NCBI RefSeq assembly: GCF_000768315.1
Contig: NZ_AQQX01000007.1
Coordinates: 62,001 to 126,000 of the forward strand
Length of the DNA stretch: 64,000 nt
Direction of reading: 5' to 3'
DNA from: Pseudooceanicola atlanticus
Lineage (GTDB): Bacteria; Pseudomonadota; Alphaproteobacteria; Rhodobacterales; Rhodobacteraceae
Under the pieces are notes generated by a model. That model made no database searches, had not been told where the DNA came from, and saw only the letters and a program-made list of their open reading frames with translations. A program made the translations under genes and the position numbers. How positions within the stretch are numbered: the stretch's first letter is position 1; every line of letters begins with the position of its first letter. Below are positions 1-64,000 of the stretch, one piece after another.

Positions 1-1223
1 TAGGCTCGCAAAAGCAGTGTGTAAGGACCGGCGGGCGCGGGCAGCCAATTGGCCTCGTCCTCTGCGCCGGGGCTGTCGTGGCCGATCCAGATATCCAGCG
101 ATCCGTCGTGGTTGCGGACCAGTCCCGGGGTCCGGTCGCCGATGGCGTATCGCGAGAGCGGGTTTTCGATGAAGAACAGCTCTCCGTCCTCCGTCGGTTC
201 GTACATGGACAGCGACCAGAACGCGTTGACAGGGATCGGCTGGTCGGCGGGGATGTGCCAGCGCATCATCTGCCGCCCGTCCAACGCGGTGCCGCCGAAG
301 GACTTCGCCGGGAAATACGTCGCTTCCTCCAGCGTCAGCGCGCCGAGGCCGCCGATGGCCACGCGGGCACGGAATTCGTAATCCTGGTTGTAGAAGCCGA
401 GACCCGATTTCGGGTCGAGCCATCCGTCCCCGTCAGCGGCCATGATCATTCCGCCTTCTAGCGTGCGGCGGGCATCGGCGACGCCAGCAGCGATCTGCGC
501 GATCTCGTCCTCATCGAAACGGTCGGGATCGAACCCGTCGGAATCGTCGAGGCCCAGGGGCGCAATGCGCTGCATCACCCCCATATCGGTTGCCCGAGGC
601 CGGTGCAGCCTTAGCAGCTCGGCCGCCTGGGCGAAATATTCCGACCAGGGCGCGATGCGGGTTCCCTGCGCCGGATCGCCCACAGGGGTATTGGGCGGAG
701 GCGGCATCTGCAGCACCAGCCCGTCCTGAACTGCCCGGGCTTCGGCCAGGTCTTCGGGGCCCGCGACGAGGATACGCGCCAGCACCCAGCAGATCGGCGT
801 GGTCGACCGGATCACCGGCCCCTCGATCCCCTCGGTGCCCGCATCTGGCCCGACGATGGTGTAGCGACCGCCAGAGCCGCCCGTCGTCCGGGTGCCGAGA
901 ATGGCGATATTGTCGGTCCACATATCCATAACGGCGACCGAAATGTAGCGATCCCCGGTCTCGGGCAGGTCGATCACCGCCGGACCCTGCCTCAGGTCGA
1001 GCCAGGCATTCGAATAGAGCGTGTCGTTGTTCGGCGCGGTGATGTGGCGCGACTTGAAATGCAGCAGTTTGCGGGCGTGAAACATCTCGTTCATCGGCCC
1101 CAGGGACATGCGGCGGCGGCGGAAGCTCTCCATCGCGACAAGCGGCAGGGTGAAGGTATAGGCCTCTTGTGCGATGTCGCGCAGATCGGGTTTCACCTTG
1201 GTCTGAAGCATCGGGGACCTCAT
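1..1223 (-). CDS. DUF1254/DUF1214 domain protein, C-terminus cut by window edge
   Basis: The reading frame is open from the ATG at 1223 down to base 1, about 407 residues, so probably only the last few residues are missing. The N-terminal half carries the DUF1254 pattern (AYTFTLPLVAME; ITAPNNDTLYSNAWLDL) and the C-terminal part the DUF1214 pattern (AFWSLSMYEP, RYAIGDRT, NWLPAPAGPYTLLLRA). The family is soluble or periplasmic in many Proteobacteria and its biochemical role is not established; no signal peptide is visible here. The ATG overlaps the stop of the upstream TRAP permease gene (ATGA), so the two are probably co-translated; a second in-frame ATG at 1211 is possible. The tight coupling suggests it works on the substrate of that transporter, which is inference. 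Confidence 0.85.
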   Translation of the reverse strand, partial: MRSPMLQTKVKPDLRDIAQEAYTFTLPLVAMESFRRRRMSLGPMNEMFHARKLLHFKSRHITAPNNDTLYSNAWLDLRQGPAVIDLPETGDRYISVAVMDMWTDNIAILGTRTTGGSGGRYTIVGPDAGTEGIEGPVIRSTTPICWVLARILVAGPEDLAEARAVQDGLVLQMPPPPNTPVGDPAQGTRIAPWSEYFAQAAELLRLHRPRATDMGVMQRIAPLGLDDSDGFDPDRFDEDEIAQIAAGVADARRTLEGGMIMAADGDGWLDPKSGLGFYNQDYEFRARVAIGGLGALTLEEATYFPAKSFGGTALDGRQMMRWHIPADQPIPVNAFWSLSMYEPTEDGELFFIENPLSRYAIGDRTPGLVRNHDGSLDIWIGHDSPGAEDEANWLPAPAGPYTLLLRA

Positions 1224-3103
1224 GCCGTTCTGGGGTGCGCGCGAAGGCGGAGAACCTCGCCCACGAGGATCGCGATGACGAGGCCGAAGCCGATCACGTC
1301 GATCTCTGTCCCGCGGGCCAGGCAGAGGGCGGCGGCCAGGATATAGGCTCCGCGCCAGACCGGTTGCAGGCGTGCGACCCCGAACCCGGCCAGTGCTGCG
1401 GACAGCGCCCAGGTGATGCAGATGATCCGCAGCAGGCCGATGGTGAAATCGGCAATGTCGAAATTCTCGATCAACAGCAACGACGGGTTCAGCACGAAGA
1501 GGAACGGCACGATGAAACCGACGATGGTCAGCCGCAGGGCCACCACGCCGATCCTCATCGGGTTCGCGTCGGCGATCGGGGCGGCGGCGAAGGCGGCTAG
1601 CGCCACTGGCGGGGTGATCGCCGACAGCACCGCGTAATACAGCACGAACATGTGCACGGCGATGCGCGGGGCCCCCATGGCCGACAGGGCCGGGCCCATC
1701 ACCAGCACGATGATCAGGTAGGCGGGCAGGGTGGGCATCCCCATGCCAAGCGCCAGGCAGGCCAGCGCCGTCAGGATCAGCGACAGGAACAGGTTCTGCG
1801 ACCCGAGCGATCCGACCGCCTGGGCGAAGTTCAGGCCCAGCCCGGTCAGGTTCATGCCCGCCACGACGATGCCGATGGCCCCGACGGCGATCATGATCCG
1901 CGCGCCCGAAATGCCGCCCTTGGCCAGCGCCTCGACCAGGCGCCAGGGGTTCTTCCGCACCTCGGGGTTGAGAAAGCCAAGCGCCAGCGCCGTGACCGTC
2001 GCGCCAAAACCTGCCATGGCCGGGGACCGGCCCATCATCAGGATCGCGATCACGGTGAGGATCGGGATGATGAACATCAGGCTTTCCACGGCGTCGCGCC
2101 GGTTCAGGACGGGCATCTCCTCGGGCGCGGTCGAACCGATGCCGCTGCGCCGCGCCTCAAGCCAGACGGCCAGGAACAGGGCCGAGACATAGGCGGCCGC
2201 GGGCACCAAAGCCGCGACACAGACCAGCAGGTAGGGCGTGCTGGTCAACTGGGCCAGCATGAAGGCCACGGCCCCCATCACCGGCGGAATGAACTGACCT
2301 GCGGTCGATGCCGCGGCCTCAACTGCGCCCGCAAATTCGGGGCGGAACCCCTTCTGTTTCATCATGGGGATGGTGAAGGTCCCGGTTCCAGCAACGTTTG
2401 CAGTGACAGACCCGGACATCGAACCGAAAAGCGTCGAGGCGACGATGGAGGCATGGGCCGGGCCGCCAGCGACACGGCCGGTCAACCGGATCGCGATGCG
2501 GATCAGGGCGTGGCCGGCGCCCGTGGCCTCCAGCACCATGCCGAAGACGATGTAGATGAACAAAAGCTCGATCACGACCGAGACGGGCAGGCCGAACACC
2601 CCGGCATAGCCGTACCATGTGCCCTGCACGATCTGGTCGAGGGTGAAGCCCGCATGCCGGAACATGCCCGGCAGGCTTTCGCCCCACAGCACATAGGCCA
2701 ACACCCCGCCTGCGACGATTGTCAGGCCAAGGCCGAACTCACGCCGTGTCAGCTCCACGCAGGCGAAGAGCGCCAGCAGGGCCAACCACTGATCCGTGGT
2801 GGAATAGCTGATCAGCATGTTCTCCATCGCGTCTGCGGTGGCGATGAACCGCTGCAGGGCTGCAAAAATGATCGCCATTAGGGCAATGTCGATGGTCCAG
2901 CACAGCGCCAGTTTCAGCGGCGTGGGCGTCTCCAGCCGTGCGGCTAACGGCCGGATCGAAACGGCCGCGAGGATACAGGCGCCAAAGGCCAGCGTCCGGT
3001 GCAGCCCGGGTTCGAACATGCCGAAATAGGCGGTGTAAATTGCCTGCAATGCCAGCAGAACGCCGAGCGTCAGCCCGAACTTGCGCGAGAGCGTAAGTGC
3101 CAT
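1220..3103 (-). CDS. TRAP transporter permease, fused 4TM/12TM (DctQM-type)
   Basis: This 627-residue, very hydrophobic protein matches fused TRAP permeases in which the small DctQ-like 4TM part precedes the large DctM-like domain. Typical DctM blocks are visible: GSMSGSVTANVAGTGTFTIP, FIPPVMGAVAFM and GMGMPTLPAYLIIVLVMGP. It should catalyse ion-driven uptake of a carboxylate delivered by a periplasmic TAXI- or DctP-type protein. The start MALTLSRK at 3103 is chosen because a GGAGGAG ribosome site precedes it; the frame is open further upstream to 3157 without a ribosome site. No binding-protein gene is adjacent in the window, so the partner is beyond the edge or elsewhere. It is followed by the DUF1254 gene and preceded by tetR in the same direction, with a putative operator between. 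Confidence 0.9.
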   Translation of the reverse strand: MALTLSRKFGLTLGVLLALQAIYTAYFGMFEPGLHRTLAFGACILAAVSIRPLAARLETPTPLKLALCWTIDIALMAIIFAALQRFIATADAMENMLISYSTTDQWLALLALFACVELTRREFGLGLTIVAGGVLAYVLWGESLPGMFRHAGFTLDQIVQGTWYGYAGVFGLPVSVVIELLFIYIVFGMVLEATGAGHALIRIAIRLTGRVAGGPAHASIVASTLFGSMSGSVTANVAGTGTFTIPMMKQKGFRPEFAGAVEAAASTAGQFIPPVMGAVAFMLAQLTSTPYLLVCVAALVPAAAYVSALFLAVWLEARRSGIGSTAPEEMPVLNRRDAVESLMFIIPILTVIAILMMGRSPAMAGFGATVTALALGFLNPEVRKNPWRLVEALAKGGISGARIMIAVGAIGIVVAGMNLTGLGLNFAQAVGSLGSQNLFLSLILTALACLALGMGMPTLPAYLIIVLVMGPALSAMGAPRIAVHMFVLYYAVLSAITPPVALAAFAAAPIADANPMRIGVVALRLTIVGFIVPFLFVLNPSLLLIENFDIADFTIGLLRIICITWALSAALAGFGVARLQPVWRGAYILAAALCLARGTEIDVIGFGLVIAILVGEVLRLRAHPRTA

Positions 3104-3163
3104 GAATCTCCTCCGTCGGGGCCGGTCTCCTCTCCGGTCCCAGCGGCAGATCAGCACAGGAAT

Positions 3164-3179
3164 TAATTGATGTCAATTA
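3164..3179. promoter_or_regulatory. Inverted repeat upstream of TRAP gene, putative TetR operator 1
   Basis: TAATTGA-TG-TCAATTA is a perfect 7-2-7 inverted repeat. It overlaps the stop codon of tetR and lies 61 bases before the TRAP permease start. A related 16-mer is present on the other side of tetR (3941-3956), identical at 12 of 16 positions, which is why it is proposed as the TetR site. Binding is inference. Confidence 0.5.
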
Positions 3180-3893
3180 TTCCATCAGGGATCTCGGCGG
3201 AGAATTTCTCGGCGCATCCGAGATTTTCGCAAGCGCATCGGCCGTGCGGGCGGGGATGGGGGCGTCCAGCATGGTGATCAGGACGGATTTCAGTTCTTCG
3301 ATCCGGAAAATCGCTTCGTCACGGCTGTAGCGTTCGCCGAGCCGATCCTCGGCGCCTTCGATTTCGGCCATCTCGAACATCGAGAAATTGACCGCGCTGC
3401 GGAAGCGGCTGCGCACGACCTGGGGCGGCAGCATCGGGCGGGCGCGGTGCAATTCCTGCTGCAATTCGATCAGCGTCCAGGCTTGTCGCTCACGCTCATA
3501 ACGGCGCCAGGCTTCGATGTTCATGCGGAGTTGGATCAGGAATCTTTGTGAATAATGAGGGCCTTGCGTGTCTATGAACCGATCAATGCCCGGCTTCATC
3601 AGCAGGTGTATGATCGTTTCTGTCGATAGTGGTCCACCGTTCGCGGCAGCGCGCGCCTCGGCCAGAAGTTGCTCTCGATGGGCGTTCGCGGGGGCGACCC
3701 GGATGGCGATGATCGCGTCGAGAATCGCGTCGCGGGATCCGAAATGGTAATGGATGGCCGAACTGTTCTTCTGTCCGGCCTCGGTGTTGATCTGGCGAAT
3801 CGTCGTGGCGGCAATGCCCTGGGTGGCGAACAATCGCTCAGCCGCCAGAAGCAGTCCCATCTTGGTGTCACTCAGTTCTGTTTGTGCGTCCAC
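3177..3893 (-). CDS. TetR family transcriptional regulator
   Basis: This 238-residue protein has the TetR N-terminal helix-turn-helix at about residues 12-60 (LLLAAERLFATQGIAATTI, then SSAIHYHFGSRDAILDAI). The C-terminal ligand domain is not assignable to a specific effector. It is divergent from the NMO/acyl-CoA dehydrogenase operon and codirectional with the TRAP gene. The flanking similar palindromes at 3164 and 3941 fit a local repressor of both units, derepressed by an acyl-CoA or the transported acid (inference). The ATG at 3893 is the first in frame. Confidence 0.9.
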   Translation of the reverse strand: MDAQTELSDTKMGLLLAAERLFATQGIAATTIRQINTEAGQKNSSAIHYHFGSRDAILDAIIAIRVAPANAHREQLLAEARAAANGGPLSTETIIHLLMKPGIDRFIDTQGPHYSQRFLIQLRMNIEAWRRYERERQAWTLIELQQELHRARPMLPPQVVRSRFRSAVNFSMFEMAEIEGAEDRLGERYSRDEAIFRIEELKSVLITMLDAPIPARTADALAKISDAPRNSPPRSLME

Positions 3894-3940
3894 GGGCGGC
3901 CTCTCAGATCGGTGGTTGATTCTTTTCGGTTTCGCGAAAA

Positions 3941-3956
3941 TAATGTACGTCGATTA
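3941..3956. promoter_or_regulatory. Putative TetR operator 2 in the tetR/NMO divergent region
   Basis: TAATGTACGTCGATTA sits in the 182-bp gap between divergent tetR and the acyl-CoA operon. It is an imperfect palindrome (TAAT...ATTA ends) sharing 12 of 16 bases with the site at 3164-3179. Nearby, TCGGTC (3959-3964) and GACCGA (3977-3982) form a second, weaker inverted repeat. Confidence 0.4.
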
Positions 3957-4075
3957 GATCGGTCGAGGGAAGTCTTGACCGACGGTCTGGGAGGATAGCC
4001 GCGGCGCAGCGACTTGGCGAGGGTTCCGAGCACGGGACCCAGAGCCGCGCATCCGGTGACATGGAGGAGGATCCA

Positions 4076-5173
4076 GTGAAAACAGAGCTTTGCGAGCGCT
4101 TTGGAATCGACGTGCCGATTTTCGGCTTCAGCCACGCGGTCGAGGTCGTCTCGGCCGTGACCAATGCGGGCGGCTACGGTGTCTACGGTGCCACCCGTCG
4201 CCTGGCCGGGGAAATCACCGACGAGGTGAATGCGATTCGTGCGGCGGTTGGCGACCGGCCCTTCGGGCTCGACCTCGTGATCCCGAACAAGGTGCCGGAG
4301 AAGAACGACCGCGACGAGTTGGAAAGGATGGTGCCCGACGCGCATCGCAGCTTTGTCGAGGGGATCGAGGCCAAGTATTCCGTGCCAAAACCGTCCGAGC
4401 CGGGGATGCGGACGCGGTTCATCCGATCGGAGGAAATCCAGGACGAACAGATCGCCGCGGTGGCCGCATCGGATGTGAACATGGTCGCGCTCGGTATCGG
4501 CTGCCCGCCCGAGGTGATCGAGATCATGAAGGCCCAAGGCAAGACCACCGTCGCATTGGTGGGCCAGGAACGGCACGCGGCCCGCGCGTTGGAGGCCGGT
4601 GTCGATCTGCTGGTGGCGCAGGGCTATGACGCGGGCGGCCATACCGGCCAGGTCGGGACCTTTTCGCTGGTGCCGCGTATCGTCGACATGGCCGGCAATG
4701 TGCCGGTGCTGGCCGCGGGCGGCGTTGCCACCGGTCGTCATATCGCAGCCGCGCTGGCGCTTGGTGCACAGGGCGTCTGGATCGGCACTGCCTTCCTGAT
4801 GACCGAGGAATACAAGTCCCACCTTTCGCCCGGCGAACTGGCCGCGCTGATCAATGCACAGACCACCGACACGGTCATCAGTCGTGCCGAAAGCGGCAAG
4901 CCATTCCGCCAGACACGGTCCGCCTGGTCCGAGGAATGGGCGACACCCGACGCTCCGCAACCGCTGAGCCATCCACTGCATGACGTGCTGGTCGGCGATA
5001 TCCTGGGCGCGATCATCGAACACGATATCCGCCCGCTTCAGCATTACGGCGCGGGGCAGGGGATCGGCTGGTTTGACACGCTGCGCCCGGTCAAGGAGGT
5101 CATGGATGGCCTCGTGCGTGACGGCGACGCGGCGCTGGCCCGGTTCGGTCAGCTGAAAGGGGTCGCCGCATGA
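4076..5173 (+). CDS. Nitronate monooxygenase / 2-nitropropane dioxygenase family FMN protein
   Basis: This 365-residue TIM-barrel flavoprotein has NMO-family hallmarks: PIFGFSHAVEVVSAVTNAGGYGVYG at the N-terminus (substrate loop), QGYDAGGHTG with the conserved His, and the FMN-phosphate region VLAAGGVATGRHIAAALALGAQGVWIGTAF. The GTG at 4076 is preferred because a strong GGAGGAGG site lies 5 bases before it; the ATG at 4061 overlaps that ribosome site. It heads a five-gene operon and overlaps the next gene by 4 bases. Since all neighbours act on acyl-CoAs, a reductase or oxidase on a CoA thioester is more likely than nitronate detoxification; IpdC of mycobacterial steroid catabolism is an NMO-fold precedent. 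That role is inference. Confidence 0.85.
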   Translation: MKTELCERFGIDVPIFGFSHAVEVVSAVTNAGGYGVYGATRRLAGEITDEVNAIRAAVGDRPFGLDLVIPNKVPEKNDRDELERMVPDAHRSFVEGIEAKYSVPKPSEPGMRTRFIRSEEIQDEQIAAVAASDVNMVALGIGCPPEVIEIMKAQGKTTVALVGQERHAARALEAGVDLLVAQGYDAGGHTGQVGTFSLVPRIVDMAGNVPVLAAGGVATGRHIAAALALGAQGVWIGTAFLMTEEYKSHLSPGELAALINAQTTDTVISRAESGKPFRQTRSAWSEEWATPDAPQPLSHPLHDVLVGDILGAIIEHDIRPLQHYGAGQGIGWFDTLRPVKEVMDGLVRDGDAALARFGQLKGVAA

Positions 5174-6360
5174 ACATGCATACGGGAAACGAAGCGGCCT
5201 TCCGCGCCGAGATCGCGGAGTTCTGCAAGGATAACCTTGATCCCGAGGTGCGGCGGCTCAGCGATCTGGGGCTGCCCGTCGGCGACGAGGCCGCGCTCGA
5301 TTGGCAAACCAAGCTGGTCGCGCGCGGCTGGGGGGCGCCATCCTGGTCCGAGGAATGGGGCGGCTCCGGCTGGGACATGCGCAAGCTTTTCATCTTCGAG
5401 GAGGAGATGGCCGCCCATGGCGCACCTCTGGTCGGGACCTTCAACATCAAGATGATCGGCCCGATCCTGCAGGCTCACGGTACGCCCGAACAGAAGGCGC
5501 ATTACCTGCCCAAGGCGCTGAACTTCGACCATCAATGGTGCCAGGGGTATTCCGAGCCGGGCGCCGGGTCCGATCTGGCCTCGCTGCAGACGCGGGCGGA
5601 TCGGGACGGGGACGATTACGTCGTCAACGGCACCAAGATCTGGACGTCCGGCGGGCATCTGGCCAATCACATGTTCTGCCTTGTCCGCACTTCGCGTGAG
5701 GGGCGTCAGCAGGGGGGGATCTCCTTCCTGCTGATCGACCTGGACACGCCGGGCATCTCGCGGCGGCCGGTGCACCATTTCTACGGCGCGCATGTCTTCA
5801 ACCAGTTTTTCTTCGACAATGTGCGCGTCCCCGTGGCTAATCGCGTCGGCGAAGAAAATGCAGGCTGGGGCATCGCGAAATCCCTGCTGGAACATGAGCG
5901 GCTCTTCTCGGCCCGCCACACGGAGGCGCGCCGCAAGCTGGGCCGGCTGGAACGCCTGTCGCTGGAGGTGCGGATCGACAATCGCCAGGCGATCGAGGAT
6001 GCGCAATTCCGCGATGACCTGGCCAAGCGCAAGATCGAGTTGCGGGCGCTGGAAAACGCGACGATGCGGGCGCTGGAGCGGCTGGTCGACGATGGCGGCA
6101 TCGGGCCCTTCGCATCAGTGCTGAAACTGCGCGGGATCGAGGTGAACCAGCGGCTCGACCGTGCCATTGTCCAGCTTCTGGGGCCCGATGCGCTTCCCGC
6201 GCAGGCGGCCTGGGAGGACAGCGCGGCACTGGACGGGATCGTCCCGGGCGAGGCGCGCAACGCGGCAGAGTCGCGCTATTGGTGGCGCGGCCCGGCGATT
6301 GCCGGCGGCAGCCAGGAGGTGCAGCGCACCATCATCACGAAACACATTCTGAACCTGTGA
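5170..6360 (+). CDS. Acyl-CoA dehydrogenase, large subunit type
   Basis: This 396-residue FadE-type protein shows the FAD/substrate motif WCQGYSEPGAGSDLASLQTRA and VNGTKIWTSGG in the middle beta domain, and AGGSQEVQRTIITKHIL at the end. The usual C-terminal catalytic Glu position reads Gly (IAGGSQ), so the base is probably the Glu of LLEHERL, in the helix-G position used by isovaleryl-CoA dehydrogenase. It overlaps the NMO gene by 4 bases and is followed 8 bases later by a shorter dehydrogenase, an arrangement typical of heterotetrameric alpha2-beta2 dehydrogenases acting on cyclic or branched CoA esters. Substrate unknown. Confidence 0.9.
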   Translation: MNMHTGNEAAFRAEIAEFCKDNLDPEVRRLSDLGLPVGDEAALDWQTKLVARGWGAPSWSEEWGGSGWDMRKLFIFEEEMAAHGAPLVGTFNIKMIGPILQAHGTPEQKAHYLPKALNFDHQWCQGYSEPGAGSDLASLQTRADRDGDDYVVNGTKIWTSGGHLANHMFCLVRTSREGRQQGGISFLLIDLDTPGISRRPVHHFYGAHVFNQFFFDNVRVPVANRVGEENAGWGIAKSLLEHERLFSARHTEARRKLGRLERLSLEVRIDNRQAIEDAQFRDDLAKRKIELRALENATMRALERLVDDGGIGPFASVLKLRGIEVNQRLDRAIVQLLGPDALPAQAAWEDSAALDGIVPGEARNAAESRYWWRGPAIAGGSQEVQRTIITKHILNL

Positions 6361-6367
6361 GGCGGCC

Positions 6368-7489
6368 ATGAGATTTGCGGCAACCGAAGACGAGATCATG
6401 GTCGAGGACATGCTCGACCGCGCCCTGCGCGAGGCCCGCGATGGCGCCCCACGGGCGGACGGACATGCGCCGCGGCCTGACCCGGATGCCTTGCGGGCGC
6501 AACTTGGGTCTCTCGGGCTCTGGGGCGCGTGGCTGCCCGAGGCGGCAGGGGGCTCCGACGGCGGTCCCCGGCTGCTGATGACGCTGGCACGGGGCCTGGG
6601 CTGGGTCCCGACGCATCACGGCCTGATCGGCGGCTGCGTCCTGCCGGGCGCGATCCTGTCGCGTGCCGGCCGTGAGGACACGCTGGACCTCGCCGAGCAG
6701 ATGGCAGGGGGCGATCAGCCGGTCGCCGTGGCCGCGATGGAACCGGGCGCTCGCTGGGACCTGAGCGTTCCGACCATGCGGGCCGAACCGGATGGCGACG
6801 GCTATCGTCTGACTGGCGTCAAGAGCCACGTGGCAGAGGGCACGACGGCGGGGATGTTCATCGTCTCGGCCCGGGATCGTACCGGGATCAGCCTGTTCCT
6901 GGTGCCGGCGGATGCGGCTGGGCTGACCGTGTCGTCCTACCCGGTAACCGATGGCACCACCTGGGCGATGGTGCGTGCGGAGGGCGTGACGGTTCCCGCC
7001 TCGGCCCGCCTGGTGGGGCCAGACGACGGGCTGGCCACGCTCGAGCAGGCGTTCACGCTGGCCGCGTTCACGGCAGCGGCGGAAATACTCGGCTCCTGCG
7101 AGGCGGCACTTACTCAGACGCTGGATTACCTGCGCACGCGGGAACAATTCGGCAAGCCGCTAGCGACCAAGCAGGCGCTGCAATTCCGCGCCGCCGATCT
7201 GCACACGGATATCGAGATGTTGCGCTCGCAGGTGCTGGGTGCGGCCAATGCGCTGTCCAAGGGCTATTCCCGGCGGGCACGGGCAGATGTGGCCGCAGCG
7301 ATGGCCCTTGCGGTGCAGACCGGCGACCTTGTCGGGCGGGAGGCGATCCACCTGCACGGTGCGATCGGCATGACCCGCGAACTGGGCGTCGGCTACCACT
7401 TGCTGCGCGCCGATGTGCTCAGCCGCTGGCTCGGCAGCGCAGAGCATTTCCGCGCGAAATTCATGGCTATGGAGGAGCAGGCCGCATGA
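6368..7489 (+). CDS. Acyl-CoA dehydrogenase, second subunit type
   Basis: This 373-residue protein has the acyl-CoA dehydrogenase C-terminal helical domain (DYLRTREQFGKPLATKQALQFRAADL and IHLHGAIGMTRELGVGYHLLRADVLSRWLGS). The middle domain is degenerate: there is no clear WxxT/S-EP-GAGSD block, and the C-terminus ends without an EGT or GGT motif. Such reduced partners pair with a complete FadE in alpha2-beta2 enzymes. Its position directly after 5170-6360 fits that. The start ATG at 6368 follows GAGGCGGCC. The gene overlaps the following enoyl-CoA hydratase by 4 bases. Confidence 0.85.
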   Translation: MRFAATEDEIMVEDMLDRALREARDGAPRADGHAPRPDPDALRAQLGSLGLWGAWLPEAAGGSDGGPRLLMTLARGLGWVPTHHGLIGGCVLPGAILSRAGREDTLDLAEQMAGGDQPVAVAAMEPGARWDLSVPTMRAEPDGDGYRLTGVKSHVAEGTTAGMFIVSARDRTGISLFLVPADAAGLTVSSYPVTDGTTWAMVRAEGVTVPASARLVGPDDGLATLEQAFTLAAFTAAAEILGSCEAALTQTLDYLRTREQFGKPLATKQALQFRAADLHTDIEMLRSQVLGAANALSKGYSRRARADVAAAMALAVQTGDLVGREAIHLHGAIGMTRELGVGYHLLRADVLSRWLGSAEHFRAKFMAMEEQAA

Positions 7490-8265
7490 ACGACGTCGTC
7501 AGGACAGAGGTCGAGGGCGCGGTCACGACTGTGACCGTGGACGCCCCCGATTATCGCAATTCCATGGGCGCCCCCGGCGTGAGGGAAGGGCTGGCCGCCG
7601 CGGTCGAGGCGTTCGAGGCGGATGCCACGCAGCGCGTGCTGGTGCTGACCGGCGCGAACGGCACCTTTTCCGCAGGCGGCAACCTGAAGGTTCTCAGCGG
7701 CTTGCGGACCCGGCCCCAGATGGAGGATCGGATCACCAAGGGCGGCGGCACGATCGGTGTCATGTTGCGGTCCGACAAGCTCTACATTGCTGCGGTCGAG
7801 GGGCCGGCCTTTGGCGCGGGGATCGGGCTGGCCGCGGCCTGCGACCTTGTCGTCGCGGCGGATGGCGCGCGGTTCTGCGCCGCCCAGATCCGGGTGGGCG
7901 CCTCTCCCGATGGCGGGATGTTCTGGTCGGTGCCGCGCCGGATGGGGCGCGCGGCGGCCAAGCGGCTGTTGCTGACCGGAGAGGAGATCGACCAGACCGC
8001 GGCGCTGGCCCACGGTTTGGCGGATTACCCGGCCCCCGACGGCGGCGCGCTGGAGGCGGCGCAGAAACTGGCCCGTAAGCTCGCCTTCGGCCCGCCGCTG
8101 GCGCAGGCCACGGTGAAGCGCTTCTTCGCGCAGGACATTGCCGGGATGGATGCGGTGCTGGACTGGGAACGCGACACCGCCATCGACAACTTCCTGACCG
8201 ACGATTTCGCGGAAGGCGCGGCGGCCTTCCTGGAAAAGCGCCGGCCCACCTTCGGAGGCACCTGA
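7486..8265 (+). CDS. Enoyl-CoA hydratase/isomerase family protein
   Basis: This 259-residue crotonase-fold protein has the oxyanion-hole segment GTFSAGGNLKVLSG and the second conserved block VEGPAFGAGIGLAAACDLVVAADGARF. The region around the usual second acidic residue reads VGASPDGGMFWSVPRRMG, so whether it is a hydratase, isomerase or hydrolase cannot be decided. Coupled by 4-base overlaps on both sides within the acyl-CoA operon, it likely acts on the unsaturated product of the preceding dehydrogenases. Confidence 0.88.
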   Translation: MNDVVRTEVEGAVTTVTVDAPDYRNSMGAPGVREGLAAAVEAFEADATQRVLVLTGANGTFSAGGNLKVLSGLRTRPQMEDRITKGGGTIGVMLRSDKLYIAAVEGPAFGAGIGLAAACDLVVAADGARFCAAQIRVGASPDGGMFWSVPRRMGRAAAKRLLLTGEEIDQTAALAHGLADYPAPDGGALEAAQKLARKLAFGPPLAQATVKRFFAQDIAGMDAVLDWERDTAIDNFLTDDFAEGAAAFLEKRRPTFGGT

Positions 8266-9539
8266 TGGACGACCGCATGACCACCGATCTGGGCCAACGT
8301 CTGAAAGACATCATGGCGGAGGAAATTTTCCCACGCGTCAAGGAGATGAAGGCCTTTGTTGCCGCGAACCCGCCCGGCGCTCGTCCAGCATTCATGGCGG
8401 ATCTCAAGCACATGGCGCGGCAAGAGGGGCTTTGGAACCTCGGCCTGCCGAACCTGCCCGACTGGGCGCCCGGCACGCGTCTGAGCAATGCGGAATTCGC
8501 ACCGATGGCGGAAACGCTGGGCTGGGTCGACTGGGCGGCGGAGGTGTTCAACTGCCACGCGCCCGACCTTCCGACGATGGAGATGCTGGTGGCCATCGGG
8601 ACGGAGGCGCAGAAGGAAACATGGCTCAAACCCATGCTGGAAGGGCAGATTTGCACTGGGTTCTCGATGACAGAGCCGGACACCGCGTCCTCGGACGCGC
8701 GCAACATCGCCACCCGGATCGAGGACAAGGGCGATCACTGGCTCGTCAATGGCCACAAATGGTTCACCGGGAACCGCGGCGTGCCGGGGTGGAGCTTTAC
8801 CGTGTTGATCGGCGTGTCGGATTCCGAGGCGTCGGATTACGCAAAGCACTCGGCCTTGATCGTGCCGGTGGATTTGCCGGGGGTGCATGTGGTGCGGGAT
8901 ATTCCCGTGCTGGGTTTTTCGCATCGGGCGCGGCCCCATGCGGAGGTCGTGTTCGAGAACGTGCGCGTGCCCAAGGAGAACCTGCTGGGCGAACGTGGCA
9001 AGGGGTTCGTGGCCGCGCAGGTGCGGCTGGCCACGGCAAGGATCCATCACTGCATGCGGTCCATCGGCGGGGCTGAACTGATGCTGTCGCTGATGTGCGA
9101 ACGGGCTGGAAAACGCGAGACATTTGGCCGGGCCATCGCGGATCACGGCAAGGTGCAGGAGTTCGTCGCGCTGAGCCGGATCGAGCTGGAACAGGCGCGG
9201 CTGCTGGTCATGAACGCGGCAGAAGCCCTTGATGCCAAGGGCGGAAAGGGCGCGCAGGCCGAGATCTCGATGATCAAGCTGGCCGTGGCGCGGACCTGCT
9301 ACGAGGTGGCGGATCGGGCGGTTCAGATCTTCGGGGCCATGGGCATGACCGATGACAGCCCGGCGGCGGATTTCCTGGCCTCGATGCGGGCGTTGCGGAT
9401 CTACGACGGCCCGGACGAGGTGCATGTGCGCACGATTGCGCGGCATGAATTCAAGACGCAGGCCAGCCGCCATCCCGACGGTTTGTTGCAGTATTTCTGC
9501 ACCGATTTCTCGGACCGCTCCCGCTGGTCGGCCAGTTAG
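8265..9539 (+). CDS. Acyl-CoA dehydrogenase, ACAD10/11-like
   Basis: This 424-residue protein carries TGFSMTEPDTASSDARN (FAD binding), HWLVNGHKWFTGNRG, and the C-terminal LRIYDGPDEVHVRTIARHEF typical of the ACAD10/ACAD11 branch, where Asp-Gly-Pro-Asp-Glu replaces the usual Glu-Gly-Thr. It starts by TGATG overlap with the preceding gene and ends the five-gene operon. A long-chain or branched acyl-CoA is the likely substrate. Start alternatives: ATG at 8265 or at 8277. Confidence 0.9.
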   Translation: MDDRMTTDLGQRLKDIMAEEIFPRVKEMKAFVAANPPGARPAFMADLKHMARQEGLWNLGLPNLPDWAPGTRLSNAEFAPMAETLGWVDWAAEVFNCHAPDLPTMEMLVAIGTEAQKETWLKPMLEGQICTGFSMTEPDTASSDARNIATRIEDKGDHWLVNGHKWFTGNRGVPGWSFTVLIGVSDSEASDYAKHSALIVPVDLPGVHVVRDIPVLGFSHRARPHAEVVFENVRVPKENLLGERGKGFVAAQVRLATARIHHCMRSIGGAELMLSLMCERAGKRETFGRAIADHGKVQEFVALSRIELEQARLLVMNAAEALDAKGGKGAQAEISMIKLAVARTCYEVADRAVQIFGAMGMTDDSPAADFLASMRALRIYDGPDEVHVRTIARHEFKTQASRHPDGLLQYFCTDFSDRSRWSAS

Positions 9540-9592
9540 GCCATCCTTCTACGTCCAGAGAGGACAGGCGAATTCGGCAACGCGACGGTAGA

Positions 9593-10516
9593 TCAGCTCC
9601 ATGGGCCGGTGCGAGAGCGTTTGCGCGTGTTGGGAATGCTGCTGGACGATAGAGGCGTCGGGGCCTTTCGTTGAGCCGACCCTGAGCCGCCTGACATCGC
9701 GCGCAGGGTCGCGACGCGGTTTTCGGTCGCCGGGTGCGTCGCGAAAAGATTGTCGCGCTTGTGGGCGTGCAGCGGGTTGATGATGAACATATGCGCTGTG
9801 GCCGGGTTCCGCTCGGCCGCGTCGTTGTCGATCCGGGCGGCGCCCGAGGCGATCTTTTCGAGCGCAGAGGCCAGCCAGAGAGGGTGTCCGCAGATCTCGG
9901 CCCCGGCCTTGTCGGCGGCGTATTCGCGGGTTCGGCTGATGGCCATCTGGACCAACGCAGCCGCAAGGGGCGCCAAGACCATCATCAGCAGCGTGCCGAC
10001 CAGCCCCAGACGTTCTCGCGACCCACCGAAGAAAAGTGCGAAATTGGCCAGCATGGAAATCGCACCGGCGAAGGTCGCGGTGACGGTCATGATGGCGGTG
10101 TCGTGGTTGCGGATATGGGCAAGCTCGTGGGCGATCACTCCGGCAAGCTCCTCGCGGTTGAGGCTGCGGACAAGGCCTGCGGTCACGGCGACGGCGGCAT
10201 TGGCCGGATTGCGCCCGGTGGCGAAGGCATTGGGCTGGGGCGTGTCGATCAGGTAGACCTTTGGCTCTGGCAGGCCGGCGTTGCGGGCCAGTTCCATCGT
10301 CAGGTCATGCAAGCCCAGACGGTCGCCGGGCATCACCGGCTGCGCGTTGTGCATGCGCAGGACCATCCGATCGGAGGTCCACCAGGTGAAGACGTTCATT
10401 GCCGCGGCTACCACCAGCGCGATGATCGCGCCGCCCGATCCGCCGATCAGGTAGCCCACGCCCATGAAGAGCGCGGTCATCGCTGCCATCAGCATCGCTG
10501 TCTTTACGTAGCCCAT
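9593..10516 (-). CDS. htpX: HtpX zinc metalloprotease
   Basis: This 307-residue M48 membrane protease has two N-terminal transmembrane segments (about residues 5-45), the catalytic HELAH at 130-134, two more membrane helices after it, and the third metal ligand in [10 protein letters not shown]. It degrades damaged inner-membrane proteins. A proline- and serine-rich tail follows the family core. It is a single gene, convergent with the acyl-CoA operon (53-bp gap), with ribosome site CAGGAGGC before the ATG at 10516; it is unrelated to the catabolic neighbours. Confidence 0.96.
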
Positions 10517-10622
10517 CTGTGCCTCCTGGCCGTCTGCATATCGGCAATGCCTGAGATATGGCGACGGTTCCGGTCAGTACAAGCGGGGGCGCGGGGTCTG
10601 GCGGGTCGTTGCGCGCGGCGGC

Positions 10623-11663
10623 TCAGGGCAGTTCTGCGCGCTGGAACGTGTCGGACCAGAAGCGGAACAGCAATTGCTGGCGGTTCGCATCGCGCGCCAC
10701 AAGGATCGCCGGTGACAGCGGAATGGTGCGCCTGGCGCTCACGGCGAGGCCGGTTTCGGCGGGGTCGAGATCGGTCACCAGCCCGGTCTGCCTGAGCAGC
10801 GCCTGCGCCTCTGCGGTCAGCAGGAAATCCAGCAGGCGGGCGGCGATCCGGCCCTGCGCGGCCCCCTTGGGGATCATGAAGGCACGGGACAGGAGCAGCG
10901 TGTAATCCTCGGGGTAGATGATGCCGACATCGGGTTCGTCGGCGGCCACCACGTAGGAGCCGAGGACGTTATAGGCGATCAGGTAGCGGCCCTGGGCCAC
11001 GCCGTCGATGATTTCGGCCGAGCAGCATGTGGCCACGGCATCGACGCGGGCGAAGCCTTCGAGAAGGGCGCCAAAGGTCGTGGCCTCAAGGCTGTCGCTG
11101 TAGGCAAAAAGGAAGCCCAGGCCGGATTCGGCGATATCGTAGGTGGCGATGCGGTTGCGGAACAGGGCGGGCCGTTCGCGCAGCGCGTCCAGCAGGGCAA
11201 AGCGGTTGCGCGGCACTTCGGCCCCCGACAGGAGCTGTCGGTTGTAGGCGATTACGGCAGGTTCGGTCGTGACGCCCCAAACCTCGTCGCGCCAGCGGCG
11301 GGACGGGGGCAGGGCGGTCGTGTTGGGGGACCGGTAGGGCGCGGCGCAGGCGGCGTTGACCAGCCAGACCATCTGCTGCACCGCCGAGGACAGGATCGCA
11401 TCGGCCGGTTCGGTCCCGTTCCGGCAATCCTCCCGACTGCGATCGAAGAGCGCGTTGGAACCCCATTGTTCATACATGATCGAAAGGTCGGGGTTGAGCG
11501 CCACGAAGCGGTCGATGACGGGGGTGATGATCGCGATATCCGTGGTGGAGCGCAGCAATACCTCTGTCGTGCCGGTGCCGAACCGGGCCGTCGCCTCCTG
11601 CGCGGTGAGCGGGGCGGCTGTGATGAGGGCGAGGGTCAGGGCGGTCAGCCAGCGTCGGATCAT
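10623..11663 (-). CDS. Periplasmic binding protein linked to two-component system
   Basis: This 346-residue protein has a signal peptide (residues 1-21, cut near TAQ-EA) and looks like an extracellular solute-binding protein of the iron/thiamine ABC type (GTEVLLRSTTDIAIITPVIDRF; LLDFLLTAEAQALLRQTG). There is no ABC permease or ATPase next to it. It overlaps the kinase gene by 4 bases, so it is translated with the sensor. The likely role is extracytoplasmic signal sensing for the histidine kinase rather than uptake (inference). The ligand may be the same tricarboxylate as for the divergent tctCBA. Confidence 0.8.
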   Translation of the reverse strand: MIRRWLTALTLALITAAPLTAQEATARFGTGTTEVLLRSTTDIAIITPVIDRFVALNPDLSIMYEQWGSNALFDRSREDCRNGTEPADAILSSAVQQMVWLVNAACAAPYRSPNTTALPPSRRWRDEVWGVTTEPAVIAYNRQLLSGAEVPRNRFALLDALRERPALFRNRIATYDIAESGLGFLFAYSDSLEATTFGALLEGFARVDAVATCCSAEIIDGVAQGRYLIAYNVLGSYVVAADEPDVGIIYPEDYTLLLSRAFMIPKGAAQGRIAARLLDFLLTAEAQALLRQTGLVTDLDPAETGLAVSARRTIPLSPAILVARDANRQQLLFRFWSDTFQRAELP

Positions 11664-13051
11664 TGACCTGCCTCCTCTGCCGGGAAAACCAGCGCGGCGC
11701 GGAAGCCATCGGGCTGTCGGGTCATTTCGACCCGGCCGCCAAAGGCCGCGGCAACCGATGACACGATGGACAGGCCGATCCCCGTGCTCTGTTCGCGCGA
11801 AGCGTTGTCGCGGTTGAAACGGTCCCCCAGGCGGTCAACGATTGTGTCGTCCGGCCCGGCGCCGCTGTCCTGGACCCAGAGCACGGCGTCTTTCCCACGC
11901 CGCTCCGCCCCGATGGAGACCGGCTGCACCCCGTGGCGCAGCGCATTGCCCAGCAGGTTGCGGCCCGCTTCGCCCAGGGAAAACGCGTCACCGCGCATCA
12001 GCACCGGGTCCTCGCCGATCACAAGCCGAAGCTCTGCTTCAGGAGCGAGGACCGATTGGTCGTCGCGTTCCATGATCTCCAGCGCGATTTCGCGCAGGTC
12101 GACGGGGGCGCGGGGGACGCTGTCGGTGCGGTGCACGACCAGCGCGCGGCTGAGCAATTGATCCAGCAGGTTGCCCAGAGACCTACTGCGCACCAGCAGG
12201 CGATCCAGTGCGCGGCTGCGCGTCTCGCCTTCGGGCTCTGCCGCGGCGGTTTCAGCCTGAACCCGGATCGCGGCGACGGGCGTGCGAAGCTGGTGGGCGG
12301 TGTCCGAGATCAGGTTGCGCATCGCCTCGACCTGGCCATCCAGCCGTCCCATGAAGCGGTTCATCGCGCCGAGCATGACCTGCAATTCGCGCGGCAGGCG
12401 GTCGGCCGGCATCGGAGTCAGGTCATAGGGATCGCGGCCCGACAGGTCGTCCACCAGCGCCTCGAGCGGGCGCAGCGCCGACCGGATCACCAGCGAGGCC
12501 AGCAGCATCAGCACGATGCCTGCCACGGCCATCGGCAGCAGCGCATCCAGCATCAGGTCCCGTGTCATCGCCTTGCGGGCGCGCAGCGTCTGGCCGACGA
12601 CGATATCGACGGGGCCTGAGAAATCGCGTTCCACGAAGCGCCGGGTCACCTGGACAAAGCGCGCGGGTTCGCCATCCAGCACCTCGTCGAAGAACCGGAC
12701 GGAGCTGCCGCCTCGGGCCGGTGGGGTGACCCGCAGGGCCGGGTCGATGCCGGTCAGGATCTGACCGCGCGGGCCGAACACGGCGTAGTAGACCCGGTCC
12801 TCGGGCGCCTGGGCCAGCAATTCGAAGGCCGAGACGGGCAGATCGGTGACCGGCACGCCCTCCTGGATGCGGATCGATTCCGCGATGTCGCTGGCCGCCC
12901 CCATCAGCAGCCGGTCGTAGGATTGCCGCGCCGCCTGGCGTCCGTTCAGCCAGATCGAGCCGGCCACCAGCACGCCGCCCAGCACGAGGATTGCCAGCAC
13001 CGTCGCCAGGACGCGTGAAAGGAGGCTGCGTTGCGTGCGAGGTTCAGCCAT
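11660..13051 (-). CDS. Sensor histidine kinase, TctE-like
   Basis: This 463-residue kinase has a membrane segment at about 13-35, a periplasmic domain of the 2CSK_N type, a second membrane segment at about 170-190, HAMP-like linker, the phospho-acceptor His253 in ISDTAHQLRTPVA, and the ATPase boxes LLGNALRHG, VQDSGAGPDD and GIGLSIVSSVAAAFGG. It overlaps the response regulator by 8 bases and the binding protein by 4. The arrangement opposite tctCBA matches TctE of tricarboxylate uptake. Confidence 0.92.
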   Translation of the reverse strand: MAEPRTQRSLLSRVLATVLAILVLGGVLVAGSIWLNGRQAARQSYDRLLMGAASDIAESIRIQEGVPVTDLPVSAFELLAQAPEDRVYYAVFGPRGQILTGIDPALRVTPPARGGSSVRFFDEVLDGEPARFVQVTRRFVERDFSGPVDIVVGQTLRARKAMTRDLMLDALLPMAVAGIVLMLLASLVIRSALRPLEALVDDLSGRDPYDLTPMPADRLPRELQVMLGAMNRFMGRLDGQVEAMRNLISDTAHQLRTPVAAIRVQAETAAAEPEGETRSRALDRLLVRSRSLGNLLDQLLSRALVVHRTDSVPRAPVDLREIALEIMERDDQSVLAPEAELRLVIGEDPVLMRGDAFSLGEAGRNLLGNALRHGVQPVSIGAERRGKDAVLWVQDSGAGPDDTIVDRLGDRFNRDNASREQSTGIGLSIVSSVAAAFGGRVEMTRQPDGFRAALVFPAEEAGQ

Positions 13052-13715
13052 CCAGGTCGATCCGGTAGCCGACGCCGCGCTGCGTCGCGATGCTGACCGC
13101 GGTGCCCGAGAATTTCTTGCGCAGCCGCGCGATGTAGAGCTCGATCGCGTTCACGCCGACATCGGCGTCCTCGAAGCCGTAGAGTGAATCGTAGAGCCGC
13201 GTCTTCGACAGGTATTGGCCGCGATGGCGGATCAGCATGTCGAGAAGCGCGGCTTCGCGCCGGGTCAGGTCGAGTTGTCGCCCATCCAGGGCCGCGCTGC
13301 GATCCTTGGGGGCATAGGTCAGCGGCCCCAACACGATGCGCTCCTGCTTGCGGTCGGTTTCGCGTCGCACCAGCGCGCGCAGCCGCGCCTCGAGCTCGCG
13401 CTGATCGAAAGGTTTGCCCAGGTAGTCGTCGGCCCCCTGGTCCAGCGCAATCACACGGTCGTCGACCGACGACAGCGCGGTCAACATCAGGACAGGCGTC
13501 CGGTCGCCGCCGCCGCGCATTTCGCGCAGCAGGGACAGGCCGGACCCGTCGGGCAGGTTGATGTCGAGGATCACCGCCTCGTATTGCTGGACCGCGCGGC
13601 AATCGCGGGCATCCTCGATACTGGGGGCCAGGTCGCAGACAATGCCCGACCGCGCGAGGTGGGCGATCACCCCCTCGGCCAGGTCCTCTGCATCCTCGAC
13701 CATCAAGATGCGCAT
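13044..13715 (-). CDS. Response regulator, OmpR family, TctD-like
   Basis: This 223-residue protein has a receiver domain with phospho-acceptor Asp51 (AVILDINLPDG), the acidic pair in MVEDAED, and the switch Lys in LGKPFDQRELEARL. The C-terminal winged helix (LTRREAALLDMLIRH, YIARLRKKF) is OmpR-like. It is the first gene of the three-gene sensory operon and is transcribed away from tctC; direct repeats at 13783-13802 in the shared region are candidate binding sites. Confidence 0.93.
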   Translation of the reverse strand: MRILMVEDAEDLAEGVIAHLARSGIVCDLAPSIEDARDCRAVQQYEAVILDINLPDGSGLSLLREMRGGGDRTPVLMLTALSSVDDRVIALDQGADDYLGKPFDQRELEARLRALVRRETDRKQERIVLGPLTYAPKDRSAALDGRQLDLTRREAALLDMLIRHRGQYLSKTRLYDSLYGFEDADVGVNAIELYIARLRKKFSGTAVSIATQRGVGYRIDLDG

Positions 13716-13770
13716 GTGCCGCGTTCCCGTCCGTCTTTCACTTGTCCGCCCCGTCCGGGGCGGTGTCGCA

Positions 13771-13802
13771 AACCTGTCGGGGTGACAGGTTCATGACAGG
13801 TT
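13771..13802. promoter_or_regulatory. Direct and inverted repeats, candidate TctD-type binding site
   Basis: In the 194-bp region between the response regulator and tctC, TGACAGGTT occurs at 13783-13791 and again at 13794-13802, an 11-bp period. AACCTGTC at 13771-13778 is the inverse of the first copy. One-turn direct repeats are the usual target of OmpR-family regulators, so activation of tctC is inferred. Confidence 0.5.
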
Positions 13803-13909
13803 GCACGGTTACACATCCGCAACCCGCGGGGAAGTGGCCCGATCCACGACCCGCCGGGAGATGCTTTCGGCGCTTGGGAGAGCGCCCGCAAGGACCTGAG
13901 GAGGACCCT

Positions 13910-14887
13910 ATGAAATTTCTCGCAACCCGCGGCGCGATCGCCGCAGTCGCCCTGTCGCTGTCGGCCTTCACGGCCAGCGCGCAGGAAAACCCCGAATGCA
14001 TCGCGCCTGCCAACCCGGGTGGCGGCTGGGACTTCACCTGCCGCCAGGTCGGGAAGTCGCTGCAGGACCAAGGCCTGATCGACCAGACGATGCAGGTCGT
14101 GAACCTGGCCGGTGGCGGTGGTGGCGTGGCCTTTGCCGAAGTGGTCAACAAGCGCAACGACGCCGACAACCTGATCGTCGCGGCCTCCTCCGCCACGGCG
14201 ACGCGTCTGGCCCAGGGAGCCTATCCCGGCAACACGATGGAGCAGGTCCGTTGGCTGGCCTCGGTCGGCGCGGATTACGGCGTGATCGCCGTGGCCGCCG
14301 ACAGCGAGATCGAGACGCTGCCGCAGCTGCTGGACCAGATCAAGGCCGACCCGACCTCCGTGTCGATCGCCGGCGGGTCCGCCGTGGGCGGCTGGGACCA
14401 CCTGAAGGTCCTGATCGCTGCCGATGCCTATGGCGTCGAGGACGTGCGCCGCGTGAAATACATCGCCTTCGACGGTGGCGGCGAGGCCGTGACCCAGCTG
14501 CTGGCCGGGTCGGTCCAGGGCTTCACCGGCGACATCTCCGAAGCGAAGGGTTTTGTCGACAGCGGTGACATCAAGGTCATCGCGGTGCTGGCACCGGAAC
14601 GGCTGGACGGTGAGTTTGCCGATTTCCCGACCGCCCGCGAACAGGGCATCGACGCGATCGGCGCCAACTGGCGCGGCTTCTACGCCCCGGGTGGCATGTC
14701 CGACGCAGCCTATGACGAATGGGTATCGAAGATCGGCGAGCTGTATGCGTCCGACGCTTGGAAAGAAGTGATGGCGGCCAACGGCCTGGCCCCGCTCGAC
14801 CTGCAGGGCGATGAATTCCAGTCATTCGTGGCCAACTCGGTCGCTCAGATTCAGTCGATCTCCAGAGAAATCGGCATCATCAAGTAA
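13910..14887 (+). CDS. tctC: Tripartite tricarboxylate transporter substrate-binding protein TctC
   Basis: This 325-residue protein has a Sec signal peptide (about 1-24, ending TASAQ) and the Bug/TctC fold markers NPGGGWDFTCRQVGKSL and NLAGGGGGVAF. It captures a carboxylate in the periplasm for the TctAB permease. The ATG at 13910 follows TGAGGAGGACCC; the frame is open upstream to 13742 but without a signal peptide or ribosome site. A strong hairpin after the stop probably sets its expression above that of tctBA. Confidence 0.95.
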   Translation: MKFLATRGAIAAVALSLSAFTASAQENPECIAPANPGGGWDFTCRQVGKSLQDQGLIDQTMQVVNLAGGGGGVAFAEVVNKRNDADNLIVAASSATATRLAQGAYPGNTMEQVRWLASVGADYGVIAVAADSEIETLPQLLDQIKADPTSVSIAGGSAVGGWDHLKVLIAADAYGVEDVRRVKYIAFDGGGEAVTQLLAGSVQGFTGDISEAKGFVDSGDIKVIAVLAPERLDGEFADFPTAREQGIDAIGANWRGFYAPGGMSDAAYDEWVSKIGELYASDAWKEVMAANGLAPLDLQGDEFQSFVANSVAQIQSISREIGIIK

Positions 14888-14909
14888 TCCGCGTCATCGG
14901 ATCACCTGA

Positions 14910-14944
14910 CCGGGGGCCGTTCCACCAAACGGCCCCCGGATTTT
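14910..14944 (+). terminator. Intra-operon hairpin after tctC
   Basis: A 12-bp perfect stem (CCGGGGGCCGTT / AACGGCCCCCGG, 6-base loop) is followed by ATTTT. The weak T tract suggests partial termination or 3'-end protection of tctC mRNA, with read-through into tctBA. Confidence 0.75.
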
Positions 14945-14973
14945 CCCGACACCCACCCAAGAGGAGATCTGCC

Positions 14974-15405
14974 ATGAGCGATCGTATCTTCGGTGTCGTC
15001 GGCATCCTCATCGCCATCGGCTACGTCATCGCAGCCCTTGCCATCGAAGAGAGTTTTCTCTCGGATGCCGTCGGACCCAAAGCCTTCCCCCTGATCATCG
15101 CGGCCATCCTGGGCTTGTCGAGCGCGGTCATCGCGCTGCGCCCCGATGCCGAACCGACCTGGCCTGGCCTGGGTCGGCTGGTCGAGATCGCCGCCGCCGT
15201 CGTGGTGATGATCCTCTATGCCGAGATGCTGCCTGTCGCGGGCTTTGTCATCGCGACCGCCTTTGCCGCGGCCTACCTCGCCTGGCGGCTGGGTTCTGTC
15301 CCACTCGAGGCAGTGCTGACCGGCATCGGCACCTCGGTCGGTATCTACGTCATCTTCCACCTGGTCCTGGGCCTGTCGCTGGCCCGCGGCCCCTTCGGTT
15401 TCTGA
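14974..15405 (+). CDS. tctB: Tripartite tricarboxylate transporter small subunit TctB
   Basis: This 143-residue protein has four predicted membrane helices (starting MSDRIFGVVGILIAIGYVIA) and the family feature AVGPKAFPLIIAAILG. It is the small permease subunit, lying between tctC and tctA with ribosome site AAGAGGAGATCTGCC. Confidence 0.92.
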   Translation: MSDRIFGVVGILIAIGYVIAALAIEESFLSDAVGPKAFPLIIAAILGLSSAVIALRPDAEPTWPGLGRLVEIAAAVVVMILYAEMLPVAGFVIATAFAAAYLAWRLGSVPLEAVLTGIGTSVGIYVIFHLVLGLSLARGPFGF

Positions 15406-15415
15406 GGAGGTGCCA

Positions 15416-16954
15416 ATGGAAACCCTTGCAAACCTCGGCGACGGCTTTGCCATCGCCATCACCTGGCAAAACCTGCTGCTGGCTCTTCTCGGCTGCTTCC
15501 TGGGCACGATCATGGGAGCGCTGCCGGGCCTTGGCCCGTCGAACGGCGTGGCCATCCTGATCCCGCTGGCCTTCACGCTGGGACTGGGCGCGACGCCGTC
15601 GCTGATCCTGCTGACCTCGGTCTATTACGGGGCGATGTACGGGGGACGGATCAGTTCGATCCTGCTGAACATCCCGGGTGACGAACCGGCCATGATGACC
15701 TGCCTTGACGGGCACCCGATGGCCAAGAAGGGCATGGCCGGCGAGGCGCTGTCGCTGTCCGGTGTCGCGTCCTTCGTCGGTGCGTTCTTCGCGACCTGGG
15801 GCCTGATCCTTCTGGCGCCGCAGCTGGTCAAGATCGCGCTGCTCTTTGGTCCGGCGGAATATTTCGCACTGTTCGCGCTGGCCTTCATGACGCTGGGCGG
15901 CGTGTCCTCGACCAACCAAGCGAAATCGGCCTTTGCCGCAGCGCTTGGCCTTGGCCTGGCCACGATCGGTGTCGACACCCAGACCGGGGTGCCGCGTTTC
16001 ACCTTCGGTGAGGTGCATCTTTACGACGGGCTCGACTTCCTGGTTGCCATCGTCGGCCTCTTCGCGCTGTCCGAGGTGTTCATCTTTCTCGAGACCCGGC
16101 ATGGCGGGTCGAATGCAGAGGGCAAGAAAATCTCCATCGGACGGCTCTATCCGCCGCTGGCGATGCTGAAGGCCTGTACGCCGACGATGTTGCGGACCTC
16201 GGTTCTTGGTTTCATCGCGGGTGTTCTGCCGGGGGCAGGGGCGTCGCTCGGCTCGTTCATCTCCTATTCGATGGAGAAGCGTCTGGTCGACAAGGAGGGC
16301 ACCTTCGGCACCGGCGATCCGCGTGGTGTCGCAGCGCCCGAGACCGGCAACAACGCCGCCGCAGGTGGTGCGCTGGTGCCGATGCTGGCGCTTGGTGTGC
16401 CGGGGTCGGGGACCACGGCGGTTCTGCTGGCGGTTCTGCTGGCGCTGAACATCACGCCCGGCCCGCTGCTGTTCACCCAGAATCCCGACGTGGTCTGGGG
16501 CCTGATTGCGGCGCTCTTCATCGCGAACTTCATGCTGCTGGCGATGAACATCCCGATGGTGGGTCTTTTCACGCGCGTGCTGATGGTGCCACCACGCATC
16601 CTGATGCCGATCGTGGCGATGGTCAGCTTTGTCGGGATCTACGGCATCTCGGGCTCGACCTTCGATCTGCTGGTGATGATCGGCTTCGGCGTGATGGGCT
16701 GGGGCCTGCGCAAGCTGGACGTGCCGCTGGTGCCGATCATCCTGGGCACGCTGCTGGGCAACGCGATGGAGAACAACCTGCGCCGCGCGGTGACCATCGA
16801 CAACGGCAACTGGTGGACGCTGATCGACAGTCCGCTGAGCCTCGGGCTCTGGGCCGTGGCGATCATCGGTTTCGTCATGCCGCTGATCATCGGTGCACGG
16901 GTCAAGGCCAAGATGCATGCCCGCCGCGACGAGGAAGGGTCGATCAGCGACTGA
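15416..16954 (+). CDS. tctA: Tripartite tricarboxylate transporter large subunit TctA
   Basis: This 512-residue membrane protein contains the two internally repeated TctA signatures, GALPGLGPSNGVAILIPLAF near residue 32 and GVLPGAGASLGSFISYSMEK near 265. It is the main translocation subunit. The ATG at 15416 is preferred over GTG at 15410 because TGAGGAGG ends just before the GTG, giving correct spacing only for the ATG. The operon ends at a strong terminator. Confidence 0.95.
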   Translation: METLANLGDGFAIAITWQNLLLALLGCFLGTIMGALPGLGPSNGVAILIPLAFTLGLGATPSLILLTSVYYGAMYGGRISSILLNIPGDEPAMMTCLDGHPMAKKGMAGEALSLSGVASFVGAFFATWGLILLAPQLVKIALLFGPAEYFALFALAFMTLGGVSSTNQAKSAFAAALGLGLATIGVDTQTGVPRFTFGEVHLYDGLDFLVAIVGLFALSEVFIFLETRHGGSNAEGKKISIGRLYPPLAMLKACTPTMLRTSVLGFIAGVLPGAGASLGSFISYSMEKRLVDKEGTFGTGDPRGVAAPETGNNAAAGGALVPMLALGVPGSGTTAVLLAVLLALNITPGPLLFTQNPDVVWGLIAALFIANFMLLAMNIPMVGLFTRVLMVPPRILMPIVAMVSFVGIYGISGSTFDLLVMIGFGVMGWGLRKLDVPLVPIILGTLLGNAMENNLRRAVTIDNGNWWTLIDSPLSLGLWAVAIIGFVMPLIIGARVKAKMHARRDEEGSISD

Positions 16955-16981
16955 TCGGTTCTTTTCGAAAAGACATGAATA

Positions 16982-17013
16982 CCCCCGGTGTCCCGAGACG
17001 CCGGGGGTTTTTT
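16982..17013 (+). terminator. Rho-independent terminator after tctA
   Basis: An 11-bp stem (CCCCCGGTGTC / GACGCCGGGGG, one G-T pair, loop CCGA) is followed by six T. It separates tctCBA from the acyl-CoA island. Confidence 0.92.
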
Positions 17014-17065
17014 CTTGTCACAAAGGGACGGGGCAGCGTTGCGCGGGGGAGAGGTTTTTCAAATC

Positions 17066-17096
17066 AATTAGCTTGCAAACTGTTACCAAGCTACTT
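17066..17096. promoter_or_regulatory. Putative MarR operator, copy 1
   Basis: ATTAGCTTG (17067-17075), an 11-bp spacer CAAACTGTTAC, then CAAGCTACT (17087-17095) form an inverted repeat with one mismatch over 9+9. Arm sequence, spacer length and the spacer start CAAAC all match the copy at 26563. It lies 26 bases before the MaoC hydratase start. Confidence 0.7.
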
Positions 17097-17121
17097 AAAA
17101 GAAATCTGAGGAGGAGACCAG

Positions 17122-17982
17122 ATGATCGATTACGACGCGCTCATGCGGCGGGAATTTCCTGTCGTCGAACATACCTACACCGAGAAGGATACCATCCTTT
17201 ACGCGCTCGGTCTCGGCCTTGGGACCGATCCGTTGTCGCCGTCGCATCTGCGGGCGACCTACGAGCGGGCAGAGGGGTTCGGTGCCCTGCCGGCCATGGT
17301 CAACGTGCTGACCTATCCGGGTTTCTGGGCGATGGAGCCGGATACCGGCCTGACCTGGCAGAAAATCCTGCATGGCGAACAGAGCCTGACGCTGCACGCC
17401 CCGCTGCCTGCCAAGGGCACGCTGGAAGGTCGGACCCGGATCACCGGCATCGTCGACAAGGGAGCCGACAAGGGTGCGCTGATCTATTCCGAACGGGAAA
17501 TGACCGACAAGGCGACTGGCGAGAAGATCGCGACCATCGTCAGCACCTCTTTCGCGCGGGGCGATGGTGGGTTCGGCGGGTCGGACGATCCGGTGCGCCC
17601 GGTGCACAAGATGCCCGAGGGCGAGCCCGACACCTTCTACGATTTCAAGACGCCCGAGGGCGCGGCGCTGGTCTACCGGCTGTCGGGGGATTTCAACCCG
17701 TTGCATGCCGATCCGGCGGTGGCCAAGCAGGCCGGGTTCGAACGCCCGATCCTGCACGGGCTGTGCACGCTGGGCGTGGCGTCGTGGTCGATCACCGAGG
17801 CGCTGGCAGAGGGCGATTTCACCGCCCTGACGCACCTGCAACTGCGGTTTTCCTCGCCGGTCTATCCCGGCGAAACCATCCGGACCGAGATGTGGACGCA
17901 AGGCGACGGGATCAGCTTCCGCTCGCGCGTCGTGGAGCGGGACGTGGTGGTTCTGAACAACGGTCTGGCCCGGCTGCGCTGA
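17122..17982 (+). CDS. MaoC-type enoyl-CoA hydratase 2, two hot-dog domains
   Basis: This 286-residue protein resembles the hydratase-2 part of peroxisomal multifunctional enzyme 2. The C-terminal hot-dog domain has the catalytic signature DFNPLHADPAVAKQAGF (about residues 190-206) followed by ILHGLC; the N-terminal domain (DTILYALGLGLG) is the non-catalytic pair. It would hydrate trans-2-enoyl-CoA to the (R)-3-hydroxyacyl-CoA. The MFE2-like dehydrogenase encoded at 26628 would complete the same step. First gene of a five-gene operon with ribosome site GAGGAGGAG. Confidence 0.93.
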   Translation: MIDYDALMRREFPVVEHTYTEKDTILYALGLGLGTDPLSPSHLRATYERAEGFGALPAMVNVLTYPGFWAMEPDTGLTWQKILHGEQSLTLHAPLPAKGTLEGRTRITGIVDKGADKGALIYSEREMTDKATGEKIATIVSTSFARGDGGFGGSDDPVRPVHKMPEGEPDTFYDFKTPEGAALVYRLSGDFNPLHADPAVAKQAGFERPILHGLCTLGVASWSITEALAEGDFTALTHLQLRFSSPVYPGETIRTEMWTQGDGISFRSRVVERDVVVLNNGLARLR

Positions 17983-18025
17983 CGGCCGGCCCGACCCAAT
18001 TATCGAAAATCCGAGGAGATGAAAG

Positions 18026-18433
18026 ATGAGTGACCGGCCGCTGCCGACCATCTATGCCGAGACGCAGTTCTACTGGGACGGCGCGAAAGAGGGCAAGCTG
18101 CTGCTGCAGAGCTGCCCGTCCTGTGACAAGGCTTATTTCCCGCCGCGGCCGTTCTGCCCGACCTGCGGGTCGCGGGATGTGACGGTGCAGGAGGCCTCCG
18201 GCAAGGGGCGGCTCTATTCCTACATCATCAACCACCTGCCGGCACCGGGCTACGAGACGCCGTTCACGGTCGCCGTCGTGATGCTGGAGGAAGGCGTGAA
18301 GATGGTCGCCAATATCCTCGACTGTCCCGCCGATCCCGAGGCGCTGGTCCTCGACATGCCGCTGGAAGTGACCTTCGAGCAGCGTGGCGACATCGCCGTT
18401 CCCCAGTTCAAGCCCGCCGGAGGTGCAGCATGA
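18026..18433 (+). CDS. Zn-ribbon/OB-fold DUF35 protein, thiolase partner
   Basis: This 135-residue protein has a rubredoxin-like zinc ribbon with two CxxC pairs (SCPSCDKAYFPPRPFCPTCGS, about residues 31-51) followed by an OB-fold (YSYIINHLPAPGYETPFTVAVVML). DUF35 proteins bind SCP-x or HMG-type thiolases and form hetero-complexes or acyl-CoA channels with them. The overlap of 4 bases with the thiolase gene supports such a complex. Confidence 0.9.
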   Translation: MSDRPLPTIYAETQFYWDGAKEGKLLLQSCPSCDKAYFPPRPFCPTCGSRDVTVQEASGKGRLYSYIINHLPAPGYETPFTVAVVMLEEGVKMVANILDCPADPEALVLDMPLEVTFEQRGDIAVPQFKPAGGAA

Positions 18434-19575
18434 GCCGCGCAAGTATCGCAATCGTCGGCGCCGCCGAAACCACGCGTATGGGCAAGGTACCGGAGCTGAG
18501 CCAGACCGGCCTGCATGCCGATGCCGCCCTGAATGCCATGGCTGAATGCGGCCTGACGCCGGCCGATATCGACGGCGTGGCGACCGGCGGTCATGACGTG
18601 GCCGAGATCATCCAGTATCTCGGCATCACGCCCACATGGTATGATGGCACGTCCGTTGGCGGCTGTTCCTTCATCACGCTGGTCCGCCATGCTGCGGCGG
18701 CCATCGAGACGGGGCTGTGCAAGACGGTCTTGATCACCCACGGCGAAAGCGGCCGGTCGAACAACCGCGATCACCGTCCGCTGTTCCCGTCGATGCAGCA
18801 GCGCGAATTCGAATCCATCTATGGCCCCCTGTTCCCGCCGTCGCGTTTCACTCTCCCGGTGATGCGCAAAATGAAGGATGACGGCCTGACCGAGGAACAA
18901 CTGGCCATGGTCGCCGTGGTGCAGCGAGAGTGGGCCTCCCACCACCCTCGTGCCACCATGCGCGATCCCATTACCGTGGACGACGTCCTGAACTCCAAGA
19001 TGATCGCCTATCCGTTCCGTCTGATGATGTGCTGCCTTGTCTCCGACGGCGGCGGCGCGTTGATCCTGACGTCGGCTGACCGGGCCAAGGATTTCCCGAC
19101 CAAGCCCGTCTACCTGCGCGGCATGGGCGGCGAGAGCGCCGAAGGCCCGATGATCTCGCAAATGGAGAGCTTCTCGTCCTCCAAGGCGTTCCGCGTCTCG
19201 GGCAAGCTGGCGTTCGAAAGCGCGGGCATCACCCATTCTGATGTCGATCACCTGATGGTCTACGATGCCTTCGCGCATCTCCCGATCTACGGGTTGGAAG
19301 ACTTGGGCTTCGTCAAGCCGGGTGAGGGTGGGGCCTTCATCGCCGAGGGCAACACCCGTCCGGGTGGCAAGCTGCCGATGAACACCAACGGTGGCGGGCT
19401 GAGCTACATGCATTCGGGCATGTACGGCATGTATGCCCTGCAGGAAGGCGTGCGACAGATGCGCGGCGTCTCTCCGGCACAGGTCGAAGATGCCAAGTTG
19501 TCGGTCGTGCACGGCGTTGGCGGCATGTTCTCTGCCGCCGCCACGGTCGTGATGACCTCGGAGGATCAGTGGTGA
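18430..19575 (+). CDS. SCP-x-like thiolase (acetyl-CoA acetyltransferase family)
   Basis: This 381-residue thiolase-fold protein belongs to the sterol-carrier-protein-x/lipid-transfer type rather than FadA. Visible blocks: DGTSVGGCSFITLVRHAAAAIETG with the candidate nucleophile Cys near residue 78, VDHLMVYDAFAHLPIYGLEDLGF, NTNGGGLSYMHSGMYGM, and VHGVGGMFSAAATVVM where classical thiolases have CxxG. It should cleave a 3-oxoacyl-CoA, probably branched, together with the DUF35 partner. Confidence 0.88.
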   Translation: MSRASIAIVGAAETTRMGKVPELSQTGLHADAALNAMAECGLTPADIDGVATGGHDVAEIIQYLGITPTWYDGTSVGGCSFITLVRHAAAAIETGLCKTVLITHGESGRSNNRDHRPLFPSMQQREFESIYGPLFPPSRFTLPVMRKMKDDGLTEEQLAMVAVVQREWASHHPRATMRDPITVDDVLNSKMIAYPFRLMMCCLVSDGGGALILTSADRAKDFPTKPVYLRGMGGESAEGPMISQMESFSSSKAFRVSGKLAFESAGITHSDVDHLMVYDAFAHLPIYGLEDLGFVKPGEGGAFIAEGNTRPGGKLPMNTNGGGLSYMHSGMYGMYALQEGVRQMRGVSPAQVEDAKLSVVHGVGGMFSAAATVVMTSEDQW

Positions 19576-20360
19576 CCGAATTCGCCGGCAAGACCGTTTT
19601 CGTCTCTGGCGGCACCAGCGGCATCAACCTCGGGATCGCGCAGCATTTTGCGCGGTCCGGGGCGCGGGTCTTTGTCATCTCGCGCGATCCGGCCAAGGTC
19701 GATGCCGCGGTGGCGGGCCTGCGGGAGCTGGGCGCGGAGGCCGACGGCATGTCCGCCGACGTGCGCCAATACGATCAGGTCAAAGCCGCCTTCGACCGCT
19801 GCGCCGAAGTGTTCGGCCAGATCGACATCCTTGTATCGGGTGCGGCAGGCAACTTCCTGGCCAAGGCGGAGAATATCAGCTCGAACGGGTTCCGCGCGGT
19901 GATGGAGATCGACGTGCTGGGTACCCACCATGTCATGCATGCAGCCTATCCGCATCTGACGAAGCCCGGCGCCTGCATCATAAACCTTTCTGCCCCGCAG
20001 GGCAGTGTCGCGATGGTGGGGCAGGCACATGTCTGTGCGGCCAAGTCCGGCATCGACATGCTGACCCGCGCGCTGGCACTGGAATGGGGGCCGAAGGGCA
20101 TTCGCGTGAACTCTGTCTCTCCCGGGCCGATCAATGGCACAGAGGGGCAGAAGCGGCTAGTTCCCGACCCCGCAGCGGTGGAGGAGCGGATCAATTCCGT
20201 CCCGTTGCGGCGCATGGGAACGGTGCAGGAGGTCGCGGACCTCTGTGCCTTCCTCGCCTCTGACAAGGCAACCTACATCACCGGCACGGTGATCCCGGTG
20301 GATGGGGGCACGACGCTGAACCCGACACCGACCCGAATGGGACAATTCCTGGAGGAGTGA
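19572..20360 (+). CDS. SDR oxidoreductase, 2,4-dienoyl-CoA reductase-like
   Basis: This 262-residue Rossmann protein has the cofactor motif GGTSGINLGIA and GAAGNF. The usual catalytic YxxxK reads VCAAK, without Tyr, as in 2,4-dienoyl-CoA reductases, whose active Tyr is elsewhere. The C-terminal region is typical (GTVIPVDGGTTL). It would use NADPH to reduce a dienoyl-CoA during degradation of an unsaturated acid. Start GTG at 19572 overlaps the thiolase stop (GTGA); GTG at 19569 is also possible. Confidence 0.85.
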   Translation: MTEFAGKTVFVSGGTSGINLGIAQHFARSGARVFVISRDPAKVDAAVAGLRELGAEADGMSADVRQYDQVKAAFDRCAEVFGQIDILVSGAAGNFLAKAENISSNGFRAVMEIDVLGTHHVMHAAYPHLTKPGACIINLSAPQGSVAMVGQAHVCAAKSGIDMLTRALALEWGPKGIRVNSVSPGPINGTEGQKRLVPDPAAVEERINSVPLRRMGTVQEVADLCAFLASDKATYITGTVIPVDGGTTLNPTPTRMGQFLEE

Positions 20361-20362
20361 AC

Positions 20363-22816
20363 ATGTCCGGAGCACTGAAGGGCCTGCGGGTCCTGGATCT
20401 GACCGATTGGCGCGGTGTTCTCACCGGGCGGATGCTGGCGATCATGGGGGCGGATGTCCTTCAGGTCGAAGATGCGGGCGGCACGAATAGCCGCCGGATG
20501 GCGCCCTTCGACGACGATGGCGGGTCGCTCTTCTGGGCCGCATACGGCGCCGGACGGCGATCGCTGGTGCTGGACCGCGCGGCGGATCGCGACCGGCTGA
20601 TGGCGCTGGCGGCGACGGCGGATATCGTGCTGGAAAGCGGCGTGCCGGGGCGGATGTCCTTTCTTGAGACGGATGCGTTGCTGGCAGCCAATCCGGGCGT
20701 GATCCATTCCATCGTGACGCCCTTTGGCCTGACCGGGCCGAAGGCGGGATATGCCGACAGTGACCTGACACTCTGGGCATCCGGTGGGCCGCTCAAGCCC
20801 ACGGAAAGCCAGGCGGGCGTGCCGACACGGGTCAGCCTGCCGCAGGCCTATCACCATGCGGCGGCGGATGCGCTGTGCGGTGTCATGGTCGCGCTTGAGG
20901 CGCGGCGGCGGGGCGGGCGAGGGCAACAGGTGGTGACCAGTGCCCAGGCCTCGGCCACGCAATGCACGCTGAGCCTGTCGATGGCGACCGTGATCGGACA
21001 CCCGAATTACGTCTTCCGCGCCGAGGTGAAGTCCAAAAAGAAGAAGGAGCTGGACCTGTCCGGCTCTGGCTCCCGTACGCAGCGGTCCAAGTGGCCGGTC
21101 AAGGACGGCCTGGTCGAGATGCATCTGGCGCTTGGTCCGGCCGCCGGGCGGTTCACCAACAACCTGTTCAAGTTGATGTCGGCGCGCGGCGTCTGTTCGC
21201 CGAAATTCGCGGATTGGGACTGGATCACCCTGCCGCCGCGGATCGAGAATGATGAGGTCAGCGAGGAAGAGATGGAGGAGGCCCGGCAGGAGGTCGCGGC
21301 CTTCCTGTCCGGCATGACCAAGCGCGAAGCGGTCGAGATGGCGCTGGAGCATCGCCTGATGCTGGCCCCGATCATGACCGTCGCCGACCTGTCCGACAGC
21401 CCCCATGCGGCTGCGCGCGGGTTCCTGACGCGTGTCGGTGCGCTGGATCTGCCGGGTAAGCTGGCCCTTGGGTTCGACGAAGGGTTCGCGCCGCTACGAC
21501 CTGCGCCCGCGATCGGCGAGGGTGGGACAGAGGCCGAAGCCGAGTGGCTGGCCAGCCCGGCCAAGGGGCCGTTTCCCGCCGCAGCGACACCGGCCGAGGT
21601 CGCCCGTCCGCTGGATCATATCACCGTGCTGGATCTGTCCTGGGTCGTCGCCGGCCCGATGATCGGGCGCAACATGGCAGATTTCGGGGCGCGGGTGATC
21701 CGCGTCGAAAGCTCCAAGAAGCCCGAGGTCGCACGGCTGACCGGACCCTTCCCGGAAGGCGTGCGGGACCTGAACCGTTCGGGCCTTTACGAGAATTGCA
21801 ATGCGGGCAAGGATGGCGTGACGCTCGATCTGTCCAGCGCCGAGGCGCGCGATATCGTCAAGGCGATGGCGGGCAAGGTCGACGTGCTGGTCGAAAGCTT
21901 TGCCCCCGGCCAGATGGACAAGTGGGGCTTGGGCTACGAGGCGCTTTCTGCCGAAAACCCCGGTCTCATCATGCTGTCGACCTCGCTGATGGGCCAGTCC
22001 GGCCCTTGGTCGGCGCTGGCCGGGTTCGGCAATATCGGCGCCGCGATGTCGGGGCTTCAGGTCATGGCGGGGCGCGAAGGCGCGGACCCGGTCGGCCCCT
22101 ATGGCCCCTACACCGATTTCGTGGCACCGCGCCTGGCGCTGCCCGTTCTCATGGCCGCGCTGGAAGAGCGCCGGTCGACGGGCAAGGGGCGGCGTCTCGA
22201 TGTCAGCCAGGCCGAGGCTGGAATGCAGTTCATCGCGGAGGCCTTTGCCGGCTGGTCGGCCAAGGGGCTGGTCCCCGTGGCCCATGGCAATCGCGATCCG
22301 CAGGTGGCGCCAAACGGCTGCTATCCCTGCGCCGCACCCGAAGGGGAAACCGCCTGGGTCGCGATCTCGGTCAACGACGATGCGGCCTGGTCTGCGCTGT
22401 GCGATGTGGTGGGTGATGACGCGCTGTCGGACCCGTCCTTTGCGACGCTGGAGGGCCGCAAGGCCGGCGAGGCGCAGATCGATGCAGTGCTGAATGCCTG
22501 GTGCAGGGACCGCGAGGCGCAGGATGTCGAAACGACGTTGCAGGCCAAGGGTGTCGCGGCCTATGTCGCGGCATCGCCGGCCGATCTGGCGGCGGACCCG
22601 CAATTGGCGGCCTGGGGGCATTTCCAGAATTCCCCCCGCACCGACGGTACGCCCGCCCATCACGAGGCCTGCCGGTTCCAGCTGAGCCTGACACCGGCCG
22701 AGGTGCGCCGCGCCGCACCTGAATATGGCCGCGACACGCGTGACGTGTTGTCAGGGTTCCTGGGTATGGACGCGGCCGCAATCGACCGGCTGGCGGCGGA
22801 AGGCGTGCTGACCTGA
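20363..22816 (+). CDS. Fused double family III CoA-transferase (CaiB/BaiF x2)
   Basis: This 817-residue protein contains two CaiB/BaiF domains, residues about 1-400 and 415-817, where a normal subunit is about 400. The second copy (LDLSWVVAGPMIGRNMADFGARVIRVE) has the catalytic Asp, Asp585 in PYGPYTDFVA. The first copy has Tyr163 (PQAYHH) at the aligned position, so only the C-terminal half appears catalytic in this respect. It would activate the substrate acid by CoA transfer. The ATG at 20363 has GGAGGAG 7 bases upstream. Last gene of the operon; a terminator follows. Confidence 0.88.
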   Translation: MSGALKGLRVLDLTDWRGVLTGRMLAIMGADVLQVEDAGGTNSRRMAPFDDDGGSLFWAAYGAGRRSLVLDRAADRDRLMALAATADIVLESGVPGRMSFLETDALLAANPGVIHSIVTPFGLTGPKAGYADSDLTLWASGGPLKPTESQAGVPTRVSLPQAYHHAAADALCGVMVALEARRRGGRGQQVVTSAQASATQCTLSLSMATVIGHPNYVFRAEVKSKKKKELDLSGSGSRTQRSKWPVKDGLVEMHLALGPAAGRFTNNLFKLMSARGVCSPKFADWDWITLPPRIENDEVSEEEMEEARQEVAAFLSGMTKREAVEMALEHRLMLAPIMTVADLSDSPHAAARGFLTRVGALDLPGKLALGFDEGFAPLRPAPAIGEGGTEAEAEWLASPAKGPFPAAATPAEVARPLDHITVLDLSWVVAGPMIGRNMADFGARVIRVESSKKPEVARLTGPFPEGVRDLNRSGLYENCNAGKDGVTLDLSSAEARDIVKAMAGKVDVLVESFAPGQMDKWGLGYEALSAENPGLIMLSTSLMGQSGPWSALAGFGNIGAAMSGLQVMAGREGADPVGPYGPYTDFVAPRLALPVLMAALEERRSTGKGRRLDVSQAEAGMQFIAEAFAGWSAKGLVPVAHGNRDPQVAPNGCYPCAAPEGETAWVAISVNDDAAWSALCDVVGDDALSDPSFATLEGRKAGEAQIDAVLNAWCRDREAQDVETTLQAKGVAAYVAASPADLAADPQLAAWGHFQNSPRTDGTPAHHEACRFQLSLTPAEVRRAAPEYGRDTRDVLSGFLGMDAAAIDRLAAEGVLT

Positions 22817-22868
22817 CATAGGCCTGTCGACAAGGTTCCTCCCGTCCGGCTCCCCCGTGCCGGGCATG

Positions 22869-22894
22869 GCCGTCCCTTCGGGGGCGGCTTTTTT
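22869..22894 (+). terminator. Rho-independent terminator
   Basis: An 8-bp stem GCCGTCCC / GGGGCGGC (one T-G pair) with a TTCG loop and six T. It lies between the convergent CoA-transferase and enoyl-CoA hydratase genes. Confidence 0.85.
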
Positions 22895-22979
22895 CTGGTC
22901 GGTTAGTGGGGCGAAAAACCAGCGGAACGAAAAATGGCGGACCGTGTGGCCCGCCATCTGTGTCGATCTGATTGTGGGA

Positions 22980-23777
22980 TCAGCGGAAGTCGAACCGCGG
23001 CGGCTTCTTGTTGGTGAAGCGGTCGATGGCATCCTTGTGGTATTCCGAGGCCAGGCAGACGGACTGCGCCTGCGCCTCGAGCTGGAGGAGCGCTTCGCTG
23101 TCGAGGTCGAGAGACCGGCCAGAAATCGTCTTGGTCATGGCGAATGCTGTGCGCGAGGTCTCGCACATCATGCGGGCCATTTCCTGTGCGCGAGGCAGCA
23201 GATCGTCGGGCGGCAGGACCTCCATGCAGATGCCGATCCTCTGCGCCTCTTCGGCATCGACGGTGCGACCGGTATAGAACATCTCTCGCGCGCGCTGCAG
23301 GCCGACCATGCGGGGCAGGGAGTAGAAGAGGTTCCCATCCGGCACCGCACCGACCTTGCAGAAGGACGCGTTGAAAGAGGCACGGTCAGAGGCCAGGATG
23401 ATGTCCCCGGTCAGGGCGATGCCAAGGCCCGCGCCATAGGCCGGGCCGTCCACCGCGACGATCACCGGCACCGGCAGGTCGCGCAGAAGCTTGATCCAGC
23501 CATGCAGGTGTTTCATCCGGGGCAGGATATCCTCGGCCCCCGAGACCAGCCCGGCCTTATGGTTGGCCAGCATCTTTTTCAGATCGCCACCGGCGCAGAA
23601 GACGCCGCCCGAACCGGTCAGGATGACAGCCTGGACATCAGGGTCGACCGTCAGGTCATTGATCGCGGAGGACAGGCCTTCGCGCATGGCATCCGACAGG
23701 GCATTGCGCGAGGCCGGTTCGTTCATCGTCAGGGTGACGACACCGCCGTCACGGGTGATTTTCAGAGCCTCGGTCAC
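22980..23777 (-). CDS. Enoyl-CoA hydratase/isomerase
   Basis: This 265-residue crotonase has GGVFCAGGDLKKML (oxyanion hole) and DGPAYGAGLGIALTGDIILASDRASF, with the second block KVGAVPDGNLFYSLPRMVG. It is third in a minus-strand operon after acyl-CoA dehydrogenase and acyl-CoA ligase, with 4-base overlaps. Function: hydration or isomerisation of an enoyl-CoA; exact reaction open. Confidence 0.9.
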   Translation of the reverse strand: MTEALKITRDGGVVTLTMNEPASRNALSDAMREGLSSAINDLTVDPDVQAVILTGSGGVFCAGGDLKKMLANHKAGLVSGAEDILPRMKHLHGWIKLLRDLPVPVIVAVDGPAYGAGLGIALTGDIILASDRASFNASFCKVGAVPDGNLFYSLPRMVGLQRAREMFYTGRTVDAEEAQRIGICMEVLPPDDLLPRAQEMARMMCETSRTAFAMTKTISGRSLDLDSEALLQLEAQAQSVCLASEYHKDAIDRFTNKKPPRFDFR

Positions 23778-25354
23778 GCCGGATCCTCCTGCAAGAGCTG
23801 GGATTTGATCGCCTTCTTGTCGATCTTGTTGGTGGCGGAAAGGGGCAGGGCGCCGTCCCAGACCTTGACGCTGCGGGGCGCCTTGTAATCCGCGATCTTC
23901 TCGCGACAGAACTTGATAAGCTCTTCGCCGGTCACGGATTTCCCGTCATGCAGGGCAACGACGGCACAGACCATTTCGCCCCATTTCTCGTGCGGGACGC
24001 CGATCACGGCGGCCTGTGCGACGGCGGGATGCTTGGACAGGGCGTTCTCGGTCTCGATCGGGTAGACGTTTTCGCCGCCGGAAATGATCATCTCCTTCGT
24101 GCGCCCGACCAGCGTGAGGTAGCCGTCCTCGTCCAGAAAGCCCGCATCGCCCGTGTGGTAGAACCCGCCGCGCATCGCGTCGGCGGTTTCCTCGGGACGG
24201 TTCCAGTAGCCGTTCATGACCTGGGGGCCGCGGATGATGACCTCGCCCGGCTGTCCGGTGGGGACGGGGGTGTCGTTCTCGTCCACGATCCGCAGGTCGG
24301 CATAGATGACCGGTTTCCCGACCGAGCCGAGCTTGCCGATCATCGGGTTGCCGGGCACGTGGTCGGCGGGCGTCAGCACGGTCAGGACCGGAGACGTTTC
24401 CGTCATCCCGTAGCCCTGGCAGAAGACGACGCCGGGAATCGCCTCGATCGCGCGTTCCATCAGCGTCACCGGCATCGGGGCCGCGCCGTAGGTCAGGCAG
24501 CGAATCGAGGAAAAGTCGAAATCGCCGAAGCGCGGGTGATCCATGATCATGCGCAGCATCGTCGGCACGAGGGTCATCGTGGTGATGCGCTGATCCTCTA
24601 TGATGCGCATCGTGTCCTCGACCTCGAACCGGGGCTGGATGACCATGGTCGTGCCATAGGCGATGGCCGTGTAGACGCGGCTGCCCGTTCCAAGATGGAA
24701 GAGCGGCCCCGACAGCAGCAGCACATCGGTTTCCACGTAACCATAGAGGTGACCGGAGCCGGTGGCGTTGGTCAGCAGGTTGGCATGGCTGAGCATAACC
24801 CCCTTCGGCACGCCGGTGGTGCCGGAGGTGTAGAAGATGATCATCGTGTCGTTGGTGTGGCTGGCGCGGTCGTCGAAGGCGTCGTCGGCCACATGGCCCG
24901 CCGCCGTGATCAGCGCGTCATAGCTGGGCGTGCCGTCGGGCAGGCCGGGGGCCGTGTCGTCCCAATCGGCAAAGATCAGGTGCTTGAGCGACGGACAGCG
25001 CTCCATCAGCGTGGCGGCACGGGGCACGAAATGCCGGTCCACGACCAGCACTTCGGGCGTGCAATCCGCGATGACGTCGACCATCTCGTCCTCGGACAGG
25101 CGGTAGTTCAGCGGCACCAGCATCGCGCCCACCACGCAGGGGACGTAGTACATCTCGACCAGCCAGTGGGAGTTCTGGCCCAGATAGGCGACGCGATCGC
25201 CGGGTTGCACGCCGCGATCCACCAGGGCCTGGCCCATGGCGTGGATGCGGTCGCGAAACTGCGCATAGGTGAAGTCGCGCCCTTCGAAATGGGTGGCCTT
25301 CTTCTGCGGTGTCCGGAAGGCGTATTTCCGGATCAGGTCGGGGAAGCGGTTCAT
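23774..25354 (-). CDS. Acyl-CoA ligase, AMP-forming
   Basis: This 526-residue ANL-superfamily enzyme has the P-loop MIIFYTSGTTGVPKGVMLSH, the A5 motif GYGMTETSP, A7/A8 YHTGDAGFLDEDGYLTLVGRTKEMI, and the A10 lysine region LSATNKIDKKAI. It adenylates a carboxylic acid and forms the CoA thioester. It overlaps genes on both sides, so it is part of the MarR-controlled set. A medium/long-chain or cyclic acid is likely. Confidence 0.95.
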   Translation of the reverse strand: MNRFPDLIRKYAFRTPQKKATHFEGRDFTYAQFRDRIHAMGQALVDRGVQPGDRVAYLGQNSHWLVEMYYVPCVVGAMLVPLNYRLSEDEMVDVIADCTPEVLVVDRHFVPRAATLMERCPSLKHLIFADWDDTAPGLPDGTPSYDALITAAGHVADDAFDDRASHTNDTMIIFYTSGTTGVPKGVMLSHANLLTNATGSGHLYGYVETDVLLLSGPLFHLGTGSRVYTAIAYGTTMVIQPRFEVEDTMRIIEDQRITTMTLVPTMLRMIMDHPRFGDFDFSSIRCLTYGAAPMPVTLMERAIEAIPGVVFCQGYGMTETSPVLTVLTPADHVPGNPMIGKLGSVGKPVIYADLRIVDENDTPVPTGQPGEVIIRGPQVMNGYWNRPEETADAMRGGFYHTGDAGFLDEDGYLTLVGRTKEMIISGGENVYPIETENALSKHPAVAQAAVIGVPHEKWGEMVCAVVALHDGKSVTGEELIKFCREKIADYKAPRSVKVWDGALPLSATNKIDKKAIKSQLLQEDPA

Positions 25355-26505
25355 TTCCGCCCCCCAAGCAGCGACCGACCGATGATTTCGCGCATGACCT
25401 CACCGGTGCCGCCGGCGATACGGCCGACGCGGGCATCGGCCCAGGCGCGGGCAATCGGGTATTCCCACATGTAGCCGTAGCCACCGAACAGCTGAAGCAG
25501 GTCGTCGAGGCACCGGCACAGGGCCTCGGAGGTCAGCATCTTGCCCATGGCGGCATCCACGGCATCGAGTTCACCGGCGACGTGCATCTCGAGACATTTG
25601 TCGGTGAAGACACGCAGCATGACGGACTGGGCCTTGATCTCGGCCAGCTTGAAGCGGGTGTTCTGGAAGTCGGCGATGGTCTGGCCAAAGGCCTTGCGTT
25701 CGGTGACGTGATCGACGGTCCATTGCAGCGCGGCCTCGAGCGCGGAGGTGGCGCGCACGCATTGCAGCAGGCGTTCCTGAGGCAGTTGTTCCATCAGTTG
25801 GTAGAAGCCGCGCCCTTCGGACCCGATGAGGTTCGCGGCAGGCACGCGGACATTGTCGAAGAACAGCTCGGCCGTGTCCTGCGCCTTCCAGCCGACCTTT
25901 TCCAACAGCTGGTTCCCCTTGCGGAAGCCCGGCGTGTCGGCGGGGACGAGGATCAGCGAGGTGCCCTTGGCGCCTTGGCTCGGGTCAGTCTTGCAGGCGA
26001 GGACAAGGATGTCGCAATTGCCGCCATTGGTGATGAAGACCTTCTGCCCGTTGATGACATAGTCGTCGCCGTCGCGGATCGCGGTCGTCTTGATGCCCTG
26101 CACGTCGGACCCGGCGGCGGGTTCGGTCATGGCGATGGCGCCGATCGCCTCGCCGGCGGCCATCTTGGGCAGCCATTCCTTCTTCAGCTCATCGGTGCCG
26201 TAATGCAGGATATAGGGCGCGACGATATCGGAATGCAGCGAAAAGCCCGGGCCCATGGCGCCGGCCGAGGACAGCTCTTCCATGACGACCATGGAGAACA
26301 GGAAATCCGCACCGGCCCCGCCGTATTCCTCGGGCATGGCGGCACAGAGCAGGCCGTTTTCGCCGGCCTTCTTCCAGGCCTCGCGGCTGACGCGGCCGTC
26401 TTTTTCCCATTGCGCGTGGTAGGGTGTGATTTCCTCGGCCACGAAGCGGCGAACCTGGTCGCGGAACATTTCGTGGTCTTCATTGAATACTGTACGCTTG
26501 AACAT
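25351..26505 (-). CDS. Acyl-CoA dehydrogenase
   Basis: This 384-residue FadE protein has AIAMTEPAAGSDVQGIKTTA, YVINGQKVFITNGG and the C-terminal LFGGYGYMWEYPIARAWADARVGRIAGGTGEVMREII. As in isovaleryl-CoA dehydrogenase, Gly is at the usual Glu site, so the base is likely the Glu of EQLPQERLL. First gene of the minus operon, divergent from the MFE2-like SDR with a perfect operator between. Confidence 0.95.
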   Translation of the reverse strand: MFKRTVFNEDHEMFRDQVRRFVAEEITPYHAQWEKDGRVSREAWKKAGENGLLCAAMPEEYGGAGADFLFSMVVMEELSSAGAMGPGFSLHSDIVAPYILHYGTDELKKEWLPKMAAGEAIGAIAMTEPAAGSDVQGIKTTAIRDGDDYVINGQKVFITNGGNCDILVLACKTDPSQGAKGTSLILVPADTPGFRKGNQLLEKVGWKAQDTAELFFDNVRVPAANLIGSEGRGFYQLMEQLPQERLLQCVRATSALEAALQWTVDHVTERKAFGQTIADFQNTRFKLAEIKAQSVMLRVFTDKCLEMHVAGELDAVDAAMGKMLTSEALCRCLDDLLQLFGGYGYMWEYPIARAWADARVGRIAGGTGEVMREIIGRSLLGGRK

Positions 26506-26562
26506 AGCGGCGTCTCCTCCCTCAGAACGGACGGCTGCCGTGCCGTCGGTTGTCTTTCCTCA

Positions 26563-26595
26563 TAATTAGCTTGCAAACATTTATCAAGCTAATTA
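26563..26595. promoter_or_regulatory. Putative MarR operator, copy 2 (perfect)
   Basis: TAATTAGCTTG, an 11-bp spacer CAAACATTTAT and CAAGCTAATTA make a perfect 11-bp inverted repeat. It lies in the 122-bp divergent promoter region of 25351-26505 and 26628-27530, so one site can control both operons. The marR gene is the next gene downstream on the plus side. Confidence 0.75.
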
Positions 26596-26627
26596 CAAGT
26601 CGGGAAGAACATGAGGAGGAGAACACC

Positions 26628-27530
26628 ATGCTGGAAGGCAAGGCAGTCGTCGTAACTGGCGCGGGTCGTGGAATCGGTCGCGACATCGCATTGATGATGG
26701 CATCGAAGGGCGCGAAAGTCGTGGTCAACGACCTTGGTGGCGCGGCAGACGGGGCAGGCGCAGATGCGTCCCCGGCCGAAGAAGTCGTCAACGAGATCAA
26801 GGCCGCGGGCGGCGAGGCGGTGGCAAACTTTGGCAACGTCGCCAAGATCGAAGATGCCAACGCGATGTACGAACAGTCGATGGACGAGTTCGGCACGATC
26901 GACGTCATCGTCAACAATGCGGGCATCCTGCGCGACGTGATCTTTCACAAGATGACCGAAGCGGAGTGGGACAGCGTGATCGATGTCCACCTCAAGGGCA
27001 GCTTCAACATGGCGCAGGCCGTGGCCAAGCAGTTCAAGATGCAGGCGTCGGGCTGCTTCATCAACTTCACCTCGACCTCCGGTCTGATCGGCAATTTCGG
27101 GCAGGCGAACTACTCCGCTGCGAAGATGGGCATTGTCGGCCTGTCGAAGTCGCTGGCGCTGGACATGGCGCGGTTCAATGTGCGGTCCAACTGCATCGCG
27201 CCCTTCGCATGGTCGCGCCTGATCGGCACGATCCCCGCGAAGACCGAAGCGGAAAAGGCCCGGGTAGAACGGATCAAGGAAATGACGCCGGCCAAGATCG
27301 CGCCGCTCTGCGTTGCGCTGGCGGACCCGACCTGCGACACCACCGGCCAGATCTTCTGCGTGCGCAACAACGAGATCTTCCTGATGTCGCAGCCTCGCCC
27401 GATCCGCTCCGTGCATCGGTCCGAAGGCTGGACGCCGGAAACCGTCCGCGATCACGCCCTGCCTGCGATGAAGGCGAGCTTCTTCGATCTTGAACGTTCG
27501 GGCGATGTTTTCACCTGGGATCCGATTTAA
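26628..27530 (+). CDS. SDR, MFE2-like (R)-3-hydroxyacyl-CoA dehydrogenase
   Basis: This 300-residue SDR has VTGAGRGIGRDIALMMASKGAKVVVNDLGG, the strong signature of the dehydrogenase unit of peroxisomal MFE2 (HSD17B4/FOX2), plus NAGILRD and the catalytic Tyr-Lys in NYSAAKMGIVG. It would oxidise the (R)-3-hydroxyacyl-CoA made by the MaoC hydratase. The ATG at 26628 follows GAGGAGGAGAACACC; the frame extends upstream to 26550 across the operator, which argues against an earlier start. Confidence 0.92.
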   Translation: MLEGKAVVVTGAGRGIGRDIALMMASKGAKVVVNDLGGAADGAGADASPAEEVVNEIKAAGGEAVANFGNVAKIEDANAMYEQSMDEFGTIDVIVNNAGILRDVIFHKMTEAEWDSVIDVHLKGSFNMAQAVAKQFKMQASGCFINFTSTSGLIGNFGQANYSAAKMGIVGLSKSLALDMARFNVRSNCIAPFAWSRLIGTIPAKTEAEKARVERIKEMTPAKIAPLCVALADPTCDTTGQIFCVRNNEIFLMSQPRPIRSVHRSEGWTPETVRDHALPAMKASFFDLERSGDVFTWDPI

Positions 27531-27600
27531 CGGTATTGGCGAAGAGGGGCGAATTCCGTAGGTTACCGGTCGGTCAATATGGCCGGGTCGAAGAAAGAGT

Positions 27601-28080
27601 ATGCTGATCGTGACACAAGATGCCACCACCGCGCAAAAGCAGACGTCGCTGAGCGAAGACAACAATCCTGTCTTCCAGGACATTGCGCGGTTCCGGGCGA
27701 TCCTGTTCGACTTCATGCTCAAGCCGCATGACATGACCATGTCGCAGGGCTGGGTGCTGGTCCATCTCGTTCGTGAGAACGGACTGCGACAGTCCGAGCT
27801 TGCGGACCGGCTGGAAGTGGCGACCGTGACCACGTCCAAGCTGATCGACCGGCTGGAGGCGCGCGGCTATGTCGAGCGGCGCGCCGACCCCGATGACCGC
27901 CGGTCCAACCGGGTCTACGCGACGCCGCAGGCCAAGGAGCTCGTCAAGGTGCTGACCAAGACGATCTTCGAGGTCGACGAGATCGCCAATGCCGGGATCC
28001 CGGCAGAGGACCTGGCAACGACCCTCGGTGTGCTTCAGCGGATGCGGAAGAACCTCAAGACCGCCCTGAACAACAGATAA
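27601..28080 (+). CDS. MarR family transcriptional regulator
   Basis: This 159-residue winged-helix protein has GLRQSELADRLEVATVTTSKLIDRLEARGYVERRADPDDRRSNRVY (about residues 60-106), including the DxRS/N wing typical of MarR. It sits at the centre of the acyl-CoA island between the MFE2-like SDR and the racemase. It is the best candidate to bind the inverted repeats at 17066, 26563 and 30326, with a CoA thioester as effector (inference). Confidence 0.93.
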   Translation: MLIVTQDATTAQKQTSLSEDNNPVFQDIARFRAILFDFMLKPHDMTMSQGWVLVHLVRENGLRQSELADRLEVATVTTSKLIDRLEARGYVERRADPDDRRSNRVYATPQAKELVKVLTKTIFEVDEIANAGIPAEDLATTLGVLQRMRKNLKTALNNR

Positions 28081-28140
28081 ACCCGGTTTCGGCGCCTGTG
28101 ATGGCGCCGCCGGGCCTTCCTCCGAAAAAGGACATGTGCG

Positions 28141-29295
28141 ATGCCTGCTGACGCATCCGCGCCCCCGCTTGCGGGGCTGCGCATCATTGAATTCGCCGGA
28201 ATTGGACCGGGGCCCTTTGCCGGCATGATGCTGGCCGACATGGGCGCGGAGATCATCCGGATCGAACGGCCCGGCGCTGCGTCGCCGACCGGACAGGGCG
28301 CGCATGAGCTGGAATTCCTTGCGCGGGGCCGCAAGTCCATCGCGCTGAACATGAAGAAACCCGGCGCGTTGGACCTCGCGCTTGAGCTGATCGAAAGCGC
28401 GGACGGGCTGATCGAAGGCTTCCGTCCGGGCGTCATGGAGCGCCTTGGGCTGGGGCCCGATGTCTGCCTGGAGCGCAACCCGCGCCTCGTCTATGGCCGG
28501 ATGACCGGCTGGGGGCAGGAGGGGCCCGTGTCCAAGACTGCGGGGCATGACCTGAATTATATCGCCCTGTCCGGCGCGCTTTACGCCAGCGGCGAGGGCG
28601 ACCGGGCGCCGACCTTCCCGCTGAACCTGCTGGGCGATTTCGGCGGCGGTGGCATGTTCCTGGCCTTCGGGATGGTCACCGGCCTGCTGAAGGTTGCGCG
28701 GACCGGCAAGGGCGACGTGGTCGATGCGGCGATTGTCGATGGCACCGCTGCACTGATGGCGATGATCTACAGCCGCCGCGCCATGGGTGTGTGGCGCGAC
28801 GAAAGGGCCTCCAACGCGCTGGATGGCGGTGTGCCGTGGTACGGCGTCTATGAATGCGCGGATGGGCAATGGGTCACCATCGGCTCTCTGGAGCCGCAAT
28901 TCTGGGCGGTCCTGTTGGACAAGCTGGGCCTGACCGCTGAGGACATGGGCGACCGGGCCGACCGCAGCCAATGGCCCGCGATGCGCGCGCGTCTGACCGA
29001 GATTTTCCTGTCACAGCCCCGGGATCACTGGGTCGCGCTGTTGCAGGACACCGATGCCTGTTTTGCCCCGGTCCTCAGCATGGCCGAGGCGCCGGATCAT
29101 CCGCACAACCAGGCGCGGGGCATATTCTCGGACGGGCCCGTTCAGCCGATGCCGGCCCCTCGTTTCACCCATTCGGACACGCCGCTGCCCTCGACGCCGC
29201 CGCAACCGGGCGCGGACAGTCGGACCGTTCTGGAAACCCTCGGGCTGGCGTCCGGGAAGATCGAAACCCTGTTCAAGGAGGGCGTGGTGTCCTGA
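28141..29295 (+). CDS. Alpha-methylacyl-CoA racemase
   Basis: This 384-residue CaiB-fold protein matches alpha-methylacyl-CoA racemase (AMACR/MCR) more than a CoA-transferase. The starts of both are similar (IIEFAGIGPGPFAGMMLADMG), but the three MCR catalytic residues are present with exact spacing: His136 (TAGHDLNY), Asp166 (LLGDFGGGG) and Glu251 (GSLEPQFW), compared with 126, 156 and 241 in mycobacterial MCR. It inverts the (R)-2-methyl centre so that a stereospecific acyl-CoA dehydrogenase can act. Its presence points to a 2-methyl-branched acid such as an isoprenoid or sterol-type side chain. Confidence 0.92.
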   Translation: MPADASAPPLAGLRIIEFAGIGPGPFAGMMLADMGAEIIRIERPGAASPTGQGAHELEFLARGRKSIALNMKKPGALDLALELIESADGLIEGFRPGVMERLGLGPDVCLERNPRLVYGRMTGWGQEGPVSKTAGHDLNYIALSGALYASGEGDRAPTFPLNLLGDFGGGGMFLAFGMVTGLLKVARTGKGDVVDAAIVDGTAALMAMIYSRRAMGVWRDERASNALDGGVPWYGVYECADGQWVTIGSLEPQFWAVLLDKLGLTAEDMGDRADRSQWPAMRARLTEIFLSQPRDHWVALLQDTDACFAPVLSMAEAPDHPHNQARGIFSDGPVQPMPAPRFTHSDTPLPSTPPQPGADSRTVLETLGLASGKIETLFKEGVVS

Positions 29296-29318
29296 CGGAC
29301 CCGCGCGGAGGAGACCTC

Positions 29319-30296
29319 ATGACCACACCTGCGATCCTGCAAAACCTGAAACTGCCGCTGATTGCCAGCCCGCTTTTCATTATCTCGAACCCCGACCTCG
29401 TCATTGCCCAGTGCAAGGCAGGCATCGTCGGGTCGTTCCCGGCGCTGAATGCGCGGGAAAAGGACGGGCACAGCCTGGACGAATGGCTGACCCGCATCCG
29501 CGAGGAACTGGATCGTCACAACCAGGCGAACCCCGACAACCCCGCCGCGCCCTATGCGGTCAACCAGATCGTGCACAAGTCGAACGGTCGGCTGGAGCGC
29601 GATATCGAGCTGTGCGTGAAGCACGAGGTCCCGGTCTGGATCACCTCGCTCGGCGCGCGGGAAGAGGTCAACGAGGCCGCGCATTCCTGCGGCGGGATCG
29701 TCCTGCATGACGTCATCAACAACCGGTTCGCTCACAAGGCGATCGAAAAAGGGGCCGATGGCCTGGTCGCGGTTGCTGCTGGGGCAGGGGGGCATGCCGG
29801 GGCGCTGTCACCGCTGGCGTTGATCCAGGAGATCCGCAGCTGGTTCGATGGGCCGCTCTACCTGTCCGGCGCGATTGCCAAGGGCGACTCGATTCTCGCT
29901 GCCTTGGCCATGGGGGCGGATGGCGGCTATGCCGGGTCGGCCTTCATCGCCACCGAAGAGGCGAACGCGGTCGAGGGTTACAAGCGCATGATCGCGGAGA
30001 ACGGTGCTGACGATATCGTGTATTCCAACCTCTTCACCGGCGTCTGGGGGAATTACCTGAAGCCGTCCATCGCGGCGGCCGGCATGGACCCCGATGCGCT
30101 GGAACGGTCCGATCCGTCCAAGATGAACTTCGCCGAGGATCGGGAAAAACCCAAGAGCTGGAAAGAGATATGGGGTTCGGGCCAGGGAATCGGTGCCGTG
30201 GAAGACGTTGTGCCGACCGCCGAGCTTGTCGCCCGGCTGAAGCGTGAGTTCGACGCGGCGCGCACGCGCCTGAACGGACAACTGGCCGCCTACTGA
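29319..30296 (+). CDS. Nitronate monooxygenase family FMN protein (second copy)
   Basis: This 325-residue NMO-fold protein has LPLIASPLFIISNPDLVIAQ at the N-terminus, the conserved-His segment AAGAGGHAG, and the FMN site LYLSGAIAKGDSILAALAMGADGGYAGSAF. The ATG at 29319 follows GGAGGAGACC; the frame is open far upstream inside the racemase gene but has no start signal there. Like the copy at 4076, it is embedded among acyl-CoA genes, so an acyl-CoA-linked redox role is suspected. Confidence 0.85.
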   Translation: MTTPAILQNLKLPLIASPLFIISNPDLVIAQCKAGIVGSFPALNAREKDGHSLDEWLTRIREELDRHNQANPDNPAAPYAVNQIVHKSNGRLERDIELCVKHEVPVWITSLGAREEVNEAAHSCGGIVLHDVINNRFAHKAIEKGADGLVAVAAGAGGHAGALSPLALIQEIRSWFDGPLYLSGAIAKGDSILAALAMGADGGYAGSAFIATEEANAVEGYKRMIAENGADDIVYSNLFTGVWGNYLKPSIAAAGMDPDALERSDPSKMNFAEDREKPKSWKEIWGSGQGIGAVEDVVPTAELVARLKREFDAARTRLNGQLAAY

Positions 30297-30325
30297 AATC
30301 GCGGAGCGCCCGCAAAACATAGGTA

Positions 30326-30354
30326 AGCAGCCTGCAAATACATTGCTAGATAAT
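30326..30354. promoter_or_regulatory. Putative MarR operator, copy 3 (degenerate)
   Basis: AGCAGCCTG, spacer CAAATACATTG (11 bp), CTAGATAAT: 6/9 and 7/9 matches to the arms of the 26563 site, same spacer length and same CAAA spacer start. A second overlapping alignment (CATTGCTAG-N11-CATGCTACC, 30341-30369) is also possible. It lies upstream of the TRAP operon. Confidence 0.45.
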
Positions 30355-30429
30355 AGTTATCATGCTACCTAACATGTAGAGAGGACTCGCCCCCAGCAAG
30401 GGGAGTGAGAAATAGGGAGGAGAACCAAA

Positions 30430-31488
30430 ATGAAGAAATCCATCACGAGAGCTCTGCTTGCTGCATCGGTGTCCGCGCTGGCCATTCCGGCGGTTGCAGA
30501 AACCATGCTGATCGCAAACGAGCCGGGACCGAACCGTGGCGTGCGCGCCCAGGCGGTCAACTACATCGCGGAGCAGATTGCCGAGCGGACCGACGGCGAA
30601 GTGACCGTCGAACAGAACTGGGGCGGTGCCCTGTTCAAGACCAGCGCGGCGCTGCAGTCGCTGGGCCTCGGCGTGGCCGACATGGGTGTCATCATCGGCG
30701 CCTATTCCGCTTCGGAATTCCCCGAACTGCAGATGGCGGGCCTTCAGCTGAAGCCGGCGCACCCCTGGGTGATGATGCAGGCGATGTACGAGCTGTTCAC
30801 GACGAACGAACATCTCCAGCAGCGCATGGAAGACATGAACATCGAGTACATCTCGACCTACTCGCTGACCCCCGGCATCATGGCGTGCTCGGGCGATGGC
30901 ATCCGGTCGCTGGATGACGTTCCCGGCACCAAGTTCGCGCATACCGGCGCATCGACCGACATCTTCGGTGAACTGGGTGGCAACCTTGTTGCAATGCCGA
31001 TCTACGATGTCTACCAGGGCATGGAAACCGGTCTGGTCGAGTGCTCGGTCACCTATGCCTACTACGCGGTGGCGTCCAAGCTGAGCGAACTGACCGACAC
31101 GGTCACCGACCTGCATTTCTCCAGCCTCGCAAGCCTCGCGACGGTGATGAACAAGGACACTTATGACAGTCTGTCGCCCGAAGTTCAGGAAACGATCAAG
31201 CAGGTCGGCCGCGATGCGATGAACTTCTACGGTGAGGAACTGGTCACCGCAGATATCGAGGCAATGGAAGAGCTGACGACCGGCGAAGATGCTGCCGATC
31301 TGATCGAGCTGACGGATGCGGAATATGCCCGCATGCAGGAGCTGGTCCAGCCGTCCATCGAAAACTGGAAAGCGGACATGAGCGCCGTCGGCTCCGACGG
31401 TGACGCGCTGATGGCCGAGCTCTATGCGCTGATCGACAAGTGGACCAAGGTCATGGAGACCGAGGGCCTCCCCTGGGAGCGCAGCTGA
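30430..31488 (+). CDS. TRAP transporter substrate-binding protein, DctP type
   Basis: This 352-residue protein has a signal peptide (about 1-23, ending AVAE) and the DctP pattern: VNYIAEQIAERTDGEVTVEQNWGGAL, FAHTGASTDIFGELGGN and QGMETGLVECSVTYAYYAV. It binds an organic acid, presumably the substrate of the surrounding acyl-CoA pathway. First gene of a DctP-DctQ-DctM-ligase operon; ribosome site AGGGAGGAGAA. Confidence 0.95.
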   Translation: MKKSITRALLAASVSALAIPAVAETMLIANEPGPNRGVRAQAVNYIAEQIAERTDGEVTVEQNWGGALFKTSAALQSLGLGVADMGVIIGAYSASEFPELQMAGLQLKPAHPWVMMQAMYELFTTNEHLQQRMEDMNIEYISTYSLTPGIMACSGDGIRSLDDVPGTKFAHTGASTDIFGELGGNLVAMPIYDVYQGMETGLVECSVTYAYYAVASKLSELTDTVTDLHFSSLASLATVMNKDTYDSLSPEVQETIKQVGRDAMNFYGEELVTADIEAMEELTTGEDAADLIELTDAEYARMQELVQPSIENWKADMSAVGSDGDALMAELYALIDKWTKVMETEGLPWERS

Positions 31489-31500
31489 TCCACGCCAATC

Positions 31501-31525
31501 GCTCCGGCGCGCCCTGCGCCGGAGC
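31501..31525 (+). terminator. Hairpin between dctP- and dctQ-type genes
   Basis: A perfect 10-bp stem GCTCCGGCGC / GCGCCGGAGC with loop GCCCT and no T tract. It probably stabilises the binding-protein mRNA rather than stopping transcription. Confidence 0.6.
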
Positions 31526-31561
31526 ATCTGATTTGGCCCCACCGACAGAACGGGAATTCCC

Positions 31562-32053
31562 ATGAAACGCATCGAGCATGCCCTCGATACGATGGCGGCT
31601 GTGTCCATCGTGCTGTTGTGTATCCTGATCACGGCCAACATCGTGGCCCGCGAAGTGATCATGACCGGCGTTCCGGACATTATCGTCATGGTCCAGGAAC
31701 TGATGGTCCCCGCAATCCTATTCCCGCTGGCTGCTGCCACCGCCGCGCGCGGGCACATCGCCATCGACGTGATCGCGAATTTCTTTCCCGCCCCGCTGAA
31801 ACGCTGGATCGCCGTCTTTGCCGCCCTGATCGGAATGGTGATCGCGACCGTGCTGTTGATGGCGGGCTGGATGGAGTTCTGGAAGACCTTCAATTCGAAC
31901 GCGCATTACGGCGGTGAATTCATGTGGCCCAAATGGCCCGGACGCGCCCTGTTCGTGGTGGCCATCGCCATCTTCGAACTGCGCCTGCTGCATGTGCTCT
32001 GGGTCGACCTCCGCGCCGCGATCACCGGGCAGCCGGCCCCCGAAACGCTTTAA
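31562..32053 (+). CDS. TRAP transporter small permease, DctQ type
   Basis: This 163-residue protein has four membrane helices and the DctQ features ILITANIVAREV, VMVQELMVPAILFPLAAATAARGHIAIDV and a Trp-rich loop (MEFWKTFNSN). It is the small membrane subunit, lying between the binding protein and the large permease. Confidence 0.93.
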   Translation: MKRIEHALDTMAAVSIVLLCILITANIVAREVIMTGVPDIIVMVQELMVPAILFPLAAATAARGHIAIDVIANFFPAPLKRWIAVFAALIGMVIATVLLMAGWMEFWKTFNSNAHYGGEFMWPKWPGRALFVVAIAIFELRLLHVLWVDLRAAITGQPAPETL

Positions 32054-32068
32054 GCCGAAAGAACCGTC

Positions 32069-33409
32069 ATGGACCTTGCAACCGTTGGCTATGTCGCCTG
32101 TGCGGCCGTCATCTTTCTTCTGGCGATCCGCGTCCCGATTTCCTTTGCGATTGGCGGGGTCGCCGTCACCGCGATCTTCGTGGTCTTCGCCTTCCGCACC
32201 GGCACCTTCATGCCAGAGCGGGCCTTCTGGACCACGCTGTCGCTGGCCTTTTCGTCAAGCTTCGACCTGGTGCACAGCTATGACCTGTCGATGATCCCAC
32301 TGTTCATCGCCCTTGGGCACATCGCCTACAAGGCCGGCATCACGACCGAGATCTACGAGGCGGCCCGCGTCTGGCTGTCGCGCCTGCCGGGTGGTGTCGC
32401 CATCGCCTCCATCGCGGGCTGCGGCGGGTTCTCGGCCATTTCGGGATCGTCGATCGCCTGTGCGTCCACCATGGGCCGGATCTGTACGCCCGAGATGATG
32501 CGATTGAACTACGATCCGCGCCTTGCCACGGCATCGGTCGCCGCGGGTGGTACGCTGGGGTCGCTGATCCCGCCGTCGGTCTTGTTCATCATCTATGGCA
32601 TCTTCACCGAAAGTTCGATCAGCCAGCTGTTTCTGGCGGGCTTCCTGCCCGGTGTGATCTCGATGCTGGGGTACACGCTGGTCGTGGTCATGTGGGTCAA
32701 GCGCAGCCCGGAGATCGCCCCGCGCCCGGACGAGATCGTGCCCTTCCGTCAGCGGATGATCGTCGGCCTGCGCTGCTGGCCCGCCGTTCTGCTGTTCCTG
32801 ACTGTCATCGGCGGCATCTATGGAGGGTTCTTCACCGCGACCGAGGCGGCGGCGATTTCGCTGATGTTCGCCACGATCCTCGGCATTGCACGCGGCCTGA
32901 TCAAGGTGCGGGACATCATCCCGCTGCTGCGTGAAACCATGGCGACGACAGGTGCGATCTTCTTCATCGCGGCCTGTGCCAAGATCTTCGTCGCGCTGAT
33001 CGCCCTGACGGGTCTGTCGAACTCGCTGGTCGGCCTGCTGGACAATGCCGAGATCAGCGTGTGGTTCTTCATCCTCTGCGTCTGCCTGATCTACCTTGTC
33101 CTGGGCATGTTCCTGGACCCGGTGGGGATCATGGTGCTGACGCTGCCGCTGATGATCCCGATGGTCGAAAGCTATGGCCTGAACCTGATCTGGTTCGGCG
33201 TGGTGATCGTCAAATTGCTCGAGATCGGGCTGATCACGCCGCCGGTGGGGCTGAACGTCTTTGTCCTGGCCAGCGTGCTGGAGGACAAGGTGGAGATCGG
33301 CAAGATCTTCTCGGGTCTGTGGCGCTTCCTAGGCATCGACATCGTGGTGCTTGCGATCCTGATCCTGGTGCCGGCGATCTCGCTCTACCTGCCGATGTCC
33401 ATGAACTAG
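32069..33409 (+). CDS. TRAP transporter large permease, DctM type
   Basis: This 446-residue, 12-helix protein has the DctM blocks SSFDLVHSYDLSMIPLFIALG, GGFSAISGSSIACASTMGRI, GGTLGSLIPPSVLFIIYG, and LVLGMFLDPVGIMVLTLPL. It drives Na+- or H+-coupled uptake with DctP/DctQ. Start ATG at 32069 lies 15 bases after the dctQ-type stop. Confidence 0.95.
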   Translation: MDLATVGYVACAAVIFLLAIRVPISFAIGGVAVTAIFVVFAFRTGTFMPERAFWTTLSLAFSSSFDLVHSYDLSMIPLFIALGHIAYKAGITTEIYEAARVWLSRLPGGVAIASIAGCGGFSAISGSSIACASTMGRICTPEMMRLNYDPRLATASVAAGGTLGSLIPPSVLFIIYGIFTESSISQLFLAGFLPGVISMLGYTLVVVMWVKRSPEIAPRPDEIVPFRQRMIVGLRCWPAVLLFLTVIGGIYGGFFTATEAAAISLMFATILGIARGLIKVRDIIPLLRETMATTGAIFFIAACAKIFVALIALTGLSNSLVGLLDNAEISVWFFILCVCLIYLVLGMFLDPVGIMVLTLPLMIPMVESYGLNLIWFGVVIVKLLEIGLITPPVGLNVFVLASVLEDKVEIGKIFSGLWRFLGIDIVVLAILILVPAISLYLPMSMN

Positions 33410-33419
33410 AGGAGCCGTC

Positions 33420-34946
33420 ATGAAACGCTTCACACCTCCCGAGGTTGAAAACGAGGCCTTCCTTGATTTCGGCGCGGCCATCCAGGCGAATGCGCGGGAC
33501 AAGGCCGAAAGGCCGGCGATCATCCTGGGCGAAACCAGCCTGACCTGGGCCGACTTCGGCGCGATGGTGGCGCAAGTGGCCGGCAAGTTGCGGGCCGAGG
33601 GGATCGGCAGGGGGCACTATGTTGCCTCGCTCGCCGAGAACTCGATCGGGCATATCGTCCTCTACAGTGCCGTTGTCGCAGCCGGGGCGTGCATCGTGCC
33701 GCTGCCGTTCTCGGCCACGCCCGAGGCGTTGACCCGGATGGTCGAGGATAGCGGGTCGCGCCTGCTGTTTGCGTCTGCCGCGCAGCGCCAGGTGGCCGAA
33801 GGGCTGGGGGCCGAGCAGGTGATCGGCATGGAAACCGTGACCGACTGGGCCGCGGATGCAGAGCCTGCCGCGCCCGCAGATGTCGCGCCGGACGATCTGT
33901 TCAACATCATCTATTCCTCGGGCACCACGGGGCTGCCCAAGGGTATCCTGCACGATCATCGATTCCGGTCGCGGCAATTGCGCCGGATCACGAATTTCGG
34001 GATGACCGGCGACGATACGATGGTGATCTCGACCCCTATCTATTCGAACACCACGCTGTTCGGGATGCTGCCGGCGCTTTCGCTGGGTGCTACGCTGATC
34101 GTGATGGCCAAGTTCAACACGCTAGAGTTCCTTGACCTCAGCCAGCGTCACCGCCCGACCCATGCGATCCTTGTTCCGGTGCAGTACATGCGCCTGATGG
34201 CAGAGCCGCGCTTCGACGAGTTCGACCTGAGCAGCTATCGCTGCAAGTTCTCGACCTCCGCCCCGCTGCCGGGCAAACTGATTGCCAAGGTCATGGAGAA
34301 ATGGCCCGGCAACCTGATCGAGGTCTATGGCATGACCGAAGGGGGCATCTCGACGGCCCTGAATTGCGAGGCCTTCCCGGACAAATGGGACACGGTCGGC
34401 CGCGTCGGAGCCGGCGTCGACATGCGTGTGATCGACGAGGAGGGCAATGAACTGCCTGCAGGCTCCTTTGGCGAGTTGGTCGGGCGCGGCCCGTCGATGA
34501 CGCAGGGCTATCACAACCTGCCCGACAAGACGTCCGAACTGTTGTGGCGCGACGCGGAGGGCAAGGATTTCATCCGCTCGGGCGATATGGGCCGGATCGA
34601 CGAGGACGGCTTCGTGCACCTGATGGATCGCAAGAAGGACATGATCATCTCGGGCGGTTTCAACATCTATGCCGCCGATCTGGAAGCCGTGTTGCGCCAG
34701 CACCCGGATGTCACCGATACGGCGGTGATCGCGATCCCGAGCGACGCCTGGGGCGAGACGCCCTTGGGCTTTGTCGTGCTGGCCTCCGGTTCGTCTGCCA
34801 CGGCAGAGGAGGTGCTGGAATTCGCCAACGCACGTTTGGGCAAGACCCAGCGGATTTCGAAGATCGAGGTGCGGGATGAGTTGCCGCGCAGTGATATCGG
34901 CAAGATCCTCAAGAAGGACCTGCGTGCGGAGTATGAGGCGGCCTGA
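33420..34946 (+). CDS. Acyl-CoA ligase, AMP-forming (TRAP operon)
   Basis: This 508-residue ANL enzyme has NIIYSSGTTGLPKGILHDH, EVYGMTEGGIST, RSGDMGRIDEDGFVHLMDRKKDMIISGGFNIY and the A10 lysine in LPRSDIGKILKKDL. It follows the TRAP permease by 10 bases, so it should activate the imported acid to its CoA ester directly after uptake. It is distinct from the ligase at 23774. Confidence 0.94.
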   Translation: MKRFTPPEVENEAFLDFGAAIQANARDKAERPAIILGETSLTWADFGAMVAQVAGKLRAEGIGRGHYVASLAENSIGHIVLYSAVVAAGACIVPLPFSATPEALTRMVEDSGSRLLFASAAQRQVAEGLGAEQVIGMETVTDWAADAEPAAPADVAPDDLFNIIYSSGTTGLPKGILHDHRFRSRQLRRITNFGMTGDDTMVISTPIYSNTTLFGMLPALSLGATLIVMAKFNTLEFLDLSQRHRPTHAILVPVQYMRLMAEPRFDEFDLSSYRCKFSTSAPLPGKLIAKVMEKWPGNLIEVYGMTEGGISTALNCEAFPDKWDTVGRVGAGVDMRVIDEEGNELPAGSFGELVGRGPSMTQGYHNLPDKTSELLWRDAEGKDFIRSGDMGRIDEDGFVHLMDRKKDMIISGGFNIYAADLEAVLRQHPDVTDTAVIAIPSDAWGETPLGFVVLASGSSATAEEVLEFANARLGKTQRISKIEVRDELPRSDIGKILKKDLRAEYEAA

Positions 34947-34988
34947 CGTCCATATTCCGCCTGAGATGAACAGGGCAGGGGCTCCGTG

Positions 34989-35762
34989 TCAGCCCTTGCC
35001 GCTGATGTTGCGCCGCATGGCTTTCTGGTAGAGCGCCGGAGAGGCGCGCATCAGCCAGGATGACAGGCGCGCGACGCGGCCCACGGGGATGAACTCCCTG
35101 CTGCGGACATAGCCGTCCAGGATCACTTTCGCGGCGTCTTCGGGTGACATGTAATCCAACCCGTCCGCAGCAGAGCCGGGACGCAGGATGCCATCCTTCG
35201 ACGCCTCCGGCCGCCCGATATTGGTGGCGACGAAGCTGGGAGCGGCGATCAGGCAGCGCACGCCATGGGCCGCCTCCTCTGACCGGAGCGAGGCGAAGAA
35301 GCCCTGCAGGGCGTGTTTCGACCCGGCATAGGCTGTCCGGTTGTGCAAAGGCGCAAACCCTGCGACCGAGGAAATGGCCAGATGCGTGCCGCTGCTTTTG
35401 CGCAAGGGGAGCAGGAAGGCGCGGGCCATTTCGACGGCGGCGAAATAATTGATCTCGAAAACGCGGCGATGGCTGGCGGTGTCGGCCTCTGCAAAGGGGC
35501 CGATTTGCGAGACGCCTGCATTGTAGATCACCAGGTCGATGGACGGGCGTGCGGCGATGATCGCCTGGGCGGCCTGAGCGAGGGCGGGGGTGTCGGTCAG
35601 GTCCACCGCGACAGGGGTCCGGCTGGCTGTTGCCTCAAGCCCGGAGACGTCGATATCCAGAAGGATGCAGTGCCACCCATCGGCCTCAAGCCGGTCGGCC
35701 AGGGCGCGTCCAAGGCCACCGTTGCCGCCTGAGATCACGGCGCTTTTTTTTGTCTGGGTCAT
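34989..35762 (-). CDS. Short-chain dehydrogenase/reductase
   Basis: This 257-residue classical SDR has the NAD(P) motif GGNGGLGRAL, NAGVSQ, and the catalytic YAGSK. The C-terminal tail is basic and extended (SSWLMRASPALYQKAMRRN). It is the last gene of a four-gene minus operon (FMO, BASS transporter, epimerase, SDR) with 4-base overlaps, so it probably reduces or oxidises a hydroxyl/keto group of the compound handled by the FMO. Confidence 0.9.
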   Translation of the reverse strand: MTQTKKSAVISGGNGGLGRALADRLEADGWHCILLDIDVSGLEATASRTPVAVDLTDTPALAQAAQAIIAARPSIDLVIYNAGVSQIGPFAEADTASHRRVFEINYFAAVEMARAFLLPLRKSSGTHLAISSVAGFAPLHNRTAYAGSKHALQGFFASLRSEEAAHGVRCLIAAPSFVATNIGRPEASKDGILRPGSAADGLDYMSPEDAAKVILDGYVRSREFIPVGRVARLSSWLMRASPALYQKAMRRNISGKG

Positions 35763-36688
35763 AGCCCGGCCTCCTTCTGCCAGAGGTCGAAAACCTGGGC
35801 CGAACTCAGCTCAGGCTCGTAGCCGAAAACCGTCTTGAGCCGGTCATTCGCCAGCACGGGACGGTATTGCAGGAAGCGCACTTGTTCCGGGCCGTAGCGC
35901 GTCAGCCGCAATGGCCGGGCGATGGCGAGTGCGGTCTTAAGCACCCAGGCGGGCAGGCGAAGCACGGGCTTGCCCAGCTTTGCAGCGAGGTCGTCGACGC
36001 TCAACCAGCCATCGCCCGCGACGTTGAAGATGCCCGCCGGCCCGTCGGTCGCCGCGCGCTGCACGATCCGGGCCAGGTCGCGGGTCCAGATGAAGACGAA
36101 GGGGCTGTCGCTGCCCTTCACCGCGAGCAGTCGGGGACGATGGAATAGCGCCGTGATCTGGTTGTCTGTGCCCGCGCCCAGAACGGTTCCGACCCGCAGA
36201 ACGACCTGTTCAAGCTCGGGATGGGTTTCGCGCGCGGCGGCCAGTATCTCTTCAACCTGGCGCTTGTGGTCGGCATAGGCGAATTCCGGGTTGCCACGGC
36301 AAGGCGCGTCTTCGGTCAGGGGCACGGGGTTGTCGGCATGGTAGCCGTAAGCCGCACCGGAACTGGTGACGACCAGTCGACGTACGCCGTAAGTTGCGCA
36401 GGCTGCCAGAACATTTCGGGTGCCGGTGACATCAACTGCGTGGGCCTGGTCCCGGGTCATGCCGGGCGGCGGCGTGACGATAGAGGCAAGGTGCACGACG
36501 ACTTCCGGTCGCTCTTCCGCGATGATGGTTTCCGGGTCCTGGCCGGTCACATCCATCCGGCGAAACCGTATGTGATCGGGCAGGGCGCCCCGGTTCAGGT
36601 CGGTCGCGACGATATCGTCGGGCGGCAACGCATCGGCCAATGCACGGCCGACCATGCCGGCGGCGCCGGTGATCAGGATGCGGGTCAT
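35759..36688 (-). CDS. NAD-dependent epimerase/dehydratase family protein
   Basis: This 309-residue extended SDR has ITGAAGMVGRALADAL, a catalytic YADHK after SSGAAYGY, and later LPAWVLKTALAIARPLRL. Such proteins near steroid/isoprenoid genes can be 3-beta-hydroxysteroid-dehydrogenase-like as well as sugar epimerases; the context favours a lipid-type substrate, weakly. The ATG at 36688 overlaps the stop of the transporter gene (ATGA); the frame is open to 37036 but those upstream codons lie in the transporter gene. Confidence 0.85.
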   Translation of the reverse strand: MTRILITGAAGMVGRALADALPPDDIVATDLNRGALPDHIRFRRMDVTGQDPETIIAEERPEVVVHLASIVTPPPGMTRDQAHAVDVTGTRNVLAACATYGVRRLVVTSSGAAYGYHADNPVPLTEDAPCRGNPEFAYADHKRQVEEILAAARETHPELEQVVLRVGTVLGAGTDNQITALFHRPRLLAVKGSDSPFVFIWTRDLARIVQRAATDGPAGIFNVAGDGWLSVDDLAAKLGKPVLRLPAWVLKTALAIARPLRLTRYGPEQVRFLQYRPVLANDRLKTVFGYEPELSSAQVFDLWQKEAGL

Positions 36689-37581
36689 CGGGCGGCCTCC
36701 GTCCTCGACATGATAGCGGCGAGGGCGAGGCCTGAAACCGCATGCCAGATGCCCCAGAAGGCTGCGACCACGGCCATGCCGCCCAACCCGCCGAAGAAGG
36801 CGAAGATCAGCACCAGCCCGAGGCCCGAGTTCTGGATCCCTGTCTCGATCGTCACGGCGCGACGGTCGAAGGGCGCGAGGCCCGCGACGGTCGCAGTTGC
36901 ATAGCCACCGCCAAGCGCCAGCGCATTGTGCAGGATCACCAGCCCCGCGATGCCCCCGGCATAGGCCAGGAATTGCGTCCAGTTGGCCGCCAGCGCCACG
37001 GCGATGAAGGCGATGAAGATCGCCATCGACAGCCATTGTAGCGGTTTGCGCAACTTGGCGGTGAGCGTCGGGCGTTTCGTGTTCAACAGCATCCCCAGCA
37101 CCAGCGGTAGGACCAGCATCAGGCTGACCGTGATCGCGATCTGCACCGGCTCCACGGAGGTGGCGCGCAGGATCTCGGCCGAGGGGCCGTAGAGGCTCCC
37201 CCAGAAGGCGATGTTGAGCGGGGTCAGCAGGATCGCCCCGACGGTCGCGAAGGCGGTCATCGACACCGAAAGCGCCGCGTTGCCCCCCGCCCGGTGGGTG
37301 ATGAAGTTCGAGATGTTGCCGCCCGGACAGGCGGCGACGAGGATCAGGCCAAGCGCGACTGAGGCCTGCGGTTGCGTGACCAGCACCAGCAGGAAGGTCA
37401 GCACCGGCAGAACCACGAATTGCGACACGAGCCCCGCGATCAGCGGGCGCGGCGCGCGGGCCAGCACACGGAAGTCGCGCGGCAGCAGGTCGATCGCGAT
37501 GGAGAACATGACGATCGCAAGGATGCCGTTCAGCAGCATCAGCGACCCGGGCGAGAAATCGAGAACGGCCTCGTCGATCAT
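36685..37581 (-). CDS. Bile acid:sodium symporter (BASS) family transporter
   Basis: This 298-residue protein has about nine membrane helices and the BASS/SBF motifs ILVAACPGGNISNFITHRAGGNAALSVSMT and TIETGIQNSGLGLVL. The family imports bile acids, pantoate, pyruvate or other organic anions with Na+. The start ATG at 37581 overlaps the FMO stop; an upstream ATG at 37611 is in the FMO gene. The neighbours suggest uptake of a hydrophobic anion for the FMO and SDR enzymes. Confidence 0.92.
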   Translation of the reverse strand: MIDEAVLDFSPGSLMLLNGILAIVMFSIAIDLLPRDFRVLARAPRPLIAGLVSQFVVLPVLTFLLVLVTQPQASVALGLILVAACPGGNISNFITHRAGGNAALSVSMTAFATVGAILLTPLNIAFWGSLYGPSAEILRATSVEPVQIAITVSLMLVLPLVLGMLLNTKRPTLTAKLRKPLQWLSMAIFIAFIAVALAANWTQFLAYAGGIAGLVILHNALALGGGYATATVAGLAPFDRRAVTIETGIQNSGLGLVLIFAFFGGLGGMAVVAAFWGIWHAVSGLALAAIMSRTEAAR

Positions 37582-38894
37582 GCCGCTTTCCCCCGCAACC
37601 GGGAGATCCACCCGGTGACGGCCTTTCTGTAGGTCGCCTTGTCGACGTAATAGGCCATGCGCGGCAGGTCGATGTAGTTCATGCCGCCGGTGGCGCGGTC
37701 GAAGCCCTGCGCCTTGGTCTCTTGCAGGGCCTTGGCGTCTGCCCGGCCCTCGCGGAGGCCCTTGATGTAGCGCACGACCATCTCGGCCTGTTCATGGCGG
37801 CCCTGCCAGCCAAGGCCCGAAGCCTCGACCATGCCCAGCACGAAGAGATCATCCCGCCGCGGATGCATGCAGTTGAGGTAAAGATGCGGCGCGTCCCCCT
37901 GCCAGTTCAGCAGGGTGTTGTCGATGAACGGATAGTCGAGTTTGTAGCCCGTCGCCGCCAGGATCATGTCGTAGTCGCGGCTGGTGCCGTCCTTGAAATG
38001 GACGGTTTTCCCATCGAACCGGTCGATGTCGGGGCGGATCGCGATATCGCCGTGCCCCGCGTGGTAGAGGACCAACGAGTTCACCACCGGGTGGCTTTCG
38101 TAAAGCTTGTAATCGGGCTTGGGAAACCCGTATTTCTGCGGATCGCCCAGGAACCACTTGAGGATTGCCCCGTCGACGATCCGCTTCAGCGCCATCGGCA
38201 GCTTGATCGCGCCGCCTAATGTGTCGGCAGGTTTGCCGAAGACGTATTTCGGCACGAAGTAATATCCCCGCCGCATCGACAGGTCGCAGGAGGTGCCGTG
38301 GTGGATCGCGTCGACCGCGATGTCGCAGCCCGAGTTGCCCGCGCCGATCACCAGCACGCGCTTGCCGTCGAATTGGCTGGCATGGCGATAGGCGGAGGAA
38401 TGGATCAGCTCTCCGGTGAACTCACCTTTGAAGGTCGGCATGTTGGGGGTGCTGAGCGTGCCGTTGGCGATGAGCAGCCCGGCGTAATCCTCGGTGTGCT
38501 CGCCCTCGGCGTCGCGCCAGGTGATCCGCCAGCCGTCGCCGGGACCGCCGAGCGGCGTGCAGTACAGCACCTCGGCCCCGAAACGGTAGTGGCGGGCCAG
38601 GTCGTAGTGATCCGCGAACTCCTCGAAATAGCGCTTAATCTCGCGGTGCGAGGGGTATTCCGCGACCTCGTCCCGCATGGGGAAGTCGGTGAATTCGGTC
38701 ATCCGCTTGGAGGAGATCAGGTGCGCGGTCTCGTACATGGTCGAGCGGGGGGCGTCGATGTCCCAAAGCCCGCCGACGCCGGAATTCAACTCGAACCCCT
38801 GAAAGGCGATGCCCTGTTCCTGAAGCACCTTCGCGGTTGCCAGTCCCATCGGGCCGGCCCCTATCAGGGCAAGCCTGTCGCGCGTTTCGGTCAT
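37578..38894 (-). CDS. Flavin-containing monooxygenase
   Basis: This 438-residue two-dinucleotide-fold flavoprotein has the FAD motif GAGPMGLA, the FMO fingerprint FTGELIHSSAY (FxGxxxHxxxY), and the NADP motif GAGNSGCDIA. The fingerprint ends in Tyr, not Trp-Asp/Pro, so it is an FMO rather than a classical Baeyer-Villiger enzyme, though such FMOs can do Baeyer-Villiger chemistry. It heads the minus operon; the ATG at 38894 has GGGAGGATGAC before it. Divergent from tetR at 38955. Confidence 0.93.
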   Translation of the reverse strand: MTETRDRLALIGAGPMGLATAKVLQEQGIAFQGFELNSGVGGLWDIDAPRSTMYETAHLISSKRMTEFTDFPMRDEVAEYPSHREIKRYFEEFADHYDLARHYRFGAEVLYCTPLGGPGDGWRITWRDAEGEHTEDYAGLLIANGTLSTPNMPTFKGEFTGELIHSSAYRHASQFDGKRVLVIGAGNSGCDIAVDAIHHGTSCDLSMRRGYYFVPKYVFGKPADTLGGAIKLPMALKRIVDGAILKWFLGDPQKYGFPKPDYKLYESHPVVNSLVLYHAGHGDIAIRPDIDRFDGKTVHFKDGTSRDYDMILAATGYKLDYPFIDNTLLNWQGDAPHLYLNCMHPRRDDLFVLGMVEASGLGWQGRHEQAEMVVRYIKGLREGRADAKALQETKAQGFDRATGGMNYIDLPRMAYYVDKATYRKAVTGWISRLRGKAA

Positions 38895-38919
38895 GTCATC
38901 CTCCCTAGATAGCTTTAAC

Positions 38920-38935
38920 TTGAACATATGTTCAA
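38920..38935. promoter_or_regulatory. Perfect 16-bp palindrome, putative TetR operator
   Basis: TTGAACATATGTTCAA is fully self-complementary and lies in the 60-bp gap between the divergent FMO operon and tetR. It covers an in-frame upstream ATG of tetR, so binding could block both promoters. Confidence 0.75.
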
Positions 38936-38954
38936 AATAAGACAAGCTGTTTTC

Positions 38955-39602
38955 ATGACAGGTCTTCAAGGCATTGACGCGAAACGACAAAGAGCCCCTT
39001 CAAAGAGGGCACTTGCCACCCGAAAGCGCGTCTTTGATGCGGCCGAGAAGGTCTTTGCGGCGCGGGGATTCGATGGTGCGACCATTCGCGATATCGCGGC
39101 TGAGGCAGGTGAGCCGGTCGGTACCATACATCACCATGGCGGCGGCAAAGAAGCGTTGTTCCATGGCACGGTCGCGCGCCGCGCCGCAGACTTGTCGCAG
39201 GCCCGATTGGATGCTTTACAGCGGTTGCGCGAGCAGGGTGATCCGGGACTGGAAGGGGTGCTGGGCGCCTTCATTCGGCCGTTCTTCGACTTGTCGCGAG
39301 ACGATCCTCGTTGGCGCGACTATGCCCGGCTTGTCGCCTTCGTTTCGGCTGATGACAGGTGGCGCGAGATTTCTGCGGCGTGTTTCGACGAAACTGCCGA
39401 AGTGTTCCTTGCCGAGATGATGATATGCCTGCCAGGGAAGTCCCGTCTGAAGGTCGCCGAGGGTTTCGTCTTTGCCGTATCTGCGCTGCTGGCCCTTCTG
39501 ACCACGCAAAAGCGTATTGAGGCCCTTGGCGGGGGTGTCACTCCGGAAGAGGAGCAGGTTGGTCACCTGATAGGTTTCTGTGCCGCGGGCCTGAGAACCT
39601 GA
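38955..39602 (+). CDS. TetR family transcriptional regulator
   Basis: This 215-residue protein has the HTH in VFDAAEKVFAARGFDGATIRDIAAEAGEPVGTIHHHGGGKEALF (about residues 25-68) and a TetR_C-like core (GVLGAFIRPFFDLSRDDPRWRDYARLV). The start at 38955 avoids the palindrome; ATG at 38928 lies inside it. Likely an autoregulated repressor of the divergent FMO/BASS operon. Confidence 0.9.
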   Translation: MTGLQGIDAKRQRAPSKRALATRKRVFDAAEKVFAARGFDGATIRDIAAEAGEPVGTIHHHGGGKEALFHGTVARRAADLSQARLDALQRLREQGDPGLEGVLGAFIRPFFDLSRDDPRWRDYARLVAFVSADDRWREISAACFDETAEVFLAEMMICLPGKSRLKVAEGFVFAVSALLALLTTQKRIEALGGGVTPEEEQVGHLIGFCAAGLRT

Positions 39603-39913
39603 AGATCACGTGAGAGATACTCGCGGGCATATTTTTCAACATGCGAGCAGGATTCGTGCCTGACGTTGCAAAGATGTAGACAGGTCAATCTGCCTGTTTG
39701 CACAAGCATTCAGCGCAATTTTCTTGGATTTACCCAGAGTTACCCGCTGGATCGGCAAACTGTTGACAGTTTGCTGTTTCCGCACTTAGCCTGAACGCAT
39801 CGGGCGGTGCTCCGCGAGGATGCACCGGCCGCAACAAAAAGACCGTGCCCTGGGACAGTCCCCGTTTCCGGGCGCAGCGGACAAGTGATCGAAAAACCGT
39901 AGGGAGACCCTTT
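39603..39913. other. Intergenic region before the ABC binding-protein gene
   Basis: No gene is visible in these 311 bases. They hold a GntR-type operator (39755-39774) and, upstream, a nested inverted repeat: TGCAAA...ACAGG-tcaatctg-CCTGT...TTGCA at about 39667-39708. The rest is leader of the binding-protein mRNA ending in AGGGAGACCC. Confidence 0.7.
39755..39774. promoter_or_regulatory. GntR-type operator, copy 1, over -35 box
   Basis: GCAAACTGTTGACAGTTTGC is a 9-2-9 perfect inverted repeat around TG. The hexamer TTGACA (39763-39768) is a consensus -35; TAGCCT 18 bases later is a candidate -10. It controls the binding-protein gene at 39914 by occlusion (inference). Confidence 0.8.
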
Positions 39914-41422
39914 ATGACCTATTTCCACCGTTTCCGGACGACCTTCGGGTCTGCCCTCGTGGCAGCCTCGCTGGCCGTGGCCGGGCCTGCCGCCATGGCG
40001 CAGGAGGGGCCGGAAGAACTGACCATCGCGCTGTCGGGTGACTTCCCGTCGCTGGACCCCAGCAAGGACACCGCACCGATCGCGCTGAACTATCGCCTGA
40101 ATGTCTTCGAGGCGCTGACGCAGATCGGCAAGGACGGTTCCGTCCTGCCGCGCGCCGCTGAATCCTGGGAGCATTCCGACGACCTGCTGACCTGGACCTT
40201 CAAACTGCGCGAAGGCATGCTGTTTCACAACGGCGAAGAGGTCGAGGCCGAAGACGTCGTCTGGACCGTCGAGCGCATCCTCGCGGACGACAAGACGCCC
40301 GTCCGCAACTTCCTCAAGCTGGTGGAAAGCGTCGAGGCGCTGGACAAGTACACCGTCCAGTTCACGGTGTCGCAGCCCTATGCGATCTTCGACCGTCAGA
40401 CCAAGTACACCTACATCATGAGCAAGGACTACTGGGAAGAGGTTGGTGACGAAGGCTATGCCACCGCGCCGATCGGTTCGGGTCCCTACAAGATGGTCGA
40501 GTGGATCAAGGACGACCGGATGGTCCTGGAACAGTTCGAGGATCACTACGGTGAGAAATCCTCGGTCAAGAAGGCGACATTCCGTCCGATCCCGTCCGAG
40601 GCCGGTCGTGCAAACGCGCTGCTGTCGGGCGAAATTGACATCGTGCCGGAGCTGCCGCCGTCGCTGATGCCGATGCTGGAAGGCCAGGAAGGCCTGACCG
40701 TCGAAGCGGCACCGGGCTTCCGCGTGGCTTACCTGGCCATGGACCCGACCCAGCCGCCCTTCGATGATCCGATGGTCCGCGAAGCCGTGGATATTGCCAT
40801 CGACCGCAACGCCATCGCCGACCGCCTGATGCGCGGCTCTGCCAAGGCAAGCGGTGTGATGATCCCGCCGGGCAACGAAGGCTACGAACCCGTTTTCGAT
40901 CCTGTTGAATACGATCCCGAGCGTGCCGCGCAGCTGATCGCCGATTCTGGCTACGACGGCGAGGAAATCTCGATCGACTATCCCAACAACAACGTTGCGA
41001 TGGCGAACGAGCAGGCCCAGGCCATTGCCGGCTACCTGACCGAGGCGGGTCTGAATGTCACGCTGAATTCGCTGGAATTCACCGCGTTCTTCCCGCTCTG
41101 GATCCAGAACCAGCTGGACAAGATGCACTTCTTCGCCTTTGGGTCTTCGCAGTTCCACGCGGAAACCGTTCTGGCCTCGATCTTCGAGGAAGGCGCACAC
41201 AACTACCGCGCCGATCCTGAAATGAGCGCCCTGATCAAGGAACAGCGCCAGGAGGCCGACCCCGAGCGCCAGCAGGAACTGATCACCGAGGCGTTCCGCC
41301 TGGGCAACGCGGATCGTCAGTACATCCCGCTGTGGGACCTCTACATCGTCTACGGCGCCAAGACCGAAGTGGGCTACGAGCCCTATACCGACGGCATCGT
41401 CCGGCTCTACGCCTTCGACTGA
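39914..41422 (+). CDS. Peptide/nickel-type ABC transporter substrate-binding protein
   Basis: This 502-residue family 5 binding protein has a signal peptide (about 1-30, ending AMAQ), then ALSGDFPSLDPSKDTAPIALNYRLNVFEAL, EDVVWTVERIL, and the C-terminal PLWDLYIVYGAK. It binds the pathway substrate in the periplasm. Its permeases and ATPase are 14.6 kb away at 56055-59871 and share the same operator, which strongly suggests one transporter. The ATG at 39914 follows AGGGAGACCC. Confidence 0.94.
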   Translation: MTYFHRFRTTFGSALVAASLAVAGPAAMAQEGPEELTIALSGDFPSLDPSKDTAPIALNYRLNVFEALTQIGKDGSVLPRAAESWEHSDDLLTWTFKLREGMLFHNGEEVEAEDVVWTVERILADDKTPVRNFLKLVESVEALDKYTVQFTVSQPYAIFDRQTKYTYIMSKDYWEEVGDEGYATAPIGSGPYKMVEWIKDDRMVLEQFEDHYGEKSSVKKATFRPIPSEAGRANALLSGEIDIVPELPPSLMPMLEGQEGLTVEAAPGFRVAYLAMDPTQPPFDDPMVREAVDIAIDRNAIADRLMRGSAKASGVMIPPGNEGYEPVFDPVEYDPERAAQLIADSGYDGEEISIDYPNNNVAMANEQAQAIAGYLTEAGLNVTLNSLEFTAFFPLWIQNQLDKMHFFAFGSSQFHAETVLASIFEEGAHNYRADPEMSALIKEQRQEADPERQQELITEAFRLGNADRQYIPLWDLYIVYGAKTEVGYEPYTDGIVRLYAFD

Positions 41423-41432
41423 GCCGAACCTG

Positions 41433-41465
41433 TCGGGGCGTGCTGCGGCGCGCCCCGATTTTTTT
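41433..41465 (+). terminator. Rho-independent terminator after binding-protein gene
   Basis: An 11-bp stem TCGGGGCGTGC / GCGCGCCCCGA (loop TGCG, one T-G pair) followed by seven T. The next gene starts 56 bases later, so it may be expressed by partial read-through. Confidence 0.9.
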
Positions 41466-41520
41466 GACCCTCCCAATTTAACGAATGTTCACCCGGCGCG
41501 GTCCGGGCAGGAGTGACCCC

Positions 41521-42699
41521 ATGAGCGCATCCTCTGACCCCATTCTGATCGCCGGCGCCGGTATCGGCGGATTGTGTGCCGCTCTGGCTTTGCTGCGGGC
41601 GGGTCAGGATGTCCGCGTTCTGGAGCAGGCGCCGGAACTGGGCGAGGTCGGGGCCGGGCTGACCGTGCAGCCGAGCGCGACCCGGGCGGTCGACTTCCTG
41701 GGGCTGGGGGACGACCTGCGAGAGGTCGCAGATATGTCGGGTCAGCCCTATATCTTTCACTACCGTACCGGCGAACAGATCGGAGAGATCACCGGCGTCG
41801 GGAAGGTTACCGATGAGAACGGTGTCAGCTGGTATCACCGCATCCACCGGGCCGATTTCCACGCCATGTTGGTCGATGCGATCCGCGCCCTGTCACCCGG
41901 TGCGATCCGCCTCAACGCGCGCGTTGCGGGGGTGGAACAGGACGAGATCGGGGTTAGTGTCACGCTTGAAAATGGCGAGGTCCTGAAGGGACGCGCGCTG
42001 ATCGGGGCGGACGGGTCACGCTCGACCGTGCGAAACTGCCTGTTCGACACTCCGATGCCTCAGTTCCGCGGGCAGGTGGCCTATCGCAGCCTGATCCCAA
42101 TGGAACGTGTGGCCCATCTGCTGGAGGATCACCCGGCTGGCACCTATGTGGGACCCGGAGCGATCTTCAATCGTTATCCCGTGCGGCAGGGCAAATTGCT
42201 GAACTGCATCGGGATTGTGGAAACCGCTGCCTGGACTGAAGAGGGCTGGGCTTGTCCGGCCACCCGCGCGGAATTCCTGGAGAAGTTCGCGGGCTGGCAC
42301 GAAAGCCTGACGGGCCTGATCCGCGAGGCGCCGGAAGAGGGTCTGTTCAAATGGGCGCTTTATGACCGCGAACCGTTGGCGGAATGGACCAAGGGCCGAA
42401 TCACGCTTCTAGGCGACGCGGCCCATCCGATCCTGCCGTTCCTTGGGCTGGCCGGTGCCATGGCTGTCGAGGATGGCGTCGTTCTGGGACGCGCCATTGC
42501 CGCGACGCCGGATGATCTGCCCGGTGCGTTTGCCCGGTATGAGGCCGCCCGCAAACCGCGAACCGACGACATCTTCGAGAAGTCGAGAGAGCAGGGACGT
42601 ATCTTCCAGGACCCGGATACGGATGGCTTCGCCAGCAAGAAGCGGCCCCATTCGGACAAGACCCTGTTCGCATATGATCCGGCGACCGTGGCGATCTGA
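41521..42699 (+). CDS. FAD-dependent monooxygenase, salicylate/hydroxynicotinate hydroxylase-like
   Basis: This 392-residue group A flavin hydroxylase has the FAD motif AGAGIGGLCAALALLRAGQ, the FAD/NADPH motif IGADGSRSTVR, and the ribityl motif LLGDAAHPILPFLGLAGAMAVEDG. Closest well-known types are salicylate 1-hydroxylase, 3-hydroxybenzoate 6-hydroxylase and 6-hydroxynicotinate 3-monooxygenase; which it is cannot be told. It would insert one oxygen into an aromatic or heteroaromatic ring with NAD(P)H. It follows the binding-protein gene and ends at a bidirectional terminator. Confidence 0.9.
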   Translation: MSASSDPILIAGAGIGGLCAALALLRAGQDVRVLEQAPELGEVGAGLTVQPSATRAVDFLGLGDDLREVADMSGQPYIFHYRTGEQIGEITGVGKVTDENGVSWYHRIHRADFHAMLVDAIRALSPGAIRLNARVAGVEQDEIGVSVTLENGEVLKGRALIGADGSRSTVRNCLFDTPMPQFRGQVAYRSLIPMERVAHLLEDHPAGTYVGPGAIFNRYPVRQGKLLNCIGIVETAAWTEEGWACPATRAEFLEKFAGWHESLTGLIREAPEEGLFKWALYDREPLAEWTKGRITLLGDAAHPILPFLGLAGAMAVEDGVVLGRAIAATPDDLPGAFARYEAARKPRTDDIFEKSREQGRIFQDPDTDGFASKKRPHSDKTLFAYDPATVAI

Positions 42700-42724
42700 A
42701 CTGCGCCTTTTGGGAAACAAAGAA

Positions 42725-42759
42725 AAACCGCCCGGTGCATGTTCTGCATCGGGCGGTTT
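42725..42759. terminator. Bidirectional terminator
   Basis: A 15-bp stem AAACCGCCCGGTGCA / TGCATCGGGCGGTTT with loop TGTTC and A/T runs on both sides, between convergent genes ending at 42699 and 42775. Confidence 0.9.
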
Positions 42760-42774
42760 CTTTTTCGGTGACAC

Positions 42775-44373
42775 TCAATGATCGTCGCGCAACTCGAAGA
42801 GGTTCCCGGGGCTCATGATGCCATCCGGATCATGCAAGGCCTTCAACTGGCGCAGGAGCGTCTGAACCTCGGGCTGTCGGGTCTCGAAATAGGGGTATTT
42901 CTGACCGATCTGCACGTGCACGCCCCCAAGGTCCTTCCAATCGGCGAGGATCTCGTTCGAGAGGCGTTTGAGGACTGCGCGGGCTGCGGGATTGTCGTCG
43001 CGCCGTTTCAACGCGGCCTGTTCCGCGTCCGACATGAAATGCAGATGCAGGGGCAGCGGAGCATCCGGCCAACGGATCAGCGTTTCCACCCCGACAGCCG
43101 TTGGGCCATGGGTTGACAACAGGTAGCCATGGGCGATGCCATGCTGTTTCAGTTCGTCCTTCATGCGGGTGAAGACAGCCTCGGTCCGAGTGAAGGCCTC
43201 ACCGCCACGAGAGTTCGGCACTACCGTATGCAACCAGGCCATGCGTTTTCCCGAGGGCGTCAGCAGGCTATTCATTGGCGGGAAAGGGATTTTCCGCATG
43301 ACCCGCGGGACGGAGGCAGGCACGGCGCGGCCCCCGGCATCCTTCGCGATCTGGCGGACGCGTTTGATCTTGCGGTTCGCCTCGTGTCGATCCTGCCCCT
43401 CGACGATGGTGTTCATCAGGTAGCCGATCTTGTTGGCAAACCGACGGCCTGACAGGCCGATCAGGGCGGCATCCCGCAGGCCGTGGGTCAGGCTGTTTGC
43501 TTCCGTCACCACCTGGCCGATGGTCTTGAGATCGGACAGGAACCCCTGGCTGGCCATACGGGTGCGGGCCGTGAACGGGTCGATACCGCTGCATTCACTG
43601 GCCAGAAGCTCTGCCCCGATCTGCGCCATGGCGCCCATCTGTGCGGCCGGGTCGTCGAATGAGAAGGAGGCATAAGCCTCTTCCTTCGCGGTCGGGATCA
43701 ATTGCAGCGTGATCGCGGTCTTGATGCCGAAGGCACCGCAATCGCCCAGGAACATCCCGGTCAGGTCAGGGCCGTAATTGCGGAAGAAGGGGCTGGCGCG
43801 CCCAGTGGCCGAGGCCGATCCGGTGGTCAGAATCTCGGCCCGGCCTGTGACGACCCGCAGGCCAAGGACGGATTCCGCGGACCCGCCGCGCGATGCGGAG
43901 CCATAGAACTTTGCCCCTTGCGAGACAGAGCCACCGATGGTGGCGTGAAGTCCCGAAAACGTACCCCAGAAGGGCGTGGTCATGCCGTGCGGGCGCAGGG
44001 CGTCGCGCAGGGCAGACCATGTCACGCCGGGTTGCACGGTGACGAAGCGATCCGTCAGGTTCAGCTCGATGATCTCGGTCATGGCCGACAGGTCGACCAG
44101 CAGGCTGTGATCGTTCTTGGCCAGGTACCCGGCGGAATAGGACAACCCTCCGCCACGCATGTTCAGGCTGAAACCCAGTTCGCGCGCGGCCTGAACCAGC
44201 TTGACGACATCTGTTTCATCCCAAGGCCGCACCAACGCGGCGGGAAGGTGTTCTGCCCCGTAATAGACATCCGTTCCATACAGGGACAGATCGTCCGTGG
44301 TGATCGCCAGATTGGGCAGACGTGCGGTCAGGTCGTCGAGCGGCGCGGCAGAGCGGGGTTGGGCGGTCATCAT
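42775..44373 (-). CDS. FAD-linked oxidase (PCMH/VAO family)
   Basis: This 532-residue protein has the FAD-binding PCMH domain (SLNMRGGGLSYSAGYLAKNDHSLLVDLSAM; GTFSGLHATIGGSVSQGAKFYGSASRGGSAESVLGLRVV) and the family end LKALHDPDGIMSPGNLF. No signal peptide is seen. Members oxidise alcohols, hydroxy acids, lactones or lignan-type phenols. It is the last gene of a minus operon after the lyase and the hydantoinase, joined to the latter by a TGATG overlap. Confidence 0.88.
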   Translation of the reverse strand: MMTAQPRSAAPLDDLTARLPNLAITTDDLSLYGTDVYYGAEHLPAALVRPWDETDVVKLVQAARELGFSLNMRGGGLSYSAGYLAKNDHSLLVDLSAMTEIIELNLTDRFVTVQPGVTWSALRDALRPHGMTTPFWGTFSGLHATIGGSVSQGAKFYGSASRGGSAESVLGLRVVTGRAEILTTGSASATGRASPFFRNYGPDLTGMFLGDCGAFGIKTAITLQLIPTAKEEAYASFSFDDPAAQMGAMAQIGAELLASECSGIDPFTARTRMASQGFLSDLKTIGQVVTEANSLTHGLRDAALIGLSGRRFANKIGYLMNTIVEGQDRHEANRKIKRVRQIAKDAGGRAVPASVPRVMRKIPFPPMNSLLTPSGKRMAWLHTVVPNSRGGEAFTRTEAVFTRMKDELKQHGIAHGYLLSTHGPTAVGVETLIRWPDAPLPLHLHFMSDAEQAALKRRDDNPAARAVLKRLSNEILADWKDLGGVHVQIGQKYPYFETRQPEVQTLLRQLKALHDPDGIMSPGNLFELRDDH

Positions 44374-45761
44374 CAGGCCGACAGCGACCGGCGCTGGTAG
44401 CGGCCATGCCCATCGGAGCCCTCTACGATGACCCCGTCACGGAACACCGCGCGTCCACGGACCAGCGTGTCGGTCACCTTGCCGCGCATCGTCCAGCCTT
44501 CGTAGATCGAATAACCGGCATCGCTGAGCAGGCTGTCCTGGGTCACTTCGTATTCCGCGTCTAGATCGAGGATCGCGATATCAGCGTCGAAGCCGGGCCG
44601 GATCGCGCCCTTGCGCCCCCAGAGCCCCATGGACTTCGCCGGGACCTCGCACAGCATGGACACGATCCGGTTGAGAGGTACGCCGCGCTTGTGGTGGCCT
44701 TCGGTCAGCATGACAGGAAGGATCGTCTCGAGACCCGGGCAGCCGGGGGATGCTTTCCAGATGCCGCCATCCTTGCCAGCGATGGTGCGGTGCACGTGGT
44801 CGCTGGCAATGGTATCGACATGGCCGTCGATGATCGCCTGCCACAGTGCGTCACAATCTTCCTTTTCGCGCAGTGGCGGGTTGATCTTGCCGACGGTGCC
44901 CCGCTCCCAGGTGACGTCATGTGTCAGGTAGTGGGGGCAGGTCTCGATGGTGATGTCGACACCCTGCTGGCGTGCGGCCAGGGCGGCGTCGAAGGCCTCA
45001 CCCGAAGAGGTGTGCACGACGTAGATCGGGGACCCGGCGGATTTACAGAGCCGCGAGGCGCGCTGGATCGCATCGGCTTCGACAAAGGGCGGACGGGTCG
45101 CATTCCAGGTCGCCAGGCCGCCTTTGCCCTCGGGGTCGTCCTTCATCACCTTTTCGCGCAGGTAATGGGCGACTTCGATGCTTTCAGGGTGGGGGCAGAC
45201 CATGCCCCCATTGGCCGCGCAGGCCTCGGCCAGTCGGAAGAGGTAGGCGTCGTCGATATCCGGCAGGCCAAGTCGTTTGCCTTCGCCGTTTCGGTTGTTC
45301 ATGAAAATCTTGAAGCTGGGCACGCCGTAGTCCGAGACGTATTTCGGCACGTTGGCCAGCTGATCCTCGGTCGAGATGATCAGGTGGTAGCCGAAATCGA
45401 CGCGGGCGCCGGCCTCGGTCGTGGCGACGACATCGTCGAAGATGGTCGAAAGTTCCTCGGCGGCGAGCAGATAGGCGATGAACGTGGTCACGCCACCACT
45501 GGCAGCCGCCGCGGTTTCGCTGGCCGCATCAGATGCAGCGCGGGGGCGCGAGATGTCATTGCCGTGGCCAAGGTGCACATGAACGTCCAGCGCGCCGGGC
45601 ATGACGGTCTTGCCGCCCGCATCCAGCGTTTCCTTTGCTTCGACGGCGGTGCCGGGCTCCATCACCGCTGCGATCTTCCCGTCCTTGACGGCGATGTCGA
45701 GCGGGGCAGGGTCGTTGCCCGGCGTGATGACCAGGCCATTGATGATGAGAAGATCAAACAT
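44373..45761 (-). CDS. D-hydantoinase/dihydropyrimidinase-like cyclic amidohydrolase
   Basis: This 462-residue metal-dependent amidohydrolase has DVHVHLGHG (first metal His pair), PSFKIFMNN where the Lys is the carbamylated bridge, MVCPHPES, YVVHTSSGEAFD, and DTIASDHVHRT with the final metal Asp. It would open a cyclic amide, imide or hydantoin ring. Length and motifs match dihydropyrimidinase/hydantoinase. It follows the lyase gene by 44 bases in the operon. Confidence 0.9.
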   Translation of the reverse strand: MFDLLIINGLVITPGNDPAPLDIAVKDGKIAAVMEPGTAVEAKETLDAGGKTVMPGALDVHVHLGHGNDISRPRAASDAASETAAAASGGVTTFIAYLLAAEELSTIFDDVVATTEAGARVDFGYHLIISTEDQLANVPKYVSDYGVPSFKIFMNNRNGEGKRLGLPDIDDAYLFRLAEACAANGGMVCPHPESIEVAHYLREKVMKDDPEGKGGLATWNATRPPFVEADAIQRASRLCKSAGSPIYVVHTSSGEAFDAALAARQQGVDITIETCPHYLTHDVTWERGTVGKINPPLREKEDCDALWQAIIDGHVDTIASDHVHRTIAGKDGGIWKASPGCPGLETILPVMLTEGHHKRGVPLNRIVSMLCEVPAKSMGLWGRKGAIRPGFDADIAILDLDAEYEVTQDSLLSDAGYSIYEGWTMRGKVTDTLVRGRAVFRDGVIVEGSDGHGRYQRRSLSA

Positions 45762-45805
45762 GGGGCCTCTCTTGATAACTTGAACGGATCGGGCGGGACG
45801 CGCGA

Positions 45806-46669
45806 TCAGGCGTACCGTTTTTCCAGCGCGTCATGGGCGTCCTTGCGGACAGAGTTCTGGCGTTCCTCGAAGCTGGCCAACTGGTCACGGACGCTTTCCA
45901 GCGATCCGGTTTCCTTGAGCGTGCCAAGGACGTCGGTGACAGAGCGCAGTGCGGCCTGCAGGGCGGCATTGGCAAAAAGCGCTGCGCCGAAATTCATCTG
46001 CTTCAGGTCATCGTGGCTCTGCGCCGGCGTTTTGCCGCCGAAGACATAATTGAAAATCTGCGGCACGGGCAGTTCAGAGGCAATGCGGGCCAGATCTTCG
46101 CGCGTCTCGGGGGCCTCGACAAAGGTGACGTCGGCGCCTGCCTCGATGAACTTGTGCGCGCGCTCGAGAGCCTCTTCGATACCGTGCACCGCAATTGCAT
46201 CGGTGCGGGCAACGATCTGGAAGTCATCATCCTGCCGCGCATCGGCGGCGGCGCGGATCTTCTGCAGCATCTCATCTGTCGACACCACGGCCTTGCCTGC
46301 GAAGTGACCGCATTTCTTGGGGAAAACCTGATCTTCCAGTTGGATACCGGATGCGCCGGCGCGTTCATAGCTGCGCACGGTGCGGCCCACGTTGATCGCG
46401 TTGCCGAAGCCCGTATCGCCGTCCACCAGCAGCGGAATGTCGATTGCATCCGAAATTGCAGAGATATGGTCCGTCATCTCGGACATGGTGATCAGGCCAA
46501 CATCGGGCGCGCCGAGATACATGTTGGTGACGCCTGCGCCCGAGATGTAGGCGCATTCATATCCAAGGTTTTCAATGACATTCGCGAACAGGGCATTGGG
46601 CGTGCCGGGCATGAGCGCGGCATCGCGTCTGGCGAAAATGGTTTTAAGTCGTGCGGCTTTCGTCGTCAC
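45806..46669 (-). CDS. Isocitrate lyase/PEP mutase superfamily lyase
   Basis: This 287-residue TIM barrel has LLVDGDTGFGNAINV (metal site) and the catalytic loop KKCGHF, whose Cys marks C-C lyases such as methylisocitrate lyase and 2,3-dimethylmalate lyase rather than PEP mutases. It would split a substituted malate into pyruvate/glyoxylate and a carboxylic acid. The start is GTG at 46669 with AAGGAGAC before it. First gene of its operon, divergent from the tandem hydrolase. Confidence 0.88.
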   Translation of the reverse strand: MTTKAARLKTIFARRDAALMPGTPNALFANVIENLGYECAYISGAGVTNMYLGAPDVGLITMSEMTDHISAISDAIDIPLLVDGDTGFGNAINVGRTVRSYERAGASGIQLEDQVFPKKCGHFAGKAVVSTDEMLQKIRAAADARQDDDFQIVARTDAIAVHGIEEALERAHKFIEAGADVTFVEAPETREDLARIASELPVPQIFNYVFGGKTPAQSHDDLKQMNFGAALFANAALQAALRSVTDVLGTLKETGSLESVRDQLASFEERQNSVRKDAHDALEKRYA

Positions 46670-46751
46670 GCTGATGTCTCCTTAAGCAATTTGCTGGATC
46701 GCCTGATGCCACAATCCCTCGCTACTGGACACAGTCTTTATCCTGTGATGT

Positions 46752-46767
46752 AAACTGTCAACAGTTA
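46752..46767. promoter_or_regulatory. GntR-type operator, copy 2, divergent promoter
   Basis: AAACTGT-CA-ACAGTTA matches the regulon palindrome at 15 of 16 symmetrical positions. On the minus strand it contains TTGACA as a -35 for the lyase operon; on the plus strand TATAAA at 46766 is a candidate -10 for the hydrolase operon. Confidence 0.78.
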
Positions 46768-46807
46768 TAAAGGCGAAACCGCCGAACCCAGGCTCAGAGG
46801 GACCCAG

Positions 46808-48436
46808 ATGACTGAAACTATGGCGCAGACCAAGTCCGACAATACCGGGGTCCGCAAGGGGTTTGTCGAAGCTGGCGGTGGTCTGCTGCATTACGTGCGG
46901 TGCGGGCAGGGGCCTGCGGTCGTGATGCTTCATGCCAGCCCGTGTTCGGCCAAGGTCATGGCGCCGATCCAGGCCGCCTGGTCCGGCGAGTTCACGACAT
47001 TTGCCTTCGACCTGCCAGGTTTCGGAATGTCCGACCTGCCGCAGGCGGATGACATCACGATCGAACTTCTGGCCGACGTGATCGCCGAGGGGATGGACGC
47101 GCTCGGGATCAGCCAGGCGGCCCTCTATGGGCGGCATACCGGAGCCAGCGTTTGCCTGGCGCTGGCCCTGCAGCGACCCGACCTGGTGTCCATGATGCTG
47201 ACCGATGGTCTGCCTGTTTTCGCGACGCCCTATTCCGAGGATCGCCTGAAGAAATACCTTAAGCCGATTACCCCGTCTGGCGATGGCATGCACCTGCCAT
47301 GGACCTTCTTCCGCTACCGGGACCAGCATATGTTCTGGCCTTGGGATGCTGCGGATATCGACCATCGTTCGGATGCAGACCTGCCCGACGAACACTTCCT
47401 TCACCGTGGCGCGGTCGAGATGCTGGAGGCGGCCGAGACATATGTGCCGGTCTACAAATCGGCTTTTCTCTACGACACTCTATCCCGCATCGGCGGCGTG
47501 TCCTGTCCGGCTTATTACGGCAATCGCCCGGGCGACAGCCAGTTCAAGACCATCCAGCATTACCCCGAAACGGCGGACATTCGTGTCATGCCGCGTGATC
47601 CCGCCGAAGCCGAATTGGCGGAGCTGGAATTGATCCGAAAGCATCCGGCAGAAGGTGCCGTGCCGGACTGGACGAGCCGGATCGGCACGGGTGGTGACAA
47701 TCGGGATTACATCGCGACACGGCATGGGGTTGTCTATGCGATCGGAGCCAATCTGGGGGCCGAAGGGCTACCTCAACTGCTTCTCCCTGACATGCCGGGC
47801 GGCATCGACCTGCATAAGGCGCAAATCATAGCGGCATCGGAGACACGTCCCGTCATCGCGGTCGATCCCGGTGGGGTCGGTAACTCCGATATCGACGGGG
47901 TGGCAACTGTCGACAGGTGGTGCGAGCAGATTGACGACATCTTGAAGCATTTGGGTTGGGACCGGGTCGAGGTCATCGCAAATGGTCTGTCCGGTGCCCT
48001 CGCCTCAGAGTTCGCGGAAAGGGCTGGCGACCGTGTCGACAGCTTGCTGCTGCGCTCGCCTGCCTTGCTGAACGAAGAGGAGCGTGCGGGGTTCATCGCG
48101 AACCCTGCGCCTGAGGCGACGCCCCGCGCCGATGGCGGACATTTGCTGCCCGTTTGGCACCACCTGCGCGACCAGGAATTGTGGTGGCCTTGGTTCGACA
48201 CGTCGCACGAGGCCGTCCGCACCAACCCGCCGCGGATTTCCGCCGCCACGCTGAACAAGCGCGCGGTCGCCATGTTGAAACAGGCACACCATTATCGACC
48301 CGTCTGGGCCGAGCTGATCAGCCGGGACGTCGCCGCGCAGATCGCTGCATTGCCGCAGCCTGTCCGCATCGAAACCGATCCGTCCGACATCTTCCACATC
48401 CCTGCGGCGCGAAACCTCACGGCCGCCGCGGCCTGA
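46808..48436 (+). CDS. Tandem alpha/beta-hydrolase-fold protein, atypical nucleophile elbows
   Basis: This 542-residue protein has two alpha/beta hydrolase halves, about 1-285 and 295-540. The first has VVMLHASPCSAK (oxyanion region), FDLPGFGMSDLP and the elbow GRHTG at 108-112, with His110 where the Ser/Asp/Cys nucleophile belongs. The second keeps DPGGVGNSD but its elbow reads ANGLSGAL (391-398), with Gly393 at the nucleophile site and Ser395 two residues on. GxHTG proteins occur as a minor branch of the family with unclear chemistry. It heads the plus operon hydrolase-ligase-hydratase-amidohydrolase. Real function unknown. Confidence 0.8.
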   Translation: MTETMAQTKSDNTGVRKGFVEAGGGLLHYVRCGQGPAVVMLHASPCSAKVMAPIQAAWSGEFTTFAFDLPGFGMSDLPQADDITIELLADVIAEGMDALGISQAALYGRHTGASVCLALALQRPDLVSMMLTDGLPVFATPYSEDRLKKYLKPITPSGDGMHLPWTFFRYRDQHMFWPWDAADIDHRSDADLPDEHFLHRGAVEMLEAAETYVPVYKSAFLYDTLSRIGGVSCPAYYGNRPGDSQFKTIQHYPETADIRVMPRDPAEAELAELELIRKHPAEGAVPDWTSRIGTGGDNRDYIATRHGVVYAIGANLGAEGLPQLLLPDMPGGIDLHKAQIIAASETRPVIAVDPGGVGNSDIDGVATVDRWCEQIDDILKHLGWDRVEVIANGLSGALASEFAERAGDRVDSLLLRSPALLNEEERAGFIANPAPEATPRADGGHLLPVWHHLRDQELWWPWFDTSHEAVRTNPPRISAATLNKRAVAMLKQAHHYRPVWAELISRDVAAQIAALPQPVRIETDPSDIFHIPAARNLTAAAA

Positions 48437-48464
48437 CCAAGACCACCCCAACCGGAGAGACTGA

Positions 48465-49847
48465 ATGTCCACTGCCCCGACCGATTACACGCTGCCCGAC
48501 ATCCTGTACCAGCCATGGGAGGACGTCGAAGCGCTGCAGGATCGCCTGCTGAAGCAAATGGTCGAGATCTGCTATGATCATCACCCGTACTATTCCCGCG
48601 TGATGAAGGAACTGGGGCTGACCCCCGCGGATATCCAGAACCGCGAGGACCTGAAGAAGCTGCCGGTCATCGGCAAGAAGGAATTCCTGGCAGAGCCGGA
48701 GAACTTTCGCCTCGATCCGGATGGGCTGCCGATGCAGGAGGCGACTCTCTGGAAGATCATCTACACCACCGGCACGACGTCGGGCCGGCCTGCGCCCATC
48801 TTCGTCACCGCGCATGATTACTTCGCTTACCAGGACCTCTTCCGTACCCGCGGGAGCCTGCTGGGGATCAATGACACGGACATGATCGCCAACCTCTTCC
48901 CGATGACCAACTTCCCGCTTGGTGCGTTTTCCCGGGCACCGGACGAGGCGGCGGCCATGGGCGCGTCGATCATGTTCGGCCTGACCGGCCGCGTCGACAG
49001 CCCTTACCCGGTGAACCGCAGCGTCGATGAAGCAGTCGAAGCCGTGGCGCGTCATGGGGCAACCGTGCTTTGGGGCGTAGCGGGATTCGTCCGGCGCGTA
49101 TTGCTGCGCGCGATCGAGATGAAGTCCGACTTCACCAAGGTGCGCATGGTCGTCACCACGGGCGAGGCATCTTCCCCAGCCATGCGTGAGGACCTGCGGA
49201 CCCGGATGCGCAGCCTTGGTTGTGCCGACACGCTGATCGTGAACCGGTATGGCTCGACCGAGCAGGGGGGCACGATGATCGAATGCCAGGACGGGTCGGG
49301 CTTCCACAGTTCGATGCCCGACCAGGTCTTCCACGAGATCGTGGATGACGAGACAGGCGAGCGGCTGGGCGATGGCGAGGCCGGAATGCTGGCCATCACC
49401 CATCTTAACCGCCGCGGCACCGTCTTCCTGCGGTACAAGATCGGGGACATGGGGGAACTGGATCACAGCCCTTGCCCACATTGCGGCCGGACCACCGTGC
49501 GCCTTTCGTCGAAACCCGTGCGGACCGGCGACATCATCAAGATCAAGGGCGCGCTGGTGAACCTTGGCAACCTGAAGTCGGAACTCGACAAGGTCGACGG
49601 GCTCGAGGAATACCAGATCGTCGTGTCCTCCGAGGACCTGTCCGACCCGTTTTCGCCTGACGTGCTCAAAGTCCGTATCTCGGCCCGCGAAGGGTCGGTC
49701 GCCGAGATGCCGGACACCGTTTCGGGTATCGTCACAAAGCTGTCGAACCTGCGTCCGAAGATCGAGGAAGCCAAGCGGGACGAGATCTTCGATCCCACGA
49801 CCATGGCAAAGCCCAAGCGTATCGTCGACGAGCGGAAACCGCGTTGA
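48465..49847 (+). CDS. PaaK-like AMP-forming CoA ligase
   Basis: This 460-residue adenylate-forming enzyme is of the phenylacetate-CoA ligase type, shorter than acyl-CoA ligases: YYSRVMKELGLTPADI near the N-terminus, P-loop IYTTGTTSGRPAPIFVT, RYGSTEQGGTM, YKIGDMGELDHSPCPHCGRT with a CxxC pair, and RTGDIIKIKGALVNLGNLK. It would activate an aryl, heteroaryl or short acid, feeding the next gene, an enoyl-CoA hydratase. Confidence 0.88.
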   Translation: MSTAPTDYTLPDILYQPWEDVEALQDRLLKQMVEICYDHHPYYSRVMKELGLTPADIQNREDLKKLPVIGKKEFLAEPENFRLDPDGLPMQEATLWKIIYTTGTTSGRPAPIFVTAHDYFAYQDLFRTRGSLLGINDTDMIANLFPMTNFPLGAFSRAPDEAAAMGASIMFGLTGRVDSPYPVNRSVDEAVEAVARHGATVLWGVAGFVRRVLLRAIEMKSDFTKVRMVVTTGEASSPAMREDLRTRMRSLGCADTLIVNRYGSTEQGGTMIECQDGSGFHSSMPDQVFHEIVDDETGERLGDGEAGMLAITHLNRRGTVFLRYKIGDMGELDHSPCPHCGRTTVRLSSKPVRTGDIIKIKGALVNLGNLKSELDKVDGLEEYQIVVSSEDLSDPFSPDVLKVRISAREGSVAEMPDTVSGIVTKLSNLRPKIEEAKRDEIFDPTTMAKPKRIVDERKPR

Positions 49848-49851
49848 TCCG

Positions 49852-50583
49852 ATGAGCGACCCGTTCTTTCTTGACCAGACCGGCCCGGTCGCGCGGATCA
49901 CCATCGCGCGGCCAGAGCGGCGCAATGCGCTGACGCCCGCCGAATTGCACGGACTGGCTGATATCCTGGACCGTCTGGACCGGGATGAGGACGTGCGTGT
50001 CGTCGTCCTGACTGGGCAGGGGGAAAGGGCGTTCTGCGCAGGTCTGAACCTGAAGGCAGAGGAAGAAATCGCGGCGGAAATGTCGGGTTCGGGCCCGACC
50101 GGTTTAGGCGCGGTTCTGCGCCGTGCTCAGTCCATGTCGAAGCCGTTGATCGGGCGGATCAATGGGGCCTGTGTTGCCGGCGGTGTCGGGCTTCTGTCTG
50201 CCTGCGATCTGGCCTTGGCCGGTGCGGATGCGGTCTTTGCCCTGCCGGAGGTCGAGGTCGAGGTCGGGCTCTATCCCTTCGTGGTAATCGAAGGACTGCG
50301 CGGGCGGGTCTCTGATGGGGTGCTCGCCGGGCTCGCAGGCACGGCGCGCAAGGTGACTGCGGCGGAAGCGGTGACTTTGGGGCTGATTGCCCAGGCGGTT
50401 CCGCGGGATGAGCTGGACGCTGCGACAGAGCAGGTGGCGCAACGCACGCTGCAAATCCCGGACGGCCAGGCCAGTGCCCTGCGTACAGCCTATGCCCCGC
50501 ACATGAAGGATTTCACGGCCCGGATCGACGCGGCAGAGACCCGGACCCGGGCCTATCGCCAGGCGAAACTGGCCCAAGGATGA
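49852..50583 (+). CDS. Enoyl-CoA hydratase/isomerase family protein
   Basis: This 243-residue crotonase has GERAFCAGLNLKAE and INGACVAGGVGLLSACDLALAGADAVFALPEVEVEVGLYPFVV. The Glu-rich segment EVEVEVGL covers the second catalytic acid region. It follows the ligase by 4 bases and probably acts on the CoA ester it makes or a later intermediate. Confidence 0.9.
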   Translation: MSDPFFLDQTGPVARITIARPERRNALTPAELHGLADILDRLDRDEDVRVVVLTGQGERAFCAGLNLKAEEEIAAEMSGSGPTGLGAVLRRAQSMSKPLIGRINGACVAGGVGLLSACDLALAGADAVFALPEVEVEVGLYPFVVIEGLRGRVSDGVLAGLAGTARKVTAAEAVTLGLIAQAVPRDELDAATEQVAQRTLQIPDGQASALRTAYAPHMKDFTARIDAAETRTRAYRQAKLAQG

Positions 50584-50631
50584 AGCAAGAGACCAAGCGG
50601 AAGACGCTGGTCGGAAGGAAGAGAGAGTAAC

Positions 50632-51528
50632 GTGAGCGATTACAAGTTCGATGCCAGCAAGACGAAGGATGGCTATGGCGCCGTCGACATCGTCGTGAAC
50701 TACTACACACCTGAAATCGTTGCCGAAGGGCGCATTCCCACGGACGACAATTTCCGCAACAAGGTGCGGATGAAGGATGACCCGCGCAACGGGACTACGG
50801 CCGAGCAATATATCGAGAAGATGGATCGCGCTGGTATCGAACGGTCGCTGCTGATTGCCACGCGGTGTGGTGACCGTCGGATGCAGGGATCGAAGGAAAT
50901 TCCCTACGAATACATCTACGAGGCCTGCAAGAAGTACCCGCACCGGTTCTCGGGCCTAGCCGGGATCGACCCGACCCGTGGCATTGCCGGGCTGAAGGAA
51001 CTGGACAAGGCCGTGCACGAATATGGGTTCGTCGGCGCGCACCTCTATCCGCACTGGTTCGGTCAGGCGCCTGATGCGGCGATCTACTATCCCTATTACG
51101 CTCGCTGCGCGGAGTTGGGGATCCCGATCATGATGCAGGTGGGGCACTGCCTCGTCTATCAGAAGGATTTCCGACTGCCGAGCGTCGGTCGTCCGATCAC
51201 GCTGGACCGCATCGCCATCGACTTCCCGGAGCTGACGATCATCGGCATCCACCTGGGCTATCCCTGGACGGAAGAGATGATTTCTGTCTGCACAAAGCAT
51301 GAAAACGTCTACATGGCCGGCGATGCCTATGCGCCCAAGCATTGGGGGCAGAGCGCGACCCACTACGCGAACACCTACGGGCAGGACAAGTTCATGTTCG
51401 GAACGGATTGGTGGGTGATTGACCCGGAACGCGCGGTGCAGGAGGTCGATGAGCTTGATTTTCGTCCCGCTTCGCGCCGCAAGATCATGCGTGACAATGC
51501 GATGAAGGTGTTCAATCTGCCGGAATGA
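50632..51528 (+). CDS. Amidohydrolase_2 family protein with incomplete metal site
   Basis: This 298-residue TIM-barrel protein resembles ACMSD-type decarboxylases/hydrolases: HRFSGLAGIDPTRGIAGLKELDKAV, GFVGAHLYPHW, IMMQVGHCLVY, TIIGIHLGYPW and FMFGTDWW with the metal Asp. The N-terminal HxH metal motif is absent: the strand after the start reads AVDIVVNYYTPE. So the metal site, if any, is altered. GTG start at 50632 with GGAAGAGAGAG upstream. Last gene of the plus operon. Confidence 0.82.
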   Translation: MSDYKFDASKTKDGYGAVDIVVNYYTPEIVAEGRIPTDDNFRNKVRMKDDPRNGTTAEQYIEKMDRAGIERSLLIATRCGDRRMQGSKEIPYEYIYEACKKYPHRFSGLAGIDPTRGIAGLKELDKAVHEYGFVGAHLYPHWFGQAPDAAIYYPYYARCAELGIPIMMQVGHCLVYQKDFRLPSVGRPITLDRIAIDFPELTIIGIHLGYPWTEEMISVCTKHENVYMAGDAYAPKHWGQSATHYANTYGQDKFMFGTDWWVIDPERAVQEVDELDFRPASRRKIMRDNAMKVFNLPE

Positions 51529-51582
51529 CACGGGTGGCGCTTTTTGGCGCCACGCGACTTCCTGTTAACCGTCAGCACTGGT

Positions 51583-51598
51583 AAACTGTTGGCCAATG
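51583..51598. promoter_or_regulatory. GntR-type operator half-site, copy 3
   Basis: AAACTGTTG keeps the left arm and centre; the right arm (GCCAATG) is lost. It lies 71 bases before gntR, which suggests weak autoregulation. Confidence 0.4.
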
Positions 51599-51653
51599 AA
51601 TGTGAGGGGCACGGAGAGCGGCCCGTATTCAAGACCTGCCAGGGGAGAGCAAG

Positions 51654-52337
51654 TTGAGCAATATCAAGCCGATCGTCGGTGCATCGCTGAGTTCCGAAGC
51701 CTTCGAGAAAGTCGTCGAGGCGATCACCTCGGGCGAGTTCGAGCTGGGGCAGCGTCTGTCCGAAGCCGAACTGGCCCGTCGCCTCGGCATCAGCCGGGGC
51801 CCCCTGCGCGAGGCGCTCGGCCGTTTAGAAGGCCGCCTTGTACGTCGAACGCCGCGCATCGGTGTCCACGTGATCGAATTCTCCCGCGATGACCTTGAGG
51901 CCCTTTTCCTGACCCGTGAGGCGTTGGAGGGCATGGCCGCACGACTGGCCTGCGAACGCATCAGCACGAAGGAGCTGAAAAACCTCAGCGCGCTTCTTGA
52001 GGATCACGCCAATCAGCCGGAGATCGCATCGGGCGAGAGCTATGCGCCGCGTACGCGCGACGAGGATTTCCATTTCTCGATTATCAGGGCGGCGGAATGC
52101 GACCGGATCGAACGGTTGCTGATGGACGAGATCTATTACCAGCTTCGAATCCAGCGGCGCAAATCTTCGTCCCAACCGGGGCGTGCCAAGGCGGCGTTGA
52201 AAGAGCATCAGCTGATTGTCGCCGCGCTGGAAAGCCGTGACCCGGACGAGGCGGAAAAGTCCATGCGCACCCATCTACGCAATGCCCGGATCAGTGCCAT
52301 GTCCGCCTGGGAGGCAGACGAGGCCGAGGCGAGCTGA
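51654..52337 (+). CDS. GntR family regulator, FCD subfamily
   Basis: This 227-residue protein has the GntR winged helix LGQRLSEAELARRLGISRGPLREALGRLEGRLV (about residues 30-62) and an all-helical FCD effector domain with the metal-binding pattern RDEDFHFSIIRAAE and HLRNARI. TTG at 51654 is the start, with AGGGGAGAG upstream. FCD proteins usually repress in the absence of an organic acid. It is the only regulator gene within the set of operons that share the AAACTGTTGACAGTTT operator, hence the likely regulator of all. Confidence 0.92.
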   Translation: MSNIKPIVGASLSSEAFEKVVEAITSGEFELGQRLSEAELARRLGISRGPLREALGRLEGRLVRRTPRIGVHVIEFSRDDLEALFLTREALEGMAARLACERISTKELKNLSALLEDHANQPEIASGESYAPRTRDEDFHFSIIRAAECDRIERLLMDEIYYQLRIQRRKSSSQPGRAKAALKEHQLIVAALESRDPDEAEKSMRTHLRNARISAMSAWEADEAEAS

Positions 52338-52357
52338 ACCTCCCAACTGCCTGCCTG

Positions 52358-52375
52358 AAAACTGTTGACAGTTTT
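52358..52375. promoter_or_regulatory. GntR-type operator, copy 4, over -35 box
   Basis: AAAACTGTTGACAGTTTT is a perfect 8-2-8 repeat. TTGACA (52365-52370) and TTGAAT (52388-52393), 17 bases apart, make a good promoter for the amidohydrolase at 52448. Confidence 0.82.
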
Positions 52376-52447
52376 GCCTTGGGTGGCTTGAATGCCACCC
52401 AAGGCGCGGGTTTGTCGCGCGGTATCACGTGAAGGAAAGGGCTCTCC

Positions 52448-53134
52448 ATGGCTGGTGAAATCTGGGACAACGTCATCCCCGACGAGGAAAAGAAGGCCTA
52501 TGAGGCTGCGGGCTTCGGCGAGGCCTCGGGTATGGGATCGAATCCGGCCCTTCTGATCATCGACGTGCAGTACCGTACCGTCGGGACGGAGCCCAAACCG
52601 TTCTGGGAGTCGATCAAGGAATTTCCAACCTCCTGCGGCGATGTGGGCTGGAACGCTGTGGCGAACATCAAGAAGCTGCTGGGCACCTTCCGGGAAAACG
52701 ACTGGCCGGTGATCTATCCCTATGTGGCACCGAAGGAATCCTTCGATACCGGCCGACTTGCGGCGAAAGTTCCGGCGCTGATGGGCGTGTCGGCCAAGGG
52801 TTATGAATTCGTGCCGGATTGCGCCCCGCAGGACGGTGATATCCTTCTGCCCAAGCGCCACCCGAGCGCCTTTTTCGGCACGCCGCTGGTCAGCTACCTG
52901 GTAGAGCGTGGCATCGACACGCTGGTGGTGACCGGTTGCACGACCAGCGGCTGTGTCCGAGGCAGTGTCGTCGACGGTTTCGCCTACAATTATCGCTGCG
53001 TCGTTCCTCAGGATGCGGTCTATGACAGGTCCGAGACCTCGCACCTGGTCAACCTGTTCGACATGAACGCGAAATACGCGGACGTCATGCCGACTGACGA
53101 GGTTGTGAAGGGGCTCTCGGCCATCAAGAGCTGA
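52448..53134 (+). CDS. Isochorismatase-family cysteine amidohydrolase
   Basis: This 228-residue protein has the complete Asp-Lys-Cys triad of N-carbamoylsarcosine amidase/nicotinamidase-type enzymes: Asp39 (LIIDVQ), Lys136 (LPKRHPSAFFGT) and Cys169 (TGCTTSGCVRGS). It would hydrolyse an amide or N-carbamoyl product, releasing ammonia. N-carbamoylsarcosine amidase and maleamate amidase are the closest types. Monocistronic, with its own operator and a bidirectional terminator after it. Confidence 0.9.
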   Translation: MAGEIWDNVIPDEEKKAYEAAGFGEASGMGSNPALLIIDVQYRTVGTEPKPFWESIKEFPTSCGDVGWNAVANIKKLLGTFRENDWPVIYPYVAPKESFDTGRLAAKVPALMGVSAKGYEFVPDCAPQDGDILLPKRHPSAFFGTPLVSYLVERGIDTLVVTGCTTSGCVRGSVVDGFAYNYRCVVPQDAVYDRSETSHLVNLFDMNAKYADVMPTDEVVKGLSAIKS

Positions 53135-53171
53135 CGCCTTGGCGCCGGTCTCGGCGCATGGAGGCATGAAA

Positions 53172-53201
53172 AAAGGCCCGGTGGGACGCCACCGGGCCTT
53201 T
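53172..53201. terminator. Bidirectional terminator
   Basis: A perfect 13-bp stem AAAGGCCCGGTGG / CCACCGGGCCTTT with loop GACG, A run before it, between convergent genes ending at 53134 and 53219. Confidence 0.9.
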
Positions 53202-53218
53202 CGCGTTTCCGGCCTGGC

Positions 53219-54721
53219 TCAGAGGGGCGCCGCGACCGTCTTGGTTTCCAGGTAGGCGTTGAAAACATCCTCGCCTTTCTCCCGACCCCAGCCGGATTGG
53301 CGGAATCCGCCGAAGGGCAGGGCGCTGTCGCCTACGAAATGCCGGTTGATCCCGATGGTCCCGGCACGCAGGCGGGCGGCCATCTTGTGGGCATGGCTCA
53401 CATCGCGGGTAAAGATGCTGGCCGCGAGGCCATAGGCGCTGTCGTTCGCCTGTTTGGCGATCGAGTCCAGGTCGTCGTCGTTGAAGCGCAGAACGGACAG
53501 GACCGGGCCGAATACCTCATCGCGGGCAATGGTCGAGTCTTGTACGAGGTCGGCCAGAACGGTCGGGCGGTAGAAATAGCCGTCGCCCTCGATCCCTTCG
53601 CCGCCGGTTACCACGGACGCGCCTTCGCGGATCGCCGTTTCGGTCATGCGCGCCACGCGTTCGCGGTGATCAGAGGTGATGAGCGGGCCCATCTGCGTCT
53701 CTGCGTCGAAGCCGTAGCCGACTTTCAAAGCGTCAGCTGCCGATGCGACACCGTCCACGACTTTGTCGAAGACCTTTTCGTGCACATACATCCGCGATCC
53801 GGCAGTACAAATCTGACCTGCACCAGAGAAGATCCCGGCCGACAAGGCGGGCAACGCGATGTCCAGATCGGCATCAGGCAGGACGATCATCGGGCTCTTG
53901 CCGCCAAGTTCCAGCGTCACCCTTTTCAGGTTGCTGTCCGCTGCTGCCTTGGCGATGGCCCGGCCGACGCCGGTGGAGCCGGTGAAGGCAATCTTGTCGA
54001 TGTCTGGGTGGGAGGACATGGCCGCGCCGACCTCCGCCCCGCCCAGAACGACGTTGAAGACGCCTTCGGGGATCCCCGCCTCGAGCGCGAGTTCAGCGAG
54101 GAAGAGCGCTGTCAGAGGTGTCTGCTCGGCCGGTTTCAGGACGATGGTACAGCCTGCGGCCAAGGCCGGGGCGACCTTCCAGATGGCCATCATCAGCGGC
54201 CCGTTCCACGGGACGATCTGCGCCACGACGCCAACCGGATCGCGTAGGGTATAGGCGTGCCATTCGCCGGGCGAGGATACGGGCACCGTCTTGCCCGTCA
54301 GCTTGGTCGGCCAGCCAGCCATGTAGCGCAGCATGTCCACCGAACCGGCCACGTGGGCCATGCGGATGGCGCCGATCGGCAGGCCGATATTAAGCGTTTC
54401 GAGTTCGGTGAAGGTCTCGGAATGCTGTTCCAGAAGGTCAGCGAATTTCCAGATGACCTTGGTGCGCTCGTTGGGCTTCATGTTGCGCCAGGGGCCTGCC
54501 TCGAAGGCGGTACGGGCGGCGGCGACCGCAGCGTCGACATCGGCGGCGCTGCCCTGCGGAACTTCGGCCACGGTGGTGCCGCGGCCCGGGTCCCGGACGG
54601 TCGTCGATGCGCCGGAGGTGCCTGGCGTCATCTTGCCGCCGACGAAGTGGCCGAGGCTGCGCTTCAGAAAGGCCCGGGTATCGTCACCCAGGCTGGGCGA
54701 CGGGGGTGTCGCGATATTCAT
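53219..54721 (-). CDS. NAD(P)-dependent aldehyde dehydrogenase
   Basis: This 500-residue ALDH has FTGSTGVGRAIAKAA, the catalytic Glu in VTLELGGKSP and the catalytic Cys in SGAGQICTAGSRM, and ends FGGFRQSGWGREKGEDVFNAYLETKTV. It oxidises an aldehyde to the acid. It follows the alcohol dehydrogenase by 10 bases, so the pair would convert a primary alcohol to an acid in two steps. Confidence 0.95.
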   Translation of the reverse strand: MNIATPPSPSLGDDTRAFLKRSLGHFVGGKMTPGTSGASTTVRDPGRGTTVAEVPQGSAADVDAAVAAARTAFEAGPWRNMKPNERTKVIWKFADLLEQHSETFTELETLNIGLPIGAIRMAHVAGSVDMLRYMAGWPTKLTGKTVPVSSPGEWHAYTLRDPVGVVAQIVPWNGPLMMAIWKVAPALAAGCTIVLKPAEQTPLTALFLAELALEAGIPEGVFNVVLGGAEVGAAMSSHPDIDKIAFTGSTGVGRAIAKAAADSNLKRVTLELGGKSPMIVLPDADLDIALPALSAGIFSGAGQICTAGSRMYVHEKVFDKVVDGVASAADALKVGYGFDAETQMGPLITSDHRERVARMTETAIREGASVVTGGEGIEGDGYFYRPTVLADLVQDSTIARDEVFGPVLSVLRFNDDDLDSIAKQANDSAYGLAASIFTRDVSHAHKMAARLRAGTIGINRHFVGDSALPFGGFRQSGWGREKGEDVFNAYLETKTVAAPL

Positions 54722-54731
54722 TGGGGTCTCC

Positions 54732-55817
54732 TTACAGGCGGAAATCGATCAGCTGACGCACTGGTGCGCCGCTTTTCAGGTTTGCGAAGGCTTCGTTGAT
54801 CTCGGACAGGTCGATCCGGCTAGAGATCAGGTGGTCGAGGTCGAGGCGCCCCTGTTGGTAGAAGTTCAGCAGGTTCGGAATATCGACGCGGAACCGGTTG
54901 GACCCCATGGAAGAACCTTGTATTTTCCGGTCCTTGATGAAGAACGACGCCTCAAGCTCAAGCTTCTCTCCGGGTTTGAACATGCCGAGGATCGTTGCGG
55001 TCCCGCCCATACGGAGCATCGCGAAGGCCTGTTCGGCCGTGGGCTTGAGGCCAAGCGCCTCGAAGGAATATTGCACCCCGCCATCAGTCATCTCGATCAC
55101 CTTGGCGACCGGGTCTTCCTTGCCAGCATTGATGACATCCGTAGCGCCGAGCGTCTTGGCAAGCTCAAGCTTGCTGTCCAGCATGTCGACAGCGATGATC
55201 CGGCCAGCGCCTGCGATCCGGGCGCCGCTGATGACCGACAGCCCCACGCCGCCACAACCGATCACGACAACTGTCGCGCCGGGTTCGACCTCGGCCGCGT
55301 GGATGACCGCACCAACACCCGTCAACACGCCGCAACCGACCAAAGCCGCGCGGTCCAGCGGGATTTCCGGGTCGATCTTCACCACGGCGTTCTCGTGTAC
55401 CAGCATCTGCTCGGCAAAGGCCGACAGGCTGGAGGATTGGTGCAGCACCTCGCCGTTCAGCGAATAGCGGCGGGCAGCGCCCCAGGGCAGCTTGATATCC
55501 GTCGACTCGCAGAGGTTCGGGTGGCCGGTGACGCATTGCGAACAGGTACCGCAGAATACGGAAAGACAGCCGACGACATGATCGCCGGGTTTGACGTAGG
55601 TAACGTCTTCGCCAACCGCTTCGACGATGCCCGAGGCCTCGTGGCCAGGGATGTAGGGCAGGGGATGCGGGTAGGTGCCGTCGTGAATATGCAGGTCTGA
55701 ATGACAGATGCCGGCATAGGCCGTGTTAACAAGAACCTCCCGGTTTTTCGGTTTGAAGACGGTGACATCCTCGATGGTGATCGGGTCTCCGTGCTTCCAG
55801 ACAACGGCTGCTTTCAT
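54732..55817 (-). CDS. Zinc-dependent alcohol dehydrogenase
   Basis: This 361-residue MDR protein has catalytic zinc ligands in GICHSDLH and GHEASGIVEAVGE, the structural zinc cysteines in CGTCSQCVTGHPNLC, and the cofactor motif IGCGGVGLSVISGARIAGA. It resembles class III/aryl-type ADHs. The start MKAAVVW at 55817 has GAAGGAAAC before it; the frame is open to 55898. It shares a divergent promoter region and operator with the ABC permease operon. Confidence 0.93.
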   Translation of the reverse strand: MKAAVVWKHGDPITIEDVTVFKPKNREVLVNTAYAGICHSDLHIHDGTYPHPLPYIPGHEASGIVEAVGEDVTYVKPGDHVVGCLSVFCGTCSQCVTGHPNLCESTDIKLPWGAARRYSLNGEVLHQSSSLSAFAEQMLVHENAVVKIDPEIPLDRAALVGCGVLTGVGAVIHAAEVEPGATVVVIGCGGVGLSVISGARIAGAGRIIAVDMLDSKLELAKTLGATDVINAGKEDPVAKVIEMTDGGVQYSFEALGLKPTAEQAFAMLRMGGTATILGMFKPGEKLELEASFFIKDRKIQGSSMGSNRFRVDIPNLLNFYQQGRLDLDHLISSRIDLSEINEAFANLKSGAPVRQLIDFRL

Positions 55818-55938
55818 CTTGTTTCCTTCGATTGGTTGACGCTTCGAACCCACGACGCGCGGCGTCGCTTGGCCGGTAGCGACTAGGTTTTGAGCCATAT
55901 CGCTTGAAACGAAGCCTAGAGTGCGATGCTCGGTATGT

Positions 55939-55954
55939 CTACTGTTGACAGTTT
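55939..55954. promoter_or_regulatory. GntR-type operator, copy 5, divergent promoter
   Basis: CTACTGTTGACAGTTT matches 14 of 16 bases. TTGACA (55945-55950) and TAGCCT (55968-55973), 17 bases apart, form a plus-strand promoter for the ABC permeases; the same TAGCCT follows copy 1. Position between divergent operons suits control of the ADH-ALDH pair too. Confidence 0.78.
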
Positions 55955-56054
55955 GCGAGGTGCTTTCTAGCCTCGACCCATATCAAGTTCTGCCCAAGCT
56001 ATGGTCACACCCGGGATCGGGGCGGGAAAAACAAGACAATGGGGATGGGGGTGC

Positions 56055-56972
56055 ATGGCACGTTTCCTGCTCAAACGCATATTGCAATCGGTGCTCACCG
56101 TGTTCGGGGTGATCACGGCGGCCTTCTTTCTGGTCAGGCTTGCCGGTGATCCGGCGGTTCTCTTGCTGCCAATCGAAGCGTCGGCCGAAGATATCGAACG
56201 GATCCGGGCCGCCCTGGGTCTGGATCAGCCGCTGATCGTTCAATACATCCGGTTCCTCGGGGACGCCGTTCGAGGCGACTTCGGGGATAGCCTGCGGCAG
56301 GGCACATCAGCCATGGCGTTGGTGCTGGAACGTGTTCCGGCAACGCTGGAACTGGCGCTGACGTCGTTCTTCGTCGGGATCGGACTGGCCTTCGTGCTGG
56401 GGATCCTGATGCGGATGACGCGGGTGCGATGGCTGCGGGAGCTGATCACCTGGATCGCACTTGGCCGCCAGGCGATCCCGCTGTTTTCGTTCGGTCTGTT
56501 GCTGATCCTGATCTTCTCGATCTGGCTGAAATGGCTGCCGACCTTCGGGCGCGGCACGTGGCAACATCTGGTGCTCCCTGCGCTGACCCTCGGGACTTAC
56601 GAGCTTGCGCTGTACCTGCGGCTCTTCAATGCTTCGCTCGCGTCCGAACAGCGGCTGGACTACGTACGCACCGCCTACGCCAAGGGGCAGGGACATCTGA
56701 AAGTTCTCCTGCGCCACATGCTGCCGAACGCGCTTCTGCCGCTTGTCACCGTGGCCGGCATCAACCTCGGCCTGTTGTTGGGCGGGACAGTTGTGACGGA
56801 AACCGTCTTCAGCTGGCCAGGCGTTGGTCGTCTGATCGTGCAATCGGTCAGCCAGCGTGACTTCCCCGTGATCCTGGCCGGGACGTTCCTGATCTCGGTG
56901 ATGTTCGTGATAATCAATCTGCTGGTCGATATCCTTTACGGGTTCCTCGATCCGCGTGTGAGGATGACCTGA
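56055..56972 (+). CDS. Peptide-type ABC transporter permease, DppB-like
   Basis: This 305-residue permease starts MARFLLKRILQSVLTVFGVITAAFFLVRLAGDP, the classical DppB N-terminus, and has the EAA loop around YVRTAYAKGQGHLKVLLRHMLPNALLPLVT. The ATG at 56055 gives this start; the frame is open to 56001 but without family similarity. It pairs with the next gene and with the binding protein at 39914. Confidence 0.95.
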   Translation: MARFLLKRILQSVLTVFGVITAAFFLVRLAGDPAVLLLPIEASAEDIERIRAALGLDQPLIVQYIRFLGDAVRGDFGDSLRQGTSAMALVLERVPATLELALTSFFVGIGLAFVLGILMRMTRVRWLRELITWIALGRQAIPLFSFGLLLILIFSIWLKWLPTFGRGTWQHLVLPALTLGTYELALYLRLFNASLASEQRLDYVRTAYAKGQGHLKVLLRHMLPNALLPLVTVAGINLGLLLGGTVVTETVFSWPGVGRLIVQSVSQRDFPVILAGTFLISVMFVIINLLVDILYGFLDPRVRMT

Positions 56973-57802
56973 TGCCCAAGTTCAATCTTTCCCAGGCCAC
57001 GGCCGTAACGCTGCTGGCCATCATGGTGGTGCTGATTATCATCGTGCCGCTTCTTCCGGGCTACGACCCCTACAAACAGGACCTCGGTGGAGCTTTGCTG
57101 CCGATGGGCGGTGAGAATTTCCGCGGCGACTTCTACCTGCTGGGTACCGATACGCTGGGCCGCGACATGCTGGATCGCCTGGCTCTGGCTGGGCAGGTGT
57201 CGGCCCTGATCGGGCTGAGCGCCGTGATGGTGAGCCTGTTCATCGGTGTCACCCTGGGCCTGATCGCCGGATATTTCCGCGGCCCGGTCGAGAATGTCAT
57301 AATGGGTCTGGCCGACCTTCAGCTTTCGATCCCCAGGGTGCTGCTGCTGATCGCCGTGACAGCCATCATCGGGCCGAGCGTGACGAACCTTGCCCTGCTT
57401 CTGGGCCTGACCAGCTGGGTCGCCTATGGCCGCGTGGCACGGGGCATGACGCTCAGCCTGCGCGAGCGCGAGTTCATCCTGTCGGCCCGCACGCAAGGCT
57501 CCACCGCGACGTGGAACATCCGCAAGCATCTGCTGCCGAACGTATTGCCGCAGATGCTGATCGTGGGGTCCTACGAATTCGGCATGATCATCGTGATGGA
57601 GGCATCGCTGTCCTATCTCGGCCTAGGTGTTCAGCCGCCGCTGCCCTCCTGGGGCATGATGGTGAGCGAAGGGCAGAACTACCTCGCCCTGGCGCCGCAT
57701 CTGGCGATCCTGCCGAGCATTGCGCTCTTTATCCTCGTGGCGGGCTTCCAGTTCCTGTCGCAGGCCTTCACCCGCGAAAATGAACTGGAACTGGTGGCAT
57801 GA
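56972..57802 (+). CDS. Peptide-type ABC transporter permease, DppC-like
   Basis: This 276-residue DppC-type permease has the usual LGTDTLGRDMLDRLALAGQVSALIG, the EAA loop REREFILSARTQGSTATWNIRKHLLPNVLPQ, and GLGVQPPLPSWGMMVSEGQNYL. TGATG overlap with the previous gene. Confidence 0.95.
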   Translation: MPKFNLSQATAVTLLAIMVVLIIIVPLLPGYDPYKQDLGGALLPMGGENFRGDFYLLGTDTLGRDMLDRLALAGQVSALIGLSAVMVSLFIGVTLGLIAGYFRGPVENVIMGLADLQLSIPRVLLLIAVTAIIGPSVTNLALLLGLTSWVAYGRVARGMTLSLREREFILSARTQGSTATWNIRKHLLPNVLPQMLIVGSYEFGMIIVMEASLSYLGLGVQPPLPSWGMMVSEGQNYLALAPHLAILPSIALFILVAGFQFLSQAFTRENELELVA

Positions 57803-59871
57803 AGGACGGAACTATGACGCTTGAAGATACCCCGACCGGTCAGAATTCCGACGTGATGGTGTTGCAGGTCGAAAACCTGTCCATCGACGCCGTCACCCCC
57901 AAGGGTGTGACGCACTTGGTGCAGAACATCAGCTTTGAAGTCCGCGAGAACGAAGTGCTGGGCATCGTGGGGGAATCCGGATCGGGCAAGAGCCTGACGA
58001 TGCTCGCCGTGCTGGGCCTGCTGGGGCCGAACCTCAAGATCGTGTCGGGCAGCATCCGCCTGCGTGGTCGCGAGGTGACCGACCTGTCCTTCGAGGAGAT
58101 GCAGAAGCTGCGCGGCAAGGCGATGTCCATTGTCTTCCAGGACCCGCTGACGACGCTGAACCCGGTTCTGCGCATCGGCAAGCAGATCGGAGAGGCAGTG
58201 CAGTTGCACAATCCCGATTACTCCAAGGATCAGGTCAAGGCGCGGGTGATCGAGTTGCTGACGCTTGTCGGCATGCCCAACCCGGAAAAGCGCTATTCGC
58301 AGTTCCCGAACGAGTTCTCGGGCGGGATGCGCCAACGCGTGGTGATCGCGATCGCCATGGCGAACGAACCCGACCTGCTGATCGCTGACGAACCGACCAC
58401 GGCTCTGGATGTGACGATCCAGGCGCAGGTGATGAACGTGCTGGCCGAGGTGCGTGAACGCACAGGGGCGGCCATGGTACTCATTACCCATGACCTTGGT
58501 CTTGTTGCGGAAAATGCCGACCGCATTGCCGTTATGTATGCCGGTCGCATGATGGAAGAGGCTCCCGCTAAAGAGATTTTCGAACGTCCGACCCATCCCT
58601 ATACCGCCGGCCTGATCGCCAGCCTTCCACAGCTCGATCACCGGGTGGAGGAACTCTATTCGATCCCCGGCTTCGTGCCTGACCTGTCGAACAGGCCTTC
58701 GGGCTGCGTCTTTCATCCGCGCTGCGCCATTGGCGGAAAGCGGCCGCCTTGCCTCGAAAAACGGCCCGAGCTTGCCCCGGCTGGCGAAGGACGCCGTGTT
58801 GCCTGTCATTTCCACGAGGAAACGGCGGCCTGGCGCGACGAACAGATGCGCAAGATGGCAGCGCCGGAAAACACCGCCGTTGCCCATGACGGGCCGCGCA
58901 AGAACGCATTGCTGATCGCCGAAAATCTAGAAAAGACCTTCGATGTCCGGGGCGGCCTGTGGAGCAAGCAGAAGCTCCATGCGCTCAAGGACGTCTCCTT
59001 CGAATTGCAGGCTGGCACGACGTTGGGCGTGGTCGGTGAATCCGGTTGCGGAAAGTCCACGCTGGCCAAGGTCATGCTCCGTCTGCTCGAAGCGTCGGGC
59101 GGTGAGGTCTACCTGAACGGCAAGAAGTTCTTCTCGCATCGCGGGCCCAGTCTGCGGCGTGCACGGAAGAACCTTCAGGTGGTATTCCAGGACCCGTATT
59201 CGTCGCTGGACCCGCGCATGAAAATCCACGAGATCATCGCCGAACCGCTGCGGATCAATGGTGGGTACTCTGCCGATCGGGTGAACGAGTTGCTGGCGCA
59301 TGTCGGCCTGACGCCCGAGGCAGGGCTGCGGCGACCGCCGGAATTCTCGGGTGGCCAGCGACAGCGGATCGCGATTGCACGGGCGCTGGCGCTGAACCCT
59401 GACGTACTGATACTGGACGAGGCCGTGTCGGCGCTCGACGTCTCGATCCAGGCGCAAGTCATCAACCTTCTCAAGGATTTGCAGGCCGAACTTAACCTGA
59501 CTTACGTCTTCATCTCGCACGACCTGTCCGTCGTGCGGCATATCTCGGACGAGGTGGCGGTGATGTATCTGGGGCGGGTGATCGAAGCAGGCAAGGTCGA
59601 CCAGGTCTTCGATGCCCCGGCGCATCCCTATACCAAGGCCCTGCTCGATGCGATCCCCAAGCCTGACCGGGACGAAGCCGTCGAACGGTTCACCGCCGAA
59701 GGCGACCTGCCGGACCCGATGAGGCCCCCGACCGGCTGCAAGTTCCGCACCCGCTGTCCGCTGGCGCGGGAGGCCTGCAAGGGCGAAGACCCCGAGCTGA
59801 TCGCGCGGGACGGGACGGATCACCCCTCCGCCTGCCTGTTCCCGCTGACGCGTGACGCGGTCCCGGCCTGA
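57799..59871 (+). CDS. Fused ABC transporter ATPase, DppD-DppF type
   Basis: This 690-residue protein contains two complete ATPase domains. Domain 1 (about 10-270): Walker [10 protein letters not shown], signature [10 protein letters not shown], Walker [13 protein letters not shown]. Domain 2 (about 365-640): [32 protein letters not shown]. Each ends in the oligopeptide-transport Cys-rich segment ([25 protein letters not shown]). The pair makes a self-sufficient motor for the DppBC-type permease. Start at 57799 overlaps the permease stop; ATG at 57814 with AAGGACGG upstream is an alternative. Confidence 0.95.
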
Positions 59872-59918
59872 TCGGTCGGGGCGCGCGCCCTGACGGGCGG
59901 CGCGGCATTCGAGAAAAG

Positions 59919-59953
59919 AAAACCACCCCGGCCAAGCGGCACGGGGTGGTTTT
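59919..59953. terminator. Bidirectional terminator
   Basis: A perfect 12-bp stem AAAACCACCCCG / CGGGGTGGTTTT with an 11-base loop between convergent operons ending at 59871 and 59975. Confidence 0.9.
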
Positions 59954-59974
59954 CGGTTCGGCGGATGAGACGCG

Positions 59975-61342
59975 TCAGGCGTTCAGACCAGCCTTGCGCC
60001 CCAGGACCACGGCCGCCAGCAATCCGTTGCCGGACAGGTAGCCATAATCGCCGGTGCCGGAAACGCCGGTTGCGGCCCCGCCCACGGCATAGAGATTGTC
60101 GAAGACACCGCCTCCGTTCCGTTTCACGCGCGCATCGGGTGTCACGTCCAACCCGCCCTGGGTGTGGAAGAGCGTGCCGGTGACGCGTACGGCGCAGTAG
60201 GGAGCCTTGAGCGCCTTGTCAGCGTCAAAGCTGCGGCCGAAAGGGTCTTCACCCTGTCCGATCCCCGCCATCGTGGTTTCAAGTGCATCGACGGGCAGGC
60301 GGCATTTCCCGGCCAATTCGGCGATCGTGTCTGCCGTCAGTATGGCGCCCTGCGCTTCGGCGTCTTGGAAATCGGCGAATTGGCGCGCGATCCCGGCGAT
60401 ACGGTCGTCGAAAATGGCCCAGGCAATGCCTTCGGGCTGGGCCAGCACGGCGCGCGCAGCCTCGGAATAGCCCTGCATTTCGTTCCAAAAGCGTTTGCCC
60501 TCGATATTCACCTGAACGCCGCCTTCGGTGATGACGGCCCAGGAAATCAGGATGCCATGGGGGTGCGCCACGTTGCCATGACCCTGGTAGGCCCCCAGAT
60601 GGTCCGTGGCTGCGCCAAGCGCTTCGCCCCAGCGGATCGCGTCGCCGCGATTGCCAGTATGGCCGAAATAGATCGCATCCTCGATCTCGGGCATGTAGCG
60701 GCCCACCATCTCGCGATTGCCGCCAAAGCCGTTGCACGCAAGGATAAGGGCGTCGCAGCCGATCTGTTCGGTCGACCCGTCCGGCAGGACCGATGTGACA
60801 CCCACGACTTTACCGTCCTCGGAAGCATGCAGTTGTTCGACGCGCCGCTCCGTGACGATGGGAATGCCTTGTGCCTCCAATGTGGCGCGCAGCCGGTCGA
60901 CCAGTTCACGGCCCGCGCGCGAGGGCAAGCCATGCATGCGCCGCCGTGAATGGCCCGGATAACTGAAATCCGACACGACCGAGAAGGGTAGGTCATAGTT
61001 GTCCGTCAACCAGTCGATCACCTCCGCCGCGCCGCCCGCCAGGGCCGCGACGAGGTCGGGATCGTTCTTGCCCTTTGCCTTGTCCATGATGTCCTGGGCG
61101 AAAAGCTCTGCGTTGTCCTCGATGCCGGCCTCGCGCTGCACGCGGGTGCCGGGCGCGGGGATCAATCCGGCGGACAGGGCGGTCGAACCCGAGGGGACCG
61201 CGTCGGCCTCCAGCACGATGACCTCGCGGCCGCGTTCATGGGCGGTCAGGGCCGCGATCATGCCCGCCGCGCCGGAGCCGATGACTAGCACTTCGGCGGA
61301 CACCTCGAACCCGTCTGACGGCGGGGGCAGCAGGTCGGTCAT
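59975..61342 (-). CDS. FAD-dependent oxidoreductase, fumarate reductase/ketosteroid dehydrogenase family
   Basis: This 455-residue flavoprotein has VLVIGSGAAGMIAALTAHERGREVIVLEA, SGSTALSAGLIPA, LACNGFGGNREMVGRYMPEI, and the C-terminal FAD site VGGAATGVSGTGDYGYLSGNGLLAAVVLGRKAG. It belongs to the FAD_binding_2 group of soluble flavoprotein subunits that add or remove hydrogen at a C=C bond next to a carbonyl. Last gene of the minus operon, overlapping the lyase gene by 4 bases. Confidence 0.9.
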   Translation of the reverse strand: MTDLLPPPSDGFEVSAEVLVIGSGAAGMIAALTAHERGREVIVLEADAVPSGSTALSAGLIPAPGTRVQREAGIEDNAELFAQDIMDKAKGKNDPDLVAALAGGAAEVIDWLTDNYDLPFSVVSDFSYPGHSRRRMHGLPSRAGRELVDRLRATLEAQGIPIVTERRVEQLHASEDGKVVGVTSVLPDGSTEQIGCDALILACNGFGGNREMVGRYMPEIEDAIYFGHTGNRGDAIRWGEALGAATDHLGAYQGHGNVAHPHGILISWAVITEGGVQVNIEGKRFWNEMQGYSEAARAVLAQPEGIAWAIFDDRIAGIARQFADFQDAEAQGAILTADTIAELAGKCRLPVDALETTMAGIGQGEDPFGRSFDADKALKAPYCAVRVTGTLFHTQGGLDVTPDARVKRNGGGVFDNLYAVGGAATGVSGTGDYGYLSGNGLLAAVVLGRKAGLNA

Positions 61343-62208
61343 GATCCTTCCTCGTATCGGCGCCCCCGTTCGAGGATCGCGTCGGTGCCCAGCTTTTCGT
61401 TCAGCGTGCCGAAATCGTACATCCGGTCGGAAAACGCCTTGTTCGATCCGGTGGCGTAGAGGCTGGCGTAGTAATCCTCCATGGATTTCAGCAGGGCACG
61501 CACGATGCCACCCGGGAAGATCACGAAGGAATAGCCGATGTTCTGCAAGTCGTCCTTGCCCTGGATCGGGGTCGTGCCGCCTTCGACCATGTTGGCCATC
61601 AGGGGCACGCGACCCTTGAAGTGGTCTGCGATGGTTTCCAATTCCTCGCGGGAGCGCGGAGCCTCGATGAACAGCATGTCGGCGCCGGCTTCGACATAGC
61701 GCTCCGCACGTTCGATGGCGGCGTCGTAGCCTTCGACCGCCAGTGCGTCGGTGCGGGCGATAATGAGGGTTTCGTCGCTCTTGCGGGTATCGGCCATGAT
61801 CGCGATCTTCGATGCCATTTCCTGCGCCGAGATCAGGCTCTTGTCCTTCAGGTGACCGCAGCGTTTGGGGAATGTCTGATCTTCGACCTGCAGGGCAGAG
61901 GCCCCGGCCTTTTCATAGACCTGCATCGTTCGGCCCGCGTTCAGGGCATTGCCGAACCCGGTATCGGCGTCGATGACGATGGGCAGATTGATCCGGTCAC
62001 TGATCAGCGACAGGGTTTCCGCCATCTCGGTCATCGTCGATAGGCCAATATCCGGCTGTCCAAGCCGCGTGTAGGCGACAGCTGCCCCGGAGAGGTAGAC
62101 GGCCTCGAACCCGGCGGCTTCGGCCGATGCGGCGGTCAGGGCGTCGTAGACACCGGGGGCGACCAGGATCTCGGGCCGGGCGAGGAGGGATTTCAGGCTG
62201 CGGGTCAT
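61339..62208 (-). CDS. Isocitrate lyase/PEP mutase superfamily lyase (second copy)
   Basis: This 289-residue lyase has VIDADTGFGNALNAG and the catalytic loop KRCGHL with the lyase Cys. It is related to the protein at 45806 (KKCGHF), with similar length and block order (YLSGA, TMTEMAE, EDQTFPKRCGH, ARTDALAVEGYDAAIERAERYVEAGAD). Probable C-C bond cleavage of a substituted malate-type acid. Overlaps both neighbours by 4 bases. Confidence 0.9.
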   Translation of the reverse strand: MTRSLKSLLARPEILVAPGVYDALTAASAEAAGFEAVYLSGAAVAYTRLGQPDIGLSTMTEMAETLSLISDRINLPIVIDADTGFGNALNAGRTMQVYEKAGASALQVEDQTFPKRCGHLKDKSLISAQEMASKIAIMADTRKSDETLIIARTDALAVEGYDAAIERAERYVEAGADMLFIEAPRSREELETIADHFKGRVPLMANMVEGGTTPIQGKDDLQNIGYSFVIFPGGIVRALLKSMEDYYASLYATGSNKAFSDRMYDFGTLNEKLGTDAILERGRRYEEGS

Positions 62209-62822
62209 GTTGCGCTCCGGATCATGGTTTCCGCTTCTTCACAGGTCATCTGATCGCAGACGGACCCCAGCGAGGTGAGCGTGGCCTGCTGGACCTCGGG
62301 TTTGAATGCGCCGCACCCGTCGGTCAGCAGTATCGTGTGGATGTCGCGCAGGTGGGCGTCGCGCACGGTGCTGGCCACGCCGCCATTGGTGACGATGCCG
62401 CCGATGATCAGCGTGTCCACCTTCAGCGCACGCAGGATGTATTCCAGGCGCGTCTGGAAGAAGGCGGAATAGTTCACCTTTTCAACGACATAATCGGGTT
62501 CCTGAAGCAGGTCGACGACGGTGTGGCCCCATGCGCCGGGCTTGAAGTCACCCTTGCCGAGGAATGGTCGCAGCTCTTTCAAGTGCGGGGCGATCAGTGG
62601 CTCTCCGCCCGGCCCCGGAACCAGCGTGAACTGGGCCGAGACATAGCTGCCGCCCTTGTCGCGCAGGGCATCGATGACAGGCTTCACGCGTCCCGGCAGG
62701 GCCGCGATTTCGTCGGTGCCCAATCCGGCCCGGCCATAGGCGCCATCTGGATGCAGAAAGTCGTTCTGCAAGTCGATGGTCACGAGTGCCGTTCGTGAAG
62801 GGTCGAAACTGTGAGTGGCCAT
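62205..62822 (-). CDS. Isochorismatase-like protein lacking the catalytic cysteine
   Basis: This 205-residue Rossmann-type hydrolase has Asp17 (VTIDLQNDF) and Lys115 (VEKVNYSAFF) but the expected Cys in the VTNxCVxxT motif is Gly148 (GIVTNGGVASTVRDA). True isochorismatases also have Gly there and hydrolyse a vinyl ether without a cysteine; amidases need it. So this is either an isochorismatase-type hydrolase or a non-amidase. It lies between the lyase and a HyuA-like gene. Confidence 0.85.
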   Translation of the reverse strand: MATHSFDPSRTALVTIDLQNDFLHPDGAYGRAGLGTDEIAALPGRVKPVIDALRDKGGSYVSAQFTLVPGPGGEPLIAPHLKELRPFLGKGDFKPGAWGHTVVDLLQEPDYVVEKVNYSAFFQTRLEYILRALKVDTLIIGGIVTNGGVASTVRDAHLRDIHTILLTDGCGAFKPEVQQATLTSLGSVCDQMTCEEAETMIRSAT

Positions 62823-62823
62823 G

Positions 62824-64000
62824 TCAGGCCTCCTTCCGTTCGATGACGACGTTGCCGAACTGGTCGACGGTGCCCTTGAGGTCCGGTTCGATCAGGATCG
62901 TCGTGTCCGGCTGTTCGAGGATGGCCGGACCGTCGATCACCGTCCCGACCGGCAGGGTCAGGCGGGTGTAGATCGGCGTGTCGTGCCAGTCACCGCCGAC
63001 ATGGACCTTGCGCGTGGTGCGCAGGCTGTCTTCGGCTTTGCCATCGTTCGTCGGGGCCAGCGTGCTGAGGTCGAACTTGGGCCGGCGGCCGATCACGGCC
63101 GTGCGCAGGTTCAGGATACGGCGCACGCCGCCCTCCAGCAGACGCCCGAAGCTTGCCATATAGGCGGCGTCGAAGGCCTCTCCAATCTCGTCGTGGGTGG
63201 GGGCGGTCACGCCATCCTCGCCGACATTTATAGTCAGCGGGACCGACACGGTATGCGTCTGGCCGACATAGGCCATGTCCAGTTCGACCACGATGTCGCG
63301 CCCTTCGAAGGTCACGCCCGCATCGTCGAGAAGCTTCAGGCCGCGAACGCGGTGTTCCTCGATGATCTCGGCGATGCGCGTGGTGTCGGCTTCGTGCGCC
63401 AGGGCGTTGACTGTCTGAACGAAGTCCTGGCGCATATCGGCGATCACGCAGCCCATGGCCGAGGTCACGCCGGGATAGCGCGGGATGATCGCCGATGCGA
63501 TGCCCACTTCGGACAGCATGGCGCCCGTGTGCAGGGCCCCGCCGCCGCCAAACGGCATGAACGCAAAGTGGCGGGGGTTGTGGCCGCGCTCGATCGACAC
63601 GAGGCGGATCGCCCCGGCCATGCGCGAATTAGCGACCTTCAGGATCGCTTCGGCCGCCGACAGCGTATCGAGCCCCAGGGGCTGGCCCACATGTTCGTCG
63701 ATAGCCTTCGACGCGGCTTCGACGTCCAGGCGGTCCAACTTGCCGCCGATGGGGCGGTCCGGGTCGATCCGGCCCAGAACCACGTTGGCGTCGGTCACGG
63801 TCGGGCGGGTATTGCCCTGCCCATAGGCTACCGGCCCGGGGTTCGAGCCCGCGCTTTCCGGCCCGATGTTCAGCAGCCCGCCCTTGTCGACCCAGGCGAT
63901 GGAGCCGCCACCGGCACCGATCGTCGTGATCTCGATCATCGGGGTGCGGACGACCATGCCGAAGTCGATTGATGTTTGGGGCGCGAGGCTGGGTTCGCCA
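62824..64000 (-). CDS. hyuA: Hydantoinase/oxoprolinase subunit A-like protein, N-terminus outside window
   Basis: The frame is open through base 64000; the last 391 residues or so are present. The HyuA core is clear: SIDFG, TPMIEITTIGAGGGSIAWVDKGGLLNIGPESAGSNPGPVAYG, then TRPTVTDANVVLGRIDP and FMPFGGGGALHTGAM. With a HyuB partner it hydrolyses cyclic amides such as hydantoins, oxoproline or N-heterocyclic lactams with ATP. The usual length is about 690, so about 300 residues lie outside. No HyuB is visible in the window; the next gene on the operon side is outside. Confidence 0.9.
   Translation of the reverse strand, partial: GEPSLAPQTSIDFGMVVRTPMIEITTIGAGGGSIAWVDKGGLLNIGPESAGSNPGPVAYGQGNTRPTVTDANVVLGRIDPDRPIGGKLDRLDVEAASKAIDEHVGQPLGLDTLSAAEAILKVANSRMAGAIRLVSIERGHNPRHFAFMPFGGGGALHTGAMLSEVGIASAIIPRYPGVTSAMGCVIADMRQDFVQTVNALAHEADTTRIAEIIEEHRVRGLKLLDDAGVTFEGRDIVVELDMAYVGQTHTVSVPLTINVGEDGVTAPTHDEIGEAFDAAYMASFGRLLEGGVRRILNLRTAVIGRRPKFDLSTLAPTNDGKAEDSLRTTRKVHVGGDWHDTPIYTRLTLPVGTVIDGPAILEQPDTTILIEPDLKGTVDQFGNVVIERKEA

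Follow-up and report, generated by a model that had tools for sequence, protein, structure and literature searches.

Candidate operators of a probable GntR/FCD repressor in a catabolic island of Pseudooceanicola atlanticus, and their relation to PrpR/PmiR

GntR regulators of the FadR subfamily bind palindromic operators in which GT and AC lie two to three bases apart; in the part of PMC4494728 drawn on here, three bases separate them in most groups of the subfamily, and two in PrpR, UxuR and some others. The PrpR of Pseudomonas aeruginosa is described, in the section of PMC9765439 used here, as a repressor whose deletion leads to derepression, and its predicted operator is given as ATTGTCGACAAT; a band shift is reported as well. 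A GntR-type PrpR is also predicted in Shewanella, according to an excerpt of PMC3223726.

Here, we consider a window of 64,000 nucleotides (the whole stretch of DNA that was analysed) from Pseudooceanicola atlanticus, in which a regulator is encoded at 51654 within a catabolic island. Its domains, a GntR winged helix (PF00392, 50.2 bits) and FCD (PF07729, 86.1 bits), both exceed the cut-offs and place it among the GntR regulators of the FadR subfamily (FCD). Its nearest solved protein by sequence is 7xp0 (E 1.5e-42), and a fold search with a model of the regulator (mean pLDDT 83.7) gave as its top two 7xp1 and 7xp0, titled PmiR of P. aeruginosa; PrpR/PmiR (PA0797), the GntR-type repressor of the 2-methylcitrate operon, is its nearest solved kin on both counts. 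The operator form of the subfamily is also present, as ACTGT-TG-ACAGT with GT and AC two bases apart. The features of the island are given below, with putative operators numbered and transcripts inferred from gene adjacency.

39757..39772, plus strand: operator 1, before the SBP/FAD monooxygenase operon and also between tetR and the SBP gene
39763-39768 and 39787-39792, plus strand: -35 TTGACA and candidate -10 TAGCCT at operator 1
39845-41422, plus strand: solute-binding protein (SBP) family 5, faced by operator 1
41485-42699, plus strand: FAD_binding_3 monooxygenase, faced by operator 1
42775-44373, minus strand: FAD_binding_4 oxidase, operator 2 side with ICL1
44373-45761, minus strand: dihydropyrimidinase-like amidohydrolase, operator 2 side with ICL1
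45806-46669, minus strand: ICL1, PrpB/isocitrate-lyase-type lyase, KKCGH at residue 118
46752..46767, minus strand: operator 2, divergent region between ICL1 and the alpha/beta hydrolase operon; TTGACA on the minus strand, 46756-46761
46808-48436, plus strand: alpha/beta hydrolase, other side of operator 2
48465-49847, plus strand: PaaK-like AMP-binding ligase, alpha/beta hydrolase side of operator 2
49852-50583, plus strand: enoyl-CoA hydratase family, same side
50632-51528, plus strand: Amidohydro_2, same side
51654..52337, plus strand: GntR/FCD regulator, 227 aa, TTG start, proposed binder of all operators
52359..52374, plus strand: operator 3, before the isochorismatase gene; TTGACA 52365-52370
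52448..53134, plus strand: isochorismatase-family hydrolase, faced by operator 3
53219-54721, minus strand: aldehyde dehydrogenase, faced by operator 4
54732-55898, minus strand: zinc alcohol dehydrogenase (ADH), faced by operator 4
55939..55954, plus strand: operator 4, divergent region between ADH and ABC permease
55945-55950 and 55968-55973, plus strand: TTGACA and candidate -10 TAGCCT at operator 4
56001-56972 and 56972-57802, plus strand: peptide-type ABC permeases, faced by operator 4
57799-59871, plus strand: fused ABC ATPase, faced by operator 4
59975-67131, minus strand: second-module genes, namely FAD_binding_2, a second PrpB-like lyase (KRCGH), a second isochorismatase, HyuA, HyuB and a tautomerase/SnoaL protein
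Window-equivalent 67236, divergent from the 59975-67131 genes: UTRA-type GntR, with LeuC/LeuD-like genes
Window-equivalent 70549, outside the window: operator 5, before PrpD-like / FAD_binding_2 / PrpD-like genes
Window-equivalent 77853, outside the window: operator 6, between TRAP DctPQM and a nitroreductase-methyltransferase gene

The palindromes of the window share a 7-2-7 layout, and all four lie between genes: AAACTGTTGACAGTTT stands at 39757-39772, where the flanks extend it to a 20-base palindrome from 39755, and again at 52359-52374, while AAACTGTCAACAGTTA occupies 46752-46767 and CTACTGTTGACAGTTT occupies 55939-55954. An earlier note on this DNA had counted five matching copies, always intergenic and with TTGACA at the centre of at least three. 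Four of these stand, with TTGACA on the plus strand at 39763, 52365 and 55945 and on the minus strand at 46756-46761; the half-site at 51583 was rejected, since its AAACTGT is followed by a right arm matching at 2 of 7 positions (read by hand), and the gntR leader of the closest relative, G277, has no palindrome common to both there. A further place at 47904, with three arm mismatches, was discarded because it lies inside a gene. The gntR gene is left with no convincing operator of its own in the window, which counts against the operator reading; transcription probably reaches it from the 46808 operon, with operator 2 at the promoter. Some more distant orthologs (L008, L010, L011 and L013) do have a site ahead of gntR.

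When up to three mismatches are allowed, 7 strand-wise matches to the 16-mer are found in the window (4 places, both strands considered), compared with a mean of 0.12 and a largest count of 2 in 100 dinucleotide shuffles. The genome-wide scan that the earlier note had proposed was run over 4,938,305 bases in 47 contigs and returned AAACTGTTGACAGTTT, with at most two mismatches, at 5 places, all within 31 kb of contig C45; these are the four window sites and window-equivalent 70549, just past the window end. Exactly three mismatches gave 10 places on other contigs and one on C45, at 139853 (window-equivalent 77853), which lies in the island, and comparison with relatives supports this weaker sixth copy as a putative site. 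Matches with up to three mismatches number 12 forward and 9 reverse, against 4 and 5 for the reversed-pattern control. A chance origin of the palindrome is rejected in view of the genome scan, the window shuffles and the ortholog palindrome count described below.

Among 295 family genomes, 9 (own included) match the regulator at E 1e-50 or better, and G277, which was not among the genomes defining the motif, is the sole close one, its GntR being 83% identical. G277 carries the island in reverse order, and no match to the FAD monooxygenase (41485-42699) was found in it. Its 5 places with at most two mismatches all lie on one 163-kb contig (reversed control, 1), at the promoters homologous to operators 1, 2, 3, 5 and 6; the homolog of operator 4 has a weaker copy, so that all six homologous promoters carry a site. 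When the six intergenic regions are aligned, the window and G277 agree at 91 of 96 bases within the sites, compared with 505 of 707 aligned bases outside the sites, where 272 further window bases are unaligned. Individually, operator 2 is identical at 16/16 bases and operators 1, 3 and 4 at 15/16 each, the G277 copy of operator 4 being the weaker match. Directly after operator 3, the window has a perfect 11 bp hairpin (52377-52404, CCTTGGGTGGC, loop TTGAAT), and none was seen in the aligned G277 promoter. The link is looser in the seven other family genomes, which hold 47-52% homologs: by our reading, no more than 10 of their 33 copies are found inside 20 kb from the regulator gene, and 27 copies of the reversed control occur there; this counts against the operator reading. 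Only 2 of 196 genomes of the order, own included, hold an ortholog at E 1e-60 or better, and close orthologs near the lineage of the window are thus rare. Plasmid records from Methylobacterium (3) and Roseivivax (1) carry relatives of the regulator with 61-64% identity, which suggests horizontal movement.

Ortholog loci were studied in detail for L003-L030, the first 28 of the best 79 loci. A count of perfect 6-2-6 palindromes, made without presupposing the motif, ranked the AACTGT family highest: 19 loci hold 23 copies of it, whereas no family exceeded 4 copies in five shuffles. Two other palindrome families above their shuffles were set aside. GTCAAC-N-GTTGAC has 12 copies in 8 loci, but 11 of them are AACTGT sites read in a shifted register. 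GAAGTG-N4-CACTTC has 8 copies, also in 8 loci; it coincides with no site, and its letters, in our reading, fit the coding of the lyase KKCGHF motif. In the 28 whole genomes, 27 of 34 copies with at most one arm mismatch fall in the GntR loci, although these make up 0.47 of 119.6 Mb; the reversed-pattern control gave 10 copies. Five of the seven outside copies were inspected (two in G127 were left out), and four adjoin catabolic homologs, i.e., lyase, PrpD, aconitase, dihydropyrimidinase or isochorismatase genes, the weakest case being G103, with an aconitase-family match only; the fifth adjoins none of the genes tested. Such copies far from the GntR loci are seen in L086 (1-6000) and L089 (1-10001), beside other dihydropyrimidinase/isochorismatase or lyase/PrpD-like genes, and the regulon may therefore extend to a second cluster there. 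Fifty-nine relatives, three of them with a 44-49% homolog, gave 16 copies against 26 of the reversed control. A site with at most two arm mismatches is present in 22 of the 28 loci and was found in none of the other 6, which counts against the operator reading. With up to three arm mismatches and L029 left out, 60 of 61 ortholog sites are intergenic according to a home-made gene caller, by which 88% of the DNA was called coding. As a comparative result, the link between the palindrome and the GntR at 51654 is strong.

For the promoter geometry, 67 sites, including those of G277, were oriented by TTGACA (or TTTACA), and a -10 element was sought over spacers of 10-29 bases. TA...T hexamers number 5 at each of the spacers 16, 17 and 18, and 0-2 at every other spacer in that range. 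Spacers 16-18 thus account for 15 of the 67 sites (1000 shuffles: mean 2.41, largest 10), one of the 15 hexamers coming from the operator 4 homolog (three arm mismatches), which was added by name; the limitation of the hexamer to 15 of 67 sites counts against the promoter reading. The patterns TA...T, TAG.CT, TAG[GC]CT and TA[GT]..T exceed all 1000 shuffles, T..[ACG].. and TTA... do not, and TAT..T is less clear (3 of 67 at 16-18, a count that 9 of 1000 shuffles attained, and 0 at 17-18). Scoring of 59 sites against TATAAT gave a mean best match of 2.64 versus 2.11, equalled in 0 of 2000 shuffles. TTGACA points toward the gene in 14 of 17 one-sided ortholog sites (two-sided binomial 0.013), and in 30 of 39 once unequal divergent gaps are added (0.001), the sites in both counts being not independent; in the window, it does so in 2 of 3. 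In the double-site divergons of L010 (9814/9908) and L003 (11711/11843), the TTGACA boxes point away from each other. The TTGACA within the palindrome thus appears to behave as a -35 box with sigma-70 geometry, in which case repression by exclusion is the simplest reading. Operator 5 counts against this, since its 24 bases from the start codon are too few for a -35 reading; it may act as a roadblock instead.

On this evidence, i.e., the operator set, its near-restriction to the island, its conservation with the regulator orthologs and its overlap with the -35 box, the palindromes are very probably operators of the GntR/FCD repressor encoded at 51654, and one switch seems to control uptake and breakdown of the island's compound. 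A GntR dimer would bind each 16-20 base palindrome, cover TTGACA and keep RNA polymerase off the promoter, repressing six promoter regions (four in the window, two beyond) and some 23 genes if adjacent genes share transcripts. By analogy with PrpR/PmiR, the repressor would be released when an inducer binds to the FCD domain; this inducer may be one of the pathway's hydroxy di- or tricarboxylates, close to the compound on which the PrpB-like lyase acts. The comparison bears out what had been claimed of a single GntR/FCD regulator with sites confined to the island, of TTGACA as a -35 box (TA...T peaking 16-18 bases downstream) and of sites before the uptake (SBP, ABC), monooxygenase, lyase, ligase and ADH/ALDH genes.

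It is unlikely that the GntR binds these sites mainly as an activator, or acts differently by promoter, although activators exist in this GntR class and operator 5 is without -35 geometry. At many sites, the -35 box falls within the operator, and the characterised kin, P. aeruginosa PrpR, represses, as stated in the part of PMC9765439 consulted. Binding by a different regulator, be it the TetR (38928-39602), the UTRA-type GntR (window-equivalent 67236) or a protein encoded in another part of the genome, is very improbable: operator 1 does lie between tetR and the SBP gene, but neither the TetR nor the UTRA-type GntR has a homolog (E 1e-20, half length) in L003-L038 and L083-L085, where the palindrome recurs, and the intergenic region of the UTRA regulator has a different conserved repeat and no such palindrome. 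That the repeats are mere strong sigma-70 -35 regions, as the consensus TTGACA at their centre might suggest, is scarcely credible, since conservation across genera extends to the symmetric arms on either side of TTGACA, and the rest of the genome contains hardly any copy of the 16-mer.

Repression by the GntR at 51654 would, contrary to the claim that the whole 40-60 kb island forms one unit, reach the genes as far as 59871, pass over 59975-70080 and set in again at 70549 and 77853. At up to four arm mismatches, 59001-70600 has no palindrome except 70549, which leaves the 59975-67131 genes, the UTRA-type GntR and the LeuC/LeuD-like genes without a site and separate from the operator-bearing island. 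Their intergenic region has a different repeat, CTGTATC...TAATACAG, common to G277. Judged from its sequence, the stretch from 59975-62822 onward to window-equivalent 70080 is a second, parallel module that has a UTRA-type GntR and a conserved repeat to itself. Farther on, the protein with nitroreductase-family and methyltransferase domains (window-equivalent 78044-79288; L001:16045-17289) recurs in related loci; at E 1e-10, it matches nothing in NCBIfam.

Across loci, the regulator is repeatedly accompanied by genes for ICL1, the isochorismatase and the dihydropyrimidinase-like protein, joined in many loci by two PrpD-like proteins, a FAD_binding_2 protein and TRAP genes. Among solved proteins, ICL1 is nearest to the petal death protein, the isochorismatase to 3ot4 and N-carbamoylsarcosine amidohydrolase, and the dihydropyrimidinase-like amidohydrolase to L-hydantoinase. 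We infer an order of ring opening, amide hydrolysis, desaturation, hydration and carbon-carbon cleavage; the substrate would be, as a guess, a cyclic imide, with a hydantoin or dihydropyrimidine possible instead. Imide opening followed by amide hydrolysis is described for fungal nicotinate breakdown, with other enzymes, in the portion of PMC9304392 used here, and a search of the open-licence literature for the pathway found nothing usable. It is a speculative and rather doubtful reading that a PrpR-type regulator was rewired for an undescribed cyclic-imide pathway, with the change from P to A/S/Q at residue 38 tracking that from T to C in the operator. The dihydropyrimidinase-like protein would then open the imide, the isochorismatase hydrolyse the half-amide, FAD_binding_2 desaturate the acid, a PrpD-like protein hydrate it and the PrpB-like lyase split the product, and the 59975-70080 module would repeat this logic with HyuAB, LeuCD-like proteins, the second lyase and another GntR. 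Alkylmaleimides from tetrapyrrole breakdown, e.g., hematinic acid, would fit; their cleavage products could be 2-oxoglutarate and propionate, with a hydroxy-tricarboxylate intermediate that would be similar to 2-methylisocitrate.

What was an unannotated catabolic island can now be treated as a defined candidate regulon whose operators are mapped, and which joins genes not linked by enzyme annotation alone (two kinds of transporter, amidohydrolases and PrpD-like proteins). The orthologs also form a natural series, with joint changes in a GntR regulator, in one residue that is a likely contact and in the operator; the inducer, once found, would point to the pathway substrate.

With FadR-subfamily regulators in general, the proposed system has in common an A/T-rich palindrome with GT/AC boxes; the majority has three bases between GT and AC, whereas the window operators have two (PMC4494728, in the part cited). 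Two bases also separate them in the operators of PrpR/PmiR, and regulators of the window type stay near a PrpB-type lyase in many loci. In the tree, which was midpoint-rooted and has flagged long branches, the window protein groups with five orthologs (100/99), apart from a 53-row clade (100/99) that is gammaproteobacterial except for L085, from the window's own class. This clade includes L033, where the regulator precedes prpB, prpC, acnD and prpF genes whose products exceed the NCBIfam cut-offs; identity to the gammaproteobacterial prp-type relatives is about 40-47% among the best 79 loci. At residue 38, the HTH carries A, S or Q in regulators whose operator arms have CTGT (C in 96 of 116 arms) and P in those with mostly TTGT (of 240 arms, T in 154, G in 53, C in 21, A in 12), with three loci with T and one with V outside this pattern. 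Few evolutionary events underlie the pattern, and residue 38 probably contacts the operator. D136, H140, H185 and H207, which we take to be the metal-site residues of the FCD domain, are invariant in 31 sequences. The PrpR/PmiR repressor is reportedly released by 2-methylisocitrate. In the open-licence literature, the operator letters occur in three papers among those listed, none of which concerns a bacterial regulator by its title. The regulator would appear to work like PrpR/PmiR, yet it is not filed as PrpR because two defining features fail: instead of the operator ATTGTCGACAAT, the arms here are ACTGT rather than the ATTGT of PrpR, with T at that place in prp-type relatives, and instead of a prpB-prpC-acnD/prpD-prpF operon, the island, without prpC-acnD-prpF, has PrpB-like and PrpD-like homologs only, below the PrpB cut-off. 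With these ACTGT arms and a different predicted regulon of amidohydrolase, transporter, PrpD-like and dehydrogenase genes, this kin of PrpR/PmiR would constitute a branch of its own.
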